Translations under genes and position numbers: made by a program | DNA from: Caedimonas sp. | GTDB lineage: Bacteria; Pseudomonadota; Alphaproteobacteria; Caedimonadales; Caedimonadaceae | NCBI GenBank assembly: GCA_016794245.1 | Contig: JAEUKR010000047.1 | Location: 1 to 64,000, forward strand | Length of the DNA: 64,000 bases | Direction of reading: 5' to 3' | The notes under the pieces: model-generated | The model's database searches: none | What the model was told of the DNA's origin: nothing | What the model saw: only the letters and a program-made list of their open reading frames with translations | In this document: positions 1 through 64,000 of the stretch, one piece after another | Numbering within the stretch: position 1 is the stretch's first letter | Layout of the letters: every line of letters starts with the position of its first letter

Positions 1-68
1 CAAAGTCGTCCAACAAAATGGTTCTCATGACCGAGGGCAATGGATACAAAAACTTCTCGGCTACTCAT
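1..68 (-). CDS. HipA-family toxin, N-terminus only (runs off the window)
   Basis: Only the first 22 codons lie in the window, read leftward from an ATG at 66-68. The start (MSSREVFVSIALG, then VGRL) resembles the opening beta strands of HipA-family serine/threonine kinase toxins, which begin with a short strand ending in VGRL. The ATG overlaps the stop of the upstream XRE gene by 8 nt, the usual antitoxin-toxin arrangement. Family knowledge: HipA kinases phosphorylate aminoacyl-tRNA synthetases and slow growth; the cognate XRE protein neutralises them and represses the operon. Whether this toxin is intact cannot be seen here. Confidence 0.6.
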   Translation of the reverse strand, partial: MSSREVFVSIALGHENHFVGRL

Positions 69-402
69 GTCCAGCTCCCTGTTTGCTGGATGAGCGGGAG
101 AGATAAATACGCTTTGGCAAGGCTTCGTCGGCCAGCTCCCGTCCCGTTATATCGTGAACAGCGTCAGCCAGATCCTGCAACCTGTTTGTCAGCCCAAGCA
201 CGAACAAAACAGAGGCATAGCCTCCTAAGGAAACAGTGGGATCGCCTTTTTCGATTTTTGCCAACGTTGTCCGCGACATGCTCGCCCGCTCGGCCATCAG
301 AGGCGTTGGGATACGGCGGCGGCGGCGGGCATCACTGATATCTTGCCCCAGCTTGCGCAAAGCCTTCTGTACTGGTATCGGAAGATTTGCTTTTTCGGCC
401 AT
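61..402 (-). CDS. XRE/HipB-type helix-turn-helix antitoxin
   Basis: This 113-residue protein has one helix-turn-helix of the Cro/C1 (XRE) type at about residues 35-60 (MAERASMSRTTLAKIEKGDP), followed by the YASVLFVLGL segment typical of HipB-like regulators next to HipA toxins. The start is fixed by an AAGGAG ribosome site 6-7 nt before the ATG at 402. The open frame continues upstream to 642, but those residues come from an adjoining transposase remnant. The stop overlaps the toxin start by 8 nt. Expected role: bind the operon promoter, repress it, and neutralise the toxin. Autoregulation is inferred from the family. The transposase remnant lies immediately upstream, so the native promoter may have been altered. 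Confidence 0.75.
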   Translation of the reverse strand: MAEKANLPIPVQKALRKLGQDISDARRRRRIPTPLMAERASMSRTTLAKIEKGDPTVSLGGYASVLFVLGLTNRLQDLADAVHDITGRELADEALPKRIYLSRSSSKQGAGHE

Positions 403-484
403 CGCCAACTCCTTACAATGCAATCTATAAAATGCACTAAGCCATTTAATATTCATTAAAGTTGACATTATCTGAAATATCAAG

Positions 485-1182
485 CCAATTCCGTCATAAT
501 GCCTTATTTTAATTCCATGTCCGGCCATCGCTTCAACCCAGCCACTGCTTGTAAATTGAGATCCATGATCTGAATTCATGATCAGAGGAATCCCTATAAT
601 AATGGCCATTTCAAAAGCTTCCAAACAACTTCGCGTATCCAAAAAAGGGCTAAGACATCAGCCCATGACCTTGCGACTTACCACATCGATCAAAGCCGTT
701 AAATAGGCAAACCCCTGAAAAAGCTTGATGTAGCTAATATCCACACCCCACGCATCATTGGGCTGCACAGGAGGACACAGCTGCAACAAATAAGGGAATA
801 CGTCATCCTCTTTTCTCCTCCTGGATAAATCCTTTTTCGGGTATAAAGCCCGCAAGCCCAACAAACCCATCAGGCGTGAAACACATTTGCGATTCACGTC
901 ATAGCCCCTTCCCTTGAGCATTGCCGTGATCCGACGATACCCAAAAAAGGGACAGAAAAGGTAAATTTCCTGAATCTCATTCATCAGGGTGACCCCATCA
1001 GCGCTCATCTCCCGGTGACAATAATAAAGGCTTGAACGATTAATCTCTAATAACAAGGATTTTTGTCGAACACTCAAATGACTGCCATCCTCACCCTGGG
1101 CAAGCGCTCGACGCTCCTCTAACGAGATCTTCCTAGACACTGTTATCAAGGGTTGATATTGCTTGCATTTAGCAACATACAA
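485..1182 (-). pseudogene. IS3-family transposase OrfB, interrupted and truncated
   Basis: The reading frame carries IS3-family OrfB signatures in order: a helical N-terminus with INRSSLYYC, the segment FGYRRITAMLKGRGYDVNRK, the first catalytic Asp in WGVDISYIKL and the second in NSDHGSQFTSSGW. Two lesions are visible. A TGA at 658-660 sits in frame where the family usually has Trp (VMG-stop-CLSPFLDTRSC), and the frame loses similarity after HGIKI near 490, so the region with the third catalytic Glu is missing. No OrfA is seen upstream. The element is therefore dead. It lies directly upstream of the XRE antitoxin and next to an AT-rich orphan gene. Confidence 0.8.
1138..1163. repeat. Palindrome-bearing 26-nt direct repeat, left copy
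   Basis: CACTGTTATCAAGGGTTGATATTGCT is 23/26 identical to the copy at 2170-2195 and contains the perfect palindrome TATCAA-NNN-TTGATA (on either strand). The two copies flank the AT-rich orphan gene, 1032 nt apart. This copy falls inside the N-terminal part of the IS3 OrfB remnant. Confidence 0.6.
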
Positions 1183-1192
1183 ACAGGCCTCT

Positions 1193-2113
1193 TCAAGTTA
1201 AATGAGTATATCCACAGCCAGAAGTTTCATTGAAAGGAAATTTCGCATCTACGAAAGAACAAAAAGCATTACCTATTGGTTTATCTAACTTTTCCGTAAG
1301 TTCTTTGATAATTATCCTTGCCCACTCATCTAAAACTTTTAATTTTTCAAGCGTTTCTTGTGAAAACGGTGTTTGTTTTGTTTGCAAACAAAACAACAAA
1401 CGTATTAAGATTAAAGAAATTTCGACATATCGATTCAAGAACATGCTCTGCCCTATATCTTTTTTTTGAGCTAGAAATGTTACTGAAGATTCTCTCATTG
1501 AATCGATATTTTCAGCATCTGAGATTACATTTTGGTGCAGTTCCTTGTCAAACAAGAATTTCCATAATTCTAATTCTTTAATGTCTGTTGAGTTTAGCCC
1601 GCTATCTCGGCCAATCATTAATTTGATAATTCTAGATTGTTCTTTTTTAGTGGAGGACAGCCTCTTAGGGTCTGCAGGTGATAATTTTTTATTCTCTTCA
1701 CCGCCATGTATTTTACTCAATGTTGTTATATCTTGGATTTGAGCAGACATAAAAATAGCTGATTCTAGAAGACTTCTTAACAAGGCATATCCTTGTGTTG
1801 CATAACCTCTTTCTGCTAACAACCAAGAAGAACGAATATACTTGTAAGATTTAAAGTGAAAAAATGTTAGGGGGGTTTTGTCAACTAACTTTTTATTAAT
1901 AGCTATCACATGTGAATCTATTATTGAAAGATAGAAAGATGAGAAAGCTCTGCTGAAATAATGGTGTTTTATATAACGTTGGTTAAAATAGCTTTTGAAT
2001 TCTTCGTCAGTTAAATTAAATAATTCATTATTGTATTCTTCATTACTAAATTTTTTCTCTACAAAAGGAAATTTTTTTCTTAGTTTTTCTATTTTCTTTG
2101 CATATATAAACAC
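1193..2113 (-). CDS. AT-rich orphan protein of unknown function
   Basis: A 306-residue protein I do not recognise. It is Lys/Asn/Ile/Phe rich and markedly AT-richer than the housekeeping genes, with AAA/AAT/ATT-type codons. The middle has a predicted helical stretch (LLAERGYATQGYALLRSLLE) that recalls helical HEPN/abortive-infection-like or DUF5677-like proteins, but the resemblance is too weak for a call. There is no signal peptide, and the few hydrophobic stretches are not convincing membrane helices. It starts with ATG at 2113 after an AGGAGATATTATATT context that could serve as ribosome site. It lies between an IS3 remnant and an IS5 remnant and is flanked by the palindromic direct repeats, so it was probably acquired by transfer. 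A single-gene defence or host-interaction role is possible but unsupported. Confidence 0.6.
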   Translation of the reverse strand: MFIYAKKIEKLRKKFPFVEKKFSNEEYNNELFNLTDEEFKSYFNQRYIKHHYFSRAFSSFYLSIIDSHVIAINKKLVDKTPLTFFHFKSYKYIRSSWLLAERGYATQGYALLRSLLESAIFMSAQIQDITTLSKIHGGEENKKLSPADPKRLSSTKKEQSRIIKLMIGRDSGLNSTDIKELELWKFLFDKELHQNVISDAENIDSMRESSVTFLAQKKDIGQSMFLNRYVEISLILIRLLFCLQTKQTPFSQETLEKLKVLDEWARIIIKELTEKLDKPIGNAFCSFVDAKFPFNETSGCGYTHLT

Positions 2114-2138
2114 AATATAATATCTCCTATTTAACTTA

Positions 2139-2160
2139 GAGCCTGTTTTTATGAGTTTTG
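2139..2160. repeat. IS5-type terminal inverted-repeat end
   Basis: GAGCCTGTTTTTATGAGTTT, preceded by TTA, lies just beyond the 3' end of the IS5 transposase remnant. Its first bases match the end of the small element at 4311 (GAGCCTGTCTTCAAAG), which is also preceded by TTA. The opposite end of this IS was not found. Confidence 0.5.
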
Positions 2161-2169
2161 CTTGCTCCT

Positions 2170-2195
2170 ACACTGTTATCAAATGTTGATATTGA
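2170..2195. repeat. Palindrome-bearing 26-nt direct repeat, right copy
   Basis: CACTGTTATCAAATGTTGATATTGAT is the partner of 1138-1163, with three mismatches and the same TATCAA-NNN-TTGATA palindrome. This copy lies across the end of the IS5-type transposase reading frame. Confidence 0.6.
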
Positions 2196-2910
2196 TTGTT
2201 GCCATAGCAATAAACGCAAGAAACGTTACGTCTAGCTTTTCGTAGCGGACAGCTAAATTTCTGTTTTCTTTGATTTTCCCAAAAAATATTTCAATTCTTT
2301 TTCGAAATTTATAAATTCTCTTGTCATAAATAACAAGTTCCTTACGGTTCTTTCTTCCTGGAATCACAGGAACATTATTATTGGAGACCAATGTTCTACG
2401 ATGCTCGTTGCTATCATATCCCCTGTCTTCAACGATATAAAATCTACCACATCTGCGGTTAATTCATCGGCAACTGTGATGTCTGAGACATTGCCATCCG
2501 TCAACCACATGACCTTCTGCGGTTATGGCTAAGTGCAGCTTTGTGGTGATCCCTGCACGATTCTTTCCCCGCGAAAACTGCCCCCTTTTTGACCGCCTCC
2601 GTGGCGGTGAACCTTGAAAGTGGTTGAGTCTGCCAGAACGATATTCATGGTTAATTTCTTGCGTTTCTGCAATCTGGCAAGAATAGATCACCATAAGCCT
2701 CTCTCGCTCCCTCGCTTGAAGCGAAAATAAACAGCGTGCCAATTCCCATAAAAGGAAGGTAGGACTGCCTGTCCGCAAAACATACAAAATAGCACAGAAA
2801 ACATTGAAATGGCTGATCTTGGGAGGGCGTCCTTTCCAAATATACTGTCCGTTTTTATAGGGGCAACTCCACCACACAAACCCCCATCATATCTTAGGAA
2901 CCTTTGACAT
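2179..2910 (-). pseudogene. IS5-family transposase, multiply disrupted
   Basis: Pieces of one transposase lie in different frames. Residues such as GRPPKISHFNVFCAILYVLRTG form the N-terminal part, RAGITTKLHLAITAEGHVVDG gives the DDE-region strand, and DRGYDSNEHRRTL followed by IPGRKNRKE, RKRIEIFFGKIKENRNLAVRY and FLAFIAMATI gives the C-terminal part with the usual Y-(2)-R-(3)-E-(6)-K-like signature. There is an in-frame stop near 2888 and at least one frameshift in 2400-2500 and another near 2700-2760. The gene cannot make a full transposase. Family knowledge: IS5-group elements (IS427/IS1031-like) make short TNA or TA duplications, which fits the TTA seen beside the element end at 2139. Confidence 0.75.
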
Positions 2911-3098
2911 TGTTCCCATGTATGAGAGAACAGGCCTGACCTGCAAACGCACGGAAAGCCTCTTTGCTTTGTTAGACCATGTGCTCGTGTTTAGGAAAGA
3001 ATTTCCTGTATTAAATTGTAAGATGGTAGAATTGTAGTAGAATAAAAAAATTAAATAGATATTTTTTGTTGATTTTCAAGGCTTATATAAGATTAATG

Positions 3099-3142
3099 TT
3101 CTGATTACGAATCAGTTGCTCTACCAACTGAGCTACTTCGGC
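3099..3142 (-). pseudogene. tRNA-Thr(CGT) 5' fragment
   Basis: Read leftward from 3142: GCCGAAG acceptor strand, a D arm (TAGCTCAGTTGGTAGAGCA) and an anticodon arm with loop TTCGTAA, anticodon CGT (Thr). After the anticodon stem the sequence becomes AT-rich. There is no T arm and no CTTCGGC to close the acceptor, so this is a fragment, not a functional tRNA. It sits at the right border of the IS-rich region, which suggests a recombination breakpoint. Confidence 0.7.
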
Positions 3143-3404
3143 GATGATGCAAACCCTACTGCGCTTCGCAATTATCGTCAAGACACAATTCATTCTTTGA
3201 CGATGTCAAAGCTATTCTACTGGTAGTGAAGGTATTTAACAGATGCCAACATCTCGCCTCCCCTGGATCCTTCATCCTCCCGCATGTTCTTTCATCACGA
3301 TCTGTTGTTACACCTATAAATATCTAAAAATGTTTGGACTTACTTTCTTAAAATGATAAAGTCGATCGATTATATTTGTGTACTCAAAAACTGGAGCCCA
3401 AAGC

Positions 3405-3854
3405 ATGTCAAGCAAACGTTATTCTCATGTAAGCTGGGTAGATTTTCACCGCGATACAAAGGTACTTGCCGAAAGTCTTCGTTTTAAAGAATCCCCAAGC
3501 TACGAAGGCATTATAGCTGTTACACGAGGCGGTCTTGTCCCCTCAAGCATCGTCGCACATGAGCTTGGTATTCGCCTCATTGATACGATTTGCGTTTCAA
3601 GCTATGACAACGCTGAATCTCAATCCAAAGTACAAATTCTAAAATCTCCCGATGGCGCCACGAAGGAAAATGGAAAAGGATTGATTGTTTTGGATGATTT
3701 GGTAGATAGCGGTCGTACCCTGCAAGTCATACGCGAGATGCTTCCAAAAGCGTACTTCGCCGCCGTCTATGCCAAACCTGCGGGACAAAGCGCGGTTGAT
3801 GCTTTTGGCGCCAGTGTAAGCCAGGACACATGGATTGTCTTTCCCTGGGAATGA
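3405..3854 (+). CDS. gpt: Xanthine-guanine phosphoribosyltransferase
   Basis: This 149-residue protein matches the length and motifs of Gpt: an N-terminal substrate region, AVTRGGLVPSSIVAHELG, and the PRPP-binding loop LIVLDDLVDSGRTL with the paired acidic residues and SGRT turn, ending with the WIVFPWE tail of the family. It salvages guanine, xanthine and to a lesser degree hypoxanthine to nucleotides with PRPP. The ATG at 3405 is preferred over the GTG at 3378 because GGAG lies 8 nt upstream of it. It is a single-gene unit just right of the accessory region, with no clear partner. Confidence 0.88.
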   Translation: MSSKRYSHVSWVDFHRDTKVLAESLRFKESPSYEGIIAVTRGGLVPSSIVAHELGIRLIDTICVSSYDNAESQSKVQILKSPDGATKENGKGLIVLDDLVDSGRTLQVIREMLPKAYFAAVYAKPAGQSAVDAFGASVSQDTWIVFPWE

Positions 3855-4054
3855 TAGAATGATAAGTTTCAGAAGAAAGAAATTTATGTTTCAAAAACAA
3901 TTCACTCTCTCTTGGCAAGGTTTAAAAATATAGGAAGAACATCAAGTACAGACACAGACTTCTTCAGGCACGATGATATTCTTTTTAATGGAGGGTCATT
4001 TTTCCACTTTATAATTACAATGTGCTGTAAGAAGATATCATAAGGAGTATGTGG

Positions 4055-4288
4055 ATGCCTTATCAATCTATTTTCGATCTTCCTGATTCTGTACGAAACC
4101 ATCTTCCTGAACATGCCCAGGAAATATACATCTCCGCGTTTAATAACGCATGGGAAGAATATAAAGATCCACGCGACCGGAATATCTCGTCTTCAAGAGA
4201 AGCAACAGCACATAAAGTGGCATGGTCCGCGGTTAAGAAAAAATATGAAAAGCAAGGAGAACAATGGAAAGAAAAAAAGGCTGACTGA
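4055..4288 (+). CDS. chaB: ChaB-family small protein
   Basis: This 77-residue protein opens with MPYQSIFDLPDSVRNHLPEHAQEIY and continues with FNNAWEEYKDP and AWSAVKKKYEK, the full ChaB pattern. ChaB is named as a regulator of the ChaA cation antiporter in E. coli, but its biochemical role is not settled; no chaA is seen here. The start at 4055 is chosen because AAGGAG lies 7 nt before it; the in-frame ATG at 4049 is only one base from the same site. The C-terminus is Lys/Glu rich. An 80-nt mobile-element-like repeat lies 23 nt downstream. Confidence 0.85.
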   Translation: MPYQSIFDLPDSVRNHLPEHAQEIYISAFNNAWEEYKDPRDRNISSSREATAHKVAWSAVKKKYEKQGEQWKEKKAD

Positions 4289-4310
4289 CAGACTTGATCA
4301 AAAATTCTTA

Positions 4311-4391
4311 GAGCCTGTCTTCAAAGTTTGGATTGTGAGGTAAAAAGTAACTATTTTTTGCAACCACAAGGCAATCTATGAATACAAGTTC
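4311..4391. mobile_element. MITE-like element, copy 1 (81 nt)
   Basis: Terminal inverted repeats are GAGCCTGTCTTCAAAGTTTG on the left and, read inward from the right, GAACTTGTATTCATAGATTG (14-15 of 20 positions agree). TTA flanks both ends directly, consistent with a 3-nt target duplication of the IS5/IS1031 type. It encodes nothing. A second copy is at 25886-25964, and the left end resembles the IS5-type end at 2139. Confidence 0.65.
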
Positions 4392-4425
4392 TTAATAAAC
4401 CAAAGTTGATAGAAAGGGTAAGAAA

Positions 4426-4740
4426 ATGCGCACAATCAATCGACACGGCGCCATTTTAATGACGTTACTTGGAATCAGTTTTCTTACAGCCTGTTCAGTG
4501 ATTTCCGACCGCGAAACTCTTGGAGAATATGTGGACGATGCAGGAATTACAGCTAAAGTCAAGACAGCCATTCTCAACGACCCTGGGCTGGCGCCATTTC
4601 AAATTCATGTGGAAACATTCCAGAATGTCGTTCAGTTGAGTGGATTTGTAGACTCCCCACAGCAAACCGCCAAGGCTGAGCGAATCGCACGAAGCATTGG
4701 AGGAGTCAGGACAGTTAAAAATAATCTTGTGGTTCGGTAA
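4426..4740 (+). CDS. BON-domain outer-membrane lipoprotein
   Basis: This 104-residue protein has an N-terminal lipoprotein signal (basic residues, a hydrophobic core, lipobox LTAC with Cys at 23) and then one BON domain of the OsmY/DolP kind (DDAGITAKVKTAIL, VVQLSGFVDSPQQTAKAERIA, GVRTVKNNLVV). BON domains bind phospholipid and are linked to envelope integrity and osmotic stress. With only one BON domain it is shorter than DolP. The protein is probably anchored in the inner leaflet of the outer membrane. It is a single-gene unit; a GGTAAG-type ribosome site lies upstream of the ATG. Confidence 0.8.
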   Translation: MRTINRHGAILMTLLGISFLTACSVISDRETLGEYVDDAGITAKVKTAILNDPGLAPFQIHVETFQNVVQLSGFVDSPQQTAKAERIARSIGGVRTVKNNLVVR

Positions 4741-4777
4741 GCGCACTGGCATTAGACCTCTTGCATAACCAAATTGA

Positions 4778-5062
4778 AAAATAAACGGAGGCTGGCAATT
4801 CATTCCCAAACTCCTTAGATTTCCTGATGGAAGCTTGATCGGTTGTGGCGCGACTTTCCTAAACGTGCCAAAAATCAAAGGAATGCATACCGCTATGAAA
4901 TCCGCGATGATTGCCGCCGAAACAATATTTGAAGCGCTCATAGCGAAGACTCAGCCACCTTTGGGTCTTTATGATCAATGGCTTCGTCAAAGCTGGATTA
5001 AAGACAGACTGTATCCTGTGAGAAACCTTCCCCCAGTCTTTCGAGCCGGATTTTGGCCAAGA
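4778..5062 (+). pseudogene. Remnant of electron-transfer flavoprotein-ubiquinone oxidoreductase
   Basis: The frame reads INGGWQFIPKLLRFPDG, then LIGCGATFLNVPKIKG, HTAMKSAMIAAETIFEAL and a segment ending RNLPPVFRAGFWP. This is the order seen in the middle/C-terminal part of ETF-QO (GGxQSIPKLxFPGG, LIGCxAGFxNVPKIKGxHNAM). The N-terminal FAD-binding half and the C-terminal 4Fe-4S domain are absent, and an in-frame stop lies just upstream at 4775. The remnant ends where the neighbouring gene on the other strand begins. The sequence just upstream (AGACCTCTTGCATAACC) resembles a repeat end also seen elsewhere in the window. The protein normally passes electrons from ETF to ubiquinone in fatty-acid and amino-acid oxidation, so its decay suggests loss of that route unless an intact copy exists. 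Confidence 0.75.
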
Positions 5063-5072
5063 AAGAAGTCTA

Positions 5073-6305
5073 CTATTTCATCGTGGAAACAGCCTTGAGA
5101 ACGTCTCTGATCACACTGCCTGTAAATCTGCTCTTGGTATGACTTAAACTAAGGATGGCTTGAGATTTGTTTTTAGGGATGGCAAAGAAACTGCCGTTGA
5201 GATACCAGAACTCATATCCTTGCGCAAGGCGGTCAAGCTTGCTGGACTGACTCACAGATACAAAGAATTTATAAAAGACGGTTTTAACATTACTTTTGAC
5301 AAGCATGTCTTTGCCGCGATAATTTTCAATCGTAAAAAGTTTCATAACAACTTCTTTATCCTTAGAGTTCGGGATGATAGAAAGCACCATGAAACCAGAA
5401 CTGGTTGATGAAACGAGCTTTTGTAAAAGAGGAACTTTTCCTGGATTGTTGTTTAATTTCAGAGCGCGTTTGGAATCATCTTTGCCAGATTTAAAACCAG
5501 AGATAAGAGAATCAATATTGGTAGGATAACCCACCAGCAAGTAATCTTCTATTTGAACTTGATCGCTTATAGGAACGACAGCCGGTGATTTTTTTTCAGC
5601 TTCTTTTCGAGGAGCAACATATTTTTCGTTGTATTTTTGAATATCCTGGTTGAATTTATCCAGTTTGTTCTCAGCATCCTTCTGGCTTTTTGGACTTTTC
5701 AGAAGATTAATAAGGACTGTGATAGGATCTTGCTGTGTTAAATTGGGAATTTCCTTCTTGTAATATTTTTCAACGATGACACGTATCTTTTCTCGAATGA
5801 CTTTTCTTCCAGAATCTGTAAGCAATTTACTTGTGGCAATAAATGATTCCTTCATGACCCGATTTGTGTCCTGGTCAATTTGTTGCACGATCATGGAAGC
5901 TTGAGCGTTAGACTTCTGCGTCTTTAAATCCTGCTCAACTTTACTAATATTAATATCAGGAGCAGGCACTGCTTCTTTTTGAATACTTTCCAGAATCTTG
6001 GAAGCTTCTGTGAAAGACCCCGCTTTTTTAAGCCGCCCTGTAATTGCGTCTTTGGGAAAGAGGAAGTCCCCTTTTTTTCGCTCAATAGAATATAACTTTT
6101 TCAAAGTTTCTGTAATTTTTCCTTCAAGCTGTTTTTGTTGTTCCTTTGAAATCCCTTTCCTGGAAACAAGTCCAGAATTTTTGAGAATATCCAAAACTTC
6201 TGCTGATTGTTGAGATTGAGGGTTCGCTTTTGTGGCGAGCGAGCCTGAAGAACAGAATGCCGTTGCAAGTAAAACCTCGACGACCACTAAAGAGGACAAT
6301 CTCAT
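5073..6305 (-). CDS. Large exported protein of unknown function
   Basis: This 410-residue protein begins with a signal peptide (MRLSSLVVVEVLLATAFCSSG). The mature part is Lys/Glu/Gln/Ser rich: a long, mostly helical N-terminal half (ISKEQQKQLEGKITETLKKL, and repeated short helices to about residue 240) and a more mixed C-terminal half (about 250-410) that looks globular (VQIEDYLLVGYP, GFMVLSIIPNSKDKEVVMKLF, GYEFWYLNGSFFAIP). I recognise no family. No transmembrane segment follows the signal, so a periplasmic or secreted fate is likely. It lies downstream of lon in the same direction and its 3' end abuts the ETF-QO remnant. A host-interaction role is possible but not shown. Confidence 0.75.
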   Translation of the reverse strand: MRLSSLVVVEVLLATAFCSSGSLATKANPQSQQSAEVLDILKNSGLVSRKGISKEQQKQLEGKITETLKKLYSIERKKGDFLFPKDAITGRLKKAGSFTEASKILESIQKEAVPAPDINISKVEQDLKTQKSNAQASMIVQQIDQDTNRVMKESFIATSKLLTDSGRKVIREKIRVIVEKYYKKEIPNLTQQDPITVLINLLKSPKSQKDAENKLDKFNQDIQKYNEKYVAPRKEAEKKSPAVVPISDQVQIEDYLLVGYPTNIDSLISGFKSGKDDSKRALKLNNNPGKVPLLQKLVSSTSSGFMVLSIIPNSKDKEVVMKLFTIENYRGKDMLVKSNVKTVFYKFFVSVSQSSKLDRLAQGYEFWYLNGSFFAIPKNKSQAILSLSHTKSRFTGSVIRDVLKAVSTMK

Positions 6306-6385
6306 AACATTTCTTCCCTGTTAATGTATTCCGTTTAAAAGAATAGAATAATGAAAACTGGTTAATATTTCATTTCTTCTTGTCT

Positions 6386-8800
6386 TTAGTGTCTTTGAAC
6401 ATCTTCTACTATTTGATGTGATGTCTTTGCAGAATCACCTTCCAGCGGGTTCCAGACGATAGGGTCGGGGACGCGGACAAGCGCATGCTTGACAACTTCT
6501 TCGACTGTTTTGACAGGGATGATCTCAAGTCCCTCTTTCGCATTAGCAGGAATTTCGATCAAATCCTTGGCATTATCATAAGGGATCAACACTTTTTTAA
6601 TGCCTCCGCGATGGGCCGCCAACAGCTTTTCCTTAAGACCGCCGATAGCCAATACACGTCCTCGCAGCGTAATCTCGCCTGTCATTGCGACGTCACGACG
6701 CACAGGAATGCCAGTCAATACAGAAACAATAGACGTACACATCGCAACCCCTCCGGAAGGGCCGTCCTTCGGGATAGCCCCTTCAGGCACATGCACGTGA
6801 ATATCCATTTTCTCAAAGGTCGAGGGCTGGATCCCAAAAAGCGCTGCGCGAGAGCGCACAAAACTTGCCGCTGCCTGTACCGATTCCTGCATGACTTCGC
6901 CCAACTTGCCGGTGATCGTCATTTTCCCTTTCCCCGGCAACGTCACTGCCTCAATGACCAAAAGATCGCCCCCTACTTCGGTCCATGCCAGTCCCGTTGT
7001 GATGCCGACCAAGTCTTCTTCTTCAGATACGCCATAATGAAAACGTGGAACGCCTAGGAACTCCGTCAGGTTTTCTTCCGTAACCCTGATTGTCTCAGCC
7101 TTTTTGGTCATAATCTGTTTGATTGCCTTGCGTAAAAGCTTGGCGATTTCACGTTCAAGGTTGCGAACGCCTGCTTCGCGTGTGTACATCCGTATAATTT
7201 TACGCAATGCATCTTCGTCTATTGACCATTCATACTCGCCAAGACCATGAGACTTGAGTTCCTTCGGGATGAGATGACGACGCACAATCTCGATCTTTTC
7301 ATCTTCCGTATAGCCAGAAAGTCTGATGATTTCGAGACGATCCTGCAACGGCTGTGGCATCTGAAGGCTGTTCGCCGTGGTTATGAATAATACGTCAGAG
7401 AGATCATAATCAACTTCGAGGTAATGATCGTTAAAAGTGTTGTTTTGCTCAGGATCCAATACCTCTAGCAAAGCAGAGGAAGGATCGCCGCGCCAATCAG
7501 AACCAAGCTTGTCAATCTCATCCAGCAGGAAAAGAGGATTAGATGATCCCGCTTTTTTCATCCCTTGAATAACTTTCCCTGGCATCGAACCTATGTAAGT
7601 TCGGCGATGTCCTCGGATTTCAGCTTCATCACGCACACCACCCAGAGACATTCGAACGAAATCACGTCCTGTCGCACGCGCGATCGAGCGGCCAAGGGAG
7701 GTTTTCCCAACACCTGGCGGACCCACAAGACATAAAATAGGCCCCTTGATCTTGCCGACCCGGCTTTGAACAGCCAAATACTCCACGATGCGTTCTTTCA
7801 CTTTCTCAAGCCCATAGTGTTCTTCATCGAGAATTTTTTCGGCCTCAATAAGATCTTTTTTAATTTTGGTGTATTTCTTCCAGGGAATCCCCAATAGCCA
7901 TTCAAGATAATTGCGCACGACCGTTGCTTCTGCAGACATGGGACTCATGGTGCGAAACTTTTTAAGCTCTGCCGACGCTTTAGCTTTTGCTTCTTTGGAA
8001 AGCTTGGTCTTTTTGATGCGCCGCTCAAATTCGCTGAATTCATCACGTCCGTCTTCCGTTTCACCCAACTCCTTTTGAATGGCTTTCATCTTTTCATTCA
8101 AATAGTAGTCTCGCTGAGATTTTTCCATTTGTCGTTTGACGCGACTCTGAATGCGCTGCTCAGCTTGCAGAATGCTGATCTCGGCCTCCATAAAGCCACA
8201 GATTCTCTCAAGTTGTTCATTAAAATCCTCAATTTCGAGAATCTGTTGTTTTTCAGGCACTTTAAGCGTCAGATGCGCCGCGATAGTATCCGCCAATTTA
8301 TCTGGTTTCTCGATCTTTGTGAGGGAAGTTAAGACCTCTGGCGGGATTTTGCTGTTAAGCTTAATATATTGATCAAAAAGAGATAAGCTTGTACGTATCA
8401 AGGCTTCTCGTTCTGATCCCCCTGAAAGTGTCATCTCGATCGGTTCGGCATACGCCTGAAAAAACTGATCCGCTTCCATAAACCTCAGTGCCCGCGCCCG
8501 CTGTAAGCCCTCAACCAATACCTTCACCGTACCATCAGGCAATTTTAACAATTGTAAAATATGACCAATCGTACCTACCGAAAATAAATCACGGGGTTTG
8601 GGATCATCCTTGGAGACGTCTTTTTGGGTCAACAGCAAGATTTTCTGATCCTGTTTAATGACAGATTCCAGGGCTTTGACTGATTTTTCTCGTCCTACAA
8701 ACAGAGGCACAATCATATGTGGGAACACCACAATGTCCCTCAAGGGCAGAACTGGCAACAAAGTTCCCTTGGGAACATCAAGGCTGATCTCTTTTCTCAA
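6386..8800 (-). CDS. lon: ATP-dependent protease Lon
   Basis: An 804-residue Lon of normal length. The N-terminal LON substrate domain starts with [23 protein letters not shown]; a coiled linker follows; the AAA+ module has Walker [10 protein letters not shown] and Walker [11 protein letters not shown]; the C-terminal Ser-Lys protease domain has [11 protein letters not shown] (catalytic Ser) and a Lys in [13 protein letters not shown]. It degrades damaged and short-lived regulatory proteins in the cytoplasm. The start is a TTG at 8800 with GAGG 8-9 nt upstream; no in-frame ATG lies near. It follows clpX in the same direction, separated by a dispersed repeat, so tig-clpP-clpX-lon probably forms one proteostasis cluster. 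The order is the usual alphaproteobacterial one, but hup does not follow. Confidence 0.97.
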
Positions 8801-8874
8801 TGGTACATCCTCATAGGTATATTTTGGAAAATAGAATTCTTTTCTAAGCTATATATGGCGAGCGCTTTTGTCAT

Positions 8875-9005
8875 TATACCCTTCGTCTTTCAAAATTCGG
8901 GGGCGTTGGACATCGGGACTCGTGCCGCTTATGCACTGGCAAATACGCTATGCGGGACGCACCGCTCGCTCGCCACCCCACATCTGGAAATCCCTTGGGC
9001 ACATA
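8875..9005 (-). repeat. Dispersed palindromic repeat, copy A (131 nt)
   Basis: A full copy in reverse orientation between clpX and lon. It starts TATACCCTTCGTCTTTCAAA, has the inner GGGGGCGTTGGACATCGGGA and GCCACCCCACATCTGGAAAT arms, and ends TTGGGCACATAT. It would be transcribed between the two protease genes. Confidence 0.8.
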
Positions 9006-9030
9006 TCTTTTTGTCCTGGATAAAATCGAA

Positions 9031-10296
9031 TCATGCCTGATTCAATTTCAGCTCAGACTTTTCAGCATAGATTAGCAGAGGTTGTGCATGGCCTTCAACA
9101 ACTTCACGATTAATAATCACTTCCTCAATTCCCGTACTGCCGGGAAGTTCATACATGGTTTCAAGCAGAATATTTTCCATGATCGAACGTAAGCCTCGCG
9201 CTCCCGTATTGCGTGTGATCGCCCGCTGAGCCACCGCCAAAAGCGCATCCTCACTGAAAGTCAGCTTTACATCCTCCATATCAAACAATCTTTGAAATTG
9301 TTTGACAAGGGCATTTTTAGGTTGTTGAAGAATCTGCATCAAAGCAGGCTCGTCCAAATCTTCCAATGTCGCTACTACAGGCAAGCGTCCAACAAATTCA
9401 GGAATAAGCCCATACTTCAACAAATCCTCAGGCTCTACTTCTTTCAGGATTTCACCTGTTCGGCGATCTTCAGGTGATTTCACATCAGCGCCAAAGCCAA
9501 TCGAAGAACCTTTTCCACGACTACTGATAATTTTTTCAAGGCCAGCAAAGGCGCCGCCACAAATAAAAAGAATATTCGTGGTATCCACTTGTAAAAATTC
9601 CTGTTGAGGATGCTTGCGTCCCCCTTGAGGTGGAACGGAAGCGATTGTCCCCTCCATAATTTTTAACAAAGCTTGCTGTACCCCCTCCCCCGAAACATCG
9701 CGGGTAATGGAGGGATTATCGGACTTGCGGGAAATCTTGTCGACCTCATCGATATAGACAATCCCGCGTTGTGCTTTTTCAACATTATATTCCGCAGCTT
9801 GCAACAATTTAAGGATGATATTTTCAACATCCTCTCCCACATATCCCGCTTCCGTTAAAGTGGTCGCATCCGCAATGGTAAAAGGGACATCAAGAATACG
9901 CGCCAGAGTCTGAGCCAGCAAGGTCTTTCCACAACCTGTGGGGCCGATCAGCAAGATATTGGATTTTGCAAGCTCCACATCCGATGTTTTTGAAAAGGAA
10001 TCAATCCTTTTATAATGATTATAGACAGAAACAGCCAAAACACGCTTTGCATGAACCTGGCCAATGACATAATCATCTAAAACTTTATAAATTGTCTTAG
10101 GAGAAGGAATGCCCTTTTCAGAAACTGGCAACGCTCCCTTATTCTCTTCGCGGATAATTTCAATGCAAAGGTCGACACACTCATCACAGATAAAAACACT
10201 GGGACCCGCGATAAGTTTGCGCACTTCATGCTGACTTTTTCCACAAAAAGAACAATGAAGAATTTCTTTAATCTGTTCGTCTGATGATTTCGTCAT
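9031..10296 (-). CDS. clpX: ATP-dependent Clp protease ATP-binding subunit ClpX
   Basis: The 421-residue protein has the N-terminal C4 zinc domain ([21 protein letters not shown]), Walker [16 protein letters not shown], Walker [12 protein letters not shown] and the [10 protein letters not shown]-like sensor region ([15 protein letters not shown]). It unfolds tagged substrates and feeds them to ClpP. The IGF-type loop for ClpP docking is expected near [10 protein letters not shown]. It starts with ATG after AAAGAGAT. It lies downstream of clpP across a 317-nt gap that is largely a dispersed repeat. Confidence 0.97.
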
Positions 10297-10375
10297 ATCT
10301 CTTTAGTCACTTTTAAATTATTCCTCAAAAGAGTGCAAAGGATAAAATATAAATTTCCCATCTTTTCAGCAATCA

Positions 10376-10512
10376 TATACCCAAAGGATTTCAACGTCTG
10401 AGGTGGCGGAAGAACAGTGAGCCCCGCACAGCCTACGTACCAGTGTACCAGTACATAAGCAGGACAAATCGTGATCTCCAACGCCCCCGAATTTTGAAAA
10501 ACGAAGGGTATA
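10376..10512 (+). repeat. Dispersed palindromic repeat, copy B (137 nt)
   Basis: A full copy filling most of the 317-nt clpP-clpX gap (10297-10613). Left arm TATACCCAAAGGATTTCAAC, right arm CGCCCCCGAATTTTGAAAAA, end GAAGGGTATA. The centre is more divergent than in copies C and D and contains an extra small palindrome, GTACCAGTGTACCAGTAC. I see nothing else in this gap. Confidence 0.85.
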
Positions 10513-10613
10513 CTTTATAGAATCCCTCAAAACCTTATAAAAAACGTTAACAACCAGAATCATTTTAGCACAGCCCGCGCATCAACTTTCCAGTGGCACG
10601 TGCCGCTGAATTT

Positions 10614-11246
10614 TTATTTTTTTGGCTCGACAGGCAACAGACGCGTCGTCACAATTTCATCAATCAAGCCAAAGGTTTTTGTCTCTTCCGCCGACATAAA
10701 ATGATCGCGCTCCACCGTTTCCTCGATCACTTTTATGGGTTGTCCCGTTCTTTCCGCCAGGATTGCATTCAAACGAGAACGCATCTTCAAAATTTCCCGA
10801 GCGGCGATTTCAATGTCAGTGGCTTGACCACGGGCGCCTCCATGAGGTTGATGAATCATCACACGCGCACTGGGAAGCGCATAACGCTTGCCCTTGACCC
10901 CGGCACAGAGCAACAGTGCCCCCATCGACGCCGCTTGTCCTATCACAATAGTGGATACATCACACCGAATGTAATTCATAGTGTCAAAAATAGCCAAACC
11001 AGCCGTTACAACACCCCCAGGAGAATTAATATAAAAGGATATATCTTTTTTTGGATTTTCAGACTCCAGAAACAGAAACTGGGCACAAATCAAATTGGCC
11101 ACATCATCATTAACTTCGCCTGTCAGAAAAACTATGCGCTCTTTAAGAAGCCTTGAGTATATATCAAAAGATCTCTCGCCCCGCGCTGTTTGCTCAATCA
11201 CCATTGGAATGAGCGTATTCTGGAACTGATATTTAGTATCAATCAT
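10614..11246 (-). CDS. clpP: ATP-dependent Clp protease proteolytic subunit ClpP
   Basis: This 210-residue serine protease has the catalytic Ser in [11 protein letters not shown], His in VMIHQPHGG and Asp in the ERDHFMSA segment. It forms the tetradecameric chamber used with ClpX. The ATG at 11246 is chosen over that at 11258 because GGAG lies 6 nt before it, while the upstream ATG has no good site. It follows tig at 86 nt in the usual tig-clpP-clpX order. Confidence 0.96.
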
Positions 11247-11332
11247 GGGTTTCTCCATTTATTATCTTGTATTTACCTTTCGCCAAAGACGGATTAAGAG
11301 ATAAGAGAGCGGTCTGCTAAAGCCTGCGTCTG

Positions 11333-12691
11333 CTAAACCTCATCTTCTTCCGTAATTTCATAAAAACGTTTTTTAAGTTCAGCAAAAAGAACCTCTTTTT
11401 TATGAACCGTCGCTTTTTCAAGAATCAACTCGATCACTCTATCTTCAAAAAGAGGCGCTCTTAAAGCCGCCTGCGCTTGCTTATTGGAATGGTAATAGTC
11501 GATGACTTTTCGTTCCATACCTGGATATTTCATTGCTTCGCGCATCAACGCCCGCTCAAATACTTTCTGAGATACGACGATATTATGTTCACGACCAATC
11601 TCGGCAAGCAATAGTCCCAGACGGACACGGCGCTCGGCAATCTGTCGATACTGTCTTTTCAATTCCTCTTCATTATCTTCGGCAGGATCTTTTTTACCTT
11701 TTTTCTTTCCATCAGACGTTTGACTCTTTTCTCTTTGAAGCTGTTCCCAAATGGATTTAAACTCAAGCTCCACAAGACCTTGAGGAACATCAAACGTGAA
11801 GTTTTCTGCAAATTGATCCATGATTGTACGCTTTGCATCCAGAAAAGACATGTGGTTGTGATTTTCTGCAAGCTGTTCCCAGACGGATTTTTTAAGATCG
11901 TCTATGGAGGATTTTTCAAACTTCTGCGCAAATTCCAGTGTCAGTTCAGGAACGACTTTCTCCTTGATCTCTTTGATTTCAATTGCAAAATGCGCCGTCT
12001 TTCCTGCCAGGTCCTTCGCCTGATACTCTTCGGGAAAATTGATGTCAAACTCTTTCTTGTCGCCAGCTTTAAGTCCAACCAGGTTCTCTTCAAATCCCGG
12101 GATAAAGGTTTCCGATCCTAATTCCAGATCCATGCCCTCGGAAGACCCGCCGGCAATAGCTTTACCTTCTAAAGTTCCCTTAAAAGCTAAATGAACGACA
12201 TGACCTTTTTCTGCCCTGGTTTTTTCATCCGCCGGTTTGAGAGCCGCATGATTTTTTCTAATATTTTCAAGTGCCTCTTCCACTTCCTTATCGTCAACCT
12301 GAGAAACCAGCTGTTCCAGTTTGATTTTGGAAAGATCAATTTTTTCGATATCTGGCAAAAGCTCCATGACAACGCTGCCTTTCAGACCTTCCCTATTTTG
12401 ATCGTCTTTTATGGTAACTTCAGGTTGAAGAGCCACACGGAATTTATGCTGATCGATGATCTGGCGCATCCCATCCTGTAAGGCTTGCTCCAAAACTTCG
12501 CCTTTGACACTGGATTCATAGCGCTGTTTAAGAATAGGCAGGGGAATTTTGCCAGGTCGAAACCCATCGACCTTCAAAGACTGACCCAGCTTCATCAATC
12601 GTTGATCAAGCTTCTCTTCAATTTCTTTCGATGAAAAGACCAGATCGAATTCCCGAATTAACCCTTCAGATTTTGTTTGTGTAATATCCAT
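11333..12691 (-). CDS. tig: Trigger factor, ribosome-bound chaperone/PPIase
   Basis: The 452-residue protein has the ribosome-binding signature GFRPGKIPLPILKQRY near residue 45, the FKBP-like peptidyl-prolyl isomerase domain (GHVVHLAFKGTLEGKAI, ELGSETFIPGFEENLVG) and the long helical C-terminal chaperone arms. It binds nascent chains at the ribosomal exit. It is the first gene of the run toward clpP, and lies 50 nt after tRNA-Leu on the same strand, so the tRNA may be processed from a shared transcript. Confidence 0.95.
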   Translation of the reverse strand: MDITQTKSEGLIREFDLVFSSKEIEEKLDQRLMKLGQSLKVDGFRPGKIPLPILKQRYESSVKGEVLEQALQDGMRQIIDQHKFRVALQPEVTIKDDQNREGLKGSVVMELLPDIEKIDLSKIKLEQLVSQVDDKEVEEALENIRKNHAALKPADEKTRAEKGHVVHLAFKGTLEGKAIAGGSSEGMDLELGSETFIPGFEENLVGLKAGDKKEFDINFPEEYQAKDLAGKTAHFAIEIKEIKEKVVPELTLEFAQKFEKSSIDDLKKSVWEQLAENHNHMSFLDAKRTIMDQFAENFTFDVPQGLVELEFKSIWEQLQREKSQTSDGKKKGKKDPAEDNEEELKRQYRQIAERRVRLGLLLAEIGREHNIVVSQKVFERALMREAMKYPGMERKVIDYYHSNKQAQAALRAPLFEDRVIELILEKATVHKKEVLFAELKKRFYEITEEDEV

Positions 12692-12741
12692 GGATTCTGC
12701 GCCTAAAATTTAAATGTTACTCACGAGACCCGTTGCCTTTA

Positions 12742-12826
12742 TGGTGCGGGCGGAGGGACTTGAACCCCCATGGCTTTCGCCGCCAGATCCTAAGTCTGGT
12801 GTGTCTGCCAATTCCACCACGCCCGC
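12742..12826 (-). tRNA. tRNA-Leu(TAG)
   Basis: An 85-nt class II tRNA: acceptor GCGGGCG pairing with CGCCCGC, D arm TGGTGGAATTGGCAGACAC, anticodon arm CCAGACTTAGGATCTGG with anticodon TAG, a long variable arm, T arm GGGGGTTCAAGTCCCTC, and an encoded CCA end. Confidence 0.96.
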
Positions 12827-12881
12827 CCATTCCCCAAGCATTCCTTGAAAAACCCTTAAAGTTTCATCACTTCATTCTGAA

Positions 12882-12906
12882 TATACCCAAAGAACGTCAA
12901 GATTTG
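12882..12906 (+). repeat. Dispersed repeat, left-arm fragment (copy S)
   Basis: TATACCCAAAGAACGTCAAG matches only the left terminus of the dispersed palindromic repeat, next to the tRNA-Leu gene. Confidence 0.4.
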
Positions 12907-13056
12907 GTAAAGTGACTTTTCTTTTGATAACCTTGATTGATTCAAATTGCAACGATTTCAGATATCCTGCCAGCATTTTTGTATTTTTCTCTTCCTTGTC
13001 TCCATTTGAAAATCCGCCCTTCCGGGAAGATGGACAGGAACTTTGAAAACAAAAAA

Positions 13057-13863
13057 TTAGGACAGATTCTCCCGAAGGCTCTCTCTCAACTTTTCATTGG
13101 AGGCCAGAATGCTGCCCGTCTCAAAAAGAGAGCCTTTGCCAGAGATTTCATCCACATAACCTCCCGCTTCTCGAACAAGGACAAGACCAGCAGCAATATC
13201 CCAGTAAGCAAGGCCATACGCAAAAAAGCCATCAAAGCGGCCCGCCGCGACATAACACAGATCAAGAGCGGCCGCTCCATAATGGCGAATCCCCGCTGTC
13301 TTACGCGTTATATCCATTGCTTTCGATACCAAAGCAGCCGATCGTGTTGGATCAACCTTATTTGTGATCCCTGTAGTGGCAAGGAGCGCGTCGGCGAGGT
13401 GAGTGCGTGAGGAAACTCTTATGCGTCGATCATTCAAGAAGGCTCCTCTCCCCTTTTCAGCATGGAACAACTCGTCCTTGACAGGATCATAAACGACGCC
13501 TGCCAGAATCTCATTGTCAAACTCAAGAGCAATTGAAATACAAAAATGAGGAATCGCGTGTAAAAAGTTAGTGGTTCCGTCAAGGGGATCAACAATCCAG
13601 CGATGACGTTTATCGACGCCGGAGATTTCACCCGTTTCTTCCATAAGAAACCCAAAATCAGGACGCGCCTTTTGCAATTCCTGGTAAATAATTTTCTCCG
13701 CCTGATGATCCGCCACGGAGACGAAATCGCCAGGGCCTTTCCGGGAAACCTGCAAATGCTCAACCTCATTAAAATCCCGGATTAATCCTCGCGCTGCCCT
13801 CACAGCGGCTGTAGACATAATATTGATCAAAGCGGAACCAGTGCGTACACGTGTTTGTAACAT
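13057..13863 (-). CDS. suhB: Inositol-1-monophosphatase family protein SuhB
   Basis: This 268-residue protein has the metal-binding motifs of the family: EE in FLMEETGE, WIVDPLDGTTNFLHAIPHF and AYWDIAAGLVLVREAGG. The fold hydrolyses myo-inositol monophosphate and related phosphates using Mg2+; in bacteria SuhB also assists rRNA transcription and ribosome maturation. The length is typical. It lies downstream of efp in the same direction, the two separated by a dispersed repeat. In many alphaproteobacteria efp and the IMPase are neighbours. Confidence 0.9.
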   Translation of the reverse strand: MLQTRVRTGSALINIMSTAAVRAARGLIRDFNEVEHLQVSRKGPGDFVSVADHQAEKIIYQELQKARPDFGFLMEETGEISGVDKRHRWIVDPLDGTTNFLHAIPHFCISIALEFDNEILAGVVYDPVKDELFHAEKGRGAFLNDRRIRVSSRTHLADALLATTGITNKVDPTRSAALVSKAMDITRKTAGIRHYGAAALDLCYVAAGRFDGFFAYGLAYWDIAAGLVLVREAGGYVDEISGKGSLFETGSILASNEKLRESLRENLS

Positions 13864-13900
13864 TATTCAAATCCTGTTTATGGAACAAATATTAGGAAAA

Positions 13901-14028
13901 TATACCCAAAGGATTTCGACATCCGGGGTGGCAGACACGCGGTGAGTCCCGCGCCGCGCACACAAGGCACATGAGCAGGATGAATTCAAACGTCCAACAC
14001 CGCCGGATTTCGAAACGTGAAGGGTATA
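13901..14028 (+). repeat. Dispersed palindromic repeat, copy C (128 nt)
   Basis: An intact copy between suhB and efp: TATACCCAAAGGATTTCGAC at the left, GCCGGATTTCGAAACGTGAA near the right, closing GGGTATA. It is 115/128 identical by eye to copy D on the other side of efp, in the same orientation and without gaps. Confidence 0.9.
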
Positions 14029-14044
14029 TCGAGGGATCAAGGGA

Positions 14045-14611
14045 TTAATCTTTCGCCCGCTCAACATACGTATCATCGGCGGTATTAACCACAATTCGCG
14101 TATCCGAGTCAACATGAGGCGGCACCATGACCCGCACACCGTTTTCCAATTTGGCCGGCTTATAGGACGCGGATGCCGTCTGTCCTTTGACAACAGGTTC
14201 GGCTTCAACAATTTTTACCACCACGGTATCGGGCAGCCTTACGCTCACAATGTCTCCCTCGTAGGTAGAAACAGTGACCGTCATTCCATCTTCCAGGTAA
14301 ACGGCGGGAGCACCCACCAGGGAACGAGGCACCGTGATTTGCTCGAAGGTTTCCTTATCCATAAATGTCAACGTTTCCTCTTCAGAATAGAGGAACTGGA
14401 ATTCTTTTTCATCAAGACGGACGCGCTCGACGGATTCACTGGAGCGGAAGCGTTCATTCAGCTTGGTGCCGCTGCGAATGTCTTTAAGCTCCACCTGTAA
14501 GTAAGCGCCGCCTTTTCCAGGCTGGGTATGTTGCGTCTTGACCGCAACCCACAGACGATTGTTATGCTCAATAATATAGCCGGGTCGAATCTCATTCCCA
14601 TTAATTTTCAT
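14045..14611 (-). CDS. efp: Elongation factor P
   Basis: The 188-residue protein has three EF-P domains: the KOW-like N-domain with the loop residue in [17 protein letters not shown] (Lys at about 34 lies in the PGKGGA loop, the position normally modified), the OB domain, and the C-terminal OB domain with [11 protein letters not shown]-like residues ([16 protein letters not shown]). It relieves ribosome stalling at polyproline. AAGGA lies 6 nt before the ATG. The Lys in the loop suggests EpmA-type beta-lysylation, but epmA/epmB are not in the window. The gene is bracketed by two near-identical 128-nt repeats. Confidence 0.95.
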
Positions 14612-14639
14612 AATTTGTCCTTGTTATTGAATTACCTTT

Positions 14640-14767
14640 TATACCCAAAGGATTTCGACATCCGGGATGGTGGACAAGCGGTGAGTCCTGCGCCGCGCAC
14701 ACGAGGCACATGAGCAGGACGAATTCCAATGTCCAACACCCCCGGATTTTGAAACGCGGAGGGTATA
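14640..14767 (+). repeat. Dispersed palindromic repeat, copy D (128 nt)
   Basis: An intact copy upstream of efp: starts TATACCCAAAGGATTTCGAC, ends GCGGAGGGTATA, with the inner arms CATCCGGGAT and CACCCCCGGATTTTGAAA. It and copy C are the best pair for a consensus. Confidence 0.9.
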
Positions 14768-14867
14768 CGAAACAGAGAGATAGTTTATTCGTATGTGAAC
14801 TGTAAGTTATTTCAAGCTAAATTAAAATGTCAAAACAAAAATGAAGGAAACTCTTCTTTTAATTTTT

Positions 14868-16628
14868 TCAGATTCTTTCAGACTTTCTAAATTCTTTAGC
14901 CGTAACCTTCTTTAACTGGTTTATCTTGCCTAAAATTTCTTCGCGCCTTGAAGTCTGCAAACTATCTCGCAACTCATTCAGAATCAGGTTAATTTCTGAT
15001 CTTTCCTCTTTTTCTAAAAGCTCGCCACTATCGCACTTTAAAGCCTCTTCAACCGTGTGAATGAAATGTTCGGCTTCTGTACGCGCTTCACGTAAAAGAC
15101 GCTCTTCGATATCAGCATGAGCATGAAAATGACCAGCCTTGAGCATGTTCAGCAAATCGTCTTCCGTGAGTCCATAACCTGGTTTCACCTCGATTGATTG
15201 CTGAAGTCCCGTTGCCTGTTCGCAGGCGCTGACCGTCAGAATCCCATCCGCATCAATCGTAAAAGTGACCCGAACACGCGCTGTCCCTGCTCTTTGAGAA
15301 GGAATGCTGCGTAACGTAAAATTCGCCAGAGATCGACAATCCTGAACAAGTTCCCGTTCGCCCTGGACAATATGGAGGCTCATGGCGGTCTGGTTGTCCT
15401 GAAACGTCGTAAAATCCTGCGAATGACTGGCGGGGATGGGAGAGTTGCGCGGAATAATCTTCTCCACAAGCCCGCCATAGATTTCAAGACCCAGGGAAAG
15501 AGGCGTCACGTCCAGCAAAAGCCTCGTCGATCCTTGCGTCAGAGCTTCCGCCTGAAGGGCTGCTCCCAGAGCAACTACCTCATCCGGATTGATGTTTGTC
15601 AGAGGTTCCTGTCCAAAAAACTGTCTCACTTTTTGGAAAACCAGCGGAACGCGCGTCGCCCCCCCCACCAGGACGATCCCTTTGATCTGGTCAAGGCGGA
15701 TCTGGGCATCCCGAATCGCCTGTTTACAGATCTTCAGGGTTTTATCAACCAAGGGAGAGATCACGCACTCAAAGTCAACACGTGTCATGCGGCCTTTTAT
15801 AAAATCATTTCCCCACCGTATCACGCCGGACCACTCTTCATGATCCGTCAGATATTCTTTAATCTGGCGCGCCTGAATCAAAGCCAGCCTTTTTTCCGAA
15901 GGAAGACAGGAGCGAGAACCCGAGAGGGCGGCAAGAAGGGCATAATCCATATCGTCTCCCCCCAACCTGGTGTCTCCCGCTGTGGCAAGTACCTTGAAGA
16001 CCTCACCCTCCAGATTTAGCAACGAAAGATCAAAAGTCCCTCCCCCAAGGTCATAAACCGCATAAATTCCTTGCGCGCCATGTTCAAGACCATAAGCAAG
16101 CGCCGCTGCCGTGGGTTCATTCACCAGGCGCAGCACCTCAAGGCCTGCCAGGCGTGCCGCATCTCGTGTGGCTGTCCGGGCGGCATCATTAAAATAGGCC
16201 GGTACTGTGATGACCGCTTGAGAGACGCCGTACCCCAGATGTTTCTCGGCGCGGCGTTTCAGCGCTTTCAAAATTTCCGCAGAAGCCTCTACAGGCGCGA
16301 TGTCCAGACCACTCCCCCTTTCATCGTGAGGCGCACGCTCCGCCGAATGGCTTTGTCCCATGGCTCTTTTAAAAGAGGACATCATGCGTTCAGGCTGAGC
16401 AAAGCCCTTCTCTCGAGCCTCCTCCCCTACCGTTATCTGATGATCTTCACGAAAAACAATCGAAGGCAAAAGAGCGCTATCGCTTTCATCACACAAGACC
16501 CCTGGTTTGCCTTGTCGAGAGACGGCTACCAACGAATGAGTCGTCCCCAGGTCAATACCGATCGCCCGAGGTTTGTCGCTCTCATGAGGGAAAGGCGTTT
16601 GGTCAGGTTCAACAAGCTGAAGAAGCAT
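14868..16628 (-). CDS. hscA: Fe-S assembly Hsp70 chaperone HscA
   Basis: The 586-residue protein has the Hsp70 nucleotide-binding signatures [30 protein letters not shown] and [13 protein letters not shown], then the substrate-binding beta domain ([15 protein letters not shown]) and a shorter helical lid. Position after hscB in the isc cluster and the size fit HscA rather than DnaK (about 640). It drives transfer of Fe-S clusters from IscU, with IscU's LPPVK motif as its binding site. The ATG at 16628 lies 2 nt after the hscB stop; an upstream in-frame start at 16679 would sit inside hscB. It is the last gene of the cluster: no fdx follows. Confidence 0.93.
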
Positions 16629-16630
16629 CT

Positions 16631-17179
16631 TTAATGACTCAGTCCCTTCTTCTCTTCCATTTCGTCTTCCAGAAACCATAGCTTTTCTTGCGCTTCCTGG
16701 GCAAATTTCCTCAAATACCCGAGACGCTCAATCAACGTATGAGCCTTCACCCTGTCATGCGCTTCAAAAGCGGCATGAAGTTCTGTCAATATCAGGTCCA
16801 TGTTTTTTGTCGCTTCCTGAAGAAGTTGTCCTATTTTTTCAGGACAGACCGCCTCCTCAAGAGATTCACGAAACGCCATGGATTCCATCAAAATTTGTGA
16901 AGAGGCGGAAATTTCAGGAGTTCTGGAAGTTTCAAAAGAATAGCCACAACCTTCAAGCCCCCATAAATGCTGCGCGCGCAAGAGAGGATCCTTCAAAATT
17001 CGGTAAGCCTCATTGATTTTAGCTGCTTCTTCCAAAGCTTTTTTTCTTTCTTCCGCCGATCGGTAAACGTGTTGATCAGGGTGAATTTGCTGAATGGTGC
17101 GGATATAGGTCTCTTCCAGCTTCTCAAGATCAAGGCTGAATACAGGCTTAAGCCCGAACATCTCGTAGGCATTAAACAT
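16631..17179 (-). CDS. hscB: Fe-S assembly co-chaperone HscB
   Basis: A 182-residue J-protein. The N-terminal J domain includes HPDQH (the HPD signature) and [24 protein letters not shown]; the C-terminal helical domain that holds IscU follows. The ATG at 17179 is preferred because GGGGA lies 8 nt upstream and the gene then overlaps iscA by 8 nt. The longer frame to 17260 lies inside iscA. It stimulates the HscA ATPase and delivers IscU. Confidence 0.9.
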
Positions 17180-17516
17180 GGAAGGATTCCCCGCAACCGC
17201 AACGACCTTTTTCATTGGGATTACGAAAGACAAAGCCCGATTGCAGCTTTTCCTCGACAAAATCCATTTCGGTTCCCAAGAGAAACATCACCGCTTTGGG
17301 ATCAATCAAGACGGTTACCCCTTGAGATTCTACAACTTCGTCAGTAAGGAAACGCTCATCCGCATATTCCAGGGTATAGGAAAGACCGCTACAGCCTCGG
17401 CTGCGAACGCCGACGCGAACGCCAACCGAGGGTTTGCCGCGTGAAGCAAGCAAGACTTTTATGCGCTCAACAGCGGCAGGGGTCATCGTTATAAAGGAGG
17501 GACGTTCACGTGTCAT
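17172..17516 (-). CDS. iscA: A-type Fe-S carrier protein IscA
   Basis: This 114-residue HesB/IscA-family protein has the three conserved cysteines, one in RSRGCSGLSY and two in the C-terminal GRCGCGESF. It carries or delivers Fe-S clusters to apoproteins. It is the fifth gene of the cluster, 21 nt after iscU, and its 3' end overlaps the hscB start. Confidence 0.92.
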   Translation of the reverse strand: MTRERPSFITMTPAAVERIKVLLASRGKPSVGVRVGVRSRGCSGLSYTLEYADERFLTDEVVESQGVTVLIDPKAVMFLLGTEMDFVEEKLQSGFVFRNPNEKGRCGCGESFHV

Positions 17517-17537
17517 GTCAGCGCTGCTTGTGCTTGC

Positions 17538-17939
17538 TTATCGTTGAGCAGAATAGGGTTGGGAATCATGTTTGTTCCTGTAATCCTGAATCGCCGCTTT
17601 AATCGCGTCTTCGGCAAGCATTGAACAGTGAATCTTGACGGGGGGAAGCGATAATTCCTGGGCAATGTGCGTATTTTTAATCGCAAGCGCATCTTCCAGT
17701 CTTTTGCCTTTCACCATCTCGGTTACGAGAGAACTCGAAGCAATGGCGCTGCCGCACCCAAAGGTTTTAAAACGCGCCTCTTCAATAATGCCGTCTTTCA
17801 CCTTAATTTGAAGTTTCATGACATCCCCGCAGGCTGGCGCACCCACAAGACCTGTGCCAACCGATGGATCACCCTTGTCAAGAGATCCCACATTACGAGG
17901 ATTTTCATAGTGATCAATTACTTTTTGCGCATATGCCAT
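17538..17939 (-). CDS. iscU: Fe-S cluster scaffold protein IscU
   Basis: The 133-residue scaffold has the three ligand cysteines (APACGDVMK, TFGCGSAIA, KIHCSMLAEDAI), the regulatory Asp in ACGD, and the LPPVK chaperone-recognition motif (SLPPVKIHC). It starts MAYAQKVIDHYENPRNVGS, typical of the family. It lies 55 nt after iscS. Confidence 0.96.
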   Translation of the reverse strand: MAYAQKVIDHYENPRNVGSLDKGDPSVGTGLVGAPACGDVMKLQIKVKDGIIEEARFKTFGCGSAIASSSLVTEMVKGKRLEDALAIKNTHIAQELSLPPVKIHCSMLAEDAIKAAIQDYRNKHDSQPYSAQR

Positions 17940-17994
17940 TTGTTTCCTCCAATATGTTATCTACTTCTAACCTTAGATAGGAAGAAGCCCGTTG

Positions 17995-19266
17995 TTAGTG
18001 CGCCGCCCAATTGATGGACTTTAAATCAACGCCTTCCCGCGCCATTTCCCATAAGGGACTCATGTCACGCAACCGCTTGACTTCTTCGATTAATCGTTTC
18101 ATCGCATACGTCAATTCTTCAGAAGTGGTGAACCGACCAAAGCCAATTCTGAGAGACGTATGCGCCAGTTCTTCTTCGACCCCCAGCGCCCGCAAAACAT
18201 AAGAAGGTTCTAAAGAAGCCGACGTACATGCGGAACCAGAGGAAACAGCCAGATCCTTGATACCCATCATCAAGCCTTCTCCTTCAACATAAGCAAAACT
18301 GATGTTAAGATTGCCAGGAATTCGATACGTCAAATCGCCATTGATGTAAATTTCTTTAAGGTCTTGCTTCAGCCCTTTATAAAAGAAGTCACGATATTCA
18401 AGAAGGCGTGCGCTTTCCTGCGCCATTTCTCTTTCAGCAATCGCACAGGCTTCGCCAAGTCCGACGCACAGCGCGGGGGATAAAGTTCCCGACCGCAAGC
18501 CACGCTCTTGTCCTCCGCCGTTGATGAGAGGAACAAGCCTTACCCGTGGCTTGCGGCGCACATAAAGAGCGCCAATTCCTTTGGGCCCATAAACTTTGTG
18601 GCCTGACAGACTCAGAAGATCAATGTTCATCTCGATCATGTTGAGCGGGATCTTTCCAACCGCTTGAGCGGCGTCGGTATGGAAAAAGACTCCCCTTGAC
18701 CGACAAAGTTTTCCGATAGCCTCGATGGGCTGAATCACGCCGATTTCATTGTTTACGGCCATGATCGACACCAAGGCCGTCTGATCTGTGATCGCGCTTT
18801 CCAGTTGATTGACATCGATCAATCCATCAGGTCGCACAGGCAAATACGTCACCTGAATGCCTTCCTGTTCAAGATGACGCGCCGTATCCAGGACGCATTT
18901 ATGCTCGGTCACACAGGTGATCAGATGATTTTTACGATCCTGATAGAATTTCATCACCCCCTTGAGGGCAAGATTATTCGCTTCAGTGGCGCCAGACGTG
19001 AAAATAATTTCCTTGGGATTGGCGTGAATCAGCCGAGCCACTTGTGCGCGCGCTTTCTCTACCGCTTCTTCCGCATCCCACCCATAACAATGATTGCGCG
19101 AATGAGGATTGCCGAAATGCTCATAAAAATACGGCAGCATCTTCTCAACGACTCTCGGATCGCAAGGCGTTGTCGCCTGGTAATCAAGGTAAACGACGCC
19201 CGTGGGATGCGCATAAGCAGGAGCAGAACCAGGAACAGTGTGTTGATTTTGTAAACGTGACGTCAT
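17995..19266 (-). CDS. iscS: Cysteine desulfurase IscS
   Basis: The 423-residue PLP enzyme has the N-terminal [14 protein letters not shown], the PLP-binding His/Lys segment [19 protein letters not shown] and the persulfide Cys in [17 protein letters not shown], near residue 345. It takes sulfur from cysteine for IscU and for thionucleosides. A GAGGGG ribosome site precedes the ATG. About 20 extra N-terminal residues are present relative to E. coli IscS. It is preceded in tandem by a second, divergent desulfurase. Confidence 0.96.
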
Positions 19267-19275
19267 TTTTACCCC

Positions 19276-20388
19276 TCAGGCCGCCTTCAATTGACAATGT
19301 TCGTAAATTTTAAACCAGTCCTCTAGTAATGAGTCTATTTCTTCACGCGTCGTCGTCGGGCATAAACTGATGCGAATTGTCTCGCGCGCATTGGTCTCTG
19401 ATACGCCCATCGCCAGCAACACATGAGAAGCGCTTATTTTTCCCGACGAGCAGGCGGATCCGGCACTGACGGCATACCCTGCCAAATCCAGCCTCATGAG
19501 CTGAATCTCGTTCGACATCCCCGGCATACGAAGGAGAGAGGTATTGGGCAACCGAGGCACACGGGAACCGTAAATCTCTACATCTGGCGCTCTTTCCTGG
19601 ATTGTTTGTTCAAAATAGTCTCGCAACTTTTCTGCAGCGCTCCAATCCTCTCGGACGGCTTCTTGAACAGCAATCCCAAATCCGGCAATCGCAGCGGCAT
19701 TGTGTGTTCCGGCACGACGATTTTTTTCTTGTCCTCCGCCGCGAATAAGGGAGGGACAAGGTATGCCTTCTTTCAAGACGAGTGCCGCCGCGCCCGAAGG
19801 TCCGCCCACTTTGCTGGATGCGATGGTCAGCGCGTCGACCCCCAGAGATCTGAAACTTATGGGAAATCTCCCCACTGCCTGTATCGCATCCGTATGCATA
19901 AAAGCGCCATAGGATTTAACCAGGCGCGCGATATCTTCAATAGGCTGAATGACGCCTGTCTCATTATTGGCCATATGAACGGAAACCAGAGCAGGGCTTT
20001 GATCTTTAAGAAAAGCTTCAAGAACGTCAATGTTTACAATACCTTGGCTCGTTACAGGAAGTTTGACGACTTTTTCGGATGCGTAAAGAGTGGAGACATG
20101 ATCCGTTGCGCCTACCAGAAGACGAACGCCCTGCTCTTCAAAACCCCGAATCACCAGGTTATTGGCTTCGCTGCCACAGCTTGTAAAAATGATTTCCCTA
20201 GCATGGGCATCGAGGGCCTTTGCCACCTGATGACGCGCTTCTTCGACAATCCCTGAAAGATGACGCCCATATTGATGCACAGAAGAAGGATTGCCCGAAA
20301 ATCGGAGGGTTTCCAGCATCTTTTTGTATGGCCCCGACTTGAGAGGAGCGCAAGCGTTATAATCCAGATAAATGCCTGACATGTTCAT
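19276..20388 (-). CDS. Second, NifS-like cysteine desulfurase (Rickettsia spl1-type)
   Basis: This 370-residue class V aminotransferase (IYLDYNACAP at the N-terminus) keeps a PLP Lys in ASSKVGGPSGAAAL, where IscS has SGHK, and a Cys in AGSACSSGKISASHVL. The loop is of the short NifS group II/III type. The ATG at 20388 overlaps the iscR stop (ATGA), with AGAGAGG upstream, so the two are translationally coupled. A NifS-like gene between iscR and iscS is known from Rickettsia, where it is called spl1. Its separate role is not established. The longer frame to 20478 lies inside iscR and is not used. Confidence 0.88.
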   Translation of the reverse strand: MNMSGIYLDYNACAPLKSGPYKKMLETLRFSGNPSSVHQYGRHLSGIVEEARHQVAKALDAHAREIIFTSCGSEANNLVIRGFEEQGVRLLVGATDHVSTLYASEKVVKLPVTSQGIVNIDVLEAFLKDQSPALVSVHMANNETGVIQPIEDIARLVKSYGAFMHTDAIQAVGRFPISFRSLGVDALTIASSKVGGPSGAAALVLKEGIPCPSLIRGGGQEKNRRAGTHNAAAIAGFGIAVQEAVREDWSAAEKLRDYFEQTIQERAPDVEIYGSRVPRLPNTSLLRMPGMSNEIQLMRLDLAGYAVSAGSACSSGKISASHVLLAMGVSETNARETIRISLCPTTTREEIDSLLEDWFKIYEHCQLKAA

Positions 20389-20873
20389 GGGTGGCCTCTC
20401 TCTGCGACGCAAGGAGACGCGAAAGGAACAGAAGAAACAGAAGAAACGGCGAGAAAAGATCCAGGGTGCGGTACGCAAAGATCATGCAACGTAACCGAGC
20501 GGAAGTAATGTTCAATATTCGCCTCAAGTCCTGCCCACAAATCGTGCGTAAGGCATTTCGTGGATTTTCCCTGGCACCTCACCTCTGACTTGATGGAACA
20601 GCGCGTTGTTTTAATCTTTTCTTCAACAGCCTGAATAATGTCAGAAATTTTCAATTGGTCGGGCGTATGCGCCAGAATATACCCTCCCTGATAGCCTCGC
20701 GCACTTTTCACCAGACCTTTCTTTCTAAGTTTCACGAAAAGTTGTTCAAGGTAAGCAAGAGGAAGAGCCTGACGCTGGGCAATCTCGGTCAATCGCACCG
20801 GACCCTGTGAAGCACAGAAAGCCAGATCCGCCATCGCCATCACCGCATATTGCGCCTTTGTCCCTAACTTCAT
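20385..20873 (-). CDS. iscR: Fe-S-responsive Rrf2 regulator IscR
   Basis: This 162-residue Rrf2-family winged-helix protein (MKLGTKAQYAVMAMADLAF, PLAYLEQLFVKLRKKGLVKSAR) keeps three cysteines and a His in the cluster-binding loop (TRCSIKSEVRCQG, then KCLTHDLW), like [2Fe-2S] IscR. AAGG lies before the ATG at 20873; the frame runs on to 20903 without a ribosome site. It probably represses its own operon when its cluster is loaded: an IscR type 1-like sequence overlaps the promoter. Confidence 0.93.
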   Translation of the reverse strand: MKLGTKAQYAVMAMADLAFCASQGPVRLTEIAQRQALPLAYLEQLFVKLRKKGLVKSARGYQGGYILAHTPDQLKISDIIQAVEEKIKTTRCSIKSEVRCQGKSTKCLTHDLWAGLEANIEHYFRSVTLHDLCVPHPGSFLAVSSVSSVPFASPCVAERGHP

Positions 20874-20905
20874 AAAAAACCTTTTTAATTCAGCGTATAT
20901 CACAT

Positions 20906-20934
20906 AACATACTAATCATGATTAAATTAGTCAA
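20906..20934 (-). promoter_or_regulatory. iscR promoter with overlapping IscR type 1-like site
   Basis: On the minus strand, a -35 TTGACT (20929-20934), 17-bp spacer and -10 TATGTT (20906-20911). The surrounding CTTGACTAATTTAATCATG resembles the known type 1 IscR consensus (a TTGACTAAATTAGTC-like core). The match is by eye and the position about 33 nt upstream of the iscR ATG fits autoregulation. Confidence 0.65.
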
Positions 20935-21061
20935 GATTGAAACAAGGCTTCTCCTTTTCCTTGCCCGTGCTTAACATGTCCGCATCTCTTGCGTTTTTAA
21001 CATCTTGATCGTATTAATAACTTAAAGTCAGATCAGCATCCTTATGACACTGGAGCGTCAG

Positions 21062-21475
21062 ATGAATCTCCCTCAAATCAATGTGGCTGTTGGAGTTCTC
21101 ATGAATGAAGCACGAGAAATCCTGATCGCTCGACGTCCTGACGGAAAACCAATGCCTGGTTCCTGGGAATTTCCGGGAGGAAAGATTGAAGCGCAAGAAA
21201 CGGCCTCTCAAGCGCTTTTGAGAGAAATGCGTGAGGAATTGGGCATACGGATTGATTTAGATCACACTACTCTGTTAGGCAAAGTAGAATATGCTTATCC
21301 TGAATTTATTTTTCATGCGCCTGTTTTTCTATGCGCTCATTGGCAAGAAGAGCCTCAACCGCTGGAAGGACAAAGACTGGCATGGATCAGGCTCCAGGAC
21401 TTTCCTTCATATCATTTTCTTCCGGCCTGCGAGAAGATCTTTTCGCTCATCGAACAAAAGACTGATTTGTTCTGA
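21062..21475 (+). CDS. mutT: Nudix hydrolase, MutT-type 8-oxo-dGTP pyrophosphohydrolase
   Basis: The 137-residue protein has the Nudix box GGKIEAQETASQALLREMREELGI in the usual place, preceded by PGSWEFPGG. This and the N-terminal VAVGVLMNEAREILIARRP fit MutT, which cleanses 8-oxo-dGTP from the nucleotide pool. The ATG at 21062 is preferred (GGAG 6 nt upstream) over the one at 21044. It diverges from iscR; substrate is inferred from the family. Confidence 0.85.
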   Translation: MNLPQINVAVGVLMNEAREILIARRPDGKPMPGSWEFPGGKIEAQETASQALLREMREELGIRIDLDHTTLLGKVEYAYPEFIFHAPVFLCAHWQEEPQPLEGQRLAWIRLQDFPSYHFLPACEKIFSLIEQKTDLF

Positions 21476-21514
21476 TTTGTTCATCCTTCATCCATTCATG
21501 AGAGTAGAAAGAAC

Positions 21515-22063
21515 CTAAAAAACGCCTTCGGCTGCCAGCATTTGTTTTTTTCGCTGAAGCCCCCATCGGTACCCTCCCAACGATCCATCTTTGCGCAAGA
21601 CGCGGTGGCAGGGTAAAAACAGGGAAACGGGGTTGGCGCCCACAGCCGATCCAACAGCGCGCGCAGCATCAGGATGGCCGATCGTCCGGGCAATTTTCTG
21701 GTAAGTCGTTGTTTCACCGAAAGGAAGGGTCGATAAATAACGCCAGACCTTTAATTGAAAGGGCGTCCCGCTCACCAGAATGGGCAAAGGATCGTCCTCA
21801 AGGATTCTTTGGCTCCATCCCTGAATAAGATCTTTATCTTCAAAGAGTTCTGAGAAGTGATATTTCGCCATAAAATACTTTTGAAAATCAGTCAACGCCG
21901 CTTCAGAATCAGGATAGCACAGGGCGAGCAGATACTTTGACGTTGCCACCAAAAACATTTCTCCATAAGCGGAGGGACAAGCACCTCCACACACTTTCCA
22001 TCCCGAAAGATGATGCGACAACGCTGCTGAATCCACAAAGAGAAAGGTATGAAGCGAGGACAT
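21515..22063 (-). CDS. ogt: Methylated-DNA--protein-cysteine methyltransferase
   Basis: The 182-residue protein has the acceptor-cysteine motif LPCHRVLRKDGSLGGYRWG and the winged-helix DNA-binding part GTPFQLKVWRYLSTLPFGETTTYQKIA with the intercalating Arg in GHPDAARAVG. It repairs O6-alkylguanine by suicidal transfer to Cys. The N-terminal RNase-H-like domain is present. It faces mutT; both are DNA damage-avoidance genes but are transcribed convergently. Confidence 0.9.
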   Translation of the reverse strand: MSSLHTFLFVDSAALSHHLSGWKVCGGACPSAYGEMFLVATSKYLLALCYPDSEAALTDFQKYFMAKYHFSELFEDKDLIQGWSQRILEDDPLPILVSGTPFQLKVWRYLSTLPFGETTTYQKIARTIGHPDAARAVGSAVGANPVSLFLPCHRVLRKDGSLGGYRWGLQRKKQMLAAEGVF

Positions 22064-22147
22064 CTCAGTTCCTTGTATCAGGTTTATCAGACTTTTTCCC
22101 GCTTTTTCCCGACCGGATACGGCGACAAAATACGATTATATGCTCAA

Positions 22148-22181
22148 TATACCCAAAGGATTTTGAAAAGCGAAGGATATA
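22148..22181 (+). repeat. Dispersed repeat reduced to its two ends (copy E, 34 nt)
   Basis: TATACCCAAAGGATTT is joined directly to TGAAAAGCGAAGGATATA: the two termini of the repeat without any centre. It lies between ogt and tRNA-Leu(CAG) and looks like an internal-deletion derivative. Confidence 0.7.
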
Positions 22182-22270
22182 AAAGATATAAAAGAAATCC
22201 ATTCCTGATGACTATCATTCTCGACTTGACATCAATAACCAGCGCGAGTACATCATAAGTTCAGCAACCA

Positions 22271-22357
22271 GCCCAGGTGGCGGAATTGGTAGACGCGCTA
22301 GTTTCAGGTACTAGTGGGCGCAAGCTCGTGGAAGTTCGAGTCTTCTCCTGGGCACCA
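22271..22357 (+). tRNA. tRNA-Leu(CAG)
   Basis: An 87-nt class II tRNA: acceptor GCCCAGG with CCTGGGC, D arm TGGCGGAATTGGTAGACGC, anticodon arm CTAGTTTCAGGTACTAG with anticodon CAG, long variable arm, T arm GAAGTTCGAGTCTTC, encoded CCA. Confidence 0.96.
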
Positions 22358-22411
22358 TCATGTACTAAGTCTAAGGCCTACATATTAAAAGATAACAAAG
22401 ATCTATAATTA

Positions 22412-23053
22412 ATGGAAAACAGAAAAGAAATAATGAACCTGCATGTTCAGCACCACTTCCATGATTTGCCTGAAACAGTCAAGTTTGACTCTCTGGTCGC
22501 TGTTGACACGGAAGCCATGGGACTGAATCTTCATCGAGATCGATTATGCGTTGTCCAGCTATCAGGGGGAGACGGGATATGTCATGTGGTTCAATTGAAT
22601 CAGGATCATCGTTATGACGCACCTCATTTAAAGAGAGTGCTCACAGATCCCGACATTACTAAAATATTTCATTTTGGACGATTTGACATCGCTGTCCTTT
22701 ATAAATATCTGGAGGTTACAACACAACCCGTGTATTGCACGAAAATCGCTTCAAAGCTGGTTCGTACCTTCACAGAGCGTCACGGTTTGCGTGATCTGTG
22801 CAAGGATCTTCTAAGCATTGACATCTCAAAAGATCACCAAACATCTGATTGGGGAGAAGCTCATCTGACGCCGGAACAATTAAAATATGCGGCAACTGAT
22901 GTGCTTTATCTCCATAAGATTAAAGAGATTCTGGATCGAAGACTTGTGCGCGAAGGAAGACAGAAACTTGCCCAGGCCTGTTTTGATTTCTTGCCGACTT
23001 GCGCAAAGCTTGACCTTTTAGGGTATTCTCAGTTAAATATACTTGAACATTAA
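22412..23053 (+). CDS. rnd: Ribonuclease D-type 3'-5' exonuclease
   Basis: This 213-residue protein is a stand-alone DEDDy exonuclease domain: D and E in LVAVDTEAMGL, the second Asp in FHFGRFDIAVLY, and Y...D in EQLKYAATDVLYLHKI. It lacks the HRDC domains of E. coli RNase D, as is usual for the short alphaproteobacterial form. It trims tRNA and other stable RNA 3' ends. The ATG at 22412 gives the full frame; an ATG at 22433 is an equal choice, and neither has a strong ribosome site. The gene lies 54 nt after a tRNA and next to kdsD, a common alphaproteobacterial order. Confidence 0.9.
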   Translation: MENRKEIMNLHVQHHFHDLPETVKFDSLVAVDTEAMGLNLHRDRLCVVQLSGGDGICHVVQLNQDHRYDAPHLKRVLTDPDITKIFHFGRFDIAVLYKYLEVTTQPVYCTKIASKLVRTFTERHGLRDLCKDLLSIDISKDHQTSDWGEAHLTPEQLKYAATDVLYLHKIKEILDRRLVREGRQKLAQACFDFLPTCAKLDLLGYSQLNILEH

Positions 23054-23055
23054 TG

Positions 23056-23180
23056 TTCCTCGTCTTTCAAGGTGTGGAGATGGTTGGGGGGCTTGATTCG
23101 CCCTGCTCACGTTGTTATACGTACGCTGCGCGGATTCACCGCTTGTCCACCACCCCAGATTTTGAAAGACGAAGAGTATA
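23056..23180 (-). repeat. Dispersed palindromic repeat, copy F (about 125 nt)
   Basis: A copy in reverse orientation between rnd and kdsD. Inner motifs GGATTCACCGCTTGTCCACCACCCC match the reverse complement of copies C and D in that portion (shown here in parts: CACCGCTTGTCCACC). Both ends carry the same arm (CGTCTTTCAA and TTGAAAGACG), a hybrid form that makes a more perfect terminal palindrome. Confidence 0.7.
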
Positions 23181-23269
23181 TTAAGCTTTTTTTATCGTTG
23201 ATTTGGCAGTAGACTTGCGTCTGAAAGATTTCAGGCGAAAGGTATGCCCGAAATATTACAGGATTCATC

Positions 23270-24259
23270 ATGGCTTCTATTCTTTCTTTTCCTCCGCGGT
23301 TTGAGCTTCATGAAGCGCAGCGTGTGCTGAACCTGGAAGCCGAAGCCCTGAAGATGTTATGTCAAAGTCTCGATCACTCCTTTGTTCAAGCTGTCAAAAT
23401 CCTGCATGATACCATAGGGCACGTTGTTGTGACAGGAATGGGAAAAAGCGGGCATGTAGCGCGTAAAATTGCCGCCACCCTTGCGTCAACGGGAACACCT
23501 TCTCTGTTTGTTCATCCTGCTGAGGCAAGTCATGGAGATCTAGGGATGATTTCTCCAAAAGACAGTGTCGTCGCCCTTTCGCTTTCGGGAGAAACGAGTG
23601 AGCTTTCAGACATTATTGAATATACGCGGCGCTGGGGGGTGCCTCTTGTCGCCATCACCCGGAATCCTGAAAGCAGCCTCGCGGAGATTGCGACAGTTAC
23701 GCTTCTCTTGCCTGAAATTGAGGAGGCATGCGCGATTGGCCTTGCGCCGACGACGTCGACAACTATGATGATCGCTTTGGGGGATGCCCTGGCAACGACA
23801 CTGATGAAGTATCGGGGATTTTCGCCTGCCGATTTTGGCGCTCTTCATCCAGGCGGCAGGTTGGGACAGCGGCTCAAAAGAGTACGCGATTTAATGCATA
23901 CAGGCGATGAAATTCCCCTGATCTCTGAGAATGTTTCGATGAAAGAAGCCTTGCTGGTCATCACCTCAAAGGGATTTGGCTGTGTCGGGCTTATCGATGA
24001 CGAGGGCGTCCTGAAGGGAGTCATTACGGATGGCGACTTGAGACGACATATGAGTTCAAAGTTGCTGGATTTGCACGCAATCGATGTGATGACCCGGACA
24101 CCCATGACGGTGGAAGCGCACATTCTGGCGCAAGAGGCTCTGGCGCTTTTAAATCAACACTGTCGAACAAACCTGTTTGTCGTCGAAACGCTGGGAGACA
24201 AAAAAATGCCCCTGGGCATTGTTCATATCCATGATTTCCTGCGTGCGAATATAACTTGA
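23270..24259 (+). CDS. kdsD: D-arabinose 5-phosphate isomerase (KpsF/GutQ family)
   Basis: The 329-residue protein has an N-terminal SIS sugar-isomerase domain (VVVTGMGKSGHVARKIAATL, FVHPAEASHGDLGMI) and two C-terminal CBS domains (about residues 210-329; VRDLMHTGDEIP, VIDVMTRTPMTVEA-like). It makes arabinose 5-phosphate, the precursor of KDO in lipid A core. AGGATTCATC before ATG gives the ribosome site. It heads a run with lptC, lptA and lptB. Confidence 0.94.
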   Translation: MASILSFPPRFELHEAQRVLNLEAEALKMLCQSLDHSFVQAVKILHDTIGHVVVTGMGKSGHVARKIAATLASTGTPSLFVHPAEASHGDLGMISPKDSVVALSLSGETSELSDIIEYTRRWGVPLVAITRNPESSLAEIATVTLLLPEIEEACAIGLAPTTSTTMMIALGDALATTLMKYRGFSPADFGALHPGGRLGQRLKRVRDLMHTGDEIPLISENVSMKEALLVITSKGFGCVGLIDDEGVLKGVITDGDLRRHMSSKLLDLHAIDVMTRTPMTVEAHILAQEALALLNQHCRTNLFVVETLGDKKMPLGIVHIHDFLRANIT

Positions 24260-24312
24260 GAGATCGTGAAAACAGCCACAACAGGAAATTAAAAACAGGA
24301 CTTAAAAGAGAA

Positions 24313-24966
24313 ATGAAAGCAGGTTTTCCACGGCCATTCCTTATAAATGCCGCCCAACATCAATACAATGTGACGCATACTCAGCGCGTTCAGATGCTGC
24401 GCAAGCTTTTTCCGCTTATGGCAAGCGCGATGTTTATGTTGATTATCTTCTGGCCTGAAATCAGAAGTTTACTGGAAAAATCCCATGTATCCGATACGAA
24501 CTTTAAAAAATTTATTTACGCACGCAATCGTTTAAATGCTCCTCGGTTGCACTCAACGGATGAGAAAGGCAGGCCTTATTATATATCCGCCAAAAGCGCC
24601 ATTCAGAAAAGCGAGAAAATCGCTGATCTTGAGGCTCCTCGAAGCAAGATGCGGATGGAGGACGGTACCGACCTTGAAATTAAGGCGAATACAGGACTTT
24701 ATAACGACTTGACAAAAATCCTGGACTATAAAAACAATGTGAGATTGCGAAGCGACACGGGCTATAAACTCAAAACCTCTTTAGCCCATGCGAATTTGGA
24801 AAAAAAGCAGGCGTTTGGAGATCGACATGTAGAAGGCGAAGGCCCTGCCGGAAAAGTCTGGGCTGAGGGCTTTCACGCCACTCAGAACGGCGTCATTCAC
24901 TTTAAAGGCAAAAGCTGTTTGATCATTCATCAAGACAAACAAGCCGTTCCCAAGGAGAAGTCGTGA
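24313..24966 (+). CDS. lptC: LPS export protein LptC
   Basis: The 217-residue protein has one N-terminal membrane helix (LFPLMASAMFMLIIFWPEI) and a periplasmic beta-jellyroll domain of the OstA/LptC kind. It sits in the inner membrane with LptBFG and passes LPS to LptA. The ATG at 24313 is chosen; the frame also opens with TTG at 24256 overlapping the kdsD stop, which would add 19 residues. Sequence similarity to E. coli LptC is low, so the call rests on topology and its place between kdsD and lptA. Confidence 0.82.
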   Translation: MKAGFPRPFLINAAQHQYNVTHTQRVQMLRKLFPLMASAMFMLIIFWPEIRSLLEKSHVSDTNFKKFIYARNRLNAPRLHSTDEKGRPYYISAKSAIQKSEKIADLEAPRSKMRMEDGTDLEIKANTGLYNDLTKILDYKNNVRLRSDTGYKLKTSLAHANLEKKQAFGDRHVEGEGPAGKVWAEGFHATQNGVIHFKGKSCLIIHQDKQAVPKEKS

Positions 24967-25829
24967 ACATACGCCACATGTTTTATGCGTTATCCGCGCT
25001 TTTTCTTTTCAGCGCAGGAAAAAGTTTTGCGTCCTCTTCCGCTCTTCAAAGGAACGCCCAGGTCGATCCCCTGGATGCAGCGCAAGAGCTTCCGCTCGAA
25101 ATCAATGCAGAAAACGGCATTGTTTGTGAACGGGAGAAAAATATCTGTACGGCCTCGGGAAATGTTGTTGCCTCCCATGGAGACCATGTTCTGAATTGTG
25201 ATACGTTAATCGCTTATTTTCGAGAAGGTAAAGATCGAAAAACCGAGCTTTGGCAAGTCGAAGCCAAAGGAAATGTCGTGATCCATTCAACGAAAGCTCA
25301 TCATGTAGCCTATGCTCAACATGGTCTTTATACGCTGGACGATGAACGCGCCCTCTTGACAGGACGCAACTTGAAGTTGGAAGTGGATGACTTGACAGTG
25401 ACAGCCAAGGATGCGCTGGAATATTCCAAAAGCAAAAACATCGCTTTCGCTAAAGGAGAGGCGGTTGCGGTCAAGGAAAATCGCCTTATCAAAGGGGAGA
25501 CGCTCAAAGCTTATTTTGCCCCGAATCAACAAGGCAAACATGATATTCAGCGAATCGAAGCGTTTAAAAATGTTCTGATTTCGACAGATACTGAGGTTGC
25601 AACAGGTGATTATGGCGATTACTTGAAAGATAAGGAATTTGCGACTCTCGAAGGAAACGTCAAGATTACCCGACAGGATGGCCAAATAGAAGGACAATAC
25701 GCCGAAGTAAAGCTGGATAAAGGGATCAGCAAAGTGTTAAATCAATCGCCTGTCTCTTCAACACGCTCACGCAAATCAAACCAGCGTGTGCATGTTCTGA
25801 TTTTACCGCGACAAAAGAAAGCGGCTTAG
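24963..25829 (+). CDS. lptA: LPS transport periplasmic bridge protein LptA (OstA-like)
   Basis: The 288-residue protein has a signal peptide (FYALSALFLFSAGKSFA) and an OstA-type beta-taco domain (EINAENGIVCEREKNICTASGNVVA, and several repeated strands to about residue 250), with a basic C-terminal tail. It starts at GTG 24963 with AAGGAG upstream and overlaps lptC by 4 nt. It is longer than E. coli LptA (185), as in several alphaproteobacteria. Confidence 0.88.
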   Translation: MNIRHMFYALSALFLFSAGKSFASSSALQRNAQVDPLDAAQELPLEINAENGIVCEREKNICTASGNVVASHGDHVLNCDTLIAYFREGKDRKTELWQVEAKGNVVIHSTKAHHVAYAQHGLYTLDDERALLTGRNLKLEVDDLTVTAKDALEYSKSKNIAFAKGEAVAVKENRLIKGETLKAYFAPNQQGKHDIQRIEAFKNVLISTDTEVATGDYGDYLKDKEFATLEGNVKITRQDGQIEGQYAEVKLDKGISKVLNQSPVSSTRSRKSNQRVHVLILPRQKKAA

Positions 25830-25885
25830 CCCCATGACAGCGTCAACGTTAAATCATGAACTTTTTTTCAAGCTCATCTTTCCGA

Positions 25886-25964
25886 GAACCTGTCTTCAGA
25901 GTTTGGATCATGAGGTGAAAAACGGGTGTTTTGCGACTGCAAGGCAATCTATGAAGACAAGTTC
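25886..25964. mobile_element. MITE-like element, copy 2 (79 nt)
   Basis: Ends are GAACCTGTCTTCAGAGTTTG and, inward from the right, GAACTTGTCTTCATAGATTG. It matches copy 1 at 4311 through the middle too (AAGGCAATCTATGAA). It lies in the lptA-lptB gap and overlaps the upstream extension of the lptB reading frame. No target duplication is evident here. Confidence 0.65.
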
Positions 25965-26009
25965 CCGGAAGTGTCATCAAAGCCACGGAGTTGCAGGAGT
26001 ACAGCCTCT

Positions 26010-26846
26010 ATGAACAGATATGAGCTTCCAGACAGAAGCATGCGTCAGCAGGACGCCGAAACGCCCCTCTCCCCTTCCACAGAAGATCTTGAGAAAGAGT
26101 CCTGTGATTCCCTGAATCAATTTATGATGGGATTGCAAGCGAAAGGTTTGCGAAAATCTTATCGAAAACGCCCTGTCGTTCAAGGCGTAGACTTACAGGT
26201 GCAACGAGGAGAGGCCGTAGGTCTGTTGGGTCCGAACGGAGCAGGGAAAACCACCTGCTTTTCGATGATTGCCGGCCTTGTCACTCCCGATCAGGGAAAA
26301 ATTTATCTTGATGGTCATGACATCAGTAACCTTCCCATGTATCGACGGGCACGTTTGGGGATTGGTTATCTCCCCCAGGAAGCATCCATTTTTCGGGGAT
26401 TAACGGTTGAAGACAATATTCGCGCCGTTTTACAAATCACGGAGCCTGACAAAGATCGACGGGAAGATATCCTGAACAACTTGCTCTCTGAATTTATGAT
26501 TACACATTTGCGTCGTTCTTCTGCGCTTACTCTCTCAGGGGGAGAGCGCCGACGGGTGGAAATCGCCAGAGCGCTTGCAACACATCCTCACTTTATTATG
26601 CTCGATGAACCCCTTGCGGGCATTGATCCCATCGCTGTACACGACATTCGTGAGCTGATTTCTCATCTCAAAGATCGTGATATCGGCGTTCTGATCACAG
26701 ACCATAATGTACGCGAGACGCTTGATATCGTTGATAGAGCGTATATCATAAATGAAGGGTATGTTTTAATGGAGGGCAGCCCTTCCGATATTATCGCAGA
26801 TAAAAATGTAAGGCGTGTCTATTTGGGAGAAGGCTTCAAACTTTAG
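26010..26846 (+). CDS. lptB: LPS export ABC transporter ATP-binding protein LptB
   Basis: The 278-residue ATPase has Walker A GLLGPNGAGKTTCFS, the Q-loop LPQEASIFRGLT, signature LSGGERRRVEIARAL, Walker B FIMLDEPLAGIDP and the switch His in ITDHNVRETL, the pattern of LptB. It powers LPS extraction with LptF/G, which are not in the window. The ATG at 26010 has AGGAG about 10 nt upstream; the frame to 25926 would start inside the MITE. About 37 residues precede the ABC core, so the ATG near 26124 is a possible alternative. rpoN, which usually follows, is missing. Confidence 0.93.
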   Translation: MNRYELPDRSMRQQDAETPLSPSTEDLEKESCDSLNQFMMGLQAKGLRKSYRKRPVVQGVDLQVQRGEAVGLLGPNGAGKTTCFSMIAGLVTPDQGKIYLDGHDISNLPMYRRARLGIGYLPQEASIFRGLTVEDNIRAVLQITEPDKDRREDILNNLLSEFMITHLRRSSALTLSGGERRRVEIARALATHPHFIMLDEPLAGIDPIAVHDIRELISHLKDRDIGVLITDHNVRETLDIVDRAYIINEGYVLMEGSPSDIIADKNVRRVYLGEGFKL

Positions 26847-27224
26847 CGAGGCTGAATGACCGCCTTGTCATGTCTGGAACACCAGAAAGCCCTATCCTAT
26901 ACAAATCTTGAAATCGTTTGGGGATAGACAGGCAAACTAAAAGCGACCAAGAAACCACAGCGTATGCAAAGGACTTGAGGATTGCGTGCGCGTTTTTAAT
27001 GATAACATCACCCGACAGAATCAGGCTAAGAAGGAAATCTGATAAATCATACAAGTTCTTGAGAGTTTGCACATGAAGGGTTATGATAAGAAGGTGAAAG
27101 AATGATGGTATAAAGAGATGGAAAAAACAGGTCAAGCATGTGAGCGGGACGAAGCCCTTAGATCTCGAAGCGCTTTGGGTACGCTGTGATTGCCAAGATA
27201 TTTTTAGCAAAATGAGGATATAAA
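26847..27224. other. 378-nt gap where rpoN would be expected; fragment of the dispersed repeat
   Basis: No gene is supported here. CTATACAAATCTTGAAATCG and TTTGGGGATAG at about 26897-26927 match one end of the dispersed palindromic repeat (copy R). Around 27140-27185, GAGCGGGACGAAGCCC and TTTGGGTACGC may be a second worn copy. I see no trace of RpoN motifs. Confidence 0.5.
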
Positions 27225-27797
27225 ATGACTGTATCTGTATCGGGTCGCCATGTTGAAATAAGTGAGGCTTTTCGGAACCACGTATTGGATGGATTGAACG
27301 ACTTATGGCAAAAACATCATATGACCCCCGTCGAAGCGCATGTTGTCCTTTCAAGGCAAGGGCATTCTTTCATCTGTGATGTCTCGGCAAAGATTGGGAA
27401 AAATGCTTCCTTGCGGTGTCAGGGTCAAGGAGACAAAGGATATGCAAGTTTTGATAATGCCCTTGTTATCCTGACGCAACGTCTGAGACGCCATCGTAAA
27501 AAAATCAAGGATCTTCACCATCATAGCGGATATGATAAAAACAGTTCCTTTTCCCTTTACGTGTTGAATGGCGCTGCTCCTGAAGAAACGGAAGATGAGC
27601 TTACAAACGATCATGCGGCTGCAATTATCGCTGAGGTGAAAACAGACATTCCTTTGCTCTCTGTCAGCGAGGCCGTGATGGATCTGGATCTGAACGACCG
27701 AGAAGCTTTTGTCTTTCAGAATAAAACACATCATAAACTTAATGTGATTTACCGTAGGCGTGATGGTCATATTGGATGGATCGACCCTGGCATTTAG
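27225..27797 (+). CDS. hpf: Ribosome hibernation promoting factor, long form
   Basis: The 190-residue protein has the N-terminal S30AE domain (SVSGRHVEISEAFRNHVLDGL, about 1-100) and the C-terminal dimerisation domain of long HPF (EAFVFQNKTHHKLNVIYRR, GHIGWIDPG), with a linker between. The long form alone can pair 70S ribosomes into 100S dimers in stationary phase. It lies downstream of lptB as in other alphaproteobacteria, but rpoN before it and ptsN after it are absent. Confidence 0.92.
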   Translation: MTVSVSGRHVEISEAFRNHVLDGLNDLWQKHHMTPVEAHVVLSRQGHSFICDVSAKIGKNASLRCQGQGDKGYASFDNALVILTQRLRRHRKKIKDLHHHSGYDKNSSFSLYVLNGAAPEETEDELTNDHAAAIIAEVKTDIPLLSVSEAVMDLDLNDREAFVFQNKTHHKLNVIYRRRDGHIGWIDPGI

Positions 27798-27868
27798 TAT
27801 GTAGTAATAAAAGAGCCGCCTTTTCCTTTATATGCGCGTAAGCAAAGGTGAGATACACGTTATTCTGA

Positions 27869-28615
27869 TTACCGTTTTATCCCTTGATGGATGGCGACGA
27901 TGCCTCCTGAAAGACTTTGCACCTGAACAGCCTCAAAGCCTGCTTGGCGAATTTCAACCGCCAGTTGTTGTTGATCGGGGAATTGAGCAATACTTTCAAC
28001 AAGATATTGATAAGCGTCCCGGTCTTGACCGATCCATGCTCCAAAACGCGGAATAAGGGAAAAGTTGTAAAAATGATAAAGTTCTTTGAGACCCGGCACA
28101 TGAACCTTGGAAAACTCAAGACAAAAGAATTTTCCTCCTGACTTCAGGACACGAAAAGCTTCCCGCAAAGCCTCTTCACGAAAGGTCACATTACGAAGAC
28201 CAAAAGCAATTGAATACAGATCAAAGCTTGACGCGGTAAAGGGTAAAACGCTCGCGTCTCCACACACCCACTCCAGATTTTTCACGATTCCACGATCCAA
28301 GGCTCGGTCTCGCCCCACTTCGATCATGCCTGGGTTCATATCGCAGACAGTCACATGACTTTGCGTGCAGGCTTGAAGGAACCGAAAGGCGATATCACCG
28401 GTGCCACCTGCAACATCCAGAAGATGTGTTTGGGCAGATGGTCTCATCGTGTGAATGAGCTGATTTTTCCAAAAACGATGGATTCCTCCACTCATGACGT
28501 CATTCATTAAATCATAGCGCCGGGCAACGCGATGAAAAACATCGTTAACAAGACGGGTTTTCTCGGCAGGCGAGACCTCCTGAAAACCAAAAGTTGTCGG
28601 CTTTGGCTCTTGCAC
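27869..28615 (-). CDS. ubiE: Ubiquinone/menaquinone C-methyltransferase UbiE
   Basis: The 248-residue SAM methyltransferase has the UbiE signatures YDLMNDVMSGGIHRFWKNQL, LLDVAGGTGDIAFRFL (SAM loop) and the post-motif DLYSIAFGLRNVTFREEAL, EFSKVHVPGLKELYHFYNFSLIP. It methylates the benzoquinol ring in ubiquinone synthesis. It starts at the ATG at 28615 and diverges from mutM, with a dispersed repeat between them. Confidence 0.94.
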   Translation of the reverse strand: MQEPKPTTFGFQEVSPAEKTRLVNDVFHRVARRYDLMNDVMSGGIHRFWKNQLIHTMRPSAQTHLLDVAGGTGDIAFRFLQACTQSHVTVCDMNPGMIEVGRDRALDRGIVKNLEWVCGDASVLPFTASSFDLYSIAFGLRNVTFREEALREAFRVLKSGGKFFCLEFSKVHVPGLKELYHFYNFSLIPRFGAWIGQDRDAYQYLVESIAQFPDQQQLAVEIRQAGFEAVQVQSLSGGIVAIHQGIKR

Positions 28616-28678
28616 GAATATGTCGATTCTTTCGTTAAGGCTTCACTTAATTGATAAAAACGTTTACAAACTATAATG

Positions 28679-28800
28679 CATATCCAAAAGATTTCAAGAG
28701 TTGAGGACGCAGACACGCGATGAATAGCGCGCGACGTGCCTGAAGAAATCCGAAAAGAATCGCAAACGCCAGCGTCCCTAAATCCTGAAAAGTGAAGGTG
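28679..28800 (+). repeat. Dispersed palindromic repeat, copy G (diverged, about 122 nt)
   Basis: A worn copy in the divergent gap between ubiE and mutM: TATCCAAAAGATTTCAAGAG at the left, GCAGACACGCGATGAATAGC in the first half, and AAATCCTGAAAAGTGAAGGT at the right. The terminal TATACCC/GGGTATA are eroded. Confidence 0.55.
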
Positions 28801-28834
28801 AGAGATCGGTTTTTTTGACGAGCGAGAGAATCAA

Positions 28835-29722
28835 ATGCCTGAACTTCCCGAAGTTGAAACGATTCGTCGTGAAATGAAAAACGTTCTTTTGGGACAAACA
28901 ATCCGAAAGATCGAGATTTCAGAAAGGCGCCTGAGAACGCTCATCCCTCTTGGCTTTGAGCAGGATCTTGAAAACCTGACCATCTCTTCCGTTGGTCGAC
29001 GCGCCAAGTATATTCTGACAGGTTTTGAAAAAACATCTCTCACGCTTGTTATACACTTGGGGATGTCCGGGCGCGTTTTTCTTCCCCTGCCCTCTTCTCA
29101 TCATCATCCCCCAGAGCGCCAGAAGCATGAACATGTCATCTTTACCTTTGACTCAGGGCAACAGATGCGGTTTTTTGATCCACGGCGCTTTGGCTCAATG
29201 ACACTTGGTTTGACGCCTGAGTCCCTTTTTCAAGGGGTAGGACCTGAACCATTGTCGGAAGAATTTGATGCAACTATCCTAAAGGCCGCTCTTTTCAACA
29301 AAAAAACCTCAATCAAAGCCGCTCTCCTCGATCAGCGTGTGGTTGCAGGACTCGGCAATATTTATGTTTGTGAAGCTCTTCATATGGCTCGCATCCACCC
29401 TGAAAGGTTGGCCAAAGATCTGGTCCCGGATGAACACAGCGCGTTGGTCATTGCGATCAAGGATGTACTGCACAAAGCGATCGCCGCGGGAGGTTCCACT
29501 TTGCGGGATTATAAACGTACTGATTGCGAGGCTGGAGCCTTTCAACATCATTTCAAGGTCTACAATCAGAGAGGAAAGAATTGTCCAAGCTGCCACGAAA
29601 ATGCCATTGAACGCATTCGCCAATCTGGCAGATCCACTTATTTTTGTAAAAGCTGCCAATCTTATGATAACCCGTTTGATAGCAAAATGATTTCAGAAGT
29701 CTGGCAGGTAAAGAAGTCGTGA
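28835..29722 (+). CDS. mutM: Formamidopyrimidine-DNA glycosylase MutM (Fpg)
   Basis: The 295-residue protein begins MPELPEVETIRREM, exposing the catalytic Pro2-Glu3; it has the helix-two-turn-helix region (LLDQRVVAGLGNIYVCEALH) and a C-terminal zinc finger with C-x2-C pairs (CPSCHENAIERIRQ, YFCKSCQ). It excises oxidised purines such as 8-oxoguanine. With mutT and ogt it adds to the DNA-damage group in this window. Confidence 0.95.
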   Translation: MPELPEVETIRREMKNVLLGQTIRKIEISERRLRTLIPLGFEQDLENLTISSVGRRAKYILTGFEKTSLTLVIHLGMSGRVFLPLPSSHHHPPERQKHEHVIFTFDSGQQMRFFDPRRFGSMTLGLTPESLFQGVGPEPLSEEFDATILKAALFNKKTSIKAALLDQRVVAGLGNIYVCEALHMARIHPERLAKDLVPDEHSALVIAIKDVLHKAIAAGGSTLRDYKRTDCEAGAFQHHFKVYNQRGKNCPSCHENAIERIRQSGRSTYFCKSCQSYDNPFDSKMISEVWQVKKS

Positions 29723-29876
29723 ACTTCGTGCGACCGCTTATAAGATTTCATCATCAGAAATCACAAGAAGCATATTTTGCAAAATCGACCCTATGCCTGA
29801 ACTTTAAAAAGGACTATGATAGGGCGATAGCTAAAAACGTTGGTTGAAAGAACGATAAAACGGGAAAACAAGAGAA

Positions 29877-30242
29877 ATGGCCGACCTGTTAAAAGAGTAT
29901 CTGCCTATTTTTATTTTTATCGGCATTGCGCTTGGTTTGTCCGTGTTCATCCTTCTGCTTTCCTATTTTCGCGCTCCGCTCAAGCCCGATCCTGAAAAAC
30001 TTTCTCCGTATGAGTGTGGCTTTGACGCTTTTTCAGATGCGCGCATAAAATTTGATGTGCGATTTTATCTTATCGCCATTCTCTTTATCATCTTCGATCT
30101 GGAAGTTGCTTTTCTTTTTCCCTGGGCCATCAGCTTACGGGAAATTGGTATGACCGGCTTTTGGGCAATGATGATATTTCTGGGTATTTTAACGGTTGGT
30201 TTTATTTACGAATGGAAGAAGGGAGCGCTTGAGTGGGAGTAA
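29877..30242 (+). CDS. nuoA: NADH-quinone oxidoreductase subunit A
   Basis: This 121-residue membrane protein has three hydrophobic helices and the conserved loop segments [25 protein letters not shown] and [12 protein letters not shown] typical of NuoA/ND3. It is the first gene of the nuo run and lies at the membrane-arm/Q-site interface. The ATG is preceded by AAGAGAA. The operon runs A-I with overlaps. Confidence 0.95.
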
Positions 30243-30790
30243 CAAAACCGTTTATGCCGCCAGAAAACGGGCATGACGATGATCTGGCGCGTGCCCTTTA
30301 TGATAACACAAACGAGCGTGGATATATCCTCACACAGGTTGATAAACTGGTGCATTGGGCGCAGGCTGGATCGCTTTGGCCGATGACCTTTGGGCTTGCC
30401 TGCTGCGCCGTCGAAATGATGCAGACAGCCGCAAGCCGTTACGACATTGACCGCTTCGGCCTGGTCTTCAGACCCAGCCCGCGCCAATCCGACGTCATGA
30501 TCGTGGCGGGTACCCTGACCAATAAAATGGCCCCTGCCCTCCGCAAGGTTTATGATCAAATGCCGGAACCACGGTGGGTTATTTCGATGGGTTCCTGTGC
30601 CAACGGCGGTGGTTATTATCACTATTCCTATTCCGTCGTTCGGGGGTGTGATCGCATCATTCCTGTGGATATTTATGTTCCGGGATGCCCCCCCACCGCA
30701 GAAGCGCTGCTTTATGGAATTTTTCAGCTTCAACAAAAAATTCGCGGTCGGAAGACTTTTGTGCGCCCTCTCGATGGAGTCTCGGCATAA
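30233..30790 (+). CDS. nuoB: NADH-quinone oxidoreductase subunit B
   Basis: The 185-residue subunit holds the N2 cluster ligands: two adjacent Cys in [14 protein letters not shown], one in [15 protein letters not shown] and one in [15 protein letters not shown]. It starts at GTG 30233 with AGGGAG upstream and overlaps nuoA by 10 nt. N2 passes electrons to ubiquinone. Confidence 0.96.
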
Positions 30791-31419
30791 TGTCTCCTGG
30801 AGAAATGGCCTGCAAACTTGCAAACACCTTTGGGGAAGACTGTCTCTCTCATCACATCTGGCGGGATGAATTGACTCTGACGGTTCAAAGTCATTCCATC
30901 GCCAAAATCCTGACGTACCTTCGCGATCACGGCGATTATCTTTTCAAGCAACTGATCGATCTTTGCGGCGTCGACTATCCCGATCGCGTCCAAAGATTTG
31001 AGGTCGTCTATCACTTGTTGAGCCTGAAATACAATCGCCGTCTTCGGCTCAAGGTTTATACGGACGAGAAAACGCCGATACCGTCGGCAACTTCGATCTA
31101 TAGTTCCGCTAACTGGTGGGAACGTGAAGCGTGGGATCTGTTCGGAATTCAATTTGAAGGCCATCCTGATTTGCGGCGTCTTTTGACGGATTACGGTTTT
31201 GAAGGCCACCCTCTCAGAAAAGATTTTCCGCTGACGGGCTATGTGGAAGTGCATTACGATGACGAACAAAAACGGGTAGTTTATGATCAGGTGCAATTGC
31301 CTCAAGCGTATCGAAATTTCGATTTCCTGAGTCCCTGGGAAGGCATGACGCCTCTCTTGCCAGGAGACGAGAAAGCAACAGACGGAAAAGCGATCGACAA
31401 GAAAGAAGATGTTGCATGA
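30790..31419 (+). CDS. nuoC: NADH-quinone oxidoreductase subunit C
   Basis: A 209-residue 30-kDa subunit with the family signature [21 protein letters not shown] and [16 protein letters not shown]. The ATG at 30790 shares its A with the nuoB stop (TAATG). The longer frame upstream lies inside nuoB. The C-terminal tail is Lys/Asp rich. NuoC is separate from NuoD here, unlike the fused NuoCD of E. coli. Confidence 0.94.
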
Positions 31420-32603
31420 GCGCCAACCAGGACACCAAAAGCTATTCGTATTGTCTCAACTTTGGCCCCCAGCACCCTGCTGCTCATGGCGTCCTGCGCC
31501 TTATTCTGGAAATGGATGGAGAAGTCATTACCCGCGCCGATCCCCATATCGGGTTTTTGCATCGAGGGACGGAAAAGCTGATCGAGCACAAGACATATCT
31601 TCAGGCGTTGCCTTATTTTGATCGCCTCGATTATGTCTCTCCCCTGTGTCAGGAGCATGCTTTTGCCCTGGCCGTCGAACGTCTCCTGGGATTGACGGTT
31701 CCGCTGCGCGGTCAGTACATTCGGGTACTGTTTTCAGAAATCACGAGAGTACTGAATCATTTACTCAATATCACGACATTCGCGCTCGATTGCGGCGCCA
31801 TGACTCCCTTTCTGTGGGGATTCGAGGATCGGGAATGTTTGATGGAGTTTTACGAAAGAGTCTCTGGCGCACGTCTTCATGCGAACTACTTTCGGCCTGG
31901 CGGCGTTCATCGGGATATGCCCGCAGGGCTTGCCGAGGATATTCAGGCTTTCTTCACAAAATTTCCTCAACATCTCGATGATATGGAAAACCTGTTGACT
32001 GACAATCGTATTTTTAAACAGCGGACCGTCGATATTGGGATTGTGACGCCAGAGCAAGCGCTCGATTGGGGTTTTACAGGTCCTATGCTGCGGGCTTCGG
32101 GGATTCCGTGGGATCTCAGACGATCGCAGCCGTATGACGTGTATAGTCACCTGAAGTTTCTTGTTCCTACCGGTGAAAATGGCGATTGCTATGATCGCTA
32201 TCTTGTACGTATGGCAGAGATGCGTGAAAGCGTGTCGATTATCATGCAATGCCTTGAACAGATGCCTGAAGGCCCCGTGATGACGTCTGATCGCAAGGTG
32301 GCGCCTCCTCCGCGGGCTGAGATGAAACAGTCGATGGAGGCGCTTATTCATCACTTTAAACTTTATACGGAAGGCTATCATGTGCCGTCAGGGGAAACAT
32401 ACGTCTGTGTCGAGGCTCCCAAGGGAGAATTCGGCGTTTATCTTGTTTCCGATGGTACAAACAAACCTTATCGCTGCAAGATTCGAGCACCCAGCTTTGC
32501 TTTTCTACAGGGAACGGATTTTATGTCAAAGGGGCATATGCTTGCAGATGCCGTTGCGATCATTGGCTCAATGGATATTGTGTTTGGAGAAATCGATCGG
32601 TGA
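31416..32603 (+). CDS. nuoD: NADH-quinone oxidoreductase subunit D
   Basis: The 395-residue 49-kDa subunit has [38 protein letters not shown] and the C-terminal [25 protein letters not shown] of the hydrogenase-large-subunit-like fold. It shapes the quinone-binding pocket with NuoB. It overlaps nuoC by 4 nt (ATGA). Confidence 0.96.
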
Positions 32604-33298
32604 AAAAACAATTAACCGCGCAGGGAAAGCCTTTTGAATTTACGCCGGAAAACCTTGAGAAAGCCGCGGCTCTGATCATGCGCTATCCAGAGGGACGACA
32701 GGGAAGCGCTCTTGTTCCCCTGCTCGATCTGGCGCAACGCCAGACGGGAGGATGGCTCCCCCAGGAAGCGATCGAATATGTCGCCCGCTATCTGGGTCTT
32801 TCTTTTATGCAGGGCTATGAAGTGGCGAGCTTTTATTCGATGTTCAATCTTTCTCCGGTTGGAAAATATTTTGTCCAGGTTTGTACGACGACTCCCTGTC
32901 AATTGAGGGGGGCGATGGACGTTCTGAAAGCCTGTGATGACTTTATGGGTGGCGGTTTCGGCGTTCCTCAAGGCCAACCGAGCAACAATGACGGTCTCTT
33001 TTCCGTCTGTGAGGTAGAGTGTCTGGGCGCCTGCGTCAATGGGCCTGTCGTACAGATCAATGACGCCTATTACGAGGATCTTGATAGTGTGAAAATGACA
33101 GAGATTCTTTGCATGCTTAAAATGGGAAAGACCGTTGATTCCGGTTCACAAATCGGACGTCAGGGTTCGGCTCCTGAAGGAGGCCCCCAAGTCTTGAAGT
33201 TTGATTCTGACTCTACGCCCAATCCTGATTCTGAATTTACAGAATCTATCGCGAACATGGATACGGATATAGATGTAGATAAAGGACGAACCTTGTAA
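32600..33298 (+). CDS. nuoE: NADH-quinone oxidoreductase subunit E
   Basis: The 232-residue thioredoxin-fold subunit binds a [2Fe-2S] cluster (N1a): [10 protein letters not shown] gives two Cys, and [23 protein letters not shown] gives two more. It starts with GTG at 32600, overlapping nuoD. The last 50 residues are a low-complexity acidic tail with [11 protein letters not shown], longer than in most relatives. Confidence 0.94.
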
Positions 33299-34563
33299 TG
33301 CTTAAAGATAAAGATCGAATCTTTACCAACCTTTATGGTCAGCGGGACTGGCAATTGAAGGGCGCGCGTGCGCGTGGGGACTGGCAAGGAACGGGTGACC
33401 TGATCAGACAAAAAAACCGTGAAGGGATTATTCAGGACGTCATCGCATCGGGTCTGAGGGGTCGAAGTGGCGCCGGTTTTCCCACGGGCAAAAAATGGAC
33501 TCTTCTGCCTCCTCTTGGCTCTTTACCGCGTTATCTGGTGATCAATGCGGACGAAAGCGAGCCGGGGACATGCAAAGATCGTGATATTCTGCGCTATGAG
33601 CCTCATAAACTGATTGAAGGCGCGTTGCTCTCAAGCTTTGCGATTCACGCGCACCACGCCTATATTTATATCCGAGGCGAGTATTATCGCGAAGCTGAAC
33701 ATTTACAATACGCCATAGATGAAGCGTATGACGCGCGTCTGTTGGGAAAGGATGCCGCAGGATCAGGCTGGGATTTTGATCTTTATATCCATCGGGGCGC
33801 CGGCGCTTACATTTGCGGCGAAGAGACCGCCTTACTGGAGAGTCTAGAAGGACACAAGGGTTTGCCTCGGTTGAAACCTCCCTTTCCTGCGGTGATGGGC
33901 CTTTATGGTTGTCCTACCATCATCAATAATGTCGAAACGATCGCGGTTGTGCCGACCCTTCTTCGGCGTGGCGCTTCGTGGTTTTCCAGCATAGGCACGC
34001 CCCAAAGTACAGGCACAAAAATCTTTTGTATCTCTGGTCATGTCAATAAACCCTGCAATGTGGAAGAAGCTCTTGGAATTCCGCTCAGGACGCTGATTGA
34101 AACGTATGCGGGTGGCGTTCGCGGCGGCTGGGATAACCTGCTTGCCGTGATCCCCGGCGGTTCTTCGGTTCAGCTCATCCCGAAAGAGGTTTGCGATACA
34201 GTCACCATGGACTATGAATCGCTGCACACGCAAAAGAGCGGCTTGGGAACGGCCGGGGTTATCGTGATGGATAAAACGACGGATATTCTTCAGGCCATAA
34301 CCCGCATTGCCAGATTTTACATGCATGAAAGCTGTGGTCAATGCACGCCCTGTCGTGAAGGAACGGGGTGGATGTGGCGGATGTTGACGCGATTGTCGAA
34401 AGGTGAAGGATCAAGCGCGGATATTGATCTGCTTCTTGACGTCACACATCAGATTGAAGGACATACGATTTGTGGCTTGGGGGAAGCTGCGGCGTGGCCA
34501 ATCCAGGGCCTTGTCCGACACTTCAGGAAAGAGATCGAACAGCGGCAGAGGAAAGCGGCGTGA
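33298..34563 (+). CDS. nuoF: NADH-quinone oxidoreductase subunit F
   Basis: The 421-residue flavoprotein has the NADH/FMN-binding motifs [16 protein letters not shown] and [19 protein letters not shown] and the [4Fe-4S] N3 ligands in [15 protein letters not shown] plus [12 protein letters not shown]. It oxidises NADH and passes electrons to the Fe-S chain. It overlaps the nuoE stop by one base. Confidence 0.97.
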
Positions 34564-34587
34564 GGCAGGATAAAACGGCAAAAGAAC

Positions 34588-36780
34588 ATGGCAAAAAAAG
34601 ATAATAGTCAAACGATGGTCAAATTAAAGATTGATAACCAGGAGATCGAGGTTCCTGAAGGAACTACCGTTTTGCAAGCGGCACAGCGGCTGAACATTGA
34701 AGTACCCGTCTTTTGTTATCATCCCCGTTTGGCGATTGCCGGCAACTGTCGGATGTGTCTGGTTGAGATGGAAAAGTCGCCCAAGCCGATTGCAAGTTGC
34801 GCCATGCCAGCCACCGAGGGCATGGTTATTTATACGCATACGCCCATGGTTGAAAAGGCCCGTCGCGGTGTGCTGGAATTTCTGCTCATCAATCATCCTC
34901 TGGACTGCCCCATTTGCGATCAGGGGGGGGAATGCGATCTCCAGGACATCACGATGTCCTATGGCCCTTCGATGAGCCGTTTTAAAGAAAACAAGCGCGT
35001 CGTCCCGGAAAAGCCAATGGGTCCCCTGATCAAGACGTTTATGACCCGCTGCATTCACTGCATGCGCTGTGTCCGATTCGCCAACGATATCGCGGGGGTT
35101 CGCGAGCTTGGCGCGGTGGGACGGGGAGAAGACGTTGAAATCACAAGTTATCTGGATCAGTCCATCACGTCGGAACTTTCCGGCAACATGGTTGATATCT
35201 GCCCTGTCGGCGCCCTGACCTCCCGTCCCTATTCCTTCAAGGGACGCCCCTGGGATCTTGTCAAGACAGAGTCGATTGATGTCATGGATGCCGTAGGAAG
35301 CAACATTCGCATTGACACGTACGGGATGAAGGTTATTCGCATTTTGCCCCGGCTTCATGAGGAGATTAATGAAGAGTGGATCTCGGACAAAACGCGCTAT
35401 GCCTGTGATGGTCTCGCGCGTCAACGTCTTGATTGTCCTTACGTGCGCAAGAACGGCAACCTTCAACCCGTCTCATGGGAAGAGGCGTTTGAAGTCATAC
35501 GCGAGAAAGTTTCACCCCTTAAGGGAACAGAGATGGCAGCATTGGCAGGGGATATGGCCGATGTCGAATCCATGATGGCGCTGAAAGATCTGATGATGAG
35601 ATTGAAATCGCCTCATATGGATTGCCGTCAGGACGGCGCCCTGTTCTTCCCGCGGCATCGGGCGAGTTATCTTTTTAATACGACGATTGCCGGTATTGAA
35701 TCAGCCGACATCTGTCTGATTATTGACAGCGCCGTTCGCCAGGAAGCTCCGTTGATTCATGCCCGTTTGCGCAAGAGATATCTGACGGGAGATTTTAAAG
35801 TCTTCTACCTGGGAGGCAAGCTCCCTGAGGATCGCGGCTTTACGTTCCCCGTTGAAAATCTGGGCGATGACCCTGCTGTCCTGAACAGGATTCTGGGGGG
35901 TACTCATCCTCTTGCAGGGTTCTTCAAACAGGCACAGCATCCGATGGTGATCATAGGTCAATCCGCTCTTCGCAGATCTGATGGTACCGCGATTCTGCAA
36001 AAATGCCAGAAAATCGCAGAAAAATTTAAACTGGTGAAAGAAGGCTGGAATGGCTTTAATGTGCTCCACCAGGCAGCGGCCCGTGTGGGAGGGTTGGATA
36101 TTGGATTTGTTCCGACCGATAAAGGATATGCGATGCGCGATATCCTGAAGGCTTGTCAGGAAGGAAAGATCAAGCTTCTTTACCTTTTAGGAGCGGATGA
36201 AATCGAGGCGCCGGCGTTTGGTGACGTCTTCGTCATTTATCAGGGACATCATGGCGATCGTGGCGCGCATCGTGCGGACGTGATCTTGCCGGGGGCGGCC
36301 TATAGCGAAAAAGAAGCGACCTATGTCAATACGGAAGGCCGTGTTCAGGTGACATCGCAAGCTTTATTCCCGCCAGGCGAAGCCAAGGAAGATTGGCGAA
36401 TCATTCGCGCCTTGTCGGAAAAACTGGGGGAGAGATTGCCCTATGACACACTTGCGGACGTCCGCCGAACCATGGTGTCCGTCAATCCGATTTTTGCCCG
36501 TATAGATGAAATCGTACCGGCCTCGTGGACGCCTGATTTTTCTCTTGAGGAAGGACAGGAACAGGACATGCAGAAAACGCGGAATAAACAGAAAGAGCAG
36601 AAAGAACCAAGAGCGAGAGAACTGATGAACGTCCCGTTTGCTTGCCATACCTTTAATTTTTATATGACCGATCCCATCTCGCGCGCTTCGGAAACAATGG
36701 CTACATGCATACGAGAATTAGCGCCAGACGATCACGTCTGCAAAGACTTAAAAAATTCACGGGGAGGAAAGCCTTTATGA
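34588..36780 (+). CDS. nuoG: NADH-quinone oxidoreductase subunit G
   Basis: The 730-residue subunit has an N-terminal ferredoxin domain ([23 protein letters not shown]), the His-containing cluster motif ([15 protein letters not shown]), two 4Fe-4S motifs ([17 protein letters not shown] and [14 protein letters not shown]) and a molybdopterin-oxidoreductase-like C-terminal half. The frame from the ATG at 34588 gives [17 protein letters not shown]; the ATG at 34615 is a possible alternative. A basic, Gln/Lys-rich stretch lies near residue 660. Confidence 0.95.
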
Positions 36781-37790
36781 TTGAAATCTGGCAGGAAATT
36801 CTCCCTCTTGTCCGTATTGCAGGACAGATTCTCTTGATCGTAATTCCCCTGATTCTGGCAGTCGCGTATTTAACGTATATCGAACGTAAAGTGATTGCGG
36901 CGATGCAACTGCGCATAGGACCTAATTATGTGGGGCCTTTTGGTTTGCTTCAACCGATTGCGGATGCTCTTAAATTGCTTCATAAAGAGCCGATCATTCC
37001 CACAAAGGCGAATCCCGTGTTGTTTCTCTCTGCGCCTGTGATTACCTTTACGTTAAGTTTGCTTGCCTGGGCGGTCATTCCTCTTGGACCGGATTTCGTG
37101 CTGGCGAATATTAACGTCGGGGTTCTGTATTTGTTTGCCATTTCGTCGCTCAGTGTCTACGGCATCATCATTGCCGGATGGGCGAGCAACTCGAAATATC
37201 CCTTCTTAGGCGCCTTGCGCTCAGCGGCTCAAATGGTCTCGTATGAAATTTCCATTGGTTTTGTGATGATTACGGTGCTTTTGTGTACAGGCTCGCTTAA
37301 CTTGCGACAAATCGTCCTCGCCCAACAGAATATGTGGTTTGTCATCCCTCTTTTTCCGATGTTTGTAATCTTTTTTATCTCAATCCTTGCCGAGACCAAC
37401 CGCGCACCTTTTGATTTGCCTGAAGCGGAAGCCGAATTGGTCGCAGGGTATAACGTTGAATATTCTTCGATGCCCTTTGCGCTGTTCTTTCTGGGCGAAT
37501 ATGCCAACATGATCCTTATGAGCGCCATGACGTCCATTCTGTTTTTAGGAGGCTGGCTTCCTCCCTGTAATAGGGCGCCATTTACCTATATCCCTGGATT
37601 TGTCTGGTTCGCTTTGAAGATTTCCCTGATTTTGTTCCTTTTCTTATGGGTTCGCGCGACTTTGCCGCGTTATCGCTATGATCAATTGATGCATCTGGGC
37701 TGGAAGGTGTTTTTGCCCTTTACGCTTGTCTCTGTTATTGTTGTGTCAAGTTTTCTTGTGTATTTTGATAAATTACCGACGCAAGGATGA
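36777..37790 (+). CDS. nuoH: NADH-quinone oxidoreductase subunit H
   Basis: This 337-residue protein has about eight membrane helices and the ND1 signatures [20 protein letters not shown] and [22 protein letters not shown]. It forms part of the quinone channel. The ATG at 36777 has GGAGG nine bases upstream and overlaps the nuoG stop (ATGA). The frame to 36705 lies in nuoG. Confidence 0.96.
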
Positions 37791-37794
37791 AACA

Positions 37795-38286
37795 ATGGTA
37801 AACATTAGACAAACGCTCAAATCTTTCATTCTGATCGACATCATCAGAGGTATGGGCGTCACGCTTCGGTACATGTTCAAGCGGAAGGTCACCCTTCAAT
37901 ATCCTTTGGAAAAGAGCGCGATCAGCCCCCGGATGCGCGGCGAACATGCCCTGCGCCGTTATGCCAATGGCGAAGAACGATGTATTGCCTGCAAGCTTTG
38001 CGAGGCCGTATGTCCGGCGCAAGCCATCAGCATTGATGCCGATGTCCGTATTGATGGCAGCCGCAGAACAACCCGGTATGATATTGACATGACAAAATGT
38101 ATCTACTGTGGGCTTTGCCAGGAAGCTTGTCCCGTGGATGCAATCGTCGAAGGCCCCAATGTTGAGTTTGCCACTGAAACCCACGAAGAACTCTTTTATA
38201 ACAAAAACAGGCTTCTCGATAATGGCGCCCAATGGGAATCATTATTAGCTGAAAACATCAAACTGTCGAATAATAGAATAGTATAA
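37795..38286 (+). CDS. nuoI: NADH-quinone oxidoreductase subunit I
   Basis: The 163-residue subunit carries two [4Fe-4S] motifs, [16 protein letters not shown] and [16 protein letters not shown], after an amphipathic N-terminus. It passes electrons to N2. The start ATG 37795 lies 4 nt after the nuoH stop. It is the last nuo gene here: nuoJ, K, L, M and N should follow in a complete operon, but an unrelated chimeric gene comes next. Confidence 0.96.
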
Positions 38287-38314
38287 AGTATTATCTTATT
38301 GAAAAAGATATTTT

Positions 38315-39598
38315 ATGAGAAAAATGTTACATAAATGCACCACGACGATGCACGCCATCCAAGCCGAACTACAGCGATCGAAAGAGTCGATCCAGACACT
38401 CAGCGAACGCTATCATCTAAATCCTAAAACCGTCCTCAAATGGAAACACCCGGACAGCGTGGACGACACACCGATGGACGTCACAGTGTCAGAAAGTGCG
38501 AAGCTAAGTGGAGCCGATGGTATCAGAGGGTTAGCGTGCCTAATCGTGTTAATTACGCACGCAGTAAATATGTTTTTCATCGGAACACCCTACCTGCATG
38601 GGACAGGAAGAATCGGCGTGTGGCTCTTTTTCGTGCTGAGCGCATTCTTGCTCACCTATAAGTTTGAAAGGTCTGGCTTTAGTTTATTATCCATTTCAAA
38701 CTATGTCATTGGGCGAGTTCTTCGAATAATTCCTCTTTTCTTAATTTCTGTTGTTGTCTACAGGTTATTGAGAACGGCTGGCATAAAAACCTGGAGCGAC
38801 GTCTTAGATGCGATTTTGTTTAGAAAAGCATATGCTCACCTCTGGACAATTCCTGTAGAGTTTAAGTTCTATATGTGGCTTCCCTTTATTGTATTTTTAT
38901 TAATCCACATAAGGAAAAAATTTGGTGTTATTGGAATGACTACTTTCTTTGTTTTTTCAGTAATTGTTCAGCAATCTATCTGGCCATATTGGAAAGCTCC
39001 AAACTACGTTATTGAATCTTATTGGTATTATCCCTGTTTTGGTTGGGGTATCTTTCTTGCGATATCTCTAAGAGATCTTGAAAGATATATGACCAACAAT
39101 GTCGCAAATTTTCTTTCTTTTCTGGTGCTTATTGTCTTGGCTTTAGCGATTCCAGGTATCAGGCATGTGATTCTTGCAGCGCCTGTTGAGAGCCTCCGTG
39201 GGAACCAATTTTTATTCATTGGTCTGGCATGGGCAGTTTTTATTGCATGTTCCATCAATGGCAAAGGTTGGGCGGGGTATTTAGTAAAGGCTCGCTTTTT
39301 AAGGAAGCTGGGACATCGAAGTTATTCCATTTACCTTTTTCACTGGCTGGTCTATAAAACACTGAGTCGATTCTTCCCCAATAATTTTCTCGCGATGCTT
39401 GCCAGCTTTCTAGGCGCGATTTCATTAGGGACTCTGGTATATAATTTCATAGAGCGTCCTATTGAGGATTTTCGTCACAATTCGCAGAAAAATATGACTG
39501 AAAACTTGACTCAGAATGGTTTTGTTGCATCTGTGAAAATTTTGTTCAAATGGCAAAAATGCCAATTCTTGAAGGCCGTGAAAAACATAGGTTTCTAA
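38315..39598 (+). CDS. Chimeric gene: IS481-type transposase HTH fused to acyltransferase-3 membrane protein
   Basis: A 427-residue frame made of two unrelated parts. Residues 1-54 (HAIQAELQRSKESIQTLSERY, then HLNPKTVLKWKHPDSVDDTPM) match the start of IS481-family transposases, a helix-turn-helix. From about residue 66 the rest is an OafA/YrhL-type acyltransferase-3 (GADGIRGLACLIVLITHA, RIGVWLFFVLSAFLLTYKFER, RVLRIIPLFLI, and a late YSIYLFHWLVYK) with about ten membrane helices. Such enzymes move acyl groups onto surface sugars. The native acyltransferase start is lost or is the GTG at 38486. The second part is AT-rich. It directly follows nuoI (28 nt), so it was inserted or joined by an IS-driven rearrangement, and the fusion protein may or may not be expressed. 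Confidence 0.8.
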   Translation: MRKMLHKCTTTMHAIQAELQRSKESIQTLSERYHLNPKTVLKWKHPDSVDDTPMDVTVSESAKLSGADGIRGLACLIVLITHAVNMFFIGTPYLHGTGRIGVWLFFVLSAFLLTYKFERSGFSLLSISNYVIGRVLRIIPLFLISVVVYRLLRTAGIKTWSDVLDAILFRKAYAHLWTIPVEFKFYMWLPFIVFLLIHIRKKFGVIGMTTFFVFSVIVQQSIWPYWKAPNYVIESYWYYPCFGWGIFLAISLRDLERYMTNNVANFLSFLVLIVLALAIPGIRHVILAAPVESLRGNQFLFIGLAWAVFIACSINGKGWAGYLVKARFLRKLGHRSYSIYLFHWLVYKTLSRFFPNNFLAMLASFLGAISLGTLVYNFIERPIEDFRHNSQKNMTENLTQNGFVASVKILFKWQKCQFLKAVKNIGF

Positions 39599-39607
39599 TT
39601 TTATAAA

Positions 39608-39724
39608 CGCCTCAAATCCCTCTTATTTTCCCAGATGCGATAGAGGTCTGTCATGTACGTAGGGTACGCTTCGCAGGATTCACTCCTTATCTGCCAACCC
39701 AGATTTCGCAATTCTTAGGGTATA
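39608..39724 (-). repeat. Dispersed palindromic repeat, copy H (about 117 nt)
   Basis: A reverse-oriented copy downstream of the chimeric gene; CAGGATTCACTCCTTATCTG and CAACCCAGATTTCGCA match the inner and right arms, and it ends TTAGGGTATA. The left end is worn. Confidence 0.6.
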
Positions 39725-39747
39725 TTCATCTTGAATCTTGTTTCGCT

Positions 39748-40848
39748 TTAGACATTAAACCTGAAGTGGAAAATGTCGCCATCCTGAACAAGATACCCGC
39801 GTCCCTCCTGGCGCATTTTCCCGGCGGATTTGGCGCCTTGCTCACCGCCGCACTCAATATACGCCTCATAGGAAATGGTTTCAGCACAAATAAAACCGCG
39901 CTCGAAATCGCTATGAATAACCCCCGCAGCCTGGGGCGCCTTTCCTCCTTGAAAAATAGTCCAAGCATGAGCTTCCTTGGGACCCACCGTAAAAAAGGTC
40001 AGCAAATCCAGAAGACGATATCCCTCCCGAATCACTTGTGCAAGCCCTGTTTCAGGCAAGCCAAGGCTATCTAAAAACGCTTTTTTCTCTTCTTCTGAAG
40101 AAAGCGAAGCAATCTCTGATTCAATCGCTGCTGAAATGATGACATGACGCCCCCCTTCTTTCTGCGCAAAATTTTTCACTTTTTCAGAAAAAGCATTACC
40201 GATTGCGGCTTCATCTTCGCGCACATTGCACACATAGAGGACAGGTTTGCCGGTCAGGAGCTGTAGTTGCCTGAACAAAGGTTTCTCTTCTTCTGAAATT
40301 TTAACAGATTGTGCAGGATATCCATCCTGTAAGACGGGCAGAATCTTCCTGATTAAATCTCTCAAGGCTATTGATTCCTTATCCCCGCTTTTCACTTTCC
40401 TGGCAAGATTCTCTTCGCGACGTTCCAGACTTTCCAGATCGGCAAGCATCAACTCAGTGGAAATAATCTCGGCGTCCCGAATGGGATCCACTCCCCCTTC
40501 CACATGGGTAATGTCTTCATCCTCAAAGCAACGCAGAACATGAATGATGGCATCCACTTCCCGAATATGGCCAAGAAACTGATTTCCCAGTCCCTCTCCC
40601 TTGCTTGCCCCTCGGACGAGACCGGCGATGTCGACAAACTCAAGTTGTGTTCCAATAATTTTGACGGAGTTCGCAATGTTTGCAATTTTTTCCAGCCTTT
40701 CATCGGGAACCGCTACTTTCCCCACATTTGGCTCAATAGTGCAAAAGGGGTAATTTGCCGCTTCTGCGGCTGCTGTTGCAGTTAAGGCATTGAAAAGGGT
40801 CGATTTTCCAACATTTGGAAGCCCGACGATCCCACACTTGAATCCCAT
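39748..40848 (-). CDS. ychF: Redox-regulated OBG-family ATPase YchF
   Basis: The 366-residue protein has P-loop GLPNVGKSTLFNALT, switch region and VDIAGLVRGASKGEGLGNQFL, a helical coiled-coil insert and a C-terminal TGS-like domain (LLTFFTVGPKEAHAWTI, RGFICAETISYEAYI). The conserved family binds ATP more readily than GTP and interacts with ribosomes. The order prs-rplY-pth-ychF is the usual alphaproteobacterial one. Confidence 0.96.
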   Translation of the reverse strand: MGFKCGIVGLPNVGKSTLFNALTATAAAEAANYPFCTIEPNVGKVAVPDERLEKIANIANSVKIIGTQLEFVDIAGLVRGASKGEGLGNQFLGHIREVDAIIHVLRCFEDEDITHVEGGVDPIRDAEIISTELMLADLESLERREENLARKVKSGDKESIALRDLIRKILPVLQDGYPAQSVKISEEEKPLFRQLQLLTGKPVLYVCNVREDEAAIGNAFSEKVKNFAQKEGGRHVIISAAIESEIASLSSEEEKKAFLDSLGLPETGLAQVIREGYRLLDLLTFFTVGPKEAHAWTIFQGGKAPQAAGVIHSDFERGFICAETISYEAYIECGGEQGAKSAGKMRQEGRGYLVQDGDIFHFRFNV

Positions 40849-40862
40849 GTGATTTGATTCCT

Positions 40863-41435
40863 TTATTGATTCTGAAGCCGAAGCGCTACATTATTGAGAA
40901 ACCGCGGCATATCTTTCTGAACAAGAAAAGAGGCTTCCGCTGCCAACGCCTGCAACAAGGGAACAAGCCAGTTTTGCTCTTCCTGCGAAAAATTCTTCAG
41001 CACATGCGCATGAACCGCTTCTCGATGACCGGGATGACCAATACCAATACGCAAACGCCAATAATTTTGTCCCACATGATGATCCAGGCTTTTGAGTCCG
41101 TTATGACCTCCTGCACTTCCCCCTTGCTTGATTCTGATTTTCCCTGGCGCCAGATCAATGTCATCATGGACGACAATAATATTTTCAAGAGGAATCTTAA
41201 AGAAGTTTACAAATTCACTGACCGCGATACCCGACCGATTCATAAAATCCATCGGTTTTAAAAGAGCCACCTTCCAGGAACCTATAGTCCCTTCAGATAC
41301 AAGCGCTTCTCCGCGGCGCTTGAAAGCCGTGAAAGAAAAACTCTCGGCAATCACGTCAACGACCATAAAACCGGCATTGTGACGGTTTAGAGCATACTTT
41401 GCACCAGGATTGCCAAGACCAACGAGTACTATCAC
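40863..41435 (-). CDS. pth: Peptidyl-tRNA hydrolase
   Basis: The 190-residue hydrolase has the GLGNPGAKYALNRHNAGFMVVD motif with the catalytic His in NRHN, plus KPMDFMNRSGIAVSEF and VVHDDIDLAPGKIRIKQGGSAGGHNGL. It recycles tRNA from peptidyl-tRNA released by stalled ribosomes. It lies 14 nt upstream of ychF, in one transcript with it. Confidence 0.96.
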   Translation of the reverse strand: MIVLVGLGNPGAKYALNRHNAGFMVVDVIAESFSFTAFKRRGEALVSEGTIGSWKVALLKPMDFMNRSGIAVSEFVNFFKIPLENIIVVHDDIDLAPGKIRIKQGGSAGGHNGLKSLDHHVGQNYWRLRIGIGHPGHREAVHAHVLKNFSQEEQNWLVPLLQALAAEASFLVQKDMPRFLNNVALRLQNQ

Positions 41436-41561
41436 GCCAAGCCTCTTTACAAAAACATACTCTCTTCATCACCCGCCAGATTCAGATTGAAATAGGAAAA
41501 CAGTCTTTTCCCGCCTGATGACTCTTGATTCTTTATTCCTGTTTCTCTGTTCTCTGTCTGT

Positions 41562-42197
41562 CTAAGCCTTTGAAGATGCAGCGCCACTTTTTTCGCCAGA
41601 GGCGCCTGTCGATTCTTCCTGAGCCAGTTTTGGCGCTACGATGGTTGCCACGGTGTTGTCTCTATCAGGATGGGTTATGGAAACACCTTCTGGAAGCTGA
41701 AGAACATCCGCATGAATGGTCGCCCCTATCTCCATATCGCTGAGGTCGATGGTGAGGTGTTCTGGAATATTGTCTGCTGAGCAGGTCACTTCGAGAGCAT
41801 GCAAAACAATATTCAACAGTCCGCCTTGTTTAAGTCCTGGACACTTATTCTCATTCAGAAAGTGGAGGGGAACCGACACATGAATTTTCGTATTTTTACT
41901 GACACGCCAGAAATCGATATGCATCGGACGGTCTGTCACGGGATGAAGTTGTACGGCGCGAGCCAAGGTTCGTTCTTTTTTGCCATTGATGTCAAGTTCA
42001 AAAATCTTGCTATAGAAACTGCTATGTCTTAAGCCTTTTTCTACATCGCGCGGGTCAACCATAAGAGGAATGTTTTCTTTATCCCCTCCATACAGGATGC
42101 CCGGAATCATGCCAGAGCGACGCAACGATCGGGAAGCGCCCCCTCCTGTTTGAGTTCTGACTTGTACTTTAAATGCTTCTACGGTTGACATTTCCAA
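41562..42197 (-). CDS. rplY: 50S ribosomal protein L25, long (Ctc/TL5) form
   Basis: The 211-residue protein has an N-terminal L25 5S-rRNA-binding domain (RSLRRSGMIPGILYGGDKEN, HSSFYSKIFELDING) and a C-terminal TL5/Ctc domain (HVSVPLHFLNENKCPGLKQGG). The low-complexity Ser/Gly/Ala tail (ESTGASGEKSGAASSKA) is loose. It binds 5S rRNA. It lies between prs and pth; a dispersed repeat separates it from prs. Confidence 0.94.
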   Translation of the reverse strand: MEMSTVEAFKVQVRTQTGGGASRSLRRSGMIPGILYGGDKENIPLMVDPRDVEKGLRHSSFYSKIFELDINGKKERTLARAVQLHPVTDRPMHIDFWRVSKNTKIHVSVPLHFLNENKCPGLKQGGLLNIVLHALEVTCSADNIPEHLTIDLSDMEIGATIHADVLQLPEGVSITHPDRDNTVATIVAPKLAQEESTGASGEKSGAASSKA

Positions 42198-42220
42198 CTC
42201 CTTACTTAAACGAATTCAGG

Positions 42221-42352
42221 CTATATTCTTTGCCTCTCGAAATCCCGGAGCCTGGATATCAGGACTCGTTCCGCACACCACTTATAGGTGGTACACTAGC
42301 GGGACTTGCCGCTCGTCCGCCTGCCCGAATTTCGTAATCATTTGGCTATATT
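42221..42352 (-). repeat. Dispersed palindromic repeat, copy I (132 nt)
   Basis: A reverse-oriented copy in the prs-rplY gap: CTATATTCTTTGCCTCTCGA at the left, CTTGCCGCTCGTCCGCCTGC in the inner right portion and TTTCGTAATCATTTGGCTAT at the right. The central GTGGTACAC/TTATAGGTG part is diverged and holds an extra small palindrome. Confidence 0.6.
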
Positions 42353-42405
42353 TTCAACATATCCCTATTTACACGCTTTCCGGATCGGTGCGCAAGCTCT
42401 TTTGA

Positions 42406-43338
42406 TCAATCGAACAAAACGGAAACGGATCTCTCCTCAGAAATACGTTTGATAGCCTCTGCCAACAGCGGCGCGATCGAAAGAAAACGAATTTTTGAGC
42501 AATTCATGACCTCCTCGCATCCTTGAATGCTGTCCGTTGCAACGATCTGATGAATGGGGGAAGCCATAATTCTTTCAACGGCTGGACTTGATAAAACTCC
42601 ATGCGTAACATAGGCTCTGACCGACAGGGCGCCGGCCTCTCTCAAGGCATCCGAGGCATTGCAGAGCGTTCCGGCTGTATCGACGATATCATCCACGAGA
42701 ATAAGGTCGCGTCCTTTGACGTCACCGATGATGTTGACTACCTCCGACACGCCAGGGCGTTCCCGCCTTTTATCAATGATCGCCAGATCCCCGTCAATTC
42801 GCTTGGCAATTGATCGCGCACGTCCTACGCCCCCGATATCCGGCGAAACAACCATGACGTTCCCTCTGCCATATTCTTTCAGGATATCCTGACTGAAAAC
42901 GGGCGAGGCAAACAGATTATCGAGGGGAATGTCAAAAAACCCCTGGATTTGGGCTGAATGCAAATCAAAAGTAAGGACACGGCTTGCCCCTGCAACCGTA
43001 ATCAGATTGGCCGTCAACTTGGCTGAGACGGGAGAACGGGGACTTGTCTTGCGATCCTGGCGCGCATATCCGTAATAAGGAAGAACGGCCGTGATGCGAC
43101 GCGCCGATCCTCGTTTAAGCGCATCCAGCATAATCAGCAATTCCATGAGATGATCATTCGCCGGATAAGACGTCGATTGAATCACAAACACATCTTCGCC
43201 ACGGACATTCTCCAGTATTTCCACAAAAACTTCCTTGTCGGAGAAGCGTTTGATAGAGGCTTGCGCCAGAGGTACGCCCAGGATGCGCGCAACGGCGTCG
43301 GACAGAGGAACGTTAGAGTTGCCACTAAGAATTTTCAT
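42406..43338 (-). CDS. prs: Ribose-phosphate pyrophosphokinase
   Basis: The 310-residue enzyme has [19 protein letters not shown], the [22 protein letters not shown] segment, and the PRPP loop [19 protein letters not shown]. It makes PRPP for nucleotides, His and Trp, the donor also used by Gpt in this window. The ATG at 43338 fits the family N-terminus; a TTG at 43359 would add seven residues and reach into a dispersed repeat. Confidence 0.96.
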
Positions 43339-43370
43339 CGTATTCAGTATTCCGTTCAATCAAAAACTGT

Positions 43371-43499
43371 TCTGCCCAAAGGATTTCAAAATGCGGGGTA
43401 GCGGACGCGCGGCAAGTCGCACACAGCTTAGGCATAAACAGACGTGCAGGACGAAAGCCCGATGTCCAACGCCCCCGGATTTTGAAAGGCAAAGGGTAT
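43371..43499 (+). repeat. Dispersed palindromic repeat, copy J (about 129 nt)
   Basis: A copy upstream of prs: CTGCCCAAAGGATTTCAAAA, GGGTAGCGGACGCGCGG, GATGTCCAACGCCCCCGG and the end AAAGGCAAAGGGTATT. It is forward oriented and diverges from prs toward the ABC transporter. Confidence 0.8.
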
Positions 43500-43593
43500 T
43501 GTTGAGAAAATTTATCAGCCGGACGCGTTTGTGTAAATCATCTTATTGCAAACAAGCGGAACTGCGTTTACACTTTCGAGATGTTATGTTATA

Positions 43594-43620
43594 GCCAGAT
43601 TTTGAAAAGCGAAGGATATA
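43594..43620 (+). repeat. Dispersed repeat, right-arm fragment (copy K)
   Basis: CAGATTTTGAAAAGCGAAGG followed by ATATA is only the right terminus, about 95 nt downstream of copy J. It falls inside the open frame upstream of the transporter's binding protein, which is why the start of that gene is placed after it. Confidence 0.65.
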
Positions 43621-43640
43621 TTAACTTGACCGGACGAGCA

Positions 43641-44417
43641 ATGTATAACTTAAAATTCAAAATGACAGGCTTGCTGGCGGGGATTCTTCTAGTTCTCAAT
43701 TTGGCAGCTTGCGGCGAATCAGAGCAAAGCGCCGATCAAAAGACGACGCTGATCCTGGCAACATCGGGCGACAATCCTCCATTTGAATTTCACGATACAA
43801 GCGATGGCAAAGACGAGATAGTAGGGGCCGATATTGACCTTGCCCATGCTCTTGCCGATGAACTTGGCGTAAGGCTTGAAATCAAGGATATGGATTTCAA
43901 TAGTCTGATTCCTGCGCTTCAGGCACATCGCGCTGATTTTGTCATGGCGTTAATGACGCCTACCGAAGAACGCAAAAGAAATGTTTCTTTCTCGGATAGT
44001 TATTTCATCGCCCGCCTGGCTGTCGTCACGTTAAAAAATAAGACGATCAATCATGAAGAGAGCCTGGAAAGTAAAAAAATCGGCGTTCAACTGGGATCCA
44101 ACAATGAACGGGTCGCGAAGAAACTTGCAAACAAAATCAAAGACCTGAATATTATTTCCCTGAACAAACTGGGAGAGTTGATCCAGGAAGTTCGCACTGG
44201 TCGTATTGATGGTGTTTTGGTGGAGGCAACACCGGCGAAAGCTTACGTTGAGGCTCACGAGGATCTGGATTATCGCCTCCTCGAAGAACATCAATCAAAC
44301 TTTGCCGTTGCATTTCCTAAAAATTCTCCTTGGATAGAAAGATTTAACGAAGCTCTAAAAAAACTGAAATCCCGGGGCAAACTTGAAGAAATCATGCGCA
44401 AGTGGCTCAAAGAATAG
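43641..44417 (+). CDS. Polar amino-acid ABC transporter, substrate-binding lipoprotein
   Basis: The 258-residue protein has a lipoprotein signal (lipobox LAAC, ILLVLNLAACGES) and a type 3 solute-binding fold (SBP_bac_3): LILATSGDNPPFEF, IVGADIDLAHALADELG, FNSLIPALQAHRADFVMALMTPT and KKIGVQLGSN. It probably binds a polar or basic amino acid; the exact ligand cannot be read. The ATG at 43641 was chosen because the frame upstream is repeat-derived. Permease and ATPase genes follow. Exchange of host amino acids fits a host-associated bacterium, by inference. Confidence 0.9.
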   Translation: MYNLKFKMTGLLAGILLVLNLAACGESEQSADQKTTLILATSGDNPPFEFHDTSDGKDEIVGADIDLAHALADELGVRLEIKDMDFNSLIPALQAHRADFVMALMTPTEERKRNVSFSDSYFIARLAVVTLKNKTINHEESLESKKIGVQLGSNNERVAKKLANKIKDLNIISLNKLGELIQEVRTGRIDGVLVEATPAKAYVEAHEDLDYRLLEEHQSNFAVAFPKNSPWIERFNEALKKLKSRGKLEEIMRKWLKE

Positions 44418-44460
44418 GCATTCCTTCAATACTCACAACTCATACTGAATCAAGATTATT

Positions 44461-45120
44461 ATGAAGCTGGATTTTTTACAAATCATGCCCTCGCTTCCCT
44501 TTATCCTGGAGGGAGCGATCGTGACGCTAAAATATACGGTTTTATCTGTATTTTTTGGCTTCCTCATAGGGGGCGCTCTGGGATTGATGAAAGTTTCCCA
44601 TCTGCGTTTTCTGGAAATTTTCGCACGAGTTTATACCTCTATTTTTCGAGGGACACCCCTTCTTGTGCAGCTTATGTTTGTGTATTTTGCCCTTCCCCAG
44701 ATCATCAACTATAAAATCACCGCCTTTGAAGCAGGTGTGTTGGCTTTTTCATTAAACTCAGGCGCTTATGTGTCGGAAATTATCCGTTCAGGCATCCTGT
44801 CTGTGGATCGAGGTCAATTTGAAGCGGCAGCCTCACTTGGCATTAGCTATTTCTTGACGATGAAAGATATTATCCTGCCTCAGACTATTAAAAATATCCT
44901 GCCGGCCCTTGTCAATGAAACCGTCAATCTTTTAAAGGAATCTGCTTTGGTCTCAACAATTGGAGAGATGGATTTATTGCGGCGCGCCAATACTATCGCT
45001 GCGGAGAAATATATTTACTTTGAGCCCCTTTTGATCGTGGCGGTTATTTATTATTTGCTGGTGGTAACGCTTTCCTGTTTTGCCAACATCCTTGAAGTCA
45101 GGTTGCGTCGCCATGATTAA
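44461..45120 (+). CDS. Polar amino-acid ABC transporter, permease
   Basis: This 219-residue protein has about five membrane helices and the permease EAA-type loop (FEAAASLGISYFLTMKDIILPQ). The N-terminus PSLPFILEGAIVTLKYTVLSV is that of the HisMQ/GlnP family. It lies 43 nt after the binding protein and overlaps the ATPase gene by 8 nt. It may work as a homodimer because only one permease gene is present. Confidence 0.93.
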   Translation: MKLDFLQIMPSLPFILEGAIVTLKYTVLSVFFGFLIGGALGLMKVSHLRFLEIFARVYTSIFRGTPLLVQLMFVYFALPQIINYKITAFEAGVLAFSLNSGAYVSEIIRSGILSVDRGQFEAAASLGISYFLTMKDIILPQTIKNILPALVNETVNLLKESALVSTIGEMDLLRRANTIAAEKYIYFEPLLIVAVIYYLLVVTLSCFANILEVRLRRHD

Positions 45121-45838
45121 GCTAAAGAATCTCTATAAATCGTTCCATCGACTTCAGGTATTGAAGGGAATTACAGCAAACATTCGACAGGGAGAAGTCG
45201 TCTCCATTCTGGGACCCTCAGGCTCAGGAAAATCAACACTTTTGCGCTGTCTTAATCTTTTAGAACAACCTTCTTCGGGGCAAGTCATCATCAATGGTCA
45301 GGATATTACGAACCCCAAGTGCGATATTCGTCTGGTTCGCCAAAAAGTCGGCATGGTGTTCCAGCATTTTCATCTTTTTCCGCATATGAGCGTGTTGGAA
45401 AATCTGACCTATGCGCCGATCCATATATTAAAGGTTGAAGAACAAAAAGCGCGCGCCAGGGCTGAACATTTGCTGGAACGCGTCGGACTTGTGGACAAAA
45501 CAAATGTCTATCCTTCCAAACTTTCGGGCGGACAGAAACAACGCGTGGCTATTGCGCGGGCACTTGCCATGAATCCTGAAATTATTTTGTTCGATGAGCC
45601 TACCTCTGCCCTTGATCCTGAAATGGTCAAGGAAGTCCTCGCCGTCATTCAGGATTTGGCAACGCAACACACCATGACGCTAGCTATCGTGACCCATGAA
45701 ATGAATTTTGCCAAGGAAGTGTCGGATACGATCTGGTTTCTTGACGAAGGAGAATTGCTGGAAATAGCAGAACCAAAGCATTTTTTTACAACACCTCAAA
45801 CAGCGCGCGCTCAAAAATTTCTTGATATGGTTCTTTAA
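45113..45838 (+). CDS. Polar amino-acid ABC transporter, ATP-binding protein
   Basis: The 241-residue ATPase has Walker [18 protein letters not shown], the Q-loop [16 protein letters not shown], signature [17 protein letters not shown] and Walker [21 protein letters not shown], plus the switch His in THEMNFA. It belongs to the GlnQ/HisP group. The ATG at 45113 overlaps the permease by 8 nt, and the longer frame to 45080 lies inside it. Confidence 0.95.
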
Positions 45839-45887
45839 CGGTGGTTGTGGTTTGGTTGTCTCAAGGATTGATACAAGAGACTCTGGC

Positions 45888-45912
45888 GCAGATTTTGAAA
45901 GGTGAAGGGTAT
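45888..45912 (+). repeat. Dispersed repeat, right-arm fragment (copy L)
   Basis: CAGATTTTGAAAGGTGAAGG followed by GTATA, downstream of the transporter ATPase, matches only the right terminus of the repeat. Confidence 0.6.
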
Positions 45913-45953
45913 AAAAGCCCTACAAGGGGATATATGATGCCTGGCGTTATGCT

Positions 45954-48116
45954 TTAAGGCTCTATCGGAAGCGTAATGACGAATTCTGTATATTTTCCGA
46001 TTCTTGAGTTCACTGTGAATGTTCCATGATGCTGTCTGGTGATAATTTCATAAGACAAAGAAAGACCAAGCCCTGTGCCACTGCCCGTAGGCTTGGTCGT
46101 AAAAAAGGGATCAAAGATGTTCTTGCGTATTTTCTCTGAGATGACAGGGCCATTATCCCGAATTTTGATGATGACGTCCCCTCCTTCTTGTCGGGTCTCC
46201 AGATGAATTTGTGATTCAAACGAAGCGTTTGCGGCAATTTTCTTTTGATAGAGAGCATAGCAGGCATTGTTGACAACATTCAGGATAACGCGTCCCAACT
46301 CCTGACGATAGACTTTAAGCAGAGGCAAATGGGGATCCAGATTTTTCACAATTTCAGGAATAATTCCCTGTTGGTGAAGTCCTGAAATCGCAAGAAGCGT
46401 ATTTTCCTCTATCAGCTGGTTAATATCCGTTTCTTCCAACTGCTCTGTTCCTCCCCGCGCGTGCATCAACATTGTCCGGATAATCGCATCGGCACGTTTG
46501 CCATGATCTTTGATGCGTTGCAGGTTGTGGGTCAAGCTATAGAGGATATCCGTCACTTGAGGGTGTTCGTTTTTTGTATTCTCTTTAATCAATGAAGCAA
46601 GCTCGACGAGATATTCTTGCGACAGTTCCGCAAAATTAATCACGTAATTGAGCGGATTCTTGATTTCATGCGCGATCCCTGCCGTCAAGGCGCCCAAACC
46701 CGCAAGCTTTTCCTGCACGATCATTTGATCCTGGGCTTTATTCAGATCACCGAGCGCTTTTGTCAAGGCCTTGTTTTTGTTTGAGAGTTCCCGCGTTCGA
46801 TCATGCACGATGGCATCAAGTTCGCGTATATTCAATTCCAGGCGCTCGACTAAAATCCTGTTCTCATGAAATACTCGATCAACGGCGTTAAACCATGGAG
46901 ACCAGGGTTCCGAGATATCTTTATATCCCTCTTTCCCCTCACGCGCACGACTTGCAATAAAATAAACCAGCCTGTACGCCGGGTGAATAAATTCCTGTGC
47001 AATCAGCGAGTTCGCCCCTCTTAAAATAACAATTGCAAATATAATCAGGAACAGAACGCCCGGGACTATCTCTTCAAGTGTTGCCATGAAAATATCTGAA
47101 CAAGACACATAATAAATTAAAGTCCAGGGCGCATAACGTGACTTGACTTGAAAAACCCAATATTGCCCCAATCGAGACAATTCTTTGCGCGGAAGTTTAT
47201 TGACCTCTTCGAGATTTAACTCAGAAGGAAAGGTCTGTCGAGTTTTGACAATAATCGCGTTGCCTGAATTTCCAAAATTCGTGTCCGCAATGATCGTCTC
47301 ATAATTGTTGACAACCAGCAAACGCCCGTAAGAATTGGTAATCCCTGAGATAAAATCGCTGATGGCTTCCAGTGTAAAATCAATACCAACAACCCCCAGG
47401 AATTTTTCTTGCTGATAGATGGGCGCAATACAGGTTACCATCAACTGTCCGCCGTTTTTTCCCGCGTAAACGTCTGACCAGCTCAGATGACCATAGGGAA
47501 GGCGAAAAATACTCAAATCAGCCAAAAACCGGCTTTTAAGTCTATTTTGAGACCATTTGAATTTTGTTGAAGGTTTCCAGGGAAAATGATTTTCAAACCC
47601 GGCATCGGATACATAATAGAGAGAAGTAACAGCTTTAATATTTTTCCTGATGGCTCGAAATTGTGGATTTAAATTAAACGCCATTTCAATTTCCCGCTTT
47701 TGATCAATTGTCAGATCCGAAAGACGTCCCTGCCCCACAAGATTTCCCACCAGCTCTTTATCAGGCGCTTCATCCAGATGGTAATACGTTCCATCAGAAC
47801 TTTCTTGCAATCCATAAGGCAACACGGGTTGATCCCTCAAGGTCATCGCCAGAGAATCCTGAGCTTGCGTTTGCAGCGCATGAACGGCATCAGCCCGAAT
47901 CCGAATCAGATAGTTCAGGGCTTGGGATTGCTCGCGCAGTCGCAATTGAAGATAATTGAGGCGCGAAGCATGATTTTCCCTGAATAATAAGCCAAAGAGG
48001 AGGCAGGCGCAAAAAATCACAACGCCATAGGTGAGGAGAATGATTTTATTAAAGCGCGAAAAAAAAGCAAGCTGCTCTGCTTTGGTAATATTCGCGGGTG
48101 TGGTTTGGATCGTCAC
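45954..48116 (-). CDS. Cache-domain sensor histidine kinase
   Basis: This 720-residue kinase has a membrane helix near residues 25-46 ([21 protein letters not shown]), a large periplasmic Cache-type sensor (about 50-330, with FSAFPYGHLSW-like and [20 protein letters not shown]), a second helix near 345, a coiled coil, a dimerisation domain with phospho-His in [18 protein letters not shown] and an HATPase domain with the N box [10 protein letters not shown] and the G boxes DNGP and GTGLGLSL. It should sense an external small molecule and phosphorylate a response regulator, which is not nearby. Its ATG overlaps the phaC stop (ATGA), so it is translated with phaC. Confidence 0.92.
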
Positions 48117-49933
48117 CCTCCCTTTTTCATAACGTACCTCCCTGGCGCGTCTTCAAGAACAGGAAAGGTGATCGAGCCTGGAGGACGCGCATCAATTTTA
48201 GATCCCAGATAAGGGGCGATCCATGCGCTCCAATCATTCCACCACGAGCCGGGATGTGACGTTGCTTTCTCCAGCCAGTCCGCAGGATTCTCCGGATGCT
48301 CGTCATATGTCCAGTAGCGATACTTACGGGCTTTCGGATGATTGAAGACACCGGCGATATGTCCTGAATCCCCCAGTACAAATCGGGTAGGTCCTTTAAA
48401 GACATGTGTACCCGCATACCCACAATGCCATGGCGCAATGTGATCATCGTGAGTATTCAAGATATACGTAGGAGCTTTAATTTTCGTGAGATCAATCGGC
48501 TTGCCTTGCATCACCAGTTTACCGGGCTGTATAAGATGATTTCCTAAAAACACCTCACGCAAATAATAGATGTACATGGCTGTGGGAAGATTTGTGGAAT
48601 CTGAATTCCAGTACAGAAGATCGAAAGCTGCCGGCTCTTCACCGAGAAGATAATTATTAATAACAAACCACCAAATTAGATCATTCGCCCTCAATAAATT
48701 AAAGGTTCGCGCCAGGAATTTCCCTTCCATATAGCCCTTGGCTTTCATGCGCTCTTCAAGAGTCGTCAGTTGATCTTCATCAATAAAAACATTCAAATCT
48801 CCTGAATTTTTAAAATCGAACAAACTTGCAAAATACGTTATTGAGGAAAAGGGGGATTTTTTCTCCAATGCCCGATAAGCGGCGTAACAGGAAAGTATCG
48901 TGCCGCCGATACAAAAGCCGACCGCATTCAAAAGCGAATGCCTGGTTACGTCCTGGATAACGCGAACAGCGCTGCCCACCCCCTCGAACACATAGTCTTC
49001 AAACGTTTTGGCCGCCAGTTCCTGATCAGGATTCACCCACGAAATCGTAAAAAGTTGAATCCCTTGAGCCAAGCACCACCGGATAAAAGAATTCTCCTCT
49101 CTCAAATCAAAGATATAATACTTGTTGATGCAGGGAGGGACGAGCAAAAGGGGCGCCTGATAAACCTGTCTGGTCAGGGGCAGATATTGAATAAGCTGGA
49201 TCAAATCATTTTGAAATATGACTTTGCCGGGCGTCGTTGCAAGATTCCCCCCCAATTTAAAGGCGTCATAATCGACCATTTTGATATTGAGACTCCCTTT
49301 TCCTTGCTCAATATCGCGTATGAAATTCTCCATTCCCTGCACGAGACTTTTTCCCCCTGAATCAATAATTTTCTGTAACGCCTTGGGATTGGTCCACAGA
49401 AAATTGCCGGGGGCGAAAAAGTCAGTAAACTGACGGGTATAAAAATCAACTTTGTGCGCTGTGTCCTTGTCCAGCCCTTCGATGGAACGGGAAACCTTGC
49501 GCATCCAGCGATTCCACAGCAGATAAGATTGCTTAAGATAACTGAAGTAAGGATTTGCGTCCCAGAGAGGATCTTTAAAGCGATGATCCCCTTTACAAGG
49601 CGCGATAATATCCCCGGCGCGACTTTGACCGGCTTTGCTGAGCGTTGCGTCAAGCATACCGTTTCCAAGCTCGCCCAGGTCTTTCATATATTCCTGTGTC
49701 GCTTCCGCTATTTTCTCAGGATTGCCCATAAGTCTGGTTGCGGCTTCCCCATAGAGTTGAGCCACACGCCAAGGATTCATCGGAAAAATGTCCTCAAAAT
49801 CAAAGTTCTGATGATAGTCTGACTTATGTTGAAAAAGATTTTGCAACCGTATGCCCATTTGCATGAGCGCTTCTGTCATTTGTAAAGGATCCAAAGGCTT
49901 CTCTTGTCCTTTTTCCTCAAGCTCTCTTAGCAT
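48113..49933 (-). CDS. phaC: Class I poly(3-hydroxyalkanoate) synthase PhaC
   Basis: The 606-residue enzyme has the lipase-like box FCIGGTILSC with the catalytic Cys, the Asp in LNTHDDHIAPWHC and the His in GDSGHIAGV, and the WVNPDQEL Trp motif. The length fits class I. It polymerises 3-hydroxyacyl-CoA into storage granules. No phaA, phaB or phaR lies near, so precursors must come from elsewhere. It is the first gene of a pair with the overlapping histidine kinase. Confidence 0.95.
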   Translation of the reverse strand: MLRELEEKGQEKPLDPLQMTEALMQMGIRLQNLFQHKSDYHQNFDFEDIFPMNPWRVAQLYGEAATRLMGNPEKIAEATQEYMKDLGELGNGMLDATLSKAGQSRAGDIIAPCKGDHRFKDPLWDANPYFSYLKQSYLLWNRWMRKVSRSIEGLDKDTAHKVDFYTRQFTDFFAPGNFLWTNPKALQKIIDSGGKSLVQGMENFIRDIEQGKGSLNIKMVDYDAFKLGGNLATTPGKVIFQNDLIQLIQYLPLTRQVYQAPLLLVPPCINKYYIFDLREENSFIRWCLAQGIQLFTISWVNPDQELAAKTFEDYVFEGVGSAVRVIQDVTRHSLLNAVGFCIGGTILSCYAAYRALEKKSPFSSITYFASLFDFKNSGDLNVFIDEDQLTTLEERMKAKGYMEGKFLARTFNLLRANDLIWWFVINNYLLGEEPAAFDLLYWNSDSTNLPTAMYIYYLREVFLGNHLIQPGKLVMQGKPIDLTKIKAPTYILNTHDDHIAPWHCGYAGTHVFKGPTRFVLGDSGHIAGVFNHPKARKYRYWTYDEHPENPADWLEKATSHPGSWWNDWSAWIAPYLGSKIDARPPGSITFPVLEDAPGRYVMKKGG

Positions 49934-49960
49934 TGTCTTCCCTGTTATGTTAACAACGAT

Positions 49961-50162
49961 TTATCCTTCGTTTTTCGCAATCCGGGGGCGTTGGGGATCG
50001 GGCTTCGTGCTGCGTACGTCCTTTATATATGCTGCGGTTTCTCGTTGGCTTTTGCCTCAGAATCCCCCTGCCCTCTTTGGCCATGAAAAAAGATATCTTA
50101 TATCTTTTGCGTGGCACTCATTGCTTGTTCGTCACCCTGGATTTTAAAATCCTTTGGGAATA
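49961..50162 (-). repeat. Dispersed palindromic repeat, copy M (about 202 nt, carrying an insert)
   Basis: In the 317-nt phaC-trxA gap (49934-50250). The reverse-oriented repeat starts TTATCCTTCGTTTTTCGCAA and TCCGGGGGCGTTGGGGATCG, then carries about 75 extra nt (TTTTGCCTCAGAATCCCCCT and following) before resuming CGTCACCCTGGATTTTAAAA and closing with CCTTTGGGAATAT. The insert resembles the second repeat type at 57118. I see no gene in the gap. Confidence 0.65.
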
Positions 50163-50250
50163 TTTTAGGCTCTCTCGCCGTTTTTTTACTCTTAACGCGC
50201 TCATTAATCGTCTGTATATTTTATTTAAATTTTGACGTTCCCCATTATCA

Positions 50251-50574
50251 TCAGGAGTTTTCATTCACCCATTCTTCCAATTTATTCTTTGGCAATGGCC
50301 CAACTTTCGTTGACACGGCTTTACCATTTTTAAAGAGGATTAACGTCGGGATGCTGCGGATACCATATTGGCTAGGAGTAGACGGGTTCTCATCAACGTT
50401 CATTTTCACCACTTTGACTTTATCCTGCATGGAAGCTGCGACTTGCTCAAGGACAGGAGCGATCATGCGACAAGGCCCACACCACTCAGCCCAAAAATCA
50501 ACCAGAACAACCTGTTCCGATTTTAAAACTTCCTGTTCAAAAGAAGCATCATCAATACTTACGGGTCCAATCAT
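50251..50574 (-). CDS. trxA: Thioredoxin 1
   Basis: The 107-residue protein has the active site [14 protein letters not shown] at about residues 26-40 and the cis-Pro in [13 protein letters not shown]. It reduces disulfides for ribonucleotide reductase and others in the cytoplasm. The start ATG 50574 has AAGGAG nearby upstream. It diverges from dapB with a small gap. Confidence 0.96.
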
Positions 50575-50756
50575 GTTTGTTCTCCTTCCTGTAAAGATAT
50601 CCTCACTTTATCCTACTCGACGATCGAGGACAAGAAGGTTCAGGTACTTGGGGCTGTCGCTTCTCATCCGATTGACCTGTTGTTTAACATCCTGTAATTT
50701 TGAAAAAACTTTTGGAGAAGCGCTGTAAAACCATCCGAGAAGCAGTGGAGAAGCAA

Positions 50757-51539
50757 ATGATTAAAATTGGCGTGTTGGGAGGATCAGGGCGTATGGGCAG
50801 GCTTATCGTCCAGAAAATCCTGGAAAGTCCCAAGGCTCGACTTTCAGCGGTCGGCATTCATCATCAAAAACCAATAGGGCTTGATCTGCCCGACATTCTG
50901 ATGACGACCGATCCTGAGGAGGTTTTCAGTCATTCGGATATCGTGATCGACTTTACAAAACCAGAAGCTCTTCAGGATCATATTGAAGCGGCGTTACGTT
51001 CAACGAAACCTGTGGTCATAGGAACGACAGGGTTAACCGACGCACATCAAATCCTCATCAAGGAGGCGGGTCATCATATCCCAATCCTTTGGGCTCCCAA
51101 TATGAGTCTTGGTTTGACGGTGATGCTTAAACTGACAGAGAAAATTGCGTCCATTCTTGACTCAAGTTTCGATATCGAAATTCTGGAAATGCATCATCGT
51201 CATAAAACCGACGCCCCTTCAGGAACGGCTCTGGCCTTAGGGAAGGCTGCCGCTAAAGGAAGAAATATCCCTTTTCACGAAAATGCCTGCTTTAATCGTA
51301 TGGAGTGCCATACATCCCGATCTAAAGACCAAATCGGTTTCGCCGTTTTGCGGGGCGGCAATGTTTCAGGCGACCATCAAGTGTTTTTTGCTTCTGACGA
51401 AGAAATTATTACACTTTCTCATCGCGCGCTTGATCGAGACATCTTTGCGAAAGGAGCGCTCAAGACTGCATTATGGCTCGTAGGGAAAAGCCCAGGACTT
51501 TACACCATGCAAGATGTAGCAGACTTGCCCTGGCGTTGA
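50757..51539 (+). CDS. dapB: 4-hydroxy-tetrahydrodipicolinate reductase
   Basis: The 260-residue enzyme has the NAD(P)-binding GVLGGSGRMGRLIV, the TGLTD segment, and the signature LEMHHRHKTDAPSGTALAL with the catalytic His. It serves lysine and meso-diaminopimelate synthesis for peptidoglycan. The ATG at 50757 has GGAG 6 nt upstream; the frame to 50700 is not needed. This implies cell-wall synthesis remains. Confidence 0.95.
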   Translation: MIKIGVLGGSGRMGRLIVQKILESPKARLSAVGIHHQKPIGLDLPDILMTTDPEEVFSHSDIVIDFTKPEALQDHIEAALRSTKPVVIGTTGLTDAHQILIKEAGHHIPILWAPNMSLGLTVMLKLTEKIASILDSSFDIEILEMHHRHKTDAPSGTALALGKAAAKGRNIPFHENACFNRMECHTSRSKDQIGFAVLRGGNVSGDHQVFFASDEEIITLSHRALDRDIFAKGALKTALWLVGKSPGLYTMQDVADLPWR

Positions 51540-51639
51540 CTTCATGACAGTTCCCGCCCCCGTCTGCCATTTCTGCTTCATTTCACTCTGTAATTCACAC
51601 GCAGACGGGAATTCATGAGACTTTCTGGATCGCTACTTT

Positions 51640-51670
51640 CACAATAGACTTCCTGCATCATCGATACAGA
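51640..51670 (-). repeat. Second dispersed repeat type, partial copy
   Basis: Reverse complement reads CTCTGTATCGATGATGCAGG then AAGTCTATTG. This resembles 53197-53228 (TATCTGATGATGCAAGAGGT then CTGTTCATGAA) and the end at 4752 (AGACCTCTTGCATAACC). It is a low-confidence element. Confidence 0.35.
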
Positions 51671-51690
51671 GAGGGAACCGACCACCAGGT

Positions 51691-52008
51691 TTATTTCGCT
51701 TTATCGGTGGCGTCTTTTATATTATTCGCCTGTTCTCTCATCTTTTTTGCCTCTTCTCTCAGTAAATTTGCGGCGTTAACATCAGTTGCCTGTTTCGCCG
51801 CGGCCTGACGCTCGAGTTCAGCGGCTTTAACCAATATATCAACCTTTGACATGGGCGGTTGTGTTGAAGACGAAGCAGGAATTGGGAGCGAAGAAGAGAG
51901 AGTGAAAGAAGTTGCAGCAGCTTGATCAGAATATATGAACAACCCTCCTGCTATAACGGCTAACCTCAAATACCTTATCATAGATATCATAGATGAATGT
52001 TTTTCCAT
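51691..52008 (-). CDS. Small exported protein with helical tail
   Basis: A 105-residue protein with an N-terminal signal sequence (YLRLAVIAGGLFIYSDQAAA) and a short Ser/Pro-rich linker, then an Ala/Lys/Glu-rich helix (ELERQAAAKQATDVNAANLL and on to the end). I do not recognise a family. It may be a periplasmic or surface helical protein. There is no partner gene; a dispersed repeat lies upstream. Confidence 0.55.
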   Translation of the reverse strand: MEKHSSMISMIRYLRLAVIAGGLFIYSDQAAATSFTLSSSLPIPASSSTQPPMSKVDILVKAAELERQAAAKQATDVNAANLLREEAKKMREQANNIKDATDKAK

Positions 52009-52070
52009 AACAATCTCCTTTTATTATTGATTTTTTATCATTATAAAGTCATATTTTATAATTTGGCAAG

Positions 52071-52154
52071 TATCCCCTTCGTCTTTCAAAATTCGGGAGC
52101 GCTGAGGATCGGGATTCGTCTGCCACCCTGGATTTTGAAATCCTTTGAGGATAG
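52071..52154 (-). repeat. Dispersed palindromic repeat with internal deletion (copy N, 84 nt)
   Basis: TATCCCCTTCGTCTTTCAAA and AATTCGGGAGCGCTGAGGAT begin a reverse copy that jumps after GGGATTCG to TCTGCCACCCTGGATTTTGA and ends CCTTTGAGGATA. The centre of about 45 nt is missing. Confidence 0.75.
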
Positions 52155-52188
52155 CAAAAAATGTAAATAATGTAACAGGAATATAAAA

Positions 52189-52551
52189 ATGCCTTCAAAC
52201 CCTATCTTTGAAAAAATAGCCCAGGAAATTCAAACGCATTCTGTGGTTCTTTATATGAAAGGAACTAAAAGAATGCCCATGTGCGGATTTTCTGGCTTTG
52301 TCGTTCAGGTCCTCAATCGTCTGGGCATAGAATACCATGACGTTAACGTGCTGGAGGCTCCTGAAATCCGTCAGGCTATCAAGGAATTTAGCGATTGGCC
52401 AACCATTCCACAGTTGTATATCAAAGGCGAATTTATCGGGGGAGCTGATATTGTAAGAGAAATGACAACATCAGGAGATTTTATAGAATTGTTACAAAAT
52501 AAAGGCATTGAATTTAAAATATCTCCAAAGGACGTCGAGAAAAGAGTATAA
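52189..52551 (+). CDS. grxD: Monothiol glutaredoxin (Grx4/GrxD type)
   Basis: The 120-residue protein has the CGFS active site (KRMPMCGFSGFVVQVL) and SDWPTIPQLYIKGEFIGGADIV. It carries [2Fe-2S] clusters and links to Fe-S delivery, consistent with the isc genes here. AACAGGAATATAAAA precedes the ATG. Its 3' end overlaps the HAD gene frame. Confidence 0.95.
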   Translation: MPSNPIFEKIAQEIQTHSVVLYMKGTKRMPMCGFSGFVVQVLNRLGIEYHDVNVLEAPEIRQAIKEFSDWPTIPQLYIKGEFIGGADIVREMTTSGDFIELLQNKGIEFKISPKDVEKRV

Positions 52552-53155
52552 AAAGTTGGAAAAAGAAAAACCCAAGCACTTTGACAATCTTTCCTGTTCT
52601 TCTCTTCTGCCTCTATGTATTGATCTTGACGGAACCCTTATCCAAACGGATGTTTTATCAGAATCGCTTTTGATTTACGTAAAGAAATTTCCCTGGCGAA
52701 TCTTTCATATCGTTTGGTGGTTATGTCAAGGGCGGGCTATGCTCAAGAAAAAAATTGCCGATGACATTGATCTCGATATTTCCTTAATGCCCGTCAATCA
52801 AAAAATGGTTGACCTTATTTTAAATTACAAAGCTCAAGGGCATCAAATTTATTTGGTGACGGCGGCCGCCCAAAAATACGGGGAAGCGGCGGCAGCGTAT
52901 TTTGGGTTCTTTGATGATGTGCTTACAAGCGACAGCCACACAAATTTGCGTTCGACCAATAAAGCCAACGCCCTTATTCAGCGATTCGGAGAGAGACATT
53001 ATATTTATGCGGGCAACTCTGTCCATGATTTGGCCGTGTGGCGTCATGCCGCTGAAATCATTGCTGTCAATACACCGGCAAGAGTTCTTAAAAAAGCCGC
53101 TGCCCTGGGAAAGCCCATGACGATCTTGCAAGAGCGACCGAAAACAGAAAAATAA
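52508..53155 (+). CDS. HAD-family hydrolase, UbiA-linked type, standing alone
   Basis: The 215-residue HAD phosphatase domain has the nucleophile motif LCIDLDGTLIQTDVL, motif II in YLVTAAAQKYGEAAAA and the later ERHYIYAGNSVHDLAVWRH. This is the N-terminal half seen in fused HAD-UbiA prenyltransferases (about 480 residues), but the membrane prenyltransferase half is absent. The frame overlaps grxD by 44 nt from the TTG at 52508; a TTG at 52556 is an alternative start. It is either a true stand-alone phosphatase or the remainder of a truncated fusion gene. The 617-nt gap downstream has no trace of the missing half. Confidence 0.8.
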   Translation: MNLKYLQRTSRKEYKKLEKEKPKHFDNLSCSSLLPLCIDLDGTLIQTDVLSESLLIYVKKFPWRIFHIVWWLCQGRAMLKKKIADDIDLDISLMPVNQKMVDLILNYKAQGHQIYLVTAAAQKYGEAAAAYFGFFDDVLTSDSHTNLRSTNKANALIQRFGERHYIYAGNSVHDLAVWRHAAEIIAVNTPARVLKKAAALGKPMTILQERPKTEK

Positions 53156-53472
53156 CTGTTCCAAGAGACATCTTTGCCTAAAGAATCTCCGTGCCATATC
53201 TGATGATGCAAGAGGTCTGTTCATGAAATCAACTATATTTTAACCTCTCCTATGTTCTCATACTTTCTATAGAACTGTCTTGGGTCTATAGATGAAGGGC
53301 AAGCTCATTGTACAACCTAAATAGAGATAAAATGCTCTATATCATTTTTCTTTACTCATGATATTGTTTATACGTATAGCAAATATATCAACTTCACATA
53401 TATCTTAGCAATACTCCAAAATACTCTCCTAATATATGCATATAACGTAGGGGGGATATGCAAAAAATATTC
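53156..53472. other. AT-rich spacer with a repeat fragment
   Basis: No gene is supported. The left end, CATATCTGATGATGCAAGAG then GTCTGTTCATGAAAT (53197-53229), belongs to the second repeat type. The rest is AT-rich and holds several TATA-like runs, which may include the small-RNA promoter. Confidence 0.4.
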
Positions 53473-53501
53473 TTCTTTTAATGATCCATACAGGCTATAA
53501 A
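53473..53501 (+). promoter_or_regulatory. Putative promoter of the small RNA
   Basis: TTCTTT (53473-53478), a 17-nt spacer and TATAAA (53496-53501). The -10 is good, the -35 weak. It lies just upstream of the structured region and would start transcription near 53508. Confidence 0.4.
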
Positions 53502-53507
53502 AAATCA

Positions 53508-53643
53508 TCAAGAGTTTATCTCTTAATGAGTTTCGAGCGCAAGGCTCGGAAAGGGTCAGAGACCAAATTGTCTTTGATCCTACGTCTCCCAGACGTGAAG
53601 CCTCCCTGTTAAACTTGGCCGGGGTTAAGTCCCCGGCTCTTTT
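53508..53643 (+). ncRNA. Probable small RNA with two exposed CU-rich (anti-Shine-Dalgarno) motifs
   Basis: About 136 nt between the HAD gene and accA fold into four clear hairpins: CGAGC-GCAAG-GCTCG (53534-53548), an 11-bp stem GGGTCAGAGAC / GTCTTTGATCC (53553-53580, two G-U pairs), ACGTCT-CCC-AGACGT (53582-53596) and a terminator. The loop plus stem edge GTCTCCC and the single-stranded GCCTCCCTG (about 53600) are CU-rich and complementary to GGAG/GGGAG. Known trans-acting alphaproteobacterial sRNAs of the AbcR/ar15 type use such CUCC motifs with a Rho-independent end. I infer a regulator of mRNA translation. No sequence family is claimed; a 6S RNA is not supported by the hairpin layout. Confidence 0.55.
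53618..53643 (+). terminator. Rho-independent terminator
   Basis: GCCGGGG-TTAAGT-CCCCGGC followed by TCTTTT. A 7-bp GC stem and a T run on the + strand make a strong terminator for the small RNA; it has no T run in reverse. Confidence 0.85.
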
Positions 53644-53772
53644 ATCCTCTTCTTTCCCTTAGACCTATCCTCAAATAATTTCAGAATCTATAGGGACGAG
53701 CGAGCGGTGACCTCCATACGCGACATTCATAAGATTTCCTTCATCATCGACTCTAGCGAACGGTATATTCCT

Positions 53773-54729
53773 TTAGCTCAACCCTAGTTGACCCATGGTC
53801 AGAAACTTTTGGCGGCGGTGATTGTGCAATCCTTCAGGAGAATCATTTAAATAGTTTTTCAGCGCTTTTTCTATGGCATCGCCTGTCTCAGCAATGGCGG
53901 ATTTTGGCGAACGTTGCGCTCCTCCCAAGGGTTCGGGAATAATACAATCAATGATTTGAAGCGCTTTAAGGTCTTGAGCTGTCAACTTCTGGGCCGCGGC
54001 GGCATCCTGTTTCCTGTCGGCGCTTCGCCACAAAATCGAGGCGCACCCTTCAGGCGTCACGACTGAATAGATGGCATGTTCGAGCATTAAGACTTCGTTG
54101 GCCACAGCCAGAGCGATAGCCCCTCCTGACCCTCCCTCTCCCGTCACTGTAGCAATCACGGGAACACGCGCCTTAAGAAACGCTTCAATGCTTCGGGCGA
54201 TTGCTTCAGATTGACCTCGCTCTTCGGCATCTTTTCCGGGGTGTGCTCCCGCTGTGTCAACGAAGGTCAGGATCGGCAGCTTATAATCGTTCGCCAGATG
54301 AACCAGACGACGGGCTTTACGATAACCTTCGGGGCGCGGCATACCAAAGTTATGCAAAAGACGGGATTCAACATCATGTCCTTTTTCCGTCCCCATCACC
54401 ATGACGGGTTGGCCGCGAAAACGCCCCAATCCTCCGATCACAGCCTTATCCTCGGCAAACGCGCGATCCCCCGCCAATTCTACAAAATCCTCAATCAATT
54501 GACCGATGAAATCAAGACAATGAGGACGTTCAGGATGACGTGCAACCAGGACTTTTTGCCACGGGGTAAGGCGTGAATATGTCTGATGTAAAAGCTTTCG
54601 CACCTTATCTTCCAACCGCTCGACTTCTTTTGAAATATTGAAATCTTTCGAAGAGGAAAGATGACGCAGCTCGACGAGTTTGCTTTCAAGCTCGGCAATA
54701 GGCTGTTCAAATTCCAGAGGGGTCGTCAT
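53773..54729 (-). CDS. accA: Acetyl-CoA carboxylase carboxyltransferase subunit alpha
   Basis: The 318-residue subunit has the N-terminal LEFEQPIAELESKLVELRHL and the family segments GYRKARRLVHLANDY, PILTFVDTAGAHPGKDAEERGQSEAIA and VTGEGGSGGAIAL. It moves carboxyl from biotin to acetyl-CoA for fatty acid synthesis. It lies 21 nt after xerD in the same direction, as in other alphaproteobacteria. Confidence 0.96.
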   Translation of the reverse strand: MTTPLEFEQPIAELESKLVELRHLSSSKDFNISKEVERLEDKVRKLLHQTYSRLTPWQKVLVARHPERPHCLDFIGQLIEDFVELAGDRAFAEDKAVIGGLGRFRGQPVMVMGTEKGHDVESRLLHNFGMPRPEGYRKARRLVHLANDYKLPILTFVDTAGAHPGKDAEERGQSEAIARSIEAFLKARVPVIATVTGEGGSGGAIALAVANEVLMLEHAIYSVVTPEGCASILWRSADRKQDAAAAQKLTAQDLKALQIIDCIIPEPLGGAQRSPKSAIAETGDAIEKALKNYLNDSPEGLHNHRRQKFLTMGQLGLS

Positions 54730-54750
54730 TTCAATGTCCTTTGATATGAT

Positions 54751-55713
54751 TTATCTCTTTGTCCTAGCCTGTTTTGCAAGCGTTGACAAGGGATGACGCT
54801 CTAACACAAGCCGTTCCATCTTTTCAGTCATAACATGCGTGTAGATCTCGGTCGTTGAAACATCGGCATGGCCCAAAAGCTGTTGAACACTCACTAAATC
54901 TGCCCCTCGATCAAGAAGATGGGTGGCGAACGCATGGCGCAGAACGTGAGGCGACACACGTTGAGGATCAAGCCCTGCTTTCAAGGTAATTTCTTTTAAA
55001 ATTTTCCCAAAACCCTGTCGCGTTAAATGTCCCTTCGCGCTTTTTGAGGGAAAAAGCCATGAAGAAAGTTTTGAGGAAGACGAGGAAGGCTCAAAAACGT
55101 GTCGGACTTTTAAATATGACCTGATCGCTTGCAGGGAAGGATCAGATAATGGTACGATACGTTCTTTTCCACCTTTTCCCTTGATGATCAGATAAAGTTG
55201 CCCAGCCTGTAACGCTTGCAGAACGGTAAGTGTTGAAAGAGTCACAAGTTCCGAAACCCGCATTCCCGTGGCATAGAGAAGTTCAAGTAGGCATCTGGCC
55301 CGCGTCCCATCCGGCCCTGTCATTCCGTTCGTCACTTCCAGGAGAGCAAACACTTCATTCTCATGAAGAATTTTGGGAATTGACCGCCCTTGACGAGGAC
55401 TGTCCAGCATCAGCAGCGGATTATGCTGAATATGACCTTCGTTAAGAAGGAACTTGAAATATTGTCGCAAAGCCGAGAGCCGTCGCAATCGGGTGGAAGC
55501 ACTCAACTGACGCGCATCAAGTTCTTTTATATAGGGCAATATGTCTTCTTCCGTTATGCTATCCATTTTTTCGTCAGGATGCTTCTCCTTTATAAAGGCG
55601 AAAAATTCCTCTAGATCCGCCTTATACGCCATCAACGTATTTTGGGCAGCACCTCGCTCAACCGAGAGCATTTCCAGAAATGATTCAATCAAATATGTCA
55701 CACGTGTCTGCAT
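54751..55713 (-). CDS. xerD: Tyrosine recombinase XerD
   Basis: The 320-residue protein has an N-terminal SAM-like domain (FLEMLSVERGAAQNTLMAY) and the catalytic residues Arg in YATGMRVSELVTL, the Lys in KGGKERIVP, the HxxR in SPHVLRHAFATHLL, His in LLGHADVSTTE and Tyr in TEIYTHV. It resolves chromosome dimers at dif. The ATG at 55713 was chosen; the frame to 55758 starts inside a repeat fragment. XerC versus XerD was settled mainly by the accA neighbour, so it carries some doubt. Confidence 0.88.
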   Translation of the reverse strand: MQTRVTYLIESFLEMLSVERGAAQNTLMAYKADLEEFFAFIKEKHPDEKMDSITEEDILPYIKELDARQLSASTRLRRLSALRQYFKFLLNEGHIQHNPLLMLDSPRQGRSIPKILHENEVFALLEVTNGMTGPDGTRARCLLELLYATGMRVSELVTLSTLTVLQALQAGQLYLIIKGKGGKERIVPLSDPSLQAIRSYLKVRHVFEPSSSSSKLSSWLFPSKSAKGHLTRQGFGKILKEITLKAGLDPQRVSPHVLRHAFATHLLDRGADLVSVQQLLGHADVSTTEIYTHVMTEKMERLVLERHPLSTLAKQARTKR

Positions 55714-55724
55714 TTTTACAACTC

Positions 55725-55770
55725 TATACCCAATGTCCAACACCCCCGGATTTCGCAAGGCAAAGGGTAT
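55725..55770 (+). repeat. Dispersed repeat with internal deletion (copy O, 46 nt)
   Basis: TATACCC joined to AATGTCCAACACCCCCGGAT then TTCGCAAGGCAAAGGGTAT. Only the left end and the right half remain. It lies 11 nt upstream of the xerD ATG and supplies the upstream in-frame codons there. Confidence 0.75.
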
Positions 55771-55911
55771 CTGATTTGCGCGTAGGGCTATTTCATCTCT
55801 AACAAACGAAAAAATAAAATATTGATAATAGCTTAGGATATTAGCTGTAATATTAAAAAACTAGTTAAAAATAATTGGGTAAAACGACTTTTAAAGTCCC
55901 TGCTTCCTTAA

Positions 55912-56055
55912 ACAATCATCAAAGAAATTAAAACCTCTAAAAAATATCAAATGGCCAAAGCGCTGAACTTTTCATTTGGTCAAGGATTTTACTTTTCGAA
56001 TCCGTTGCCGTGTGGAGAATTGGCTTTTCTCCTGGAAAAAGATCCGGTATGGTGA
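55912..56055 (+). pseudogene. Remnant of an EAL-domain (c-di-GMP phosphodiesterase) C-terminus
   Basis: The frame reads MAKALNFSFGQGFYFSNPLP then CGELAFLLEKDPVW and stops at 56053. FGQGFYFSNPLP is the characteristic end of EAL domains (xGQGYxFSxPLP). An in-frame stop lies at 55909, and the upstream EAL motifs are absent. It lies in the 385-nt gap before trhO and would be the decayed relic of a c-di-GMP-degrading gene. Confidence 0.5.
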
Positions 56056-56155
56056 ATCATCTTTCAGAATGAGGTTGGTTTGAAAAACATCCTTTTTGGC
56101 ATGGAGAAACATTCCTGCTCGCATGGGATTGATAAAAATTTAAGCGGATTTGAAA

Positions 56156-57064
56156 ATGTCACATAGTGTCGTTGCGGCTCTTTACAAATTTGTTTTGCTT
56201 GAGGATTTTCAGGATTTGCAAATGCCTCTCCTGAAGGTTTGTCAATCAAACAAAGTCAAGGGAACGTTATTGCTCGCGCGGGAAGGAATTAACGGCACCA
56301 TTGCAGGCACGCGGGAAGGAATGGATGCTGTCGTTTCTTATCTGCATACTGATCCGCGTTTTTGCGATCTTGAGTATAAAGAATCCTTTGCTCAAACCAT
56401 GCCTTTTTATCGGATGAAAGTCCGGTTGAAAAAAGAGATTGTTACCTTGGGCGTGCCCACTGTTGATCCTACTCAAAGAGTTGGAATCTATGTCGAGCCG
56501 GAACATTGGAATAACCTGATAAACGACCCCGAAGTTGTGGTCATCGACACGCGAAATACATACGAGGTCGCGATTGGAAAATTCAAAAGAGCCAAAAATC
56601 CCCGCACCCAAACCTTTCGAGAGTTTCCTCAATTTGTGCAATCTCACCTTGATCCGGAAAAGCATAAAAAAGTGGCGATGTATTGTACGGGAGGGATTCG
56701 TTGCGAAAAAGCATCGTCTTATATGCTGCAAGCCGGCTTTGAAGAAGTCTATCATCTCAAGGGGGGGATTTTAAAATATCTGGAAAAAGTGCCTGCCCAC
56801 CAAAGTTTATGGGAAGGTCAATGTTTTGTTTTTGACCAACGAACAGCAGTGAAAGAAGGACTCAGTCCTGGTGATTTTTCATCCTGTCATGCTTGCCGGC
56901 ATCCTTTGTCAACAGAAGACCGCGCGTCAAGCTGTTTCGAGGAAGGAATATCCTGTCCTCATTGTTACAACGCTTTGAACCCTGAAAAGAAGCATCGCCT
57001 GGCCGAGCGTCAACGCCAGTGTCAATTGGCCGCCGCCAGGGGATTGAACCATATTGGGTCATAA
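56156..57064 (+). CDS. trhO: tRNA uridine(34) hydroxylase TrhO (YceA), rhodanese-like
   Basis: The 302-residue protein has an N-terminal acylphosphatase-like domain ([18 protein letters not shown]), a rhodanese domain with [11 protein letters not shown] and the catalytic Cys in [17 protein letters not shown], and a C-terminal region with CxxC pairs ([17 protein letters not shown]). The family makes 5-hydroxyuridine at tRNA position 34. The ATG at 56156 is used; a TTG lies 6 nt upstream. Confidence 0.93.
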
Positions 57065-57117
57065 TAGACTTCTTTCTCAAGGTATATCTATATCCTATAT
57101 CTGGCGGGTGATTTTGC

Positions 57118-57163
57118 CTGAAAATCCCTGCGCCCTATCTGTGATGAAAGAATTCTAATGAAA
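57118..57163 (+). repeat. Second dispersed repeat type, partial copy
   Basis: CTGAAAATCCCTGCGCCCTA then TCTGTGATGAAAGAATTC between trhO and xseB. It resembles 53180-53228 (CTAAAGAATCTCCGTGCCAT then ATCTGATGATGCAAGAGGTC) and the insert in copy M. Confidence 0.35.
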
Positions 57164-57164
57164 T

Positions 57165-57428
57165 TCAGAGTGTTTCTTCAAGTGGCGATGGGACTGTCGA
57201 GAAAGTCTCGTTTGCATCCTGGACAATATGTTCTATTTTCAGTCGCGCTTCGTCCAAAAGTTTCTCGCCATGTTTGCGCAGGCTTGTGCCGCGTTCATAC
57301 GCTGTGATGGCCTCTTTTAAGGGAATTCGCCCTTCTTCCAGTTTCCGCACAAGCATTTCAAGCTCTTTCATGGACTCTTCAAAAGAGAGACTTTCAACAT
57401 CAGTCAGTATATCAACGGCACGCGTCAT
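57165..57428 (-). CDS. xseB: Exodeoxyribonuclease VII small subunit
   Basis: The 87-residue protein has the XseB helices (SFEESMKELEMLVRKLEEGR, IPLKEAITAYERGTSLRKHGEKLLDEARLKIEHI). It pairs with XseA, which is not in the window. The ATG at 57428 is used; the frame upstream to 57455 has no ribosome site. Confidence 0.92.
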   Translation of the reverse strand: MTRAVDILTDVESLSFEESMKELEMLVRKLEEGRIPLKEAITAYERGTSLRKHGEKLLDEARLKIEHIVQDANETFSTVPSPLEETL

Positions 57429-57461
57429 CCTATTTTCCCGCTCAAAGGCATACAAGAAATC

Positions 57462-57494
57462 TATACCTCCAACATCTTGAAAGGTGAAGGGTAG
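57462..57494 (+). repeat. Dispersed repeat fragment (copy P)
   Basis: CTATACCTCCAACATCTTGA then AAGGTGAAGGGTAG: a left end joined to the right arm, just upstream of xseB. Confidence 0.55.
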
Positions 57495-57768
57495 ATTGCA
57501 AGAAGTTTATACAATTTTCTCGATTATAGAGAGATTGTTCAAAAATGAAAACCACTGATTAGACTTCTTTGGTGATGAAAGATGTCTGATGAAGATTCTT
57601 TCATAAGGACTTCACTCAGTCCGCCCATTACGACGAAACCTCCAAAAACACAAATAAAACAACGGCGGCGCACATAAAAAACACGGCAAGTTTCTAATCT
57701 GCTTGTTATCTGCTTGTTAATATGATTTTACTGTTTCTTCTATGGGGTAACCGAACGAATTAAATTTT
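57495..57768. other. Spacer without a recognisable gene
   Basis: A 274-nt AT-rich stretch between repeat fragments P and Q. The TTAGACTTCTTTGGTGATGA at 57563 is similar to the second repeat type. I see nothing else. Confidence 0.4.
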
Positions 57769-57842
57769 TATATCCTTCGTCTTTCAGGATCTGGGAACGT
57801 TGAATGTCGCAGGGGTTCCGTTCTGCAAATACCTTAGGTATA
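57769..57842 (-). repeat. Dispersed repeat, truncated (copy Q, 74 nt)
   Basis: TATATCCTTCGTCTTTCAGG, CTGGGAACGTTGAATGTCGC and GGGGTTCCGTTCTGC match the first half in reverse orientation, followed by AAATACCTTAGGTATAT. The second inner arm is missing. Confidence 0.6.
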
Positions 57843-57876
57843 TGAGGTAATATCTGATTAATTTTTTTGAGGAAAT

Positions 57877-58458
57877 ATGTCTTTTAACTCTTTTGATTTT
57901 CGTAAAACTCTTTCCCGATTTGCAACAGGGGTGGCTGTCGTTCTCACACATGATTCCGACGATCAACTTCAGGGCGTCACGATTAATTCGCTGACCTCCG
58001 TTTCCTTAGATCCTCCCCTGATTTTATTCTGTTTAAAGTCCGCCTCCGCCAGGTGTGCCCTGTTTCAAAAAAGCAAGCGGTTTTCTCTTAATATTCTCGC
58101 CGAAAGCCAGTATGATCTCGCCCATCACTTTGCCGGAAGAGAGCCAGAAAACTGGGAAAAAATAGAACTTTACTCCACCCCTGAGGGTGATCCCAGGCTT
58201 CAGGGATGCGCCGCTTATTTGTGTTGCGATCTTCACACAATAATACCTGGCGGCGATCACAAAATCTTTTTATGTCGGGTGACGGGTCTGGAAAGTGATG
58301 GAACAAAAGAACCCCTCATTTTTTATCAAAGCCGGTTTTGCGCTGCACAACCCTTGCCTTTGCCCTTGCCAAATCGGCAATCCCTTCGAAATCAAAAAGA
58401 CGGCGCCGTCTCCAATGGCTCTACCATAGAACCCAGAGGTCTGCCTGACAAAATATGA
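57877..58458 (+). CDS. Flavin reductase family protein (FMN-binding split barrel)
   Basis: The 193-residue protein starts FRKTLSRFATGVAVVLTHD and has GVTINSLTSVSLDPPLILFCL, FSLNILAESQ and the family's GGDHKIFLCRVTGLE, the pattern of HpaC/DIM6/NTAB-type reductases that bind FMN. It would reduce flavin with NAD(P)H for a partner oxygenase, which is not present here. AGGAAAT precedes the ATG. The C-terminal about 30 residues overlap hinT on the other strand and may be an extension past the family's usual end. Confidence 0.85.
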   Translation: MSFNSFDFRKTLSRFATGVAVVLTHDSDDQLQGVTINSLTSVSLDPPLILFCLKSASARCALFQKSKRFSLNILAESQYDLAHHFAGREPENWEKIELYSTPEGDPRLQGCAAYLCCDLHTIIPGGDHKIFLCRVTGLESDGTKEPLIFYQSRFCAAQPLPLPLPNRQSLRNQKDGAVSNGSTIEPRGLPDKI

Positions 58459-58778
58459 AGGTGGAAATGAGGGACTTCCTGCCCTCCCATGCGTCCGCAA
58501 TTCGTCACGATACGATACCCCTTCTTTTGAATGTCCAGCTGATCAATGATACGGGTGACGGCACGTGAAAAATGCAACAGTTCTTCCGCACTGGCTTGTT
58601 TATAAAAATCATAAATAGTCGCGTATTTTCCTTTCGGAATCACCAGAACATGTAAAGGCGCCTTCGGAAGGATATCATGAAAAGCCAACACATGATCATC
58701 TTCATAGACCTTTTGATGAACAGGGATCTCACCGCGCAAAATGCGTGCAAAGATGTTGGAATCGTCATAGGGCTGCAT
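58392..58778 (-). CDS. hinT: HIT-family purine nucleoside phosphoramidase (HinT-like)
   Basis: The 128-residue protein has [31 protein letters not shown] and the histidine triad [13 protein letters not shown]. It hydrolyses AMP-lysine-type bonds. The ATG at 58778 has GGAAAAA upstream. Its 3' end overlaps the flavin reductase by 67 nt tail to tail. Confidence 0.9.
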
Positions 58779-58869
58779 TAATTTTTTCCTTTCGAAAATC
58801 CATGACAAAAAAAGAAAACAGAGTTATTTTGGGGGTCTGGGTTTTTTAATGTCAAGAGAGGATCGGGAA

Positions 58870-59418
58870 ATGACCGAACATTCTGCTTCTACGTGGTATG
58901 GCACTACCATATTATGTGTCCGAAAGGGATCTGAAGTCGTGATCGCCGGCGATGGACAAGTCTCGATAGGCGCAACCAAAATAAAATCCAATGCGCGGAA
59001 AGTCAGGCGATTGAGTCATGGGAATGTGATTGCGGGTTTTGCAGGCGCTACCGCCGATGCGCTGACGCTGTTTGAACGTCTGGAAGCCAAGCTTGAGCAA
59101 TACCCCAGTCAACTCGCGCGGGCTTGTGTCGAATTGGCAAAAGACTGGAGAACAGACAAGTATTTAAGACGGCTTGAAGCGATGATGGCGGTAGCAGATA
59201 CATCGACCTCTCTTATTTTAACAGGCACAGGAGATGTCCTGGAACCGGAAGATGGCTTGATTGGCATAGGATCAGGAGGATTTTATGCGTTGGCCGCAGC
59301 GCGTGCCCTGATGCAGGTCGAAGGATTAAAAGCGGAGGAAATCGCGCAAAAATCCATGGAAATCGCTGCCGATATCTGTATTTATACCAACAAGAACATT
59401 ATTGTGGAGTGTCTTTAG
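58870..59418 (+). CDS. hslV: ATP-dependent protease subunit HslV
   Basis: The 182-residue proteasome-like peptidase has the catalytic Thr in [13 protein letters not shown], exposed by removal of about 11 N-terminal residues, then [17 protein letters not shown] and [21 protein letters not shown]. It forms the two hexameric rings that HslU serves. The ATG at 58870 is preferred to that at 58849 (GAGAGG upstream). Confidence 0.95.
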
Positions 59419-59420
59419 AG

Positions 59421-60737
59421 ATGATCAAATCATTTACGCCGCGTGAAATTGTTTTGGAACTTGACCGTTTTATCGTCGGCCAACAGAAAGCAAAGCGGGC
59501 TGTTGCCATTGCGCTGCGCAATCGTTGGCGTCGTCTTCAGGTGGCAGAGCATCTTCGTGATGAGATCCTGCCAAAAAACATTTTAATGATCGGACCTACG
59601 GGCGTGGGGAAAACGGAAATCGCCCGCCGGCTTGCAAAACTGGCGGATGCTCCTTTTCTCAAAGTGGAAGCCACCAAATTCACCGAGGTAGGATATGTGG
59701 GGCGCGATGTGGAACAGATCGTCAGGGATTTGACAGAAATTGCCATCAGCGCTCAAAAAGAGCGCCACCGTAAGGAAGTGACGGCAAAAGCGGAAGCGAA
59801 TGCTCAAAACCGTATTTTGAAAGTCCTGGTGGGAGAGAACGCCAGTGAAGAAACCAAAGAAAAATTTTGTCATATGCTCCAGAATGGCAAGCTTGATGAC
59901 AATGAAATCGAACTCGAAGTCAATGATACTTCTTCTCTTCAAATGCCCACGATAGATGTGCCAGGAATGCCCGGCGCACAAATGGGGATGCTGAATCTGG
60001 GAGATATTTTTGGTAAGGCTTTTGGTGGTAGTCGCATGAAAACACGAAAGATGCTTGTTCATGAGGCGGTGAAGCTTTTGGTTGAAGAAGAAAGCGATAA
60101 ACTGATTGATCAAGACCGAACAGTGAAGGAAGCGATTGACGCGATTGAACAGAACGGCATCATTTTTATCGATGAAATTGACAAGATTTCCGCACGCAGT
60201 GAGCGGGCGGGCGCTGATGTAAGCCGTGAAGGCGTGCAGCGCGATCTGTTGCCTCTTATCGAAGGCACAACGGTTGCCACCAAATACGGTCCTGTAAAAA
60301 CCGATCATATTCTGTTCATCGCTTCAGGCGCGTTTCATCTGGCGAAACCTTCTGATTTGCTGCCTGAGCTTCAAGGGCGACTTCCCATTCGCGTTGAACT
60401 TGACGCTCTGACCAAAGAAGATTTTGTACGCATTCTGACCGAACCTGAGGCAAATTTAATCAAACAGTATCAAGCTTTGATCGGAACCGAAGAAGTCAAG
60501 CTTGAATTCACTGACGATGCGATTGCTGAAATGGCCTCTCTCAGTGCTGAGATCAACCAGAATGTCGAGAATATCGGGGCACGACGCTTGCATACTGTGG
60601 TAGAAAAGTTACTTGAGGATATCAGCTTTAACGCAAGTGACTGTCCTGGAAAAACGATCAGTATTGATGCCGAATATGTTCGCAGCACAGTCAGTGAACT
60701 TGCCAAAAATACTGATTTGTCGAAATTCATTCTTTAA
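59421..60737 (+). CDS. hslU: ATP-dependent protease ATPase subunit HslU
   Basis: The 438-residue AAA+ protein has [21 protein letters not shown], Walker [18 protein letters not shown], Walker [13 protein letters not shown] and the C-terminal tail ending LSKFIL that docks in HslV. It unfolds substrates. The ATG at 59421 lies 2 nt after the hslV stop; the GTG at 59409 overlaps hslV. Confidence 0.96.
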
Positions 60738-60839
60738 ATCACTTTTTCCGCATCTTCAGATTCAGGCTACTGCATTTATGAACGTCTTGGATTCCAGGTG
60801 TAAAGTTTGGTTTGGAATGTTTCTTGCACGGACAGTATT

Positions 60840-61808
60840 ATGGAGAATTTTGTAATATCCAAGATTATTGAAGTTGTACCCTATGATCCCAACTGGCCAA
60901 AGCTTTTTGAAATTGAGGCAGCTGCCATCAGGCAAGTTTTGGGTGAGAATGCTATTGCCATTCATCATATCGGCTCGACATCAGTTCCCGGCCTTTTAGC
61001 CAAGCCTACAATAGATATAATTGCTGAAGTCAAAAATGGATCGCAATCTATCACACCCTTGGAAAAAACAGGATTTTCTTATAAGGGAGAATGGAATATA
61101 CCCTTTAAATACGGATTCATCAAAAGAGGGAACACGAACGTTAACCTTCATGTTTTTGAAGAGAGGCACCCTGAGATTGAACTCAATCTAGTGTTTAGGG
61201 ATCATTTGAGAGCAAGTCCACAAGCCTTAAAAGAATATGCTGAACTCAAAAAAAATCTGTTATCTATAGCAACTTCATTTCAAAAACAAGAAAGGCATTT
61301 ATTTTCCGGGTACAACTTAGGGAAAGATGCCTTTATCAGAAAGGTGTTAAAGGTTGCCGAGTTTGATCGCTTAAGATTCCTGAAATGCACACATTATGAA
61401 GAATGGGAAGCTTATCACCATATTGTGACTGAACAGATTTTTGATCCCATTCATGTTGCTTATGATAGAAATCATTCGAGCATCACAGCTGAAAATCATT
61501 TTCATTTTGTCCTTTCAAAAGGAACTGTCATTGTCACAGTCGCCCATGTTGAATTTTTAAATGAGAATGAGGCAGCGCTTCGATCCCTTGCGACGGATGA
61601 AAATTATAAACGCAGGGGGTTTGGTAAAGTCATGATGGATCTTCTTGAAAAATGGCTAAAACAGCAGGGCAAAACAATCATCAAAATCCATGTTACCCTT
61701 CGAGCTGAGCAATTTTACCGTAAGCTTGGCTATATCGAAATGCCCTTTAATGACCCAGAAGGCCAACAAGGATCTGAATGTGATATACTCATGGGGAAAA
61801 ACTTATGA
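60840..61808 (+). CDS. GrpB-domain and GNAT acetyltransferase fusion
   Basis: This 322-residue protein joins two domains. Residues 1-165 are GrpB/UPF0157-like, a nucleotidyltransferase-fold family (VVPYDPNWPKLFEIEAAAI, HHIGSTSVPGLLAKPTIDII). Residues about 180-322 are a GNAT acetyltransferase (LATDENYKRRGFGKVMMDLL, the acetyl-CoA loop; YRKLGYIEM). The substrate is unknown. It is AT-richer than hslVU and overlaps the next GNAT gene by 4 nt, making a two-gene unit that looks acquired. The ATG at 60840 is used; the frame extends to 60807. Confidence 0.88.
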   Translation: MENFVISKIIEVVPYDPNWPKLFEIEAAAIRQVLGENAIAIHHIGSTSVPGLLAKPTIDIIAEVKNGSQSITPLEKTGFSYKGEWNIPFKYGFIKRGNTNVNLHVFEERHPEIELNLVFRDHLRASPQALKEYAELKKNLLSIATSFQKQERHLFSGYNLGKDAFIRKVLKVAEFDRLRFLKCTHYEEWEAYHHIVTEQIFDPIHVAYDRNHSSITAENHFHFVLSKGTVIVTVAHVEFLNENEAALRSLATDENYKRRGFGKVMMDLLEKWLKQQGKTIIKIHVTLRAEQFYRKLGYIEMPFNDPEGQQGSECDILMGKNL

Positions 61809-62806
61809 TTCAAATAGAAAAAATATCTCAGGATGTTGCTGAAGGGTTATGTCGAAAAATCACAGCGGATTTACCGGAATTTTTTGGGCTTCCAGATGCT
61901 AACAAACATTATGCTGTTGAGATGCGTTCTCGTCAGAATTTTGCAGCGAACATAGATGGGGATTATATCGGGCTTATTTCCATAGATTTTCCATACTCAA
62001 ATAACTGTAATATTTATTGGATGGCGGTCTTGCGGCATTGTCAAGGACAAGGTATTGGACATAAGCTGATTGAAGCTGCATGTACGCTCGCCAAAGAACG
62101 TGGTGCAACAACGGTGACAGTAGAAACGCTTGCTCCATTTGAGTCTGATGCAAACTATCTAAAAACCTATAATTTTTATCAATCTGTTGGGTTTTCGCCA
62201 CTCCTAAACTTAAAACCCCAGGATTATGAATGGAATATGGTTTATATGGTAAAGGCACTTGAAATGACCGCCTCAATTCAGGCTGTTACCAATATATCTA
62301 TCAGGACGTTTAGTGCGCCTGACATCCCGATCATTGTAAATGGTTTTCAACAAGCCAATTGGCCAAAACCTGCAACCCTATTTGAAACTTACTATCAGGA
62401 ACAACTGAAGTGTGAACGTCTCATATGGATAGCGCATGTAGATGATCAATTTGCTGGATATGTGACCTTAAAATGGAAATCACAGTATAAGCCATTCGCT
62501 AATGCCAGCATACCAGAAATCATGGATTTGAATGTACTGCCGCCTTTTCGCAAAGCTGGGGTCGGATCAATGCTGCTCGGCACAGCAGAAAAAGAAGCAG
62601 TAACCAAAAGTGACATCGTTGGTTTAGGGGTAGGTTTATATGGTGGGACTGATGGCGGATATGGTGCTGCACAAAGGCTTTATGTAAAGCATGGCTATAT
62701 CCCAGATGGCAAAGGTGTTACGCACAATTATAGATCAGCGAATCCTGGCATCAGCTATCCTCTCGATGATAATTTGATCCTGTGGTTTACAAAGAAATTA
62801 AGATAA
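61805..62806 (+). CDS. Tandem GNAT acetyltransferase, two domains
   Basis: This 333-residue protein has two GNAT domains. The first, about 1-155, has VLRHCQGQGIGHKLIEAACTLA; the second, about 165-333, has LNVLPPFRKAGVGSMLLGTAEKEA and RLYVKHGYIPDG. It may modify an antibiotic, a polyamine or another small molecule, but no substrate can be read. It overlaps the GrpB-GNAT gene by 4 nt (ATGA), so the pair is probably co-translated. Confidence 0.88.
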   Translation: MIQIEKISQDVAEGLCRKITADLPEFFGLPDANKHYAVEMRSRQNFAANIDGDYIGLISIDFPYSNNCNIYWMAVLRHCQGQGIGHKLIEAACTLAKERGATTVTVETLAPFESDANYLKTYNFYQSVGFSPLLNLKPQDYEWNMVYMVKALEMTASIQAVTNISIRTFSAPDIPIIVNGFQQANWPKPATLFETYYQEQLKCERLIWIAHVDDQFAGYVTLKWKSQYKPFANASIPEIMDLNVLPPFRKAGVGSMLLGTAEKEAVTKSDIVGLGVGLYGGTDGGYGAAQRLYVKHGYIPDGKGVTHNYRSANPGISYPLDDNLILWFTKKLR

Positions 62807-62863
62807 GTTTTTTATGAGATTAAACGAACATATCAATAGCGAAAAGAGTTTGGAGGCGTTATT

Positions 62864-63607
62864 TCAGGCGCCATAAATGACACTCAGGAAGTAAAGTCCC
62901 TGGGCGGGAGCTGTGGCACCGCCGGCGGCGCGAGATTTTGCCTCAAGCGCCTTTTTGATATCTTCGCTTTTCCACTTGCCTTCTCCTACCCATTTTAAAG
63001 AACCCACCATGTTACGGACTTGATGATGCAGGAAAGAACGCGCTTGAACATCAAACCAGATGTGTTCTCCATGCTGTCTTACATCAAACTGATCCAGAGT
63101 TTTGACGGGAGAAGAAGATTGGCAGCCGGTCGCGCGAAAAGTCGTAAAATCATGCTGGCCAAGAAAATATTGAGCGGCACAGTGCATGGCATCCACCGCC
63201 AAAGGTTTTGGAATCCACCATACATGGTCTTTTTCAAGGGCAGGAGGCGCTTTTCGATTGAGAATAATATAGCGATAAGACCGTTTAAGAGCGGAAAAAC
63301 GCGCATGAAAGCTCTCTGCTGCGATGTCACAGGACAATACAACCACGGGATGTGGACGAAGATAAAAATTTAATCCTTCCCGAACTTTAGAGGGATCGAA
63401 TGTTTTCACAAGATCAAAATGGGCGACTTGCCCGCGCGCATGAACACCTGCATCCGTCCGGCCCGCCCCTTCCACGCGAACTTTTTCCTGGGAAAATTTT
63501 GTGATTGCCTCTTCCAGCACGCCCTGCACTGACACTCCATTGGATTGAAATTGCCAACCCACGAAAGGAGCGCCATCATATTCCAAAAGAAGCTTATAGC
63601 GTGTCAT
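62864..63607 (-). CDS. truA: tRNA pseudouridine(38-40) synthase TruA
   Basis: The 247-residue enzyme has YDGAPFVGWQFQSNGVSVQG, the catalytic Asp motif VEGAGRTDAGVHARGQVAHF and the late FLHHQVRNMVGSL. It modifies U38-40 of the anticodon stem. It lies 3 nt after fmt in the same direction, the usual order. Confidence 0.96.
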   Translation of the reverse strand: MTRYKLLLEYDGAPFVGWQFQSNGVSVQGVLEEAITKFSQEKVRVEGAGRTDAGVHARGQVAHFDLVKTFDPSKVREGLNFYLRPHPVVVLSCDIAAESFHARFSALKRSYRYIILNRKAPPALEKDHVWWIPKPLAVDAMHCAAQYFLGQHDFTTFRATGCQSSSPVKTLDQFDVRQHGEHIWFDVQARSFLHHQVRNMVGSLKWVGEGKWKSEDIKKALEAKSRAAGGATAPAQGLYFLSVIYGA

Positions 63608-63610
63608 CGG

Positions 63611-64000
63611 TTAATCTATTACGTCCAGCCGCGTTCCTTTCAGTAGAGGCGTGCCATTCAAAAAGTCTCTGGCCTTCAAAGGAGACCTAGCGGGCCGTTG
63701 AAGCTCAAGAAGCCGAAGCGCACCCGTACCACAAGCCACCAGAAAATCATCATCCAGAATTTCTCCGGGTGTTGCCGAAAAGGAAAGGGGTTCAGAGGAA
63801 GCTTTTAAAATCTTTATTTTTTGCCCTTGCCATGTAAAACAGGATCCAGGCCATGGCGCAAACGCTCGTATCTGGCGCTCAAGGTGTTGCGCTGAATGTC
63901 TCCAATTCAGCAAAGCCTCGTCTTTGGTAAGCTTGGGTGCATAAGTCACTCCCCTCACCGGCTGTGGTTGAGCCGTAAGCGCTCCACTCAACAGTCCCTC
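63611..64000 (-). CDS. fmt: Methionyl-tRNA formyltransferase, C-terminal part (runs off the window)
   Basis: The 129 visible residues carry the C-terminal OB-like domain of Fmt (YAPKLTKDEALLNWRHSAQHLERQIRAFAPWPGSCF, EILDDDFLVACGTGALRLLELQRPA). The frame stays open to base 64000. The enzyme formylates initiator Met-tRNA. Confidence 0.93.
   Translation of the reverse strand, partial: EGLLSGALTAQPQPVRGVTYAPKLTKDEALLNWRHSAQHLERQIRAFAPWPGSCFTWQGQKIKILKASSEPLSFSATPGEILDDDFLVACGTGALRLLELQRPARSPLKARDFLNGTPLLKGTRLDVID

Follow-up and report, generated by a model that had tools for sequence, protein, structure and literature searches.

The stretch of 64,000 nucleotides analysed here, which we refer to as the window, contains repeated palindromic sequences that run from TATACCC to GGGTATA, and it raises the question of whether these repeats are mobile elements, and if so of what kind, or RNA signals that are kept for a function at each site. 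A first-pass annotation of the window had described about 19 dispersed copies and had taken them either for mobile DNA of a non-autonomous kind or for a REP/ERIC-like sequence with a possible effect on mRNA stability or termination. We put at roughly 0.9 the joint probability that the repeats are miniature inverted-repeat elements of the ERIC/IRU family, about 128 nt long, which were inserted at TA, were moved in trans and then decayed. ERIC elements are the basis of a widely used typing method, and we know of no mobiliser of these elements so far.

Repeat copies in the window and in the genome

The window contains the heptamer TATACCC 18 times, where 2.0 occurrences would be expected and none of 100 shuffles gave more than 7, and a repeat search of the window recovered both orientations of the arms. 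We used two models to score individual copies: R1, a covariance model trained solely on 24 of this genome's own copies, and R2, built from an alignment (A2) of seven lineages. At E <= 0.001, R1 detects 13 of the 19 places listed in the annotation (8875, 10376, 13901, 14640, 23056, 28679, 39608, 42221, 43371, 49961, 52071, 22148 and 57769). These 13 copies stand, while 55725, 43594, 45888 and 26897 are weak end fragments, 57462 is weak with R2, and 12882, where there is a left-end-like start only, finds support from neither R1 nor R2. The copies and associated features are as follows (neighbouring genes from Pfam matches where so marked).

8875..9003, minus strand: full-length element of the ERIC family, lying between clpX and lon (R1 119.8 bits, E 4.5e-24; Pfam)
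10376..10512, plus strand: full-length element between clpP and clpX (R1 114 bits; Pfam)
13901..14028, plus strand: full-length element between a suhB-like inositol phosphatase gene and efp (R1 136 bits; Pfam)
14640..14767, plus strand: full-length element between efp and an hscA-like gene (R1 140.5 bits; 90% identity to 13901)
22148..22181, plus strand: 34-nt remnant, two ends fused via internal deletion, beside tRNA-Leu (tRNA at 22271; R1 30.4 bits, E 1.3e-4)
23052..23180, minus strand: diverged full-length element (R1 70.9 bits)
26886..26926, minus strand: possible end fragment (R1 E 0.85, not significant)
28679..28803, plus strand: diverged full-length element upstream of mutM (R1 53.7 bits; Pfam)
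39615..39724, minus strand: degenerate element (R1 32.1 bits, E 5e-5)
42222..42350, minus strand: full-length element between rplY and prs (R1 88.7 bits; Pfam)
43371..43500, plus strand: full-length element between divergent prs and solute-binding protein genes (R1 119.2 bits; Pfam)
43590..43620, plus strand: right-end remnant, located where the gene for the solute-binding protein has its 5' end (R1 E 0.16, weak)
45888..45913, plus strand: right-end remnant (R1 match 45806-45913, E 0.26, weak)
49960..50162, minus strand: element interrupted close to the apex by a piece of a second palindromic family (R1 66.9 bits)
50016..50092, minus strand: second-family fragment (TAGACYTCTTG ends) inside the 49960 element (81% identity, E 2.9e-14)
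52071..52153, minus strand: element with internal deletion (R1 68.8 bits)
55725..55771, plus strand: right-half remnant with TATACCC start (R1 match 55658-55771, E 0.09; 90% identity to the right arm)
57462..57495, plus strand: possible fused-end remnant (R2 E 0.36, weak)
57769..57842, minus strand: truncated element (R1 26.6 bits, E 8.6e-4)

The description of the family as dispersed palindromes bounded by TATACCC and GGGTATA holds, with full copies running from heptamer to heptamer, and the similarity between copies spans the entire element instead of being confined to the 10-nt ends, which the annotation had named as a refutation. The Pfam neighbours likewise agree with its placement of copies between genes and in some cases within operons such as clpP-clpX-lon.

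In the whole assembly (1.33 Mb in 56 contigs, 95.7% complete) R1 finds at least 139 matches at E <= 0.1; the total may be higher, since only 150 of 915 candidates were scored. The density is about 104 repeats per Mb. The left end, TATACCCAAAGGATTT, occurs 120 times in the genome with up to two mismatches, against twice for the reversed pattern. In the window, Rfam at gathering score returned nothing but tRNAs, and a pattern scan across genome contigs, own record excluded, gave five scattered single matches in unrelated bacteria.

Homology to ERIC elements

The E. coli ERIC consensus is 127 nt long, starts with TATACCC and ends with GGGTATA (PMC2759123). R1 matches all seven of seven E. coli ERIC loci over model positions 1-128 (27.9-34.4 bits), and in 17 kb of E. 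coli DNA it gives no match besides these seven. The consensus of our own genome is 65% identical to the published E. coli sequence (PMC2759123); the alignment of the two scores 34.5, where the best of 2000 dinucleotide shuffles reaches 4.5, and an HMM profile gives the E. coli consensus 26.2 bits and shuffled sequences at most 5.0. In neither comparison do the shuffles preserve the hairpin. Among twelve readable f201 elements, labelled 'same phylum' and presumably of enterobacterial type, identity to E. coli ERIC ranges over 65-89%, with eight elements reaching at least 82%, and identity to our consensus over 56-69%. For f205 elements, which probably belong to Vibrionaceae, the identity to E. 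coli ERIC is 65-76%, so that our family, at 65%, is almost on a par with Vibrio-like elements in its closeness to E. coli ERIC.

Further features that define ERIC elements are found here as well: homology over the whole element, a length of about 127 bp with TATACYC/GRGTATA termini, a single imperfect hairpin, and a multicopy, intergenic distribution. Like ERIC/IRU/RU-1, the repeats are 127-128 nt long from TATACCC to GGGTATA, fold into a long imperfect hairpin, have an apex of TTAC/GTAA or GTAC/GTAC type followed by GTGA, lie between genes, are non-autonomous and give rise to short deletion forms. They differ from ERIC/IRU/RU-1 in their identity of 65%, in their alphaproteobacterial host, in their density, in having in-frame insertions within conserved genes and in the presence alongside them of a second family with the same apex. 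It could be argued that the repeats are an unrelated palindromic MITE that came to resemble ERIC by convergence on similar ends and a GC-rich hairpin, given that the identity is just 65%, that palindromes have little sequence freedom and that a sister genus has no detected copies. We consider this very unlikely, as the profile match is end to end with equal length, ends and apex in seven of seven ERIC loci, the scores lie far above those of dinucleotide shuffles (an imperfect control, the shuffles having lost the hairpin), and lineages G249, G329, G254 and G119, together with the Vibrio-like elements, bridge the alphaproteobacterial and enterobacterial forms. Judged by these comparisons, the repeats are best regarded as homologues of ERIC/IRU, and the annotation was right to see in them an ERIC-like, non-autonomous mobile element, whereas its REP alternative was not borne out.

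We also note that the Rfam family RF02818 (V_AS5) matches an E. coli ERIC locus (L058:1441-1564) from end to end at 48.1 bits, under its gathering score of 96 bits, and that this family, the Vibrio RNA AS5 'antisense RNA', appears to include a Vibrio ERIC copy. When three alphaproteobacterial copies (L003, L039 and L037) were compared with RF02818, none reached E 1.

Element anatomy and conservation of the hairpin

Full copies are about 125-137 nt long, typically about 128 nt, and are predicted to fold into one long imperfect hairpin of -33 to -58 kcal/mol with the apex GCGTAC-N5/6-GTACGTGAG. Internal mismatches near the ends (AAA/GAA and GA/GG) are conserved, which gives the element distinct left and right sides. 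Beyond TATA the flanks are AT-rich and unconserved. Deletion derivatives are common, an example being the two-end fusion of 34 nt at 22148.

The pairing of left and right arms that the annotation had proposed is supported by folding and covariation alike. Alignment A2 has one structure of 43 pairs shared by its seven lineages, and 28 of the 43 pairs show two-sided changes. There are 147 two-sided cells in A2, compared with a shuffled mean of 52, a comparison that sequence relatedness can inflate, and with no more than 41 after partners have been shifted by 1-3 columns, a control that preserves relatedness. Compensatory changes in the stem, which the annotation had asked about, are thus present across lineages. 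A covariation test restricted to the genome's own copies gave a weak result (2 of 22 pairs) because these copies are too alike, and it was the cross-lineage alignment that decided the question.

Resident copies and a possible role in RNA

One explanation for such a hairpin is that it is a functional RNA structure, kept by selection at each site as a cis-acting stability or termination signal. The stability of the folds, the compensatory changes across lineages and the location of copies within operons such as clpP-clpX-lon are in keeping with this, as is the finding that a Yersinia ERIC element destabilises upstream mRNA via RNase E (PMC2229807, PMC10969869). The resident copies, on the other hand, bear few signs of such selection. 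Between tandem genes we find no orientation bias (25 copies in the same and 34 in the opposite orientation); one-sided changes in 67 full copies left 219 G-U and 213 A-C cells; and, with transcription direction taken into account, 93 such cells are compatible with RNA pairing and 73 are not, a difference that we estimate not to be significant. Many copies are truncated, and the full copies examined have no clear T-run of the kind expected of an intrinsic terminator. In the same 67 copies 119 two-sided restored pairs were counted, compared with 66 in shuffles, a figure that is confounded by subfamilies. A simple codon-based gene finder places 9 of 151 copies mostly inside predicted genes. The lack of orientation bias and the similar decay to G-U and A-C suggest that the hairpin is conserved in the element as it moves rather than through selection on resident copies for a role in RNA, and we regard the latter as very unlikely. 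By analogy with Yersinia, copies in this host may nevertheless affect mRNA stability at single sites.

Mobility and the search for a mobilising enzyme

Signs of recent movement are seen in this genome and elsewhere. Identical pairs of copies occupy separate loci (L009/L011 and L005/L006), and recent identical or near-identical copies coexist with decayed ones. In genome G249, which belongs to another genus, so that the comparison concerns an ERIC-family element there and not in the Caedimonas host, three copies are absent from the orthologous sites in the sibling species G014 and G329; going by gene names read from the flanks, they lie by rpsU, between rsfS and rlmH, and beside a murC-like gene. 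As for the target, the element boundary is at TATA and adjacent copies sometimes have one TA in common (GGGTATATGCCC), and the empty sites in siblings are too diverged for a duplication to be read.

The annotation had suggested looking for a full element with the same ends that encodes a transposase, and none was found in the assembly. Pairs of left and right ends 0.7-3.7 kb apart were considered as candidate autonomous elements and set aside, as they enclose a channel-like protein gene, an APC-type permease gene and other ordinary genes. Nor does the assembly, at 95.7% completeness, contain a match to the IS630-type DDE_3 domain (PF13358). Movement by a RAYT (Y1 transposase), as in REP/REPIN elements, might be suspected from the scatter of short palindromes with bulged stems between genes, but the length of 128 nt, the terminal inverted repeats of 7 bp and the TA-type sites argue against it, and Y1_Tnp was not found in the assembly by a search that is positive in E. 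coli and Caulobacter; we regard this reading as extremely improbable. Correia/NEMIS and RUP elements resemble the repeats in being TA-flanked, about 100-150 nt long and non-autonomous, and differ from them in their ends and sequence (PMC2229807); for RUP an IS630 partner has been proposed, whereas the assembly here has no PF13358 match.

If the repeats are ERIC/IRU-family miniature elements, each copy would have inserted at a TA dinucleotide, moved in trans by a putative transposase. The hairpin, with its TATACCC/GGGTATA ends, conserved mismatches and GCGTAC..GTACGTGAG apex, would be kept because the mobilising machinery requires it, and a resident copy, having no detectable selected RNA role, would degenerate through point mutations and internal deletions. 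The consequences of an insertion would depend on the site: they could include a change in the stability of operon mRNA, by analogy with ERIC in Yersinia, the addition of C-terminal tails and, occasionally, peptides inserted in frame into proteins. With dense homologues in a genome of 1.3 Mb, relatives across the class, identical copies and empty sites in siblings, the alphaproteobacterial elements offer a new place to seek the mobilising enzyme by genome comparison.

Insertions in conserved proteins

Some copies lie in frame within protein-coding genes. UbiA (L066:166-1173) contains an element-derived in-frame stretch at residues 212-256, and one of the two stretches of its TIGR01474 match reaches residue 212. 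In a YgfZ/CAF17 protein (L076:235-1356) such a stretch covers residues 139-185, where about 44 residues are surplus in the alignment to CAF17, and in a KimA-like transporter (L134:3999-6161) an element-derived in-frame insertion adds about 56 residues in the interval 447-508. A fourth in-frame insertion lies near the N-terminus of an Rsm22 protein (L069:580-1599). ERIC fusions to genes or ORFs have also been reported from enterobacteria (PMC2759123). Insertion inside conserved proteins, seen here in UbiA, YgfZ and the KimA-like transporter and in a minority of copies, is similar to that of Rickettsia palindromic elements (RPE; PMC10969869), which are likewise palindromes of about 100-150 nt in a small alphaproteobacterial genome, some of them in frame. 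Unlike RPE, the repeats have ERIC-type ends and apex and are mostly intergenic; RPE were set apart by description rather than by sequence. The UbiA, YgfZ and KimA-like insertions indicate that such elements reshape conserved proteins, as in Rickettsia.

Host and distribution

The best matches of the host's NuoD protein are mitochondrial Nad7 and the unfused NuoD of 8qby, presumably from Paracoccus, both far ahead of fused NuoCD proteins. The host nuoC and nuoD are separate genes, and the genomes with canonical ERIC elements are of the same phylum as the host, not of the same class; from these observations together we infer an alphaproteobacterial host whose genome is reduced. We note in passing that at 38315-39598 in the window an acyltransferase gene follows nuoI in place of nuoJ, and that the nuo cluster seemingly ends there.

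ERIC elements are known from Enterobacteriaceae and Vibrionaceae (PMC10969869), and the host lies outside these families, that is, outside the known range, which is not a structural criterion. We take the repeats to be an ERIC-family MITE in Alphaproteobacteria, a class from which the literature that we could search contained no ERIC report. Related elements of about 128 nt are patchy across other families of the class: R1 finds more of them in one genome of the same order but a different family and in four further genomes of the class, and it detected no copies in three species of a sister genus within the same family. Searches with R2 were positive for 30 of the 385 class genomes and for 65 of the 399 phylum genomes. 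Most of 20 readable loci in the class have an apex of the GTAC..GTACGTGAG type, while arms and ends differ. The repeats suggest that there is a wider family of hairpin elements, common to two bacterial classes.

A second palindromic family with the same apex

A second palindrome, of about 145-146 nt, sits at the apex of two ERIC-family copies (C17:102384-102655 and C13:23548-23819). Its ends are TAGACTTCTTG/CAAGAAGTCTA-like (TAGACYTCTTG/CAAGARGTCTA), and its apex, GCGTAC..GTACGTGAGGA, is the same as that of the ERIC-family element. A BLAST search of the genome with it gives 41 matches, and among the weakest are some to the shared apex; copies include L209 (G000:C17:102447-102591), L210-L220 and the fragment at 50016-50092 in the window. 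It is possible that ERIC is one branch of an old palindromic superfamily of Alpha- and Gammaproteobacteria, in which the apex GCGTAC-N-GTACGTGAG has been kept while arms and termini were swapped, partly by insertion of one palindrome into the apex of another, and in which a common trans-acting enzyme recognises the apex. We offer this tentatively and think it somewhat less probable than its negation.

Other repeats and transposase remnants

The window also carries an IS3-like transposase remnant in two pieces at 61-1182, with HTH_21 and rve domains (658-1182 by Pfam and 61-642 by eye), and an ORF at 2464-2877 that resembles a remnant of an IS5-type transposase. In genomes G249 and G014 we observed a REP-like short repeat (about GTCATCCCCGCGAAGGCGGGGACCC; L221-L232), present in many copies on both strands.
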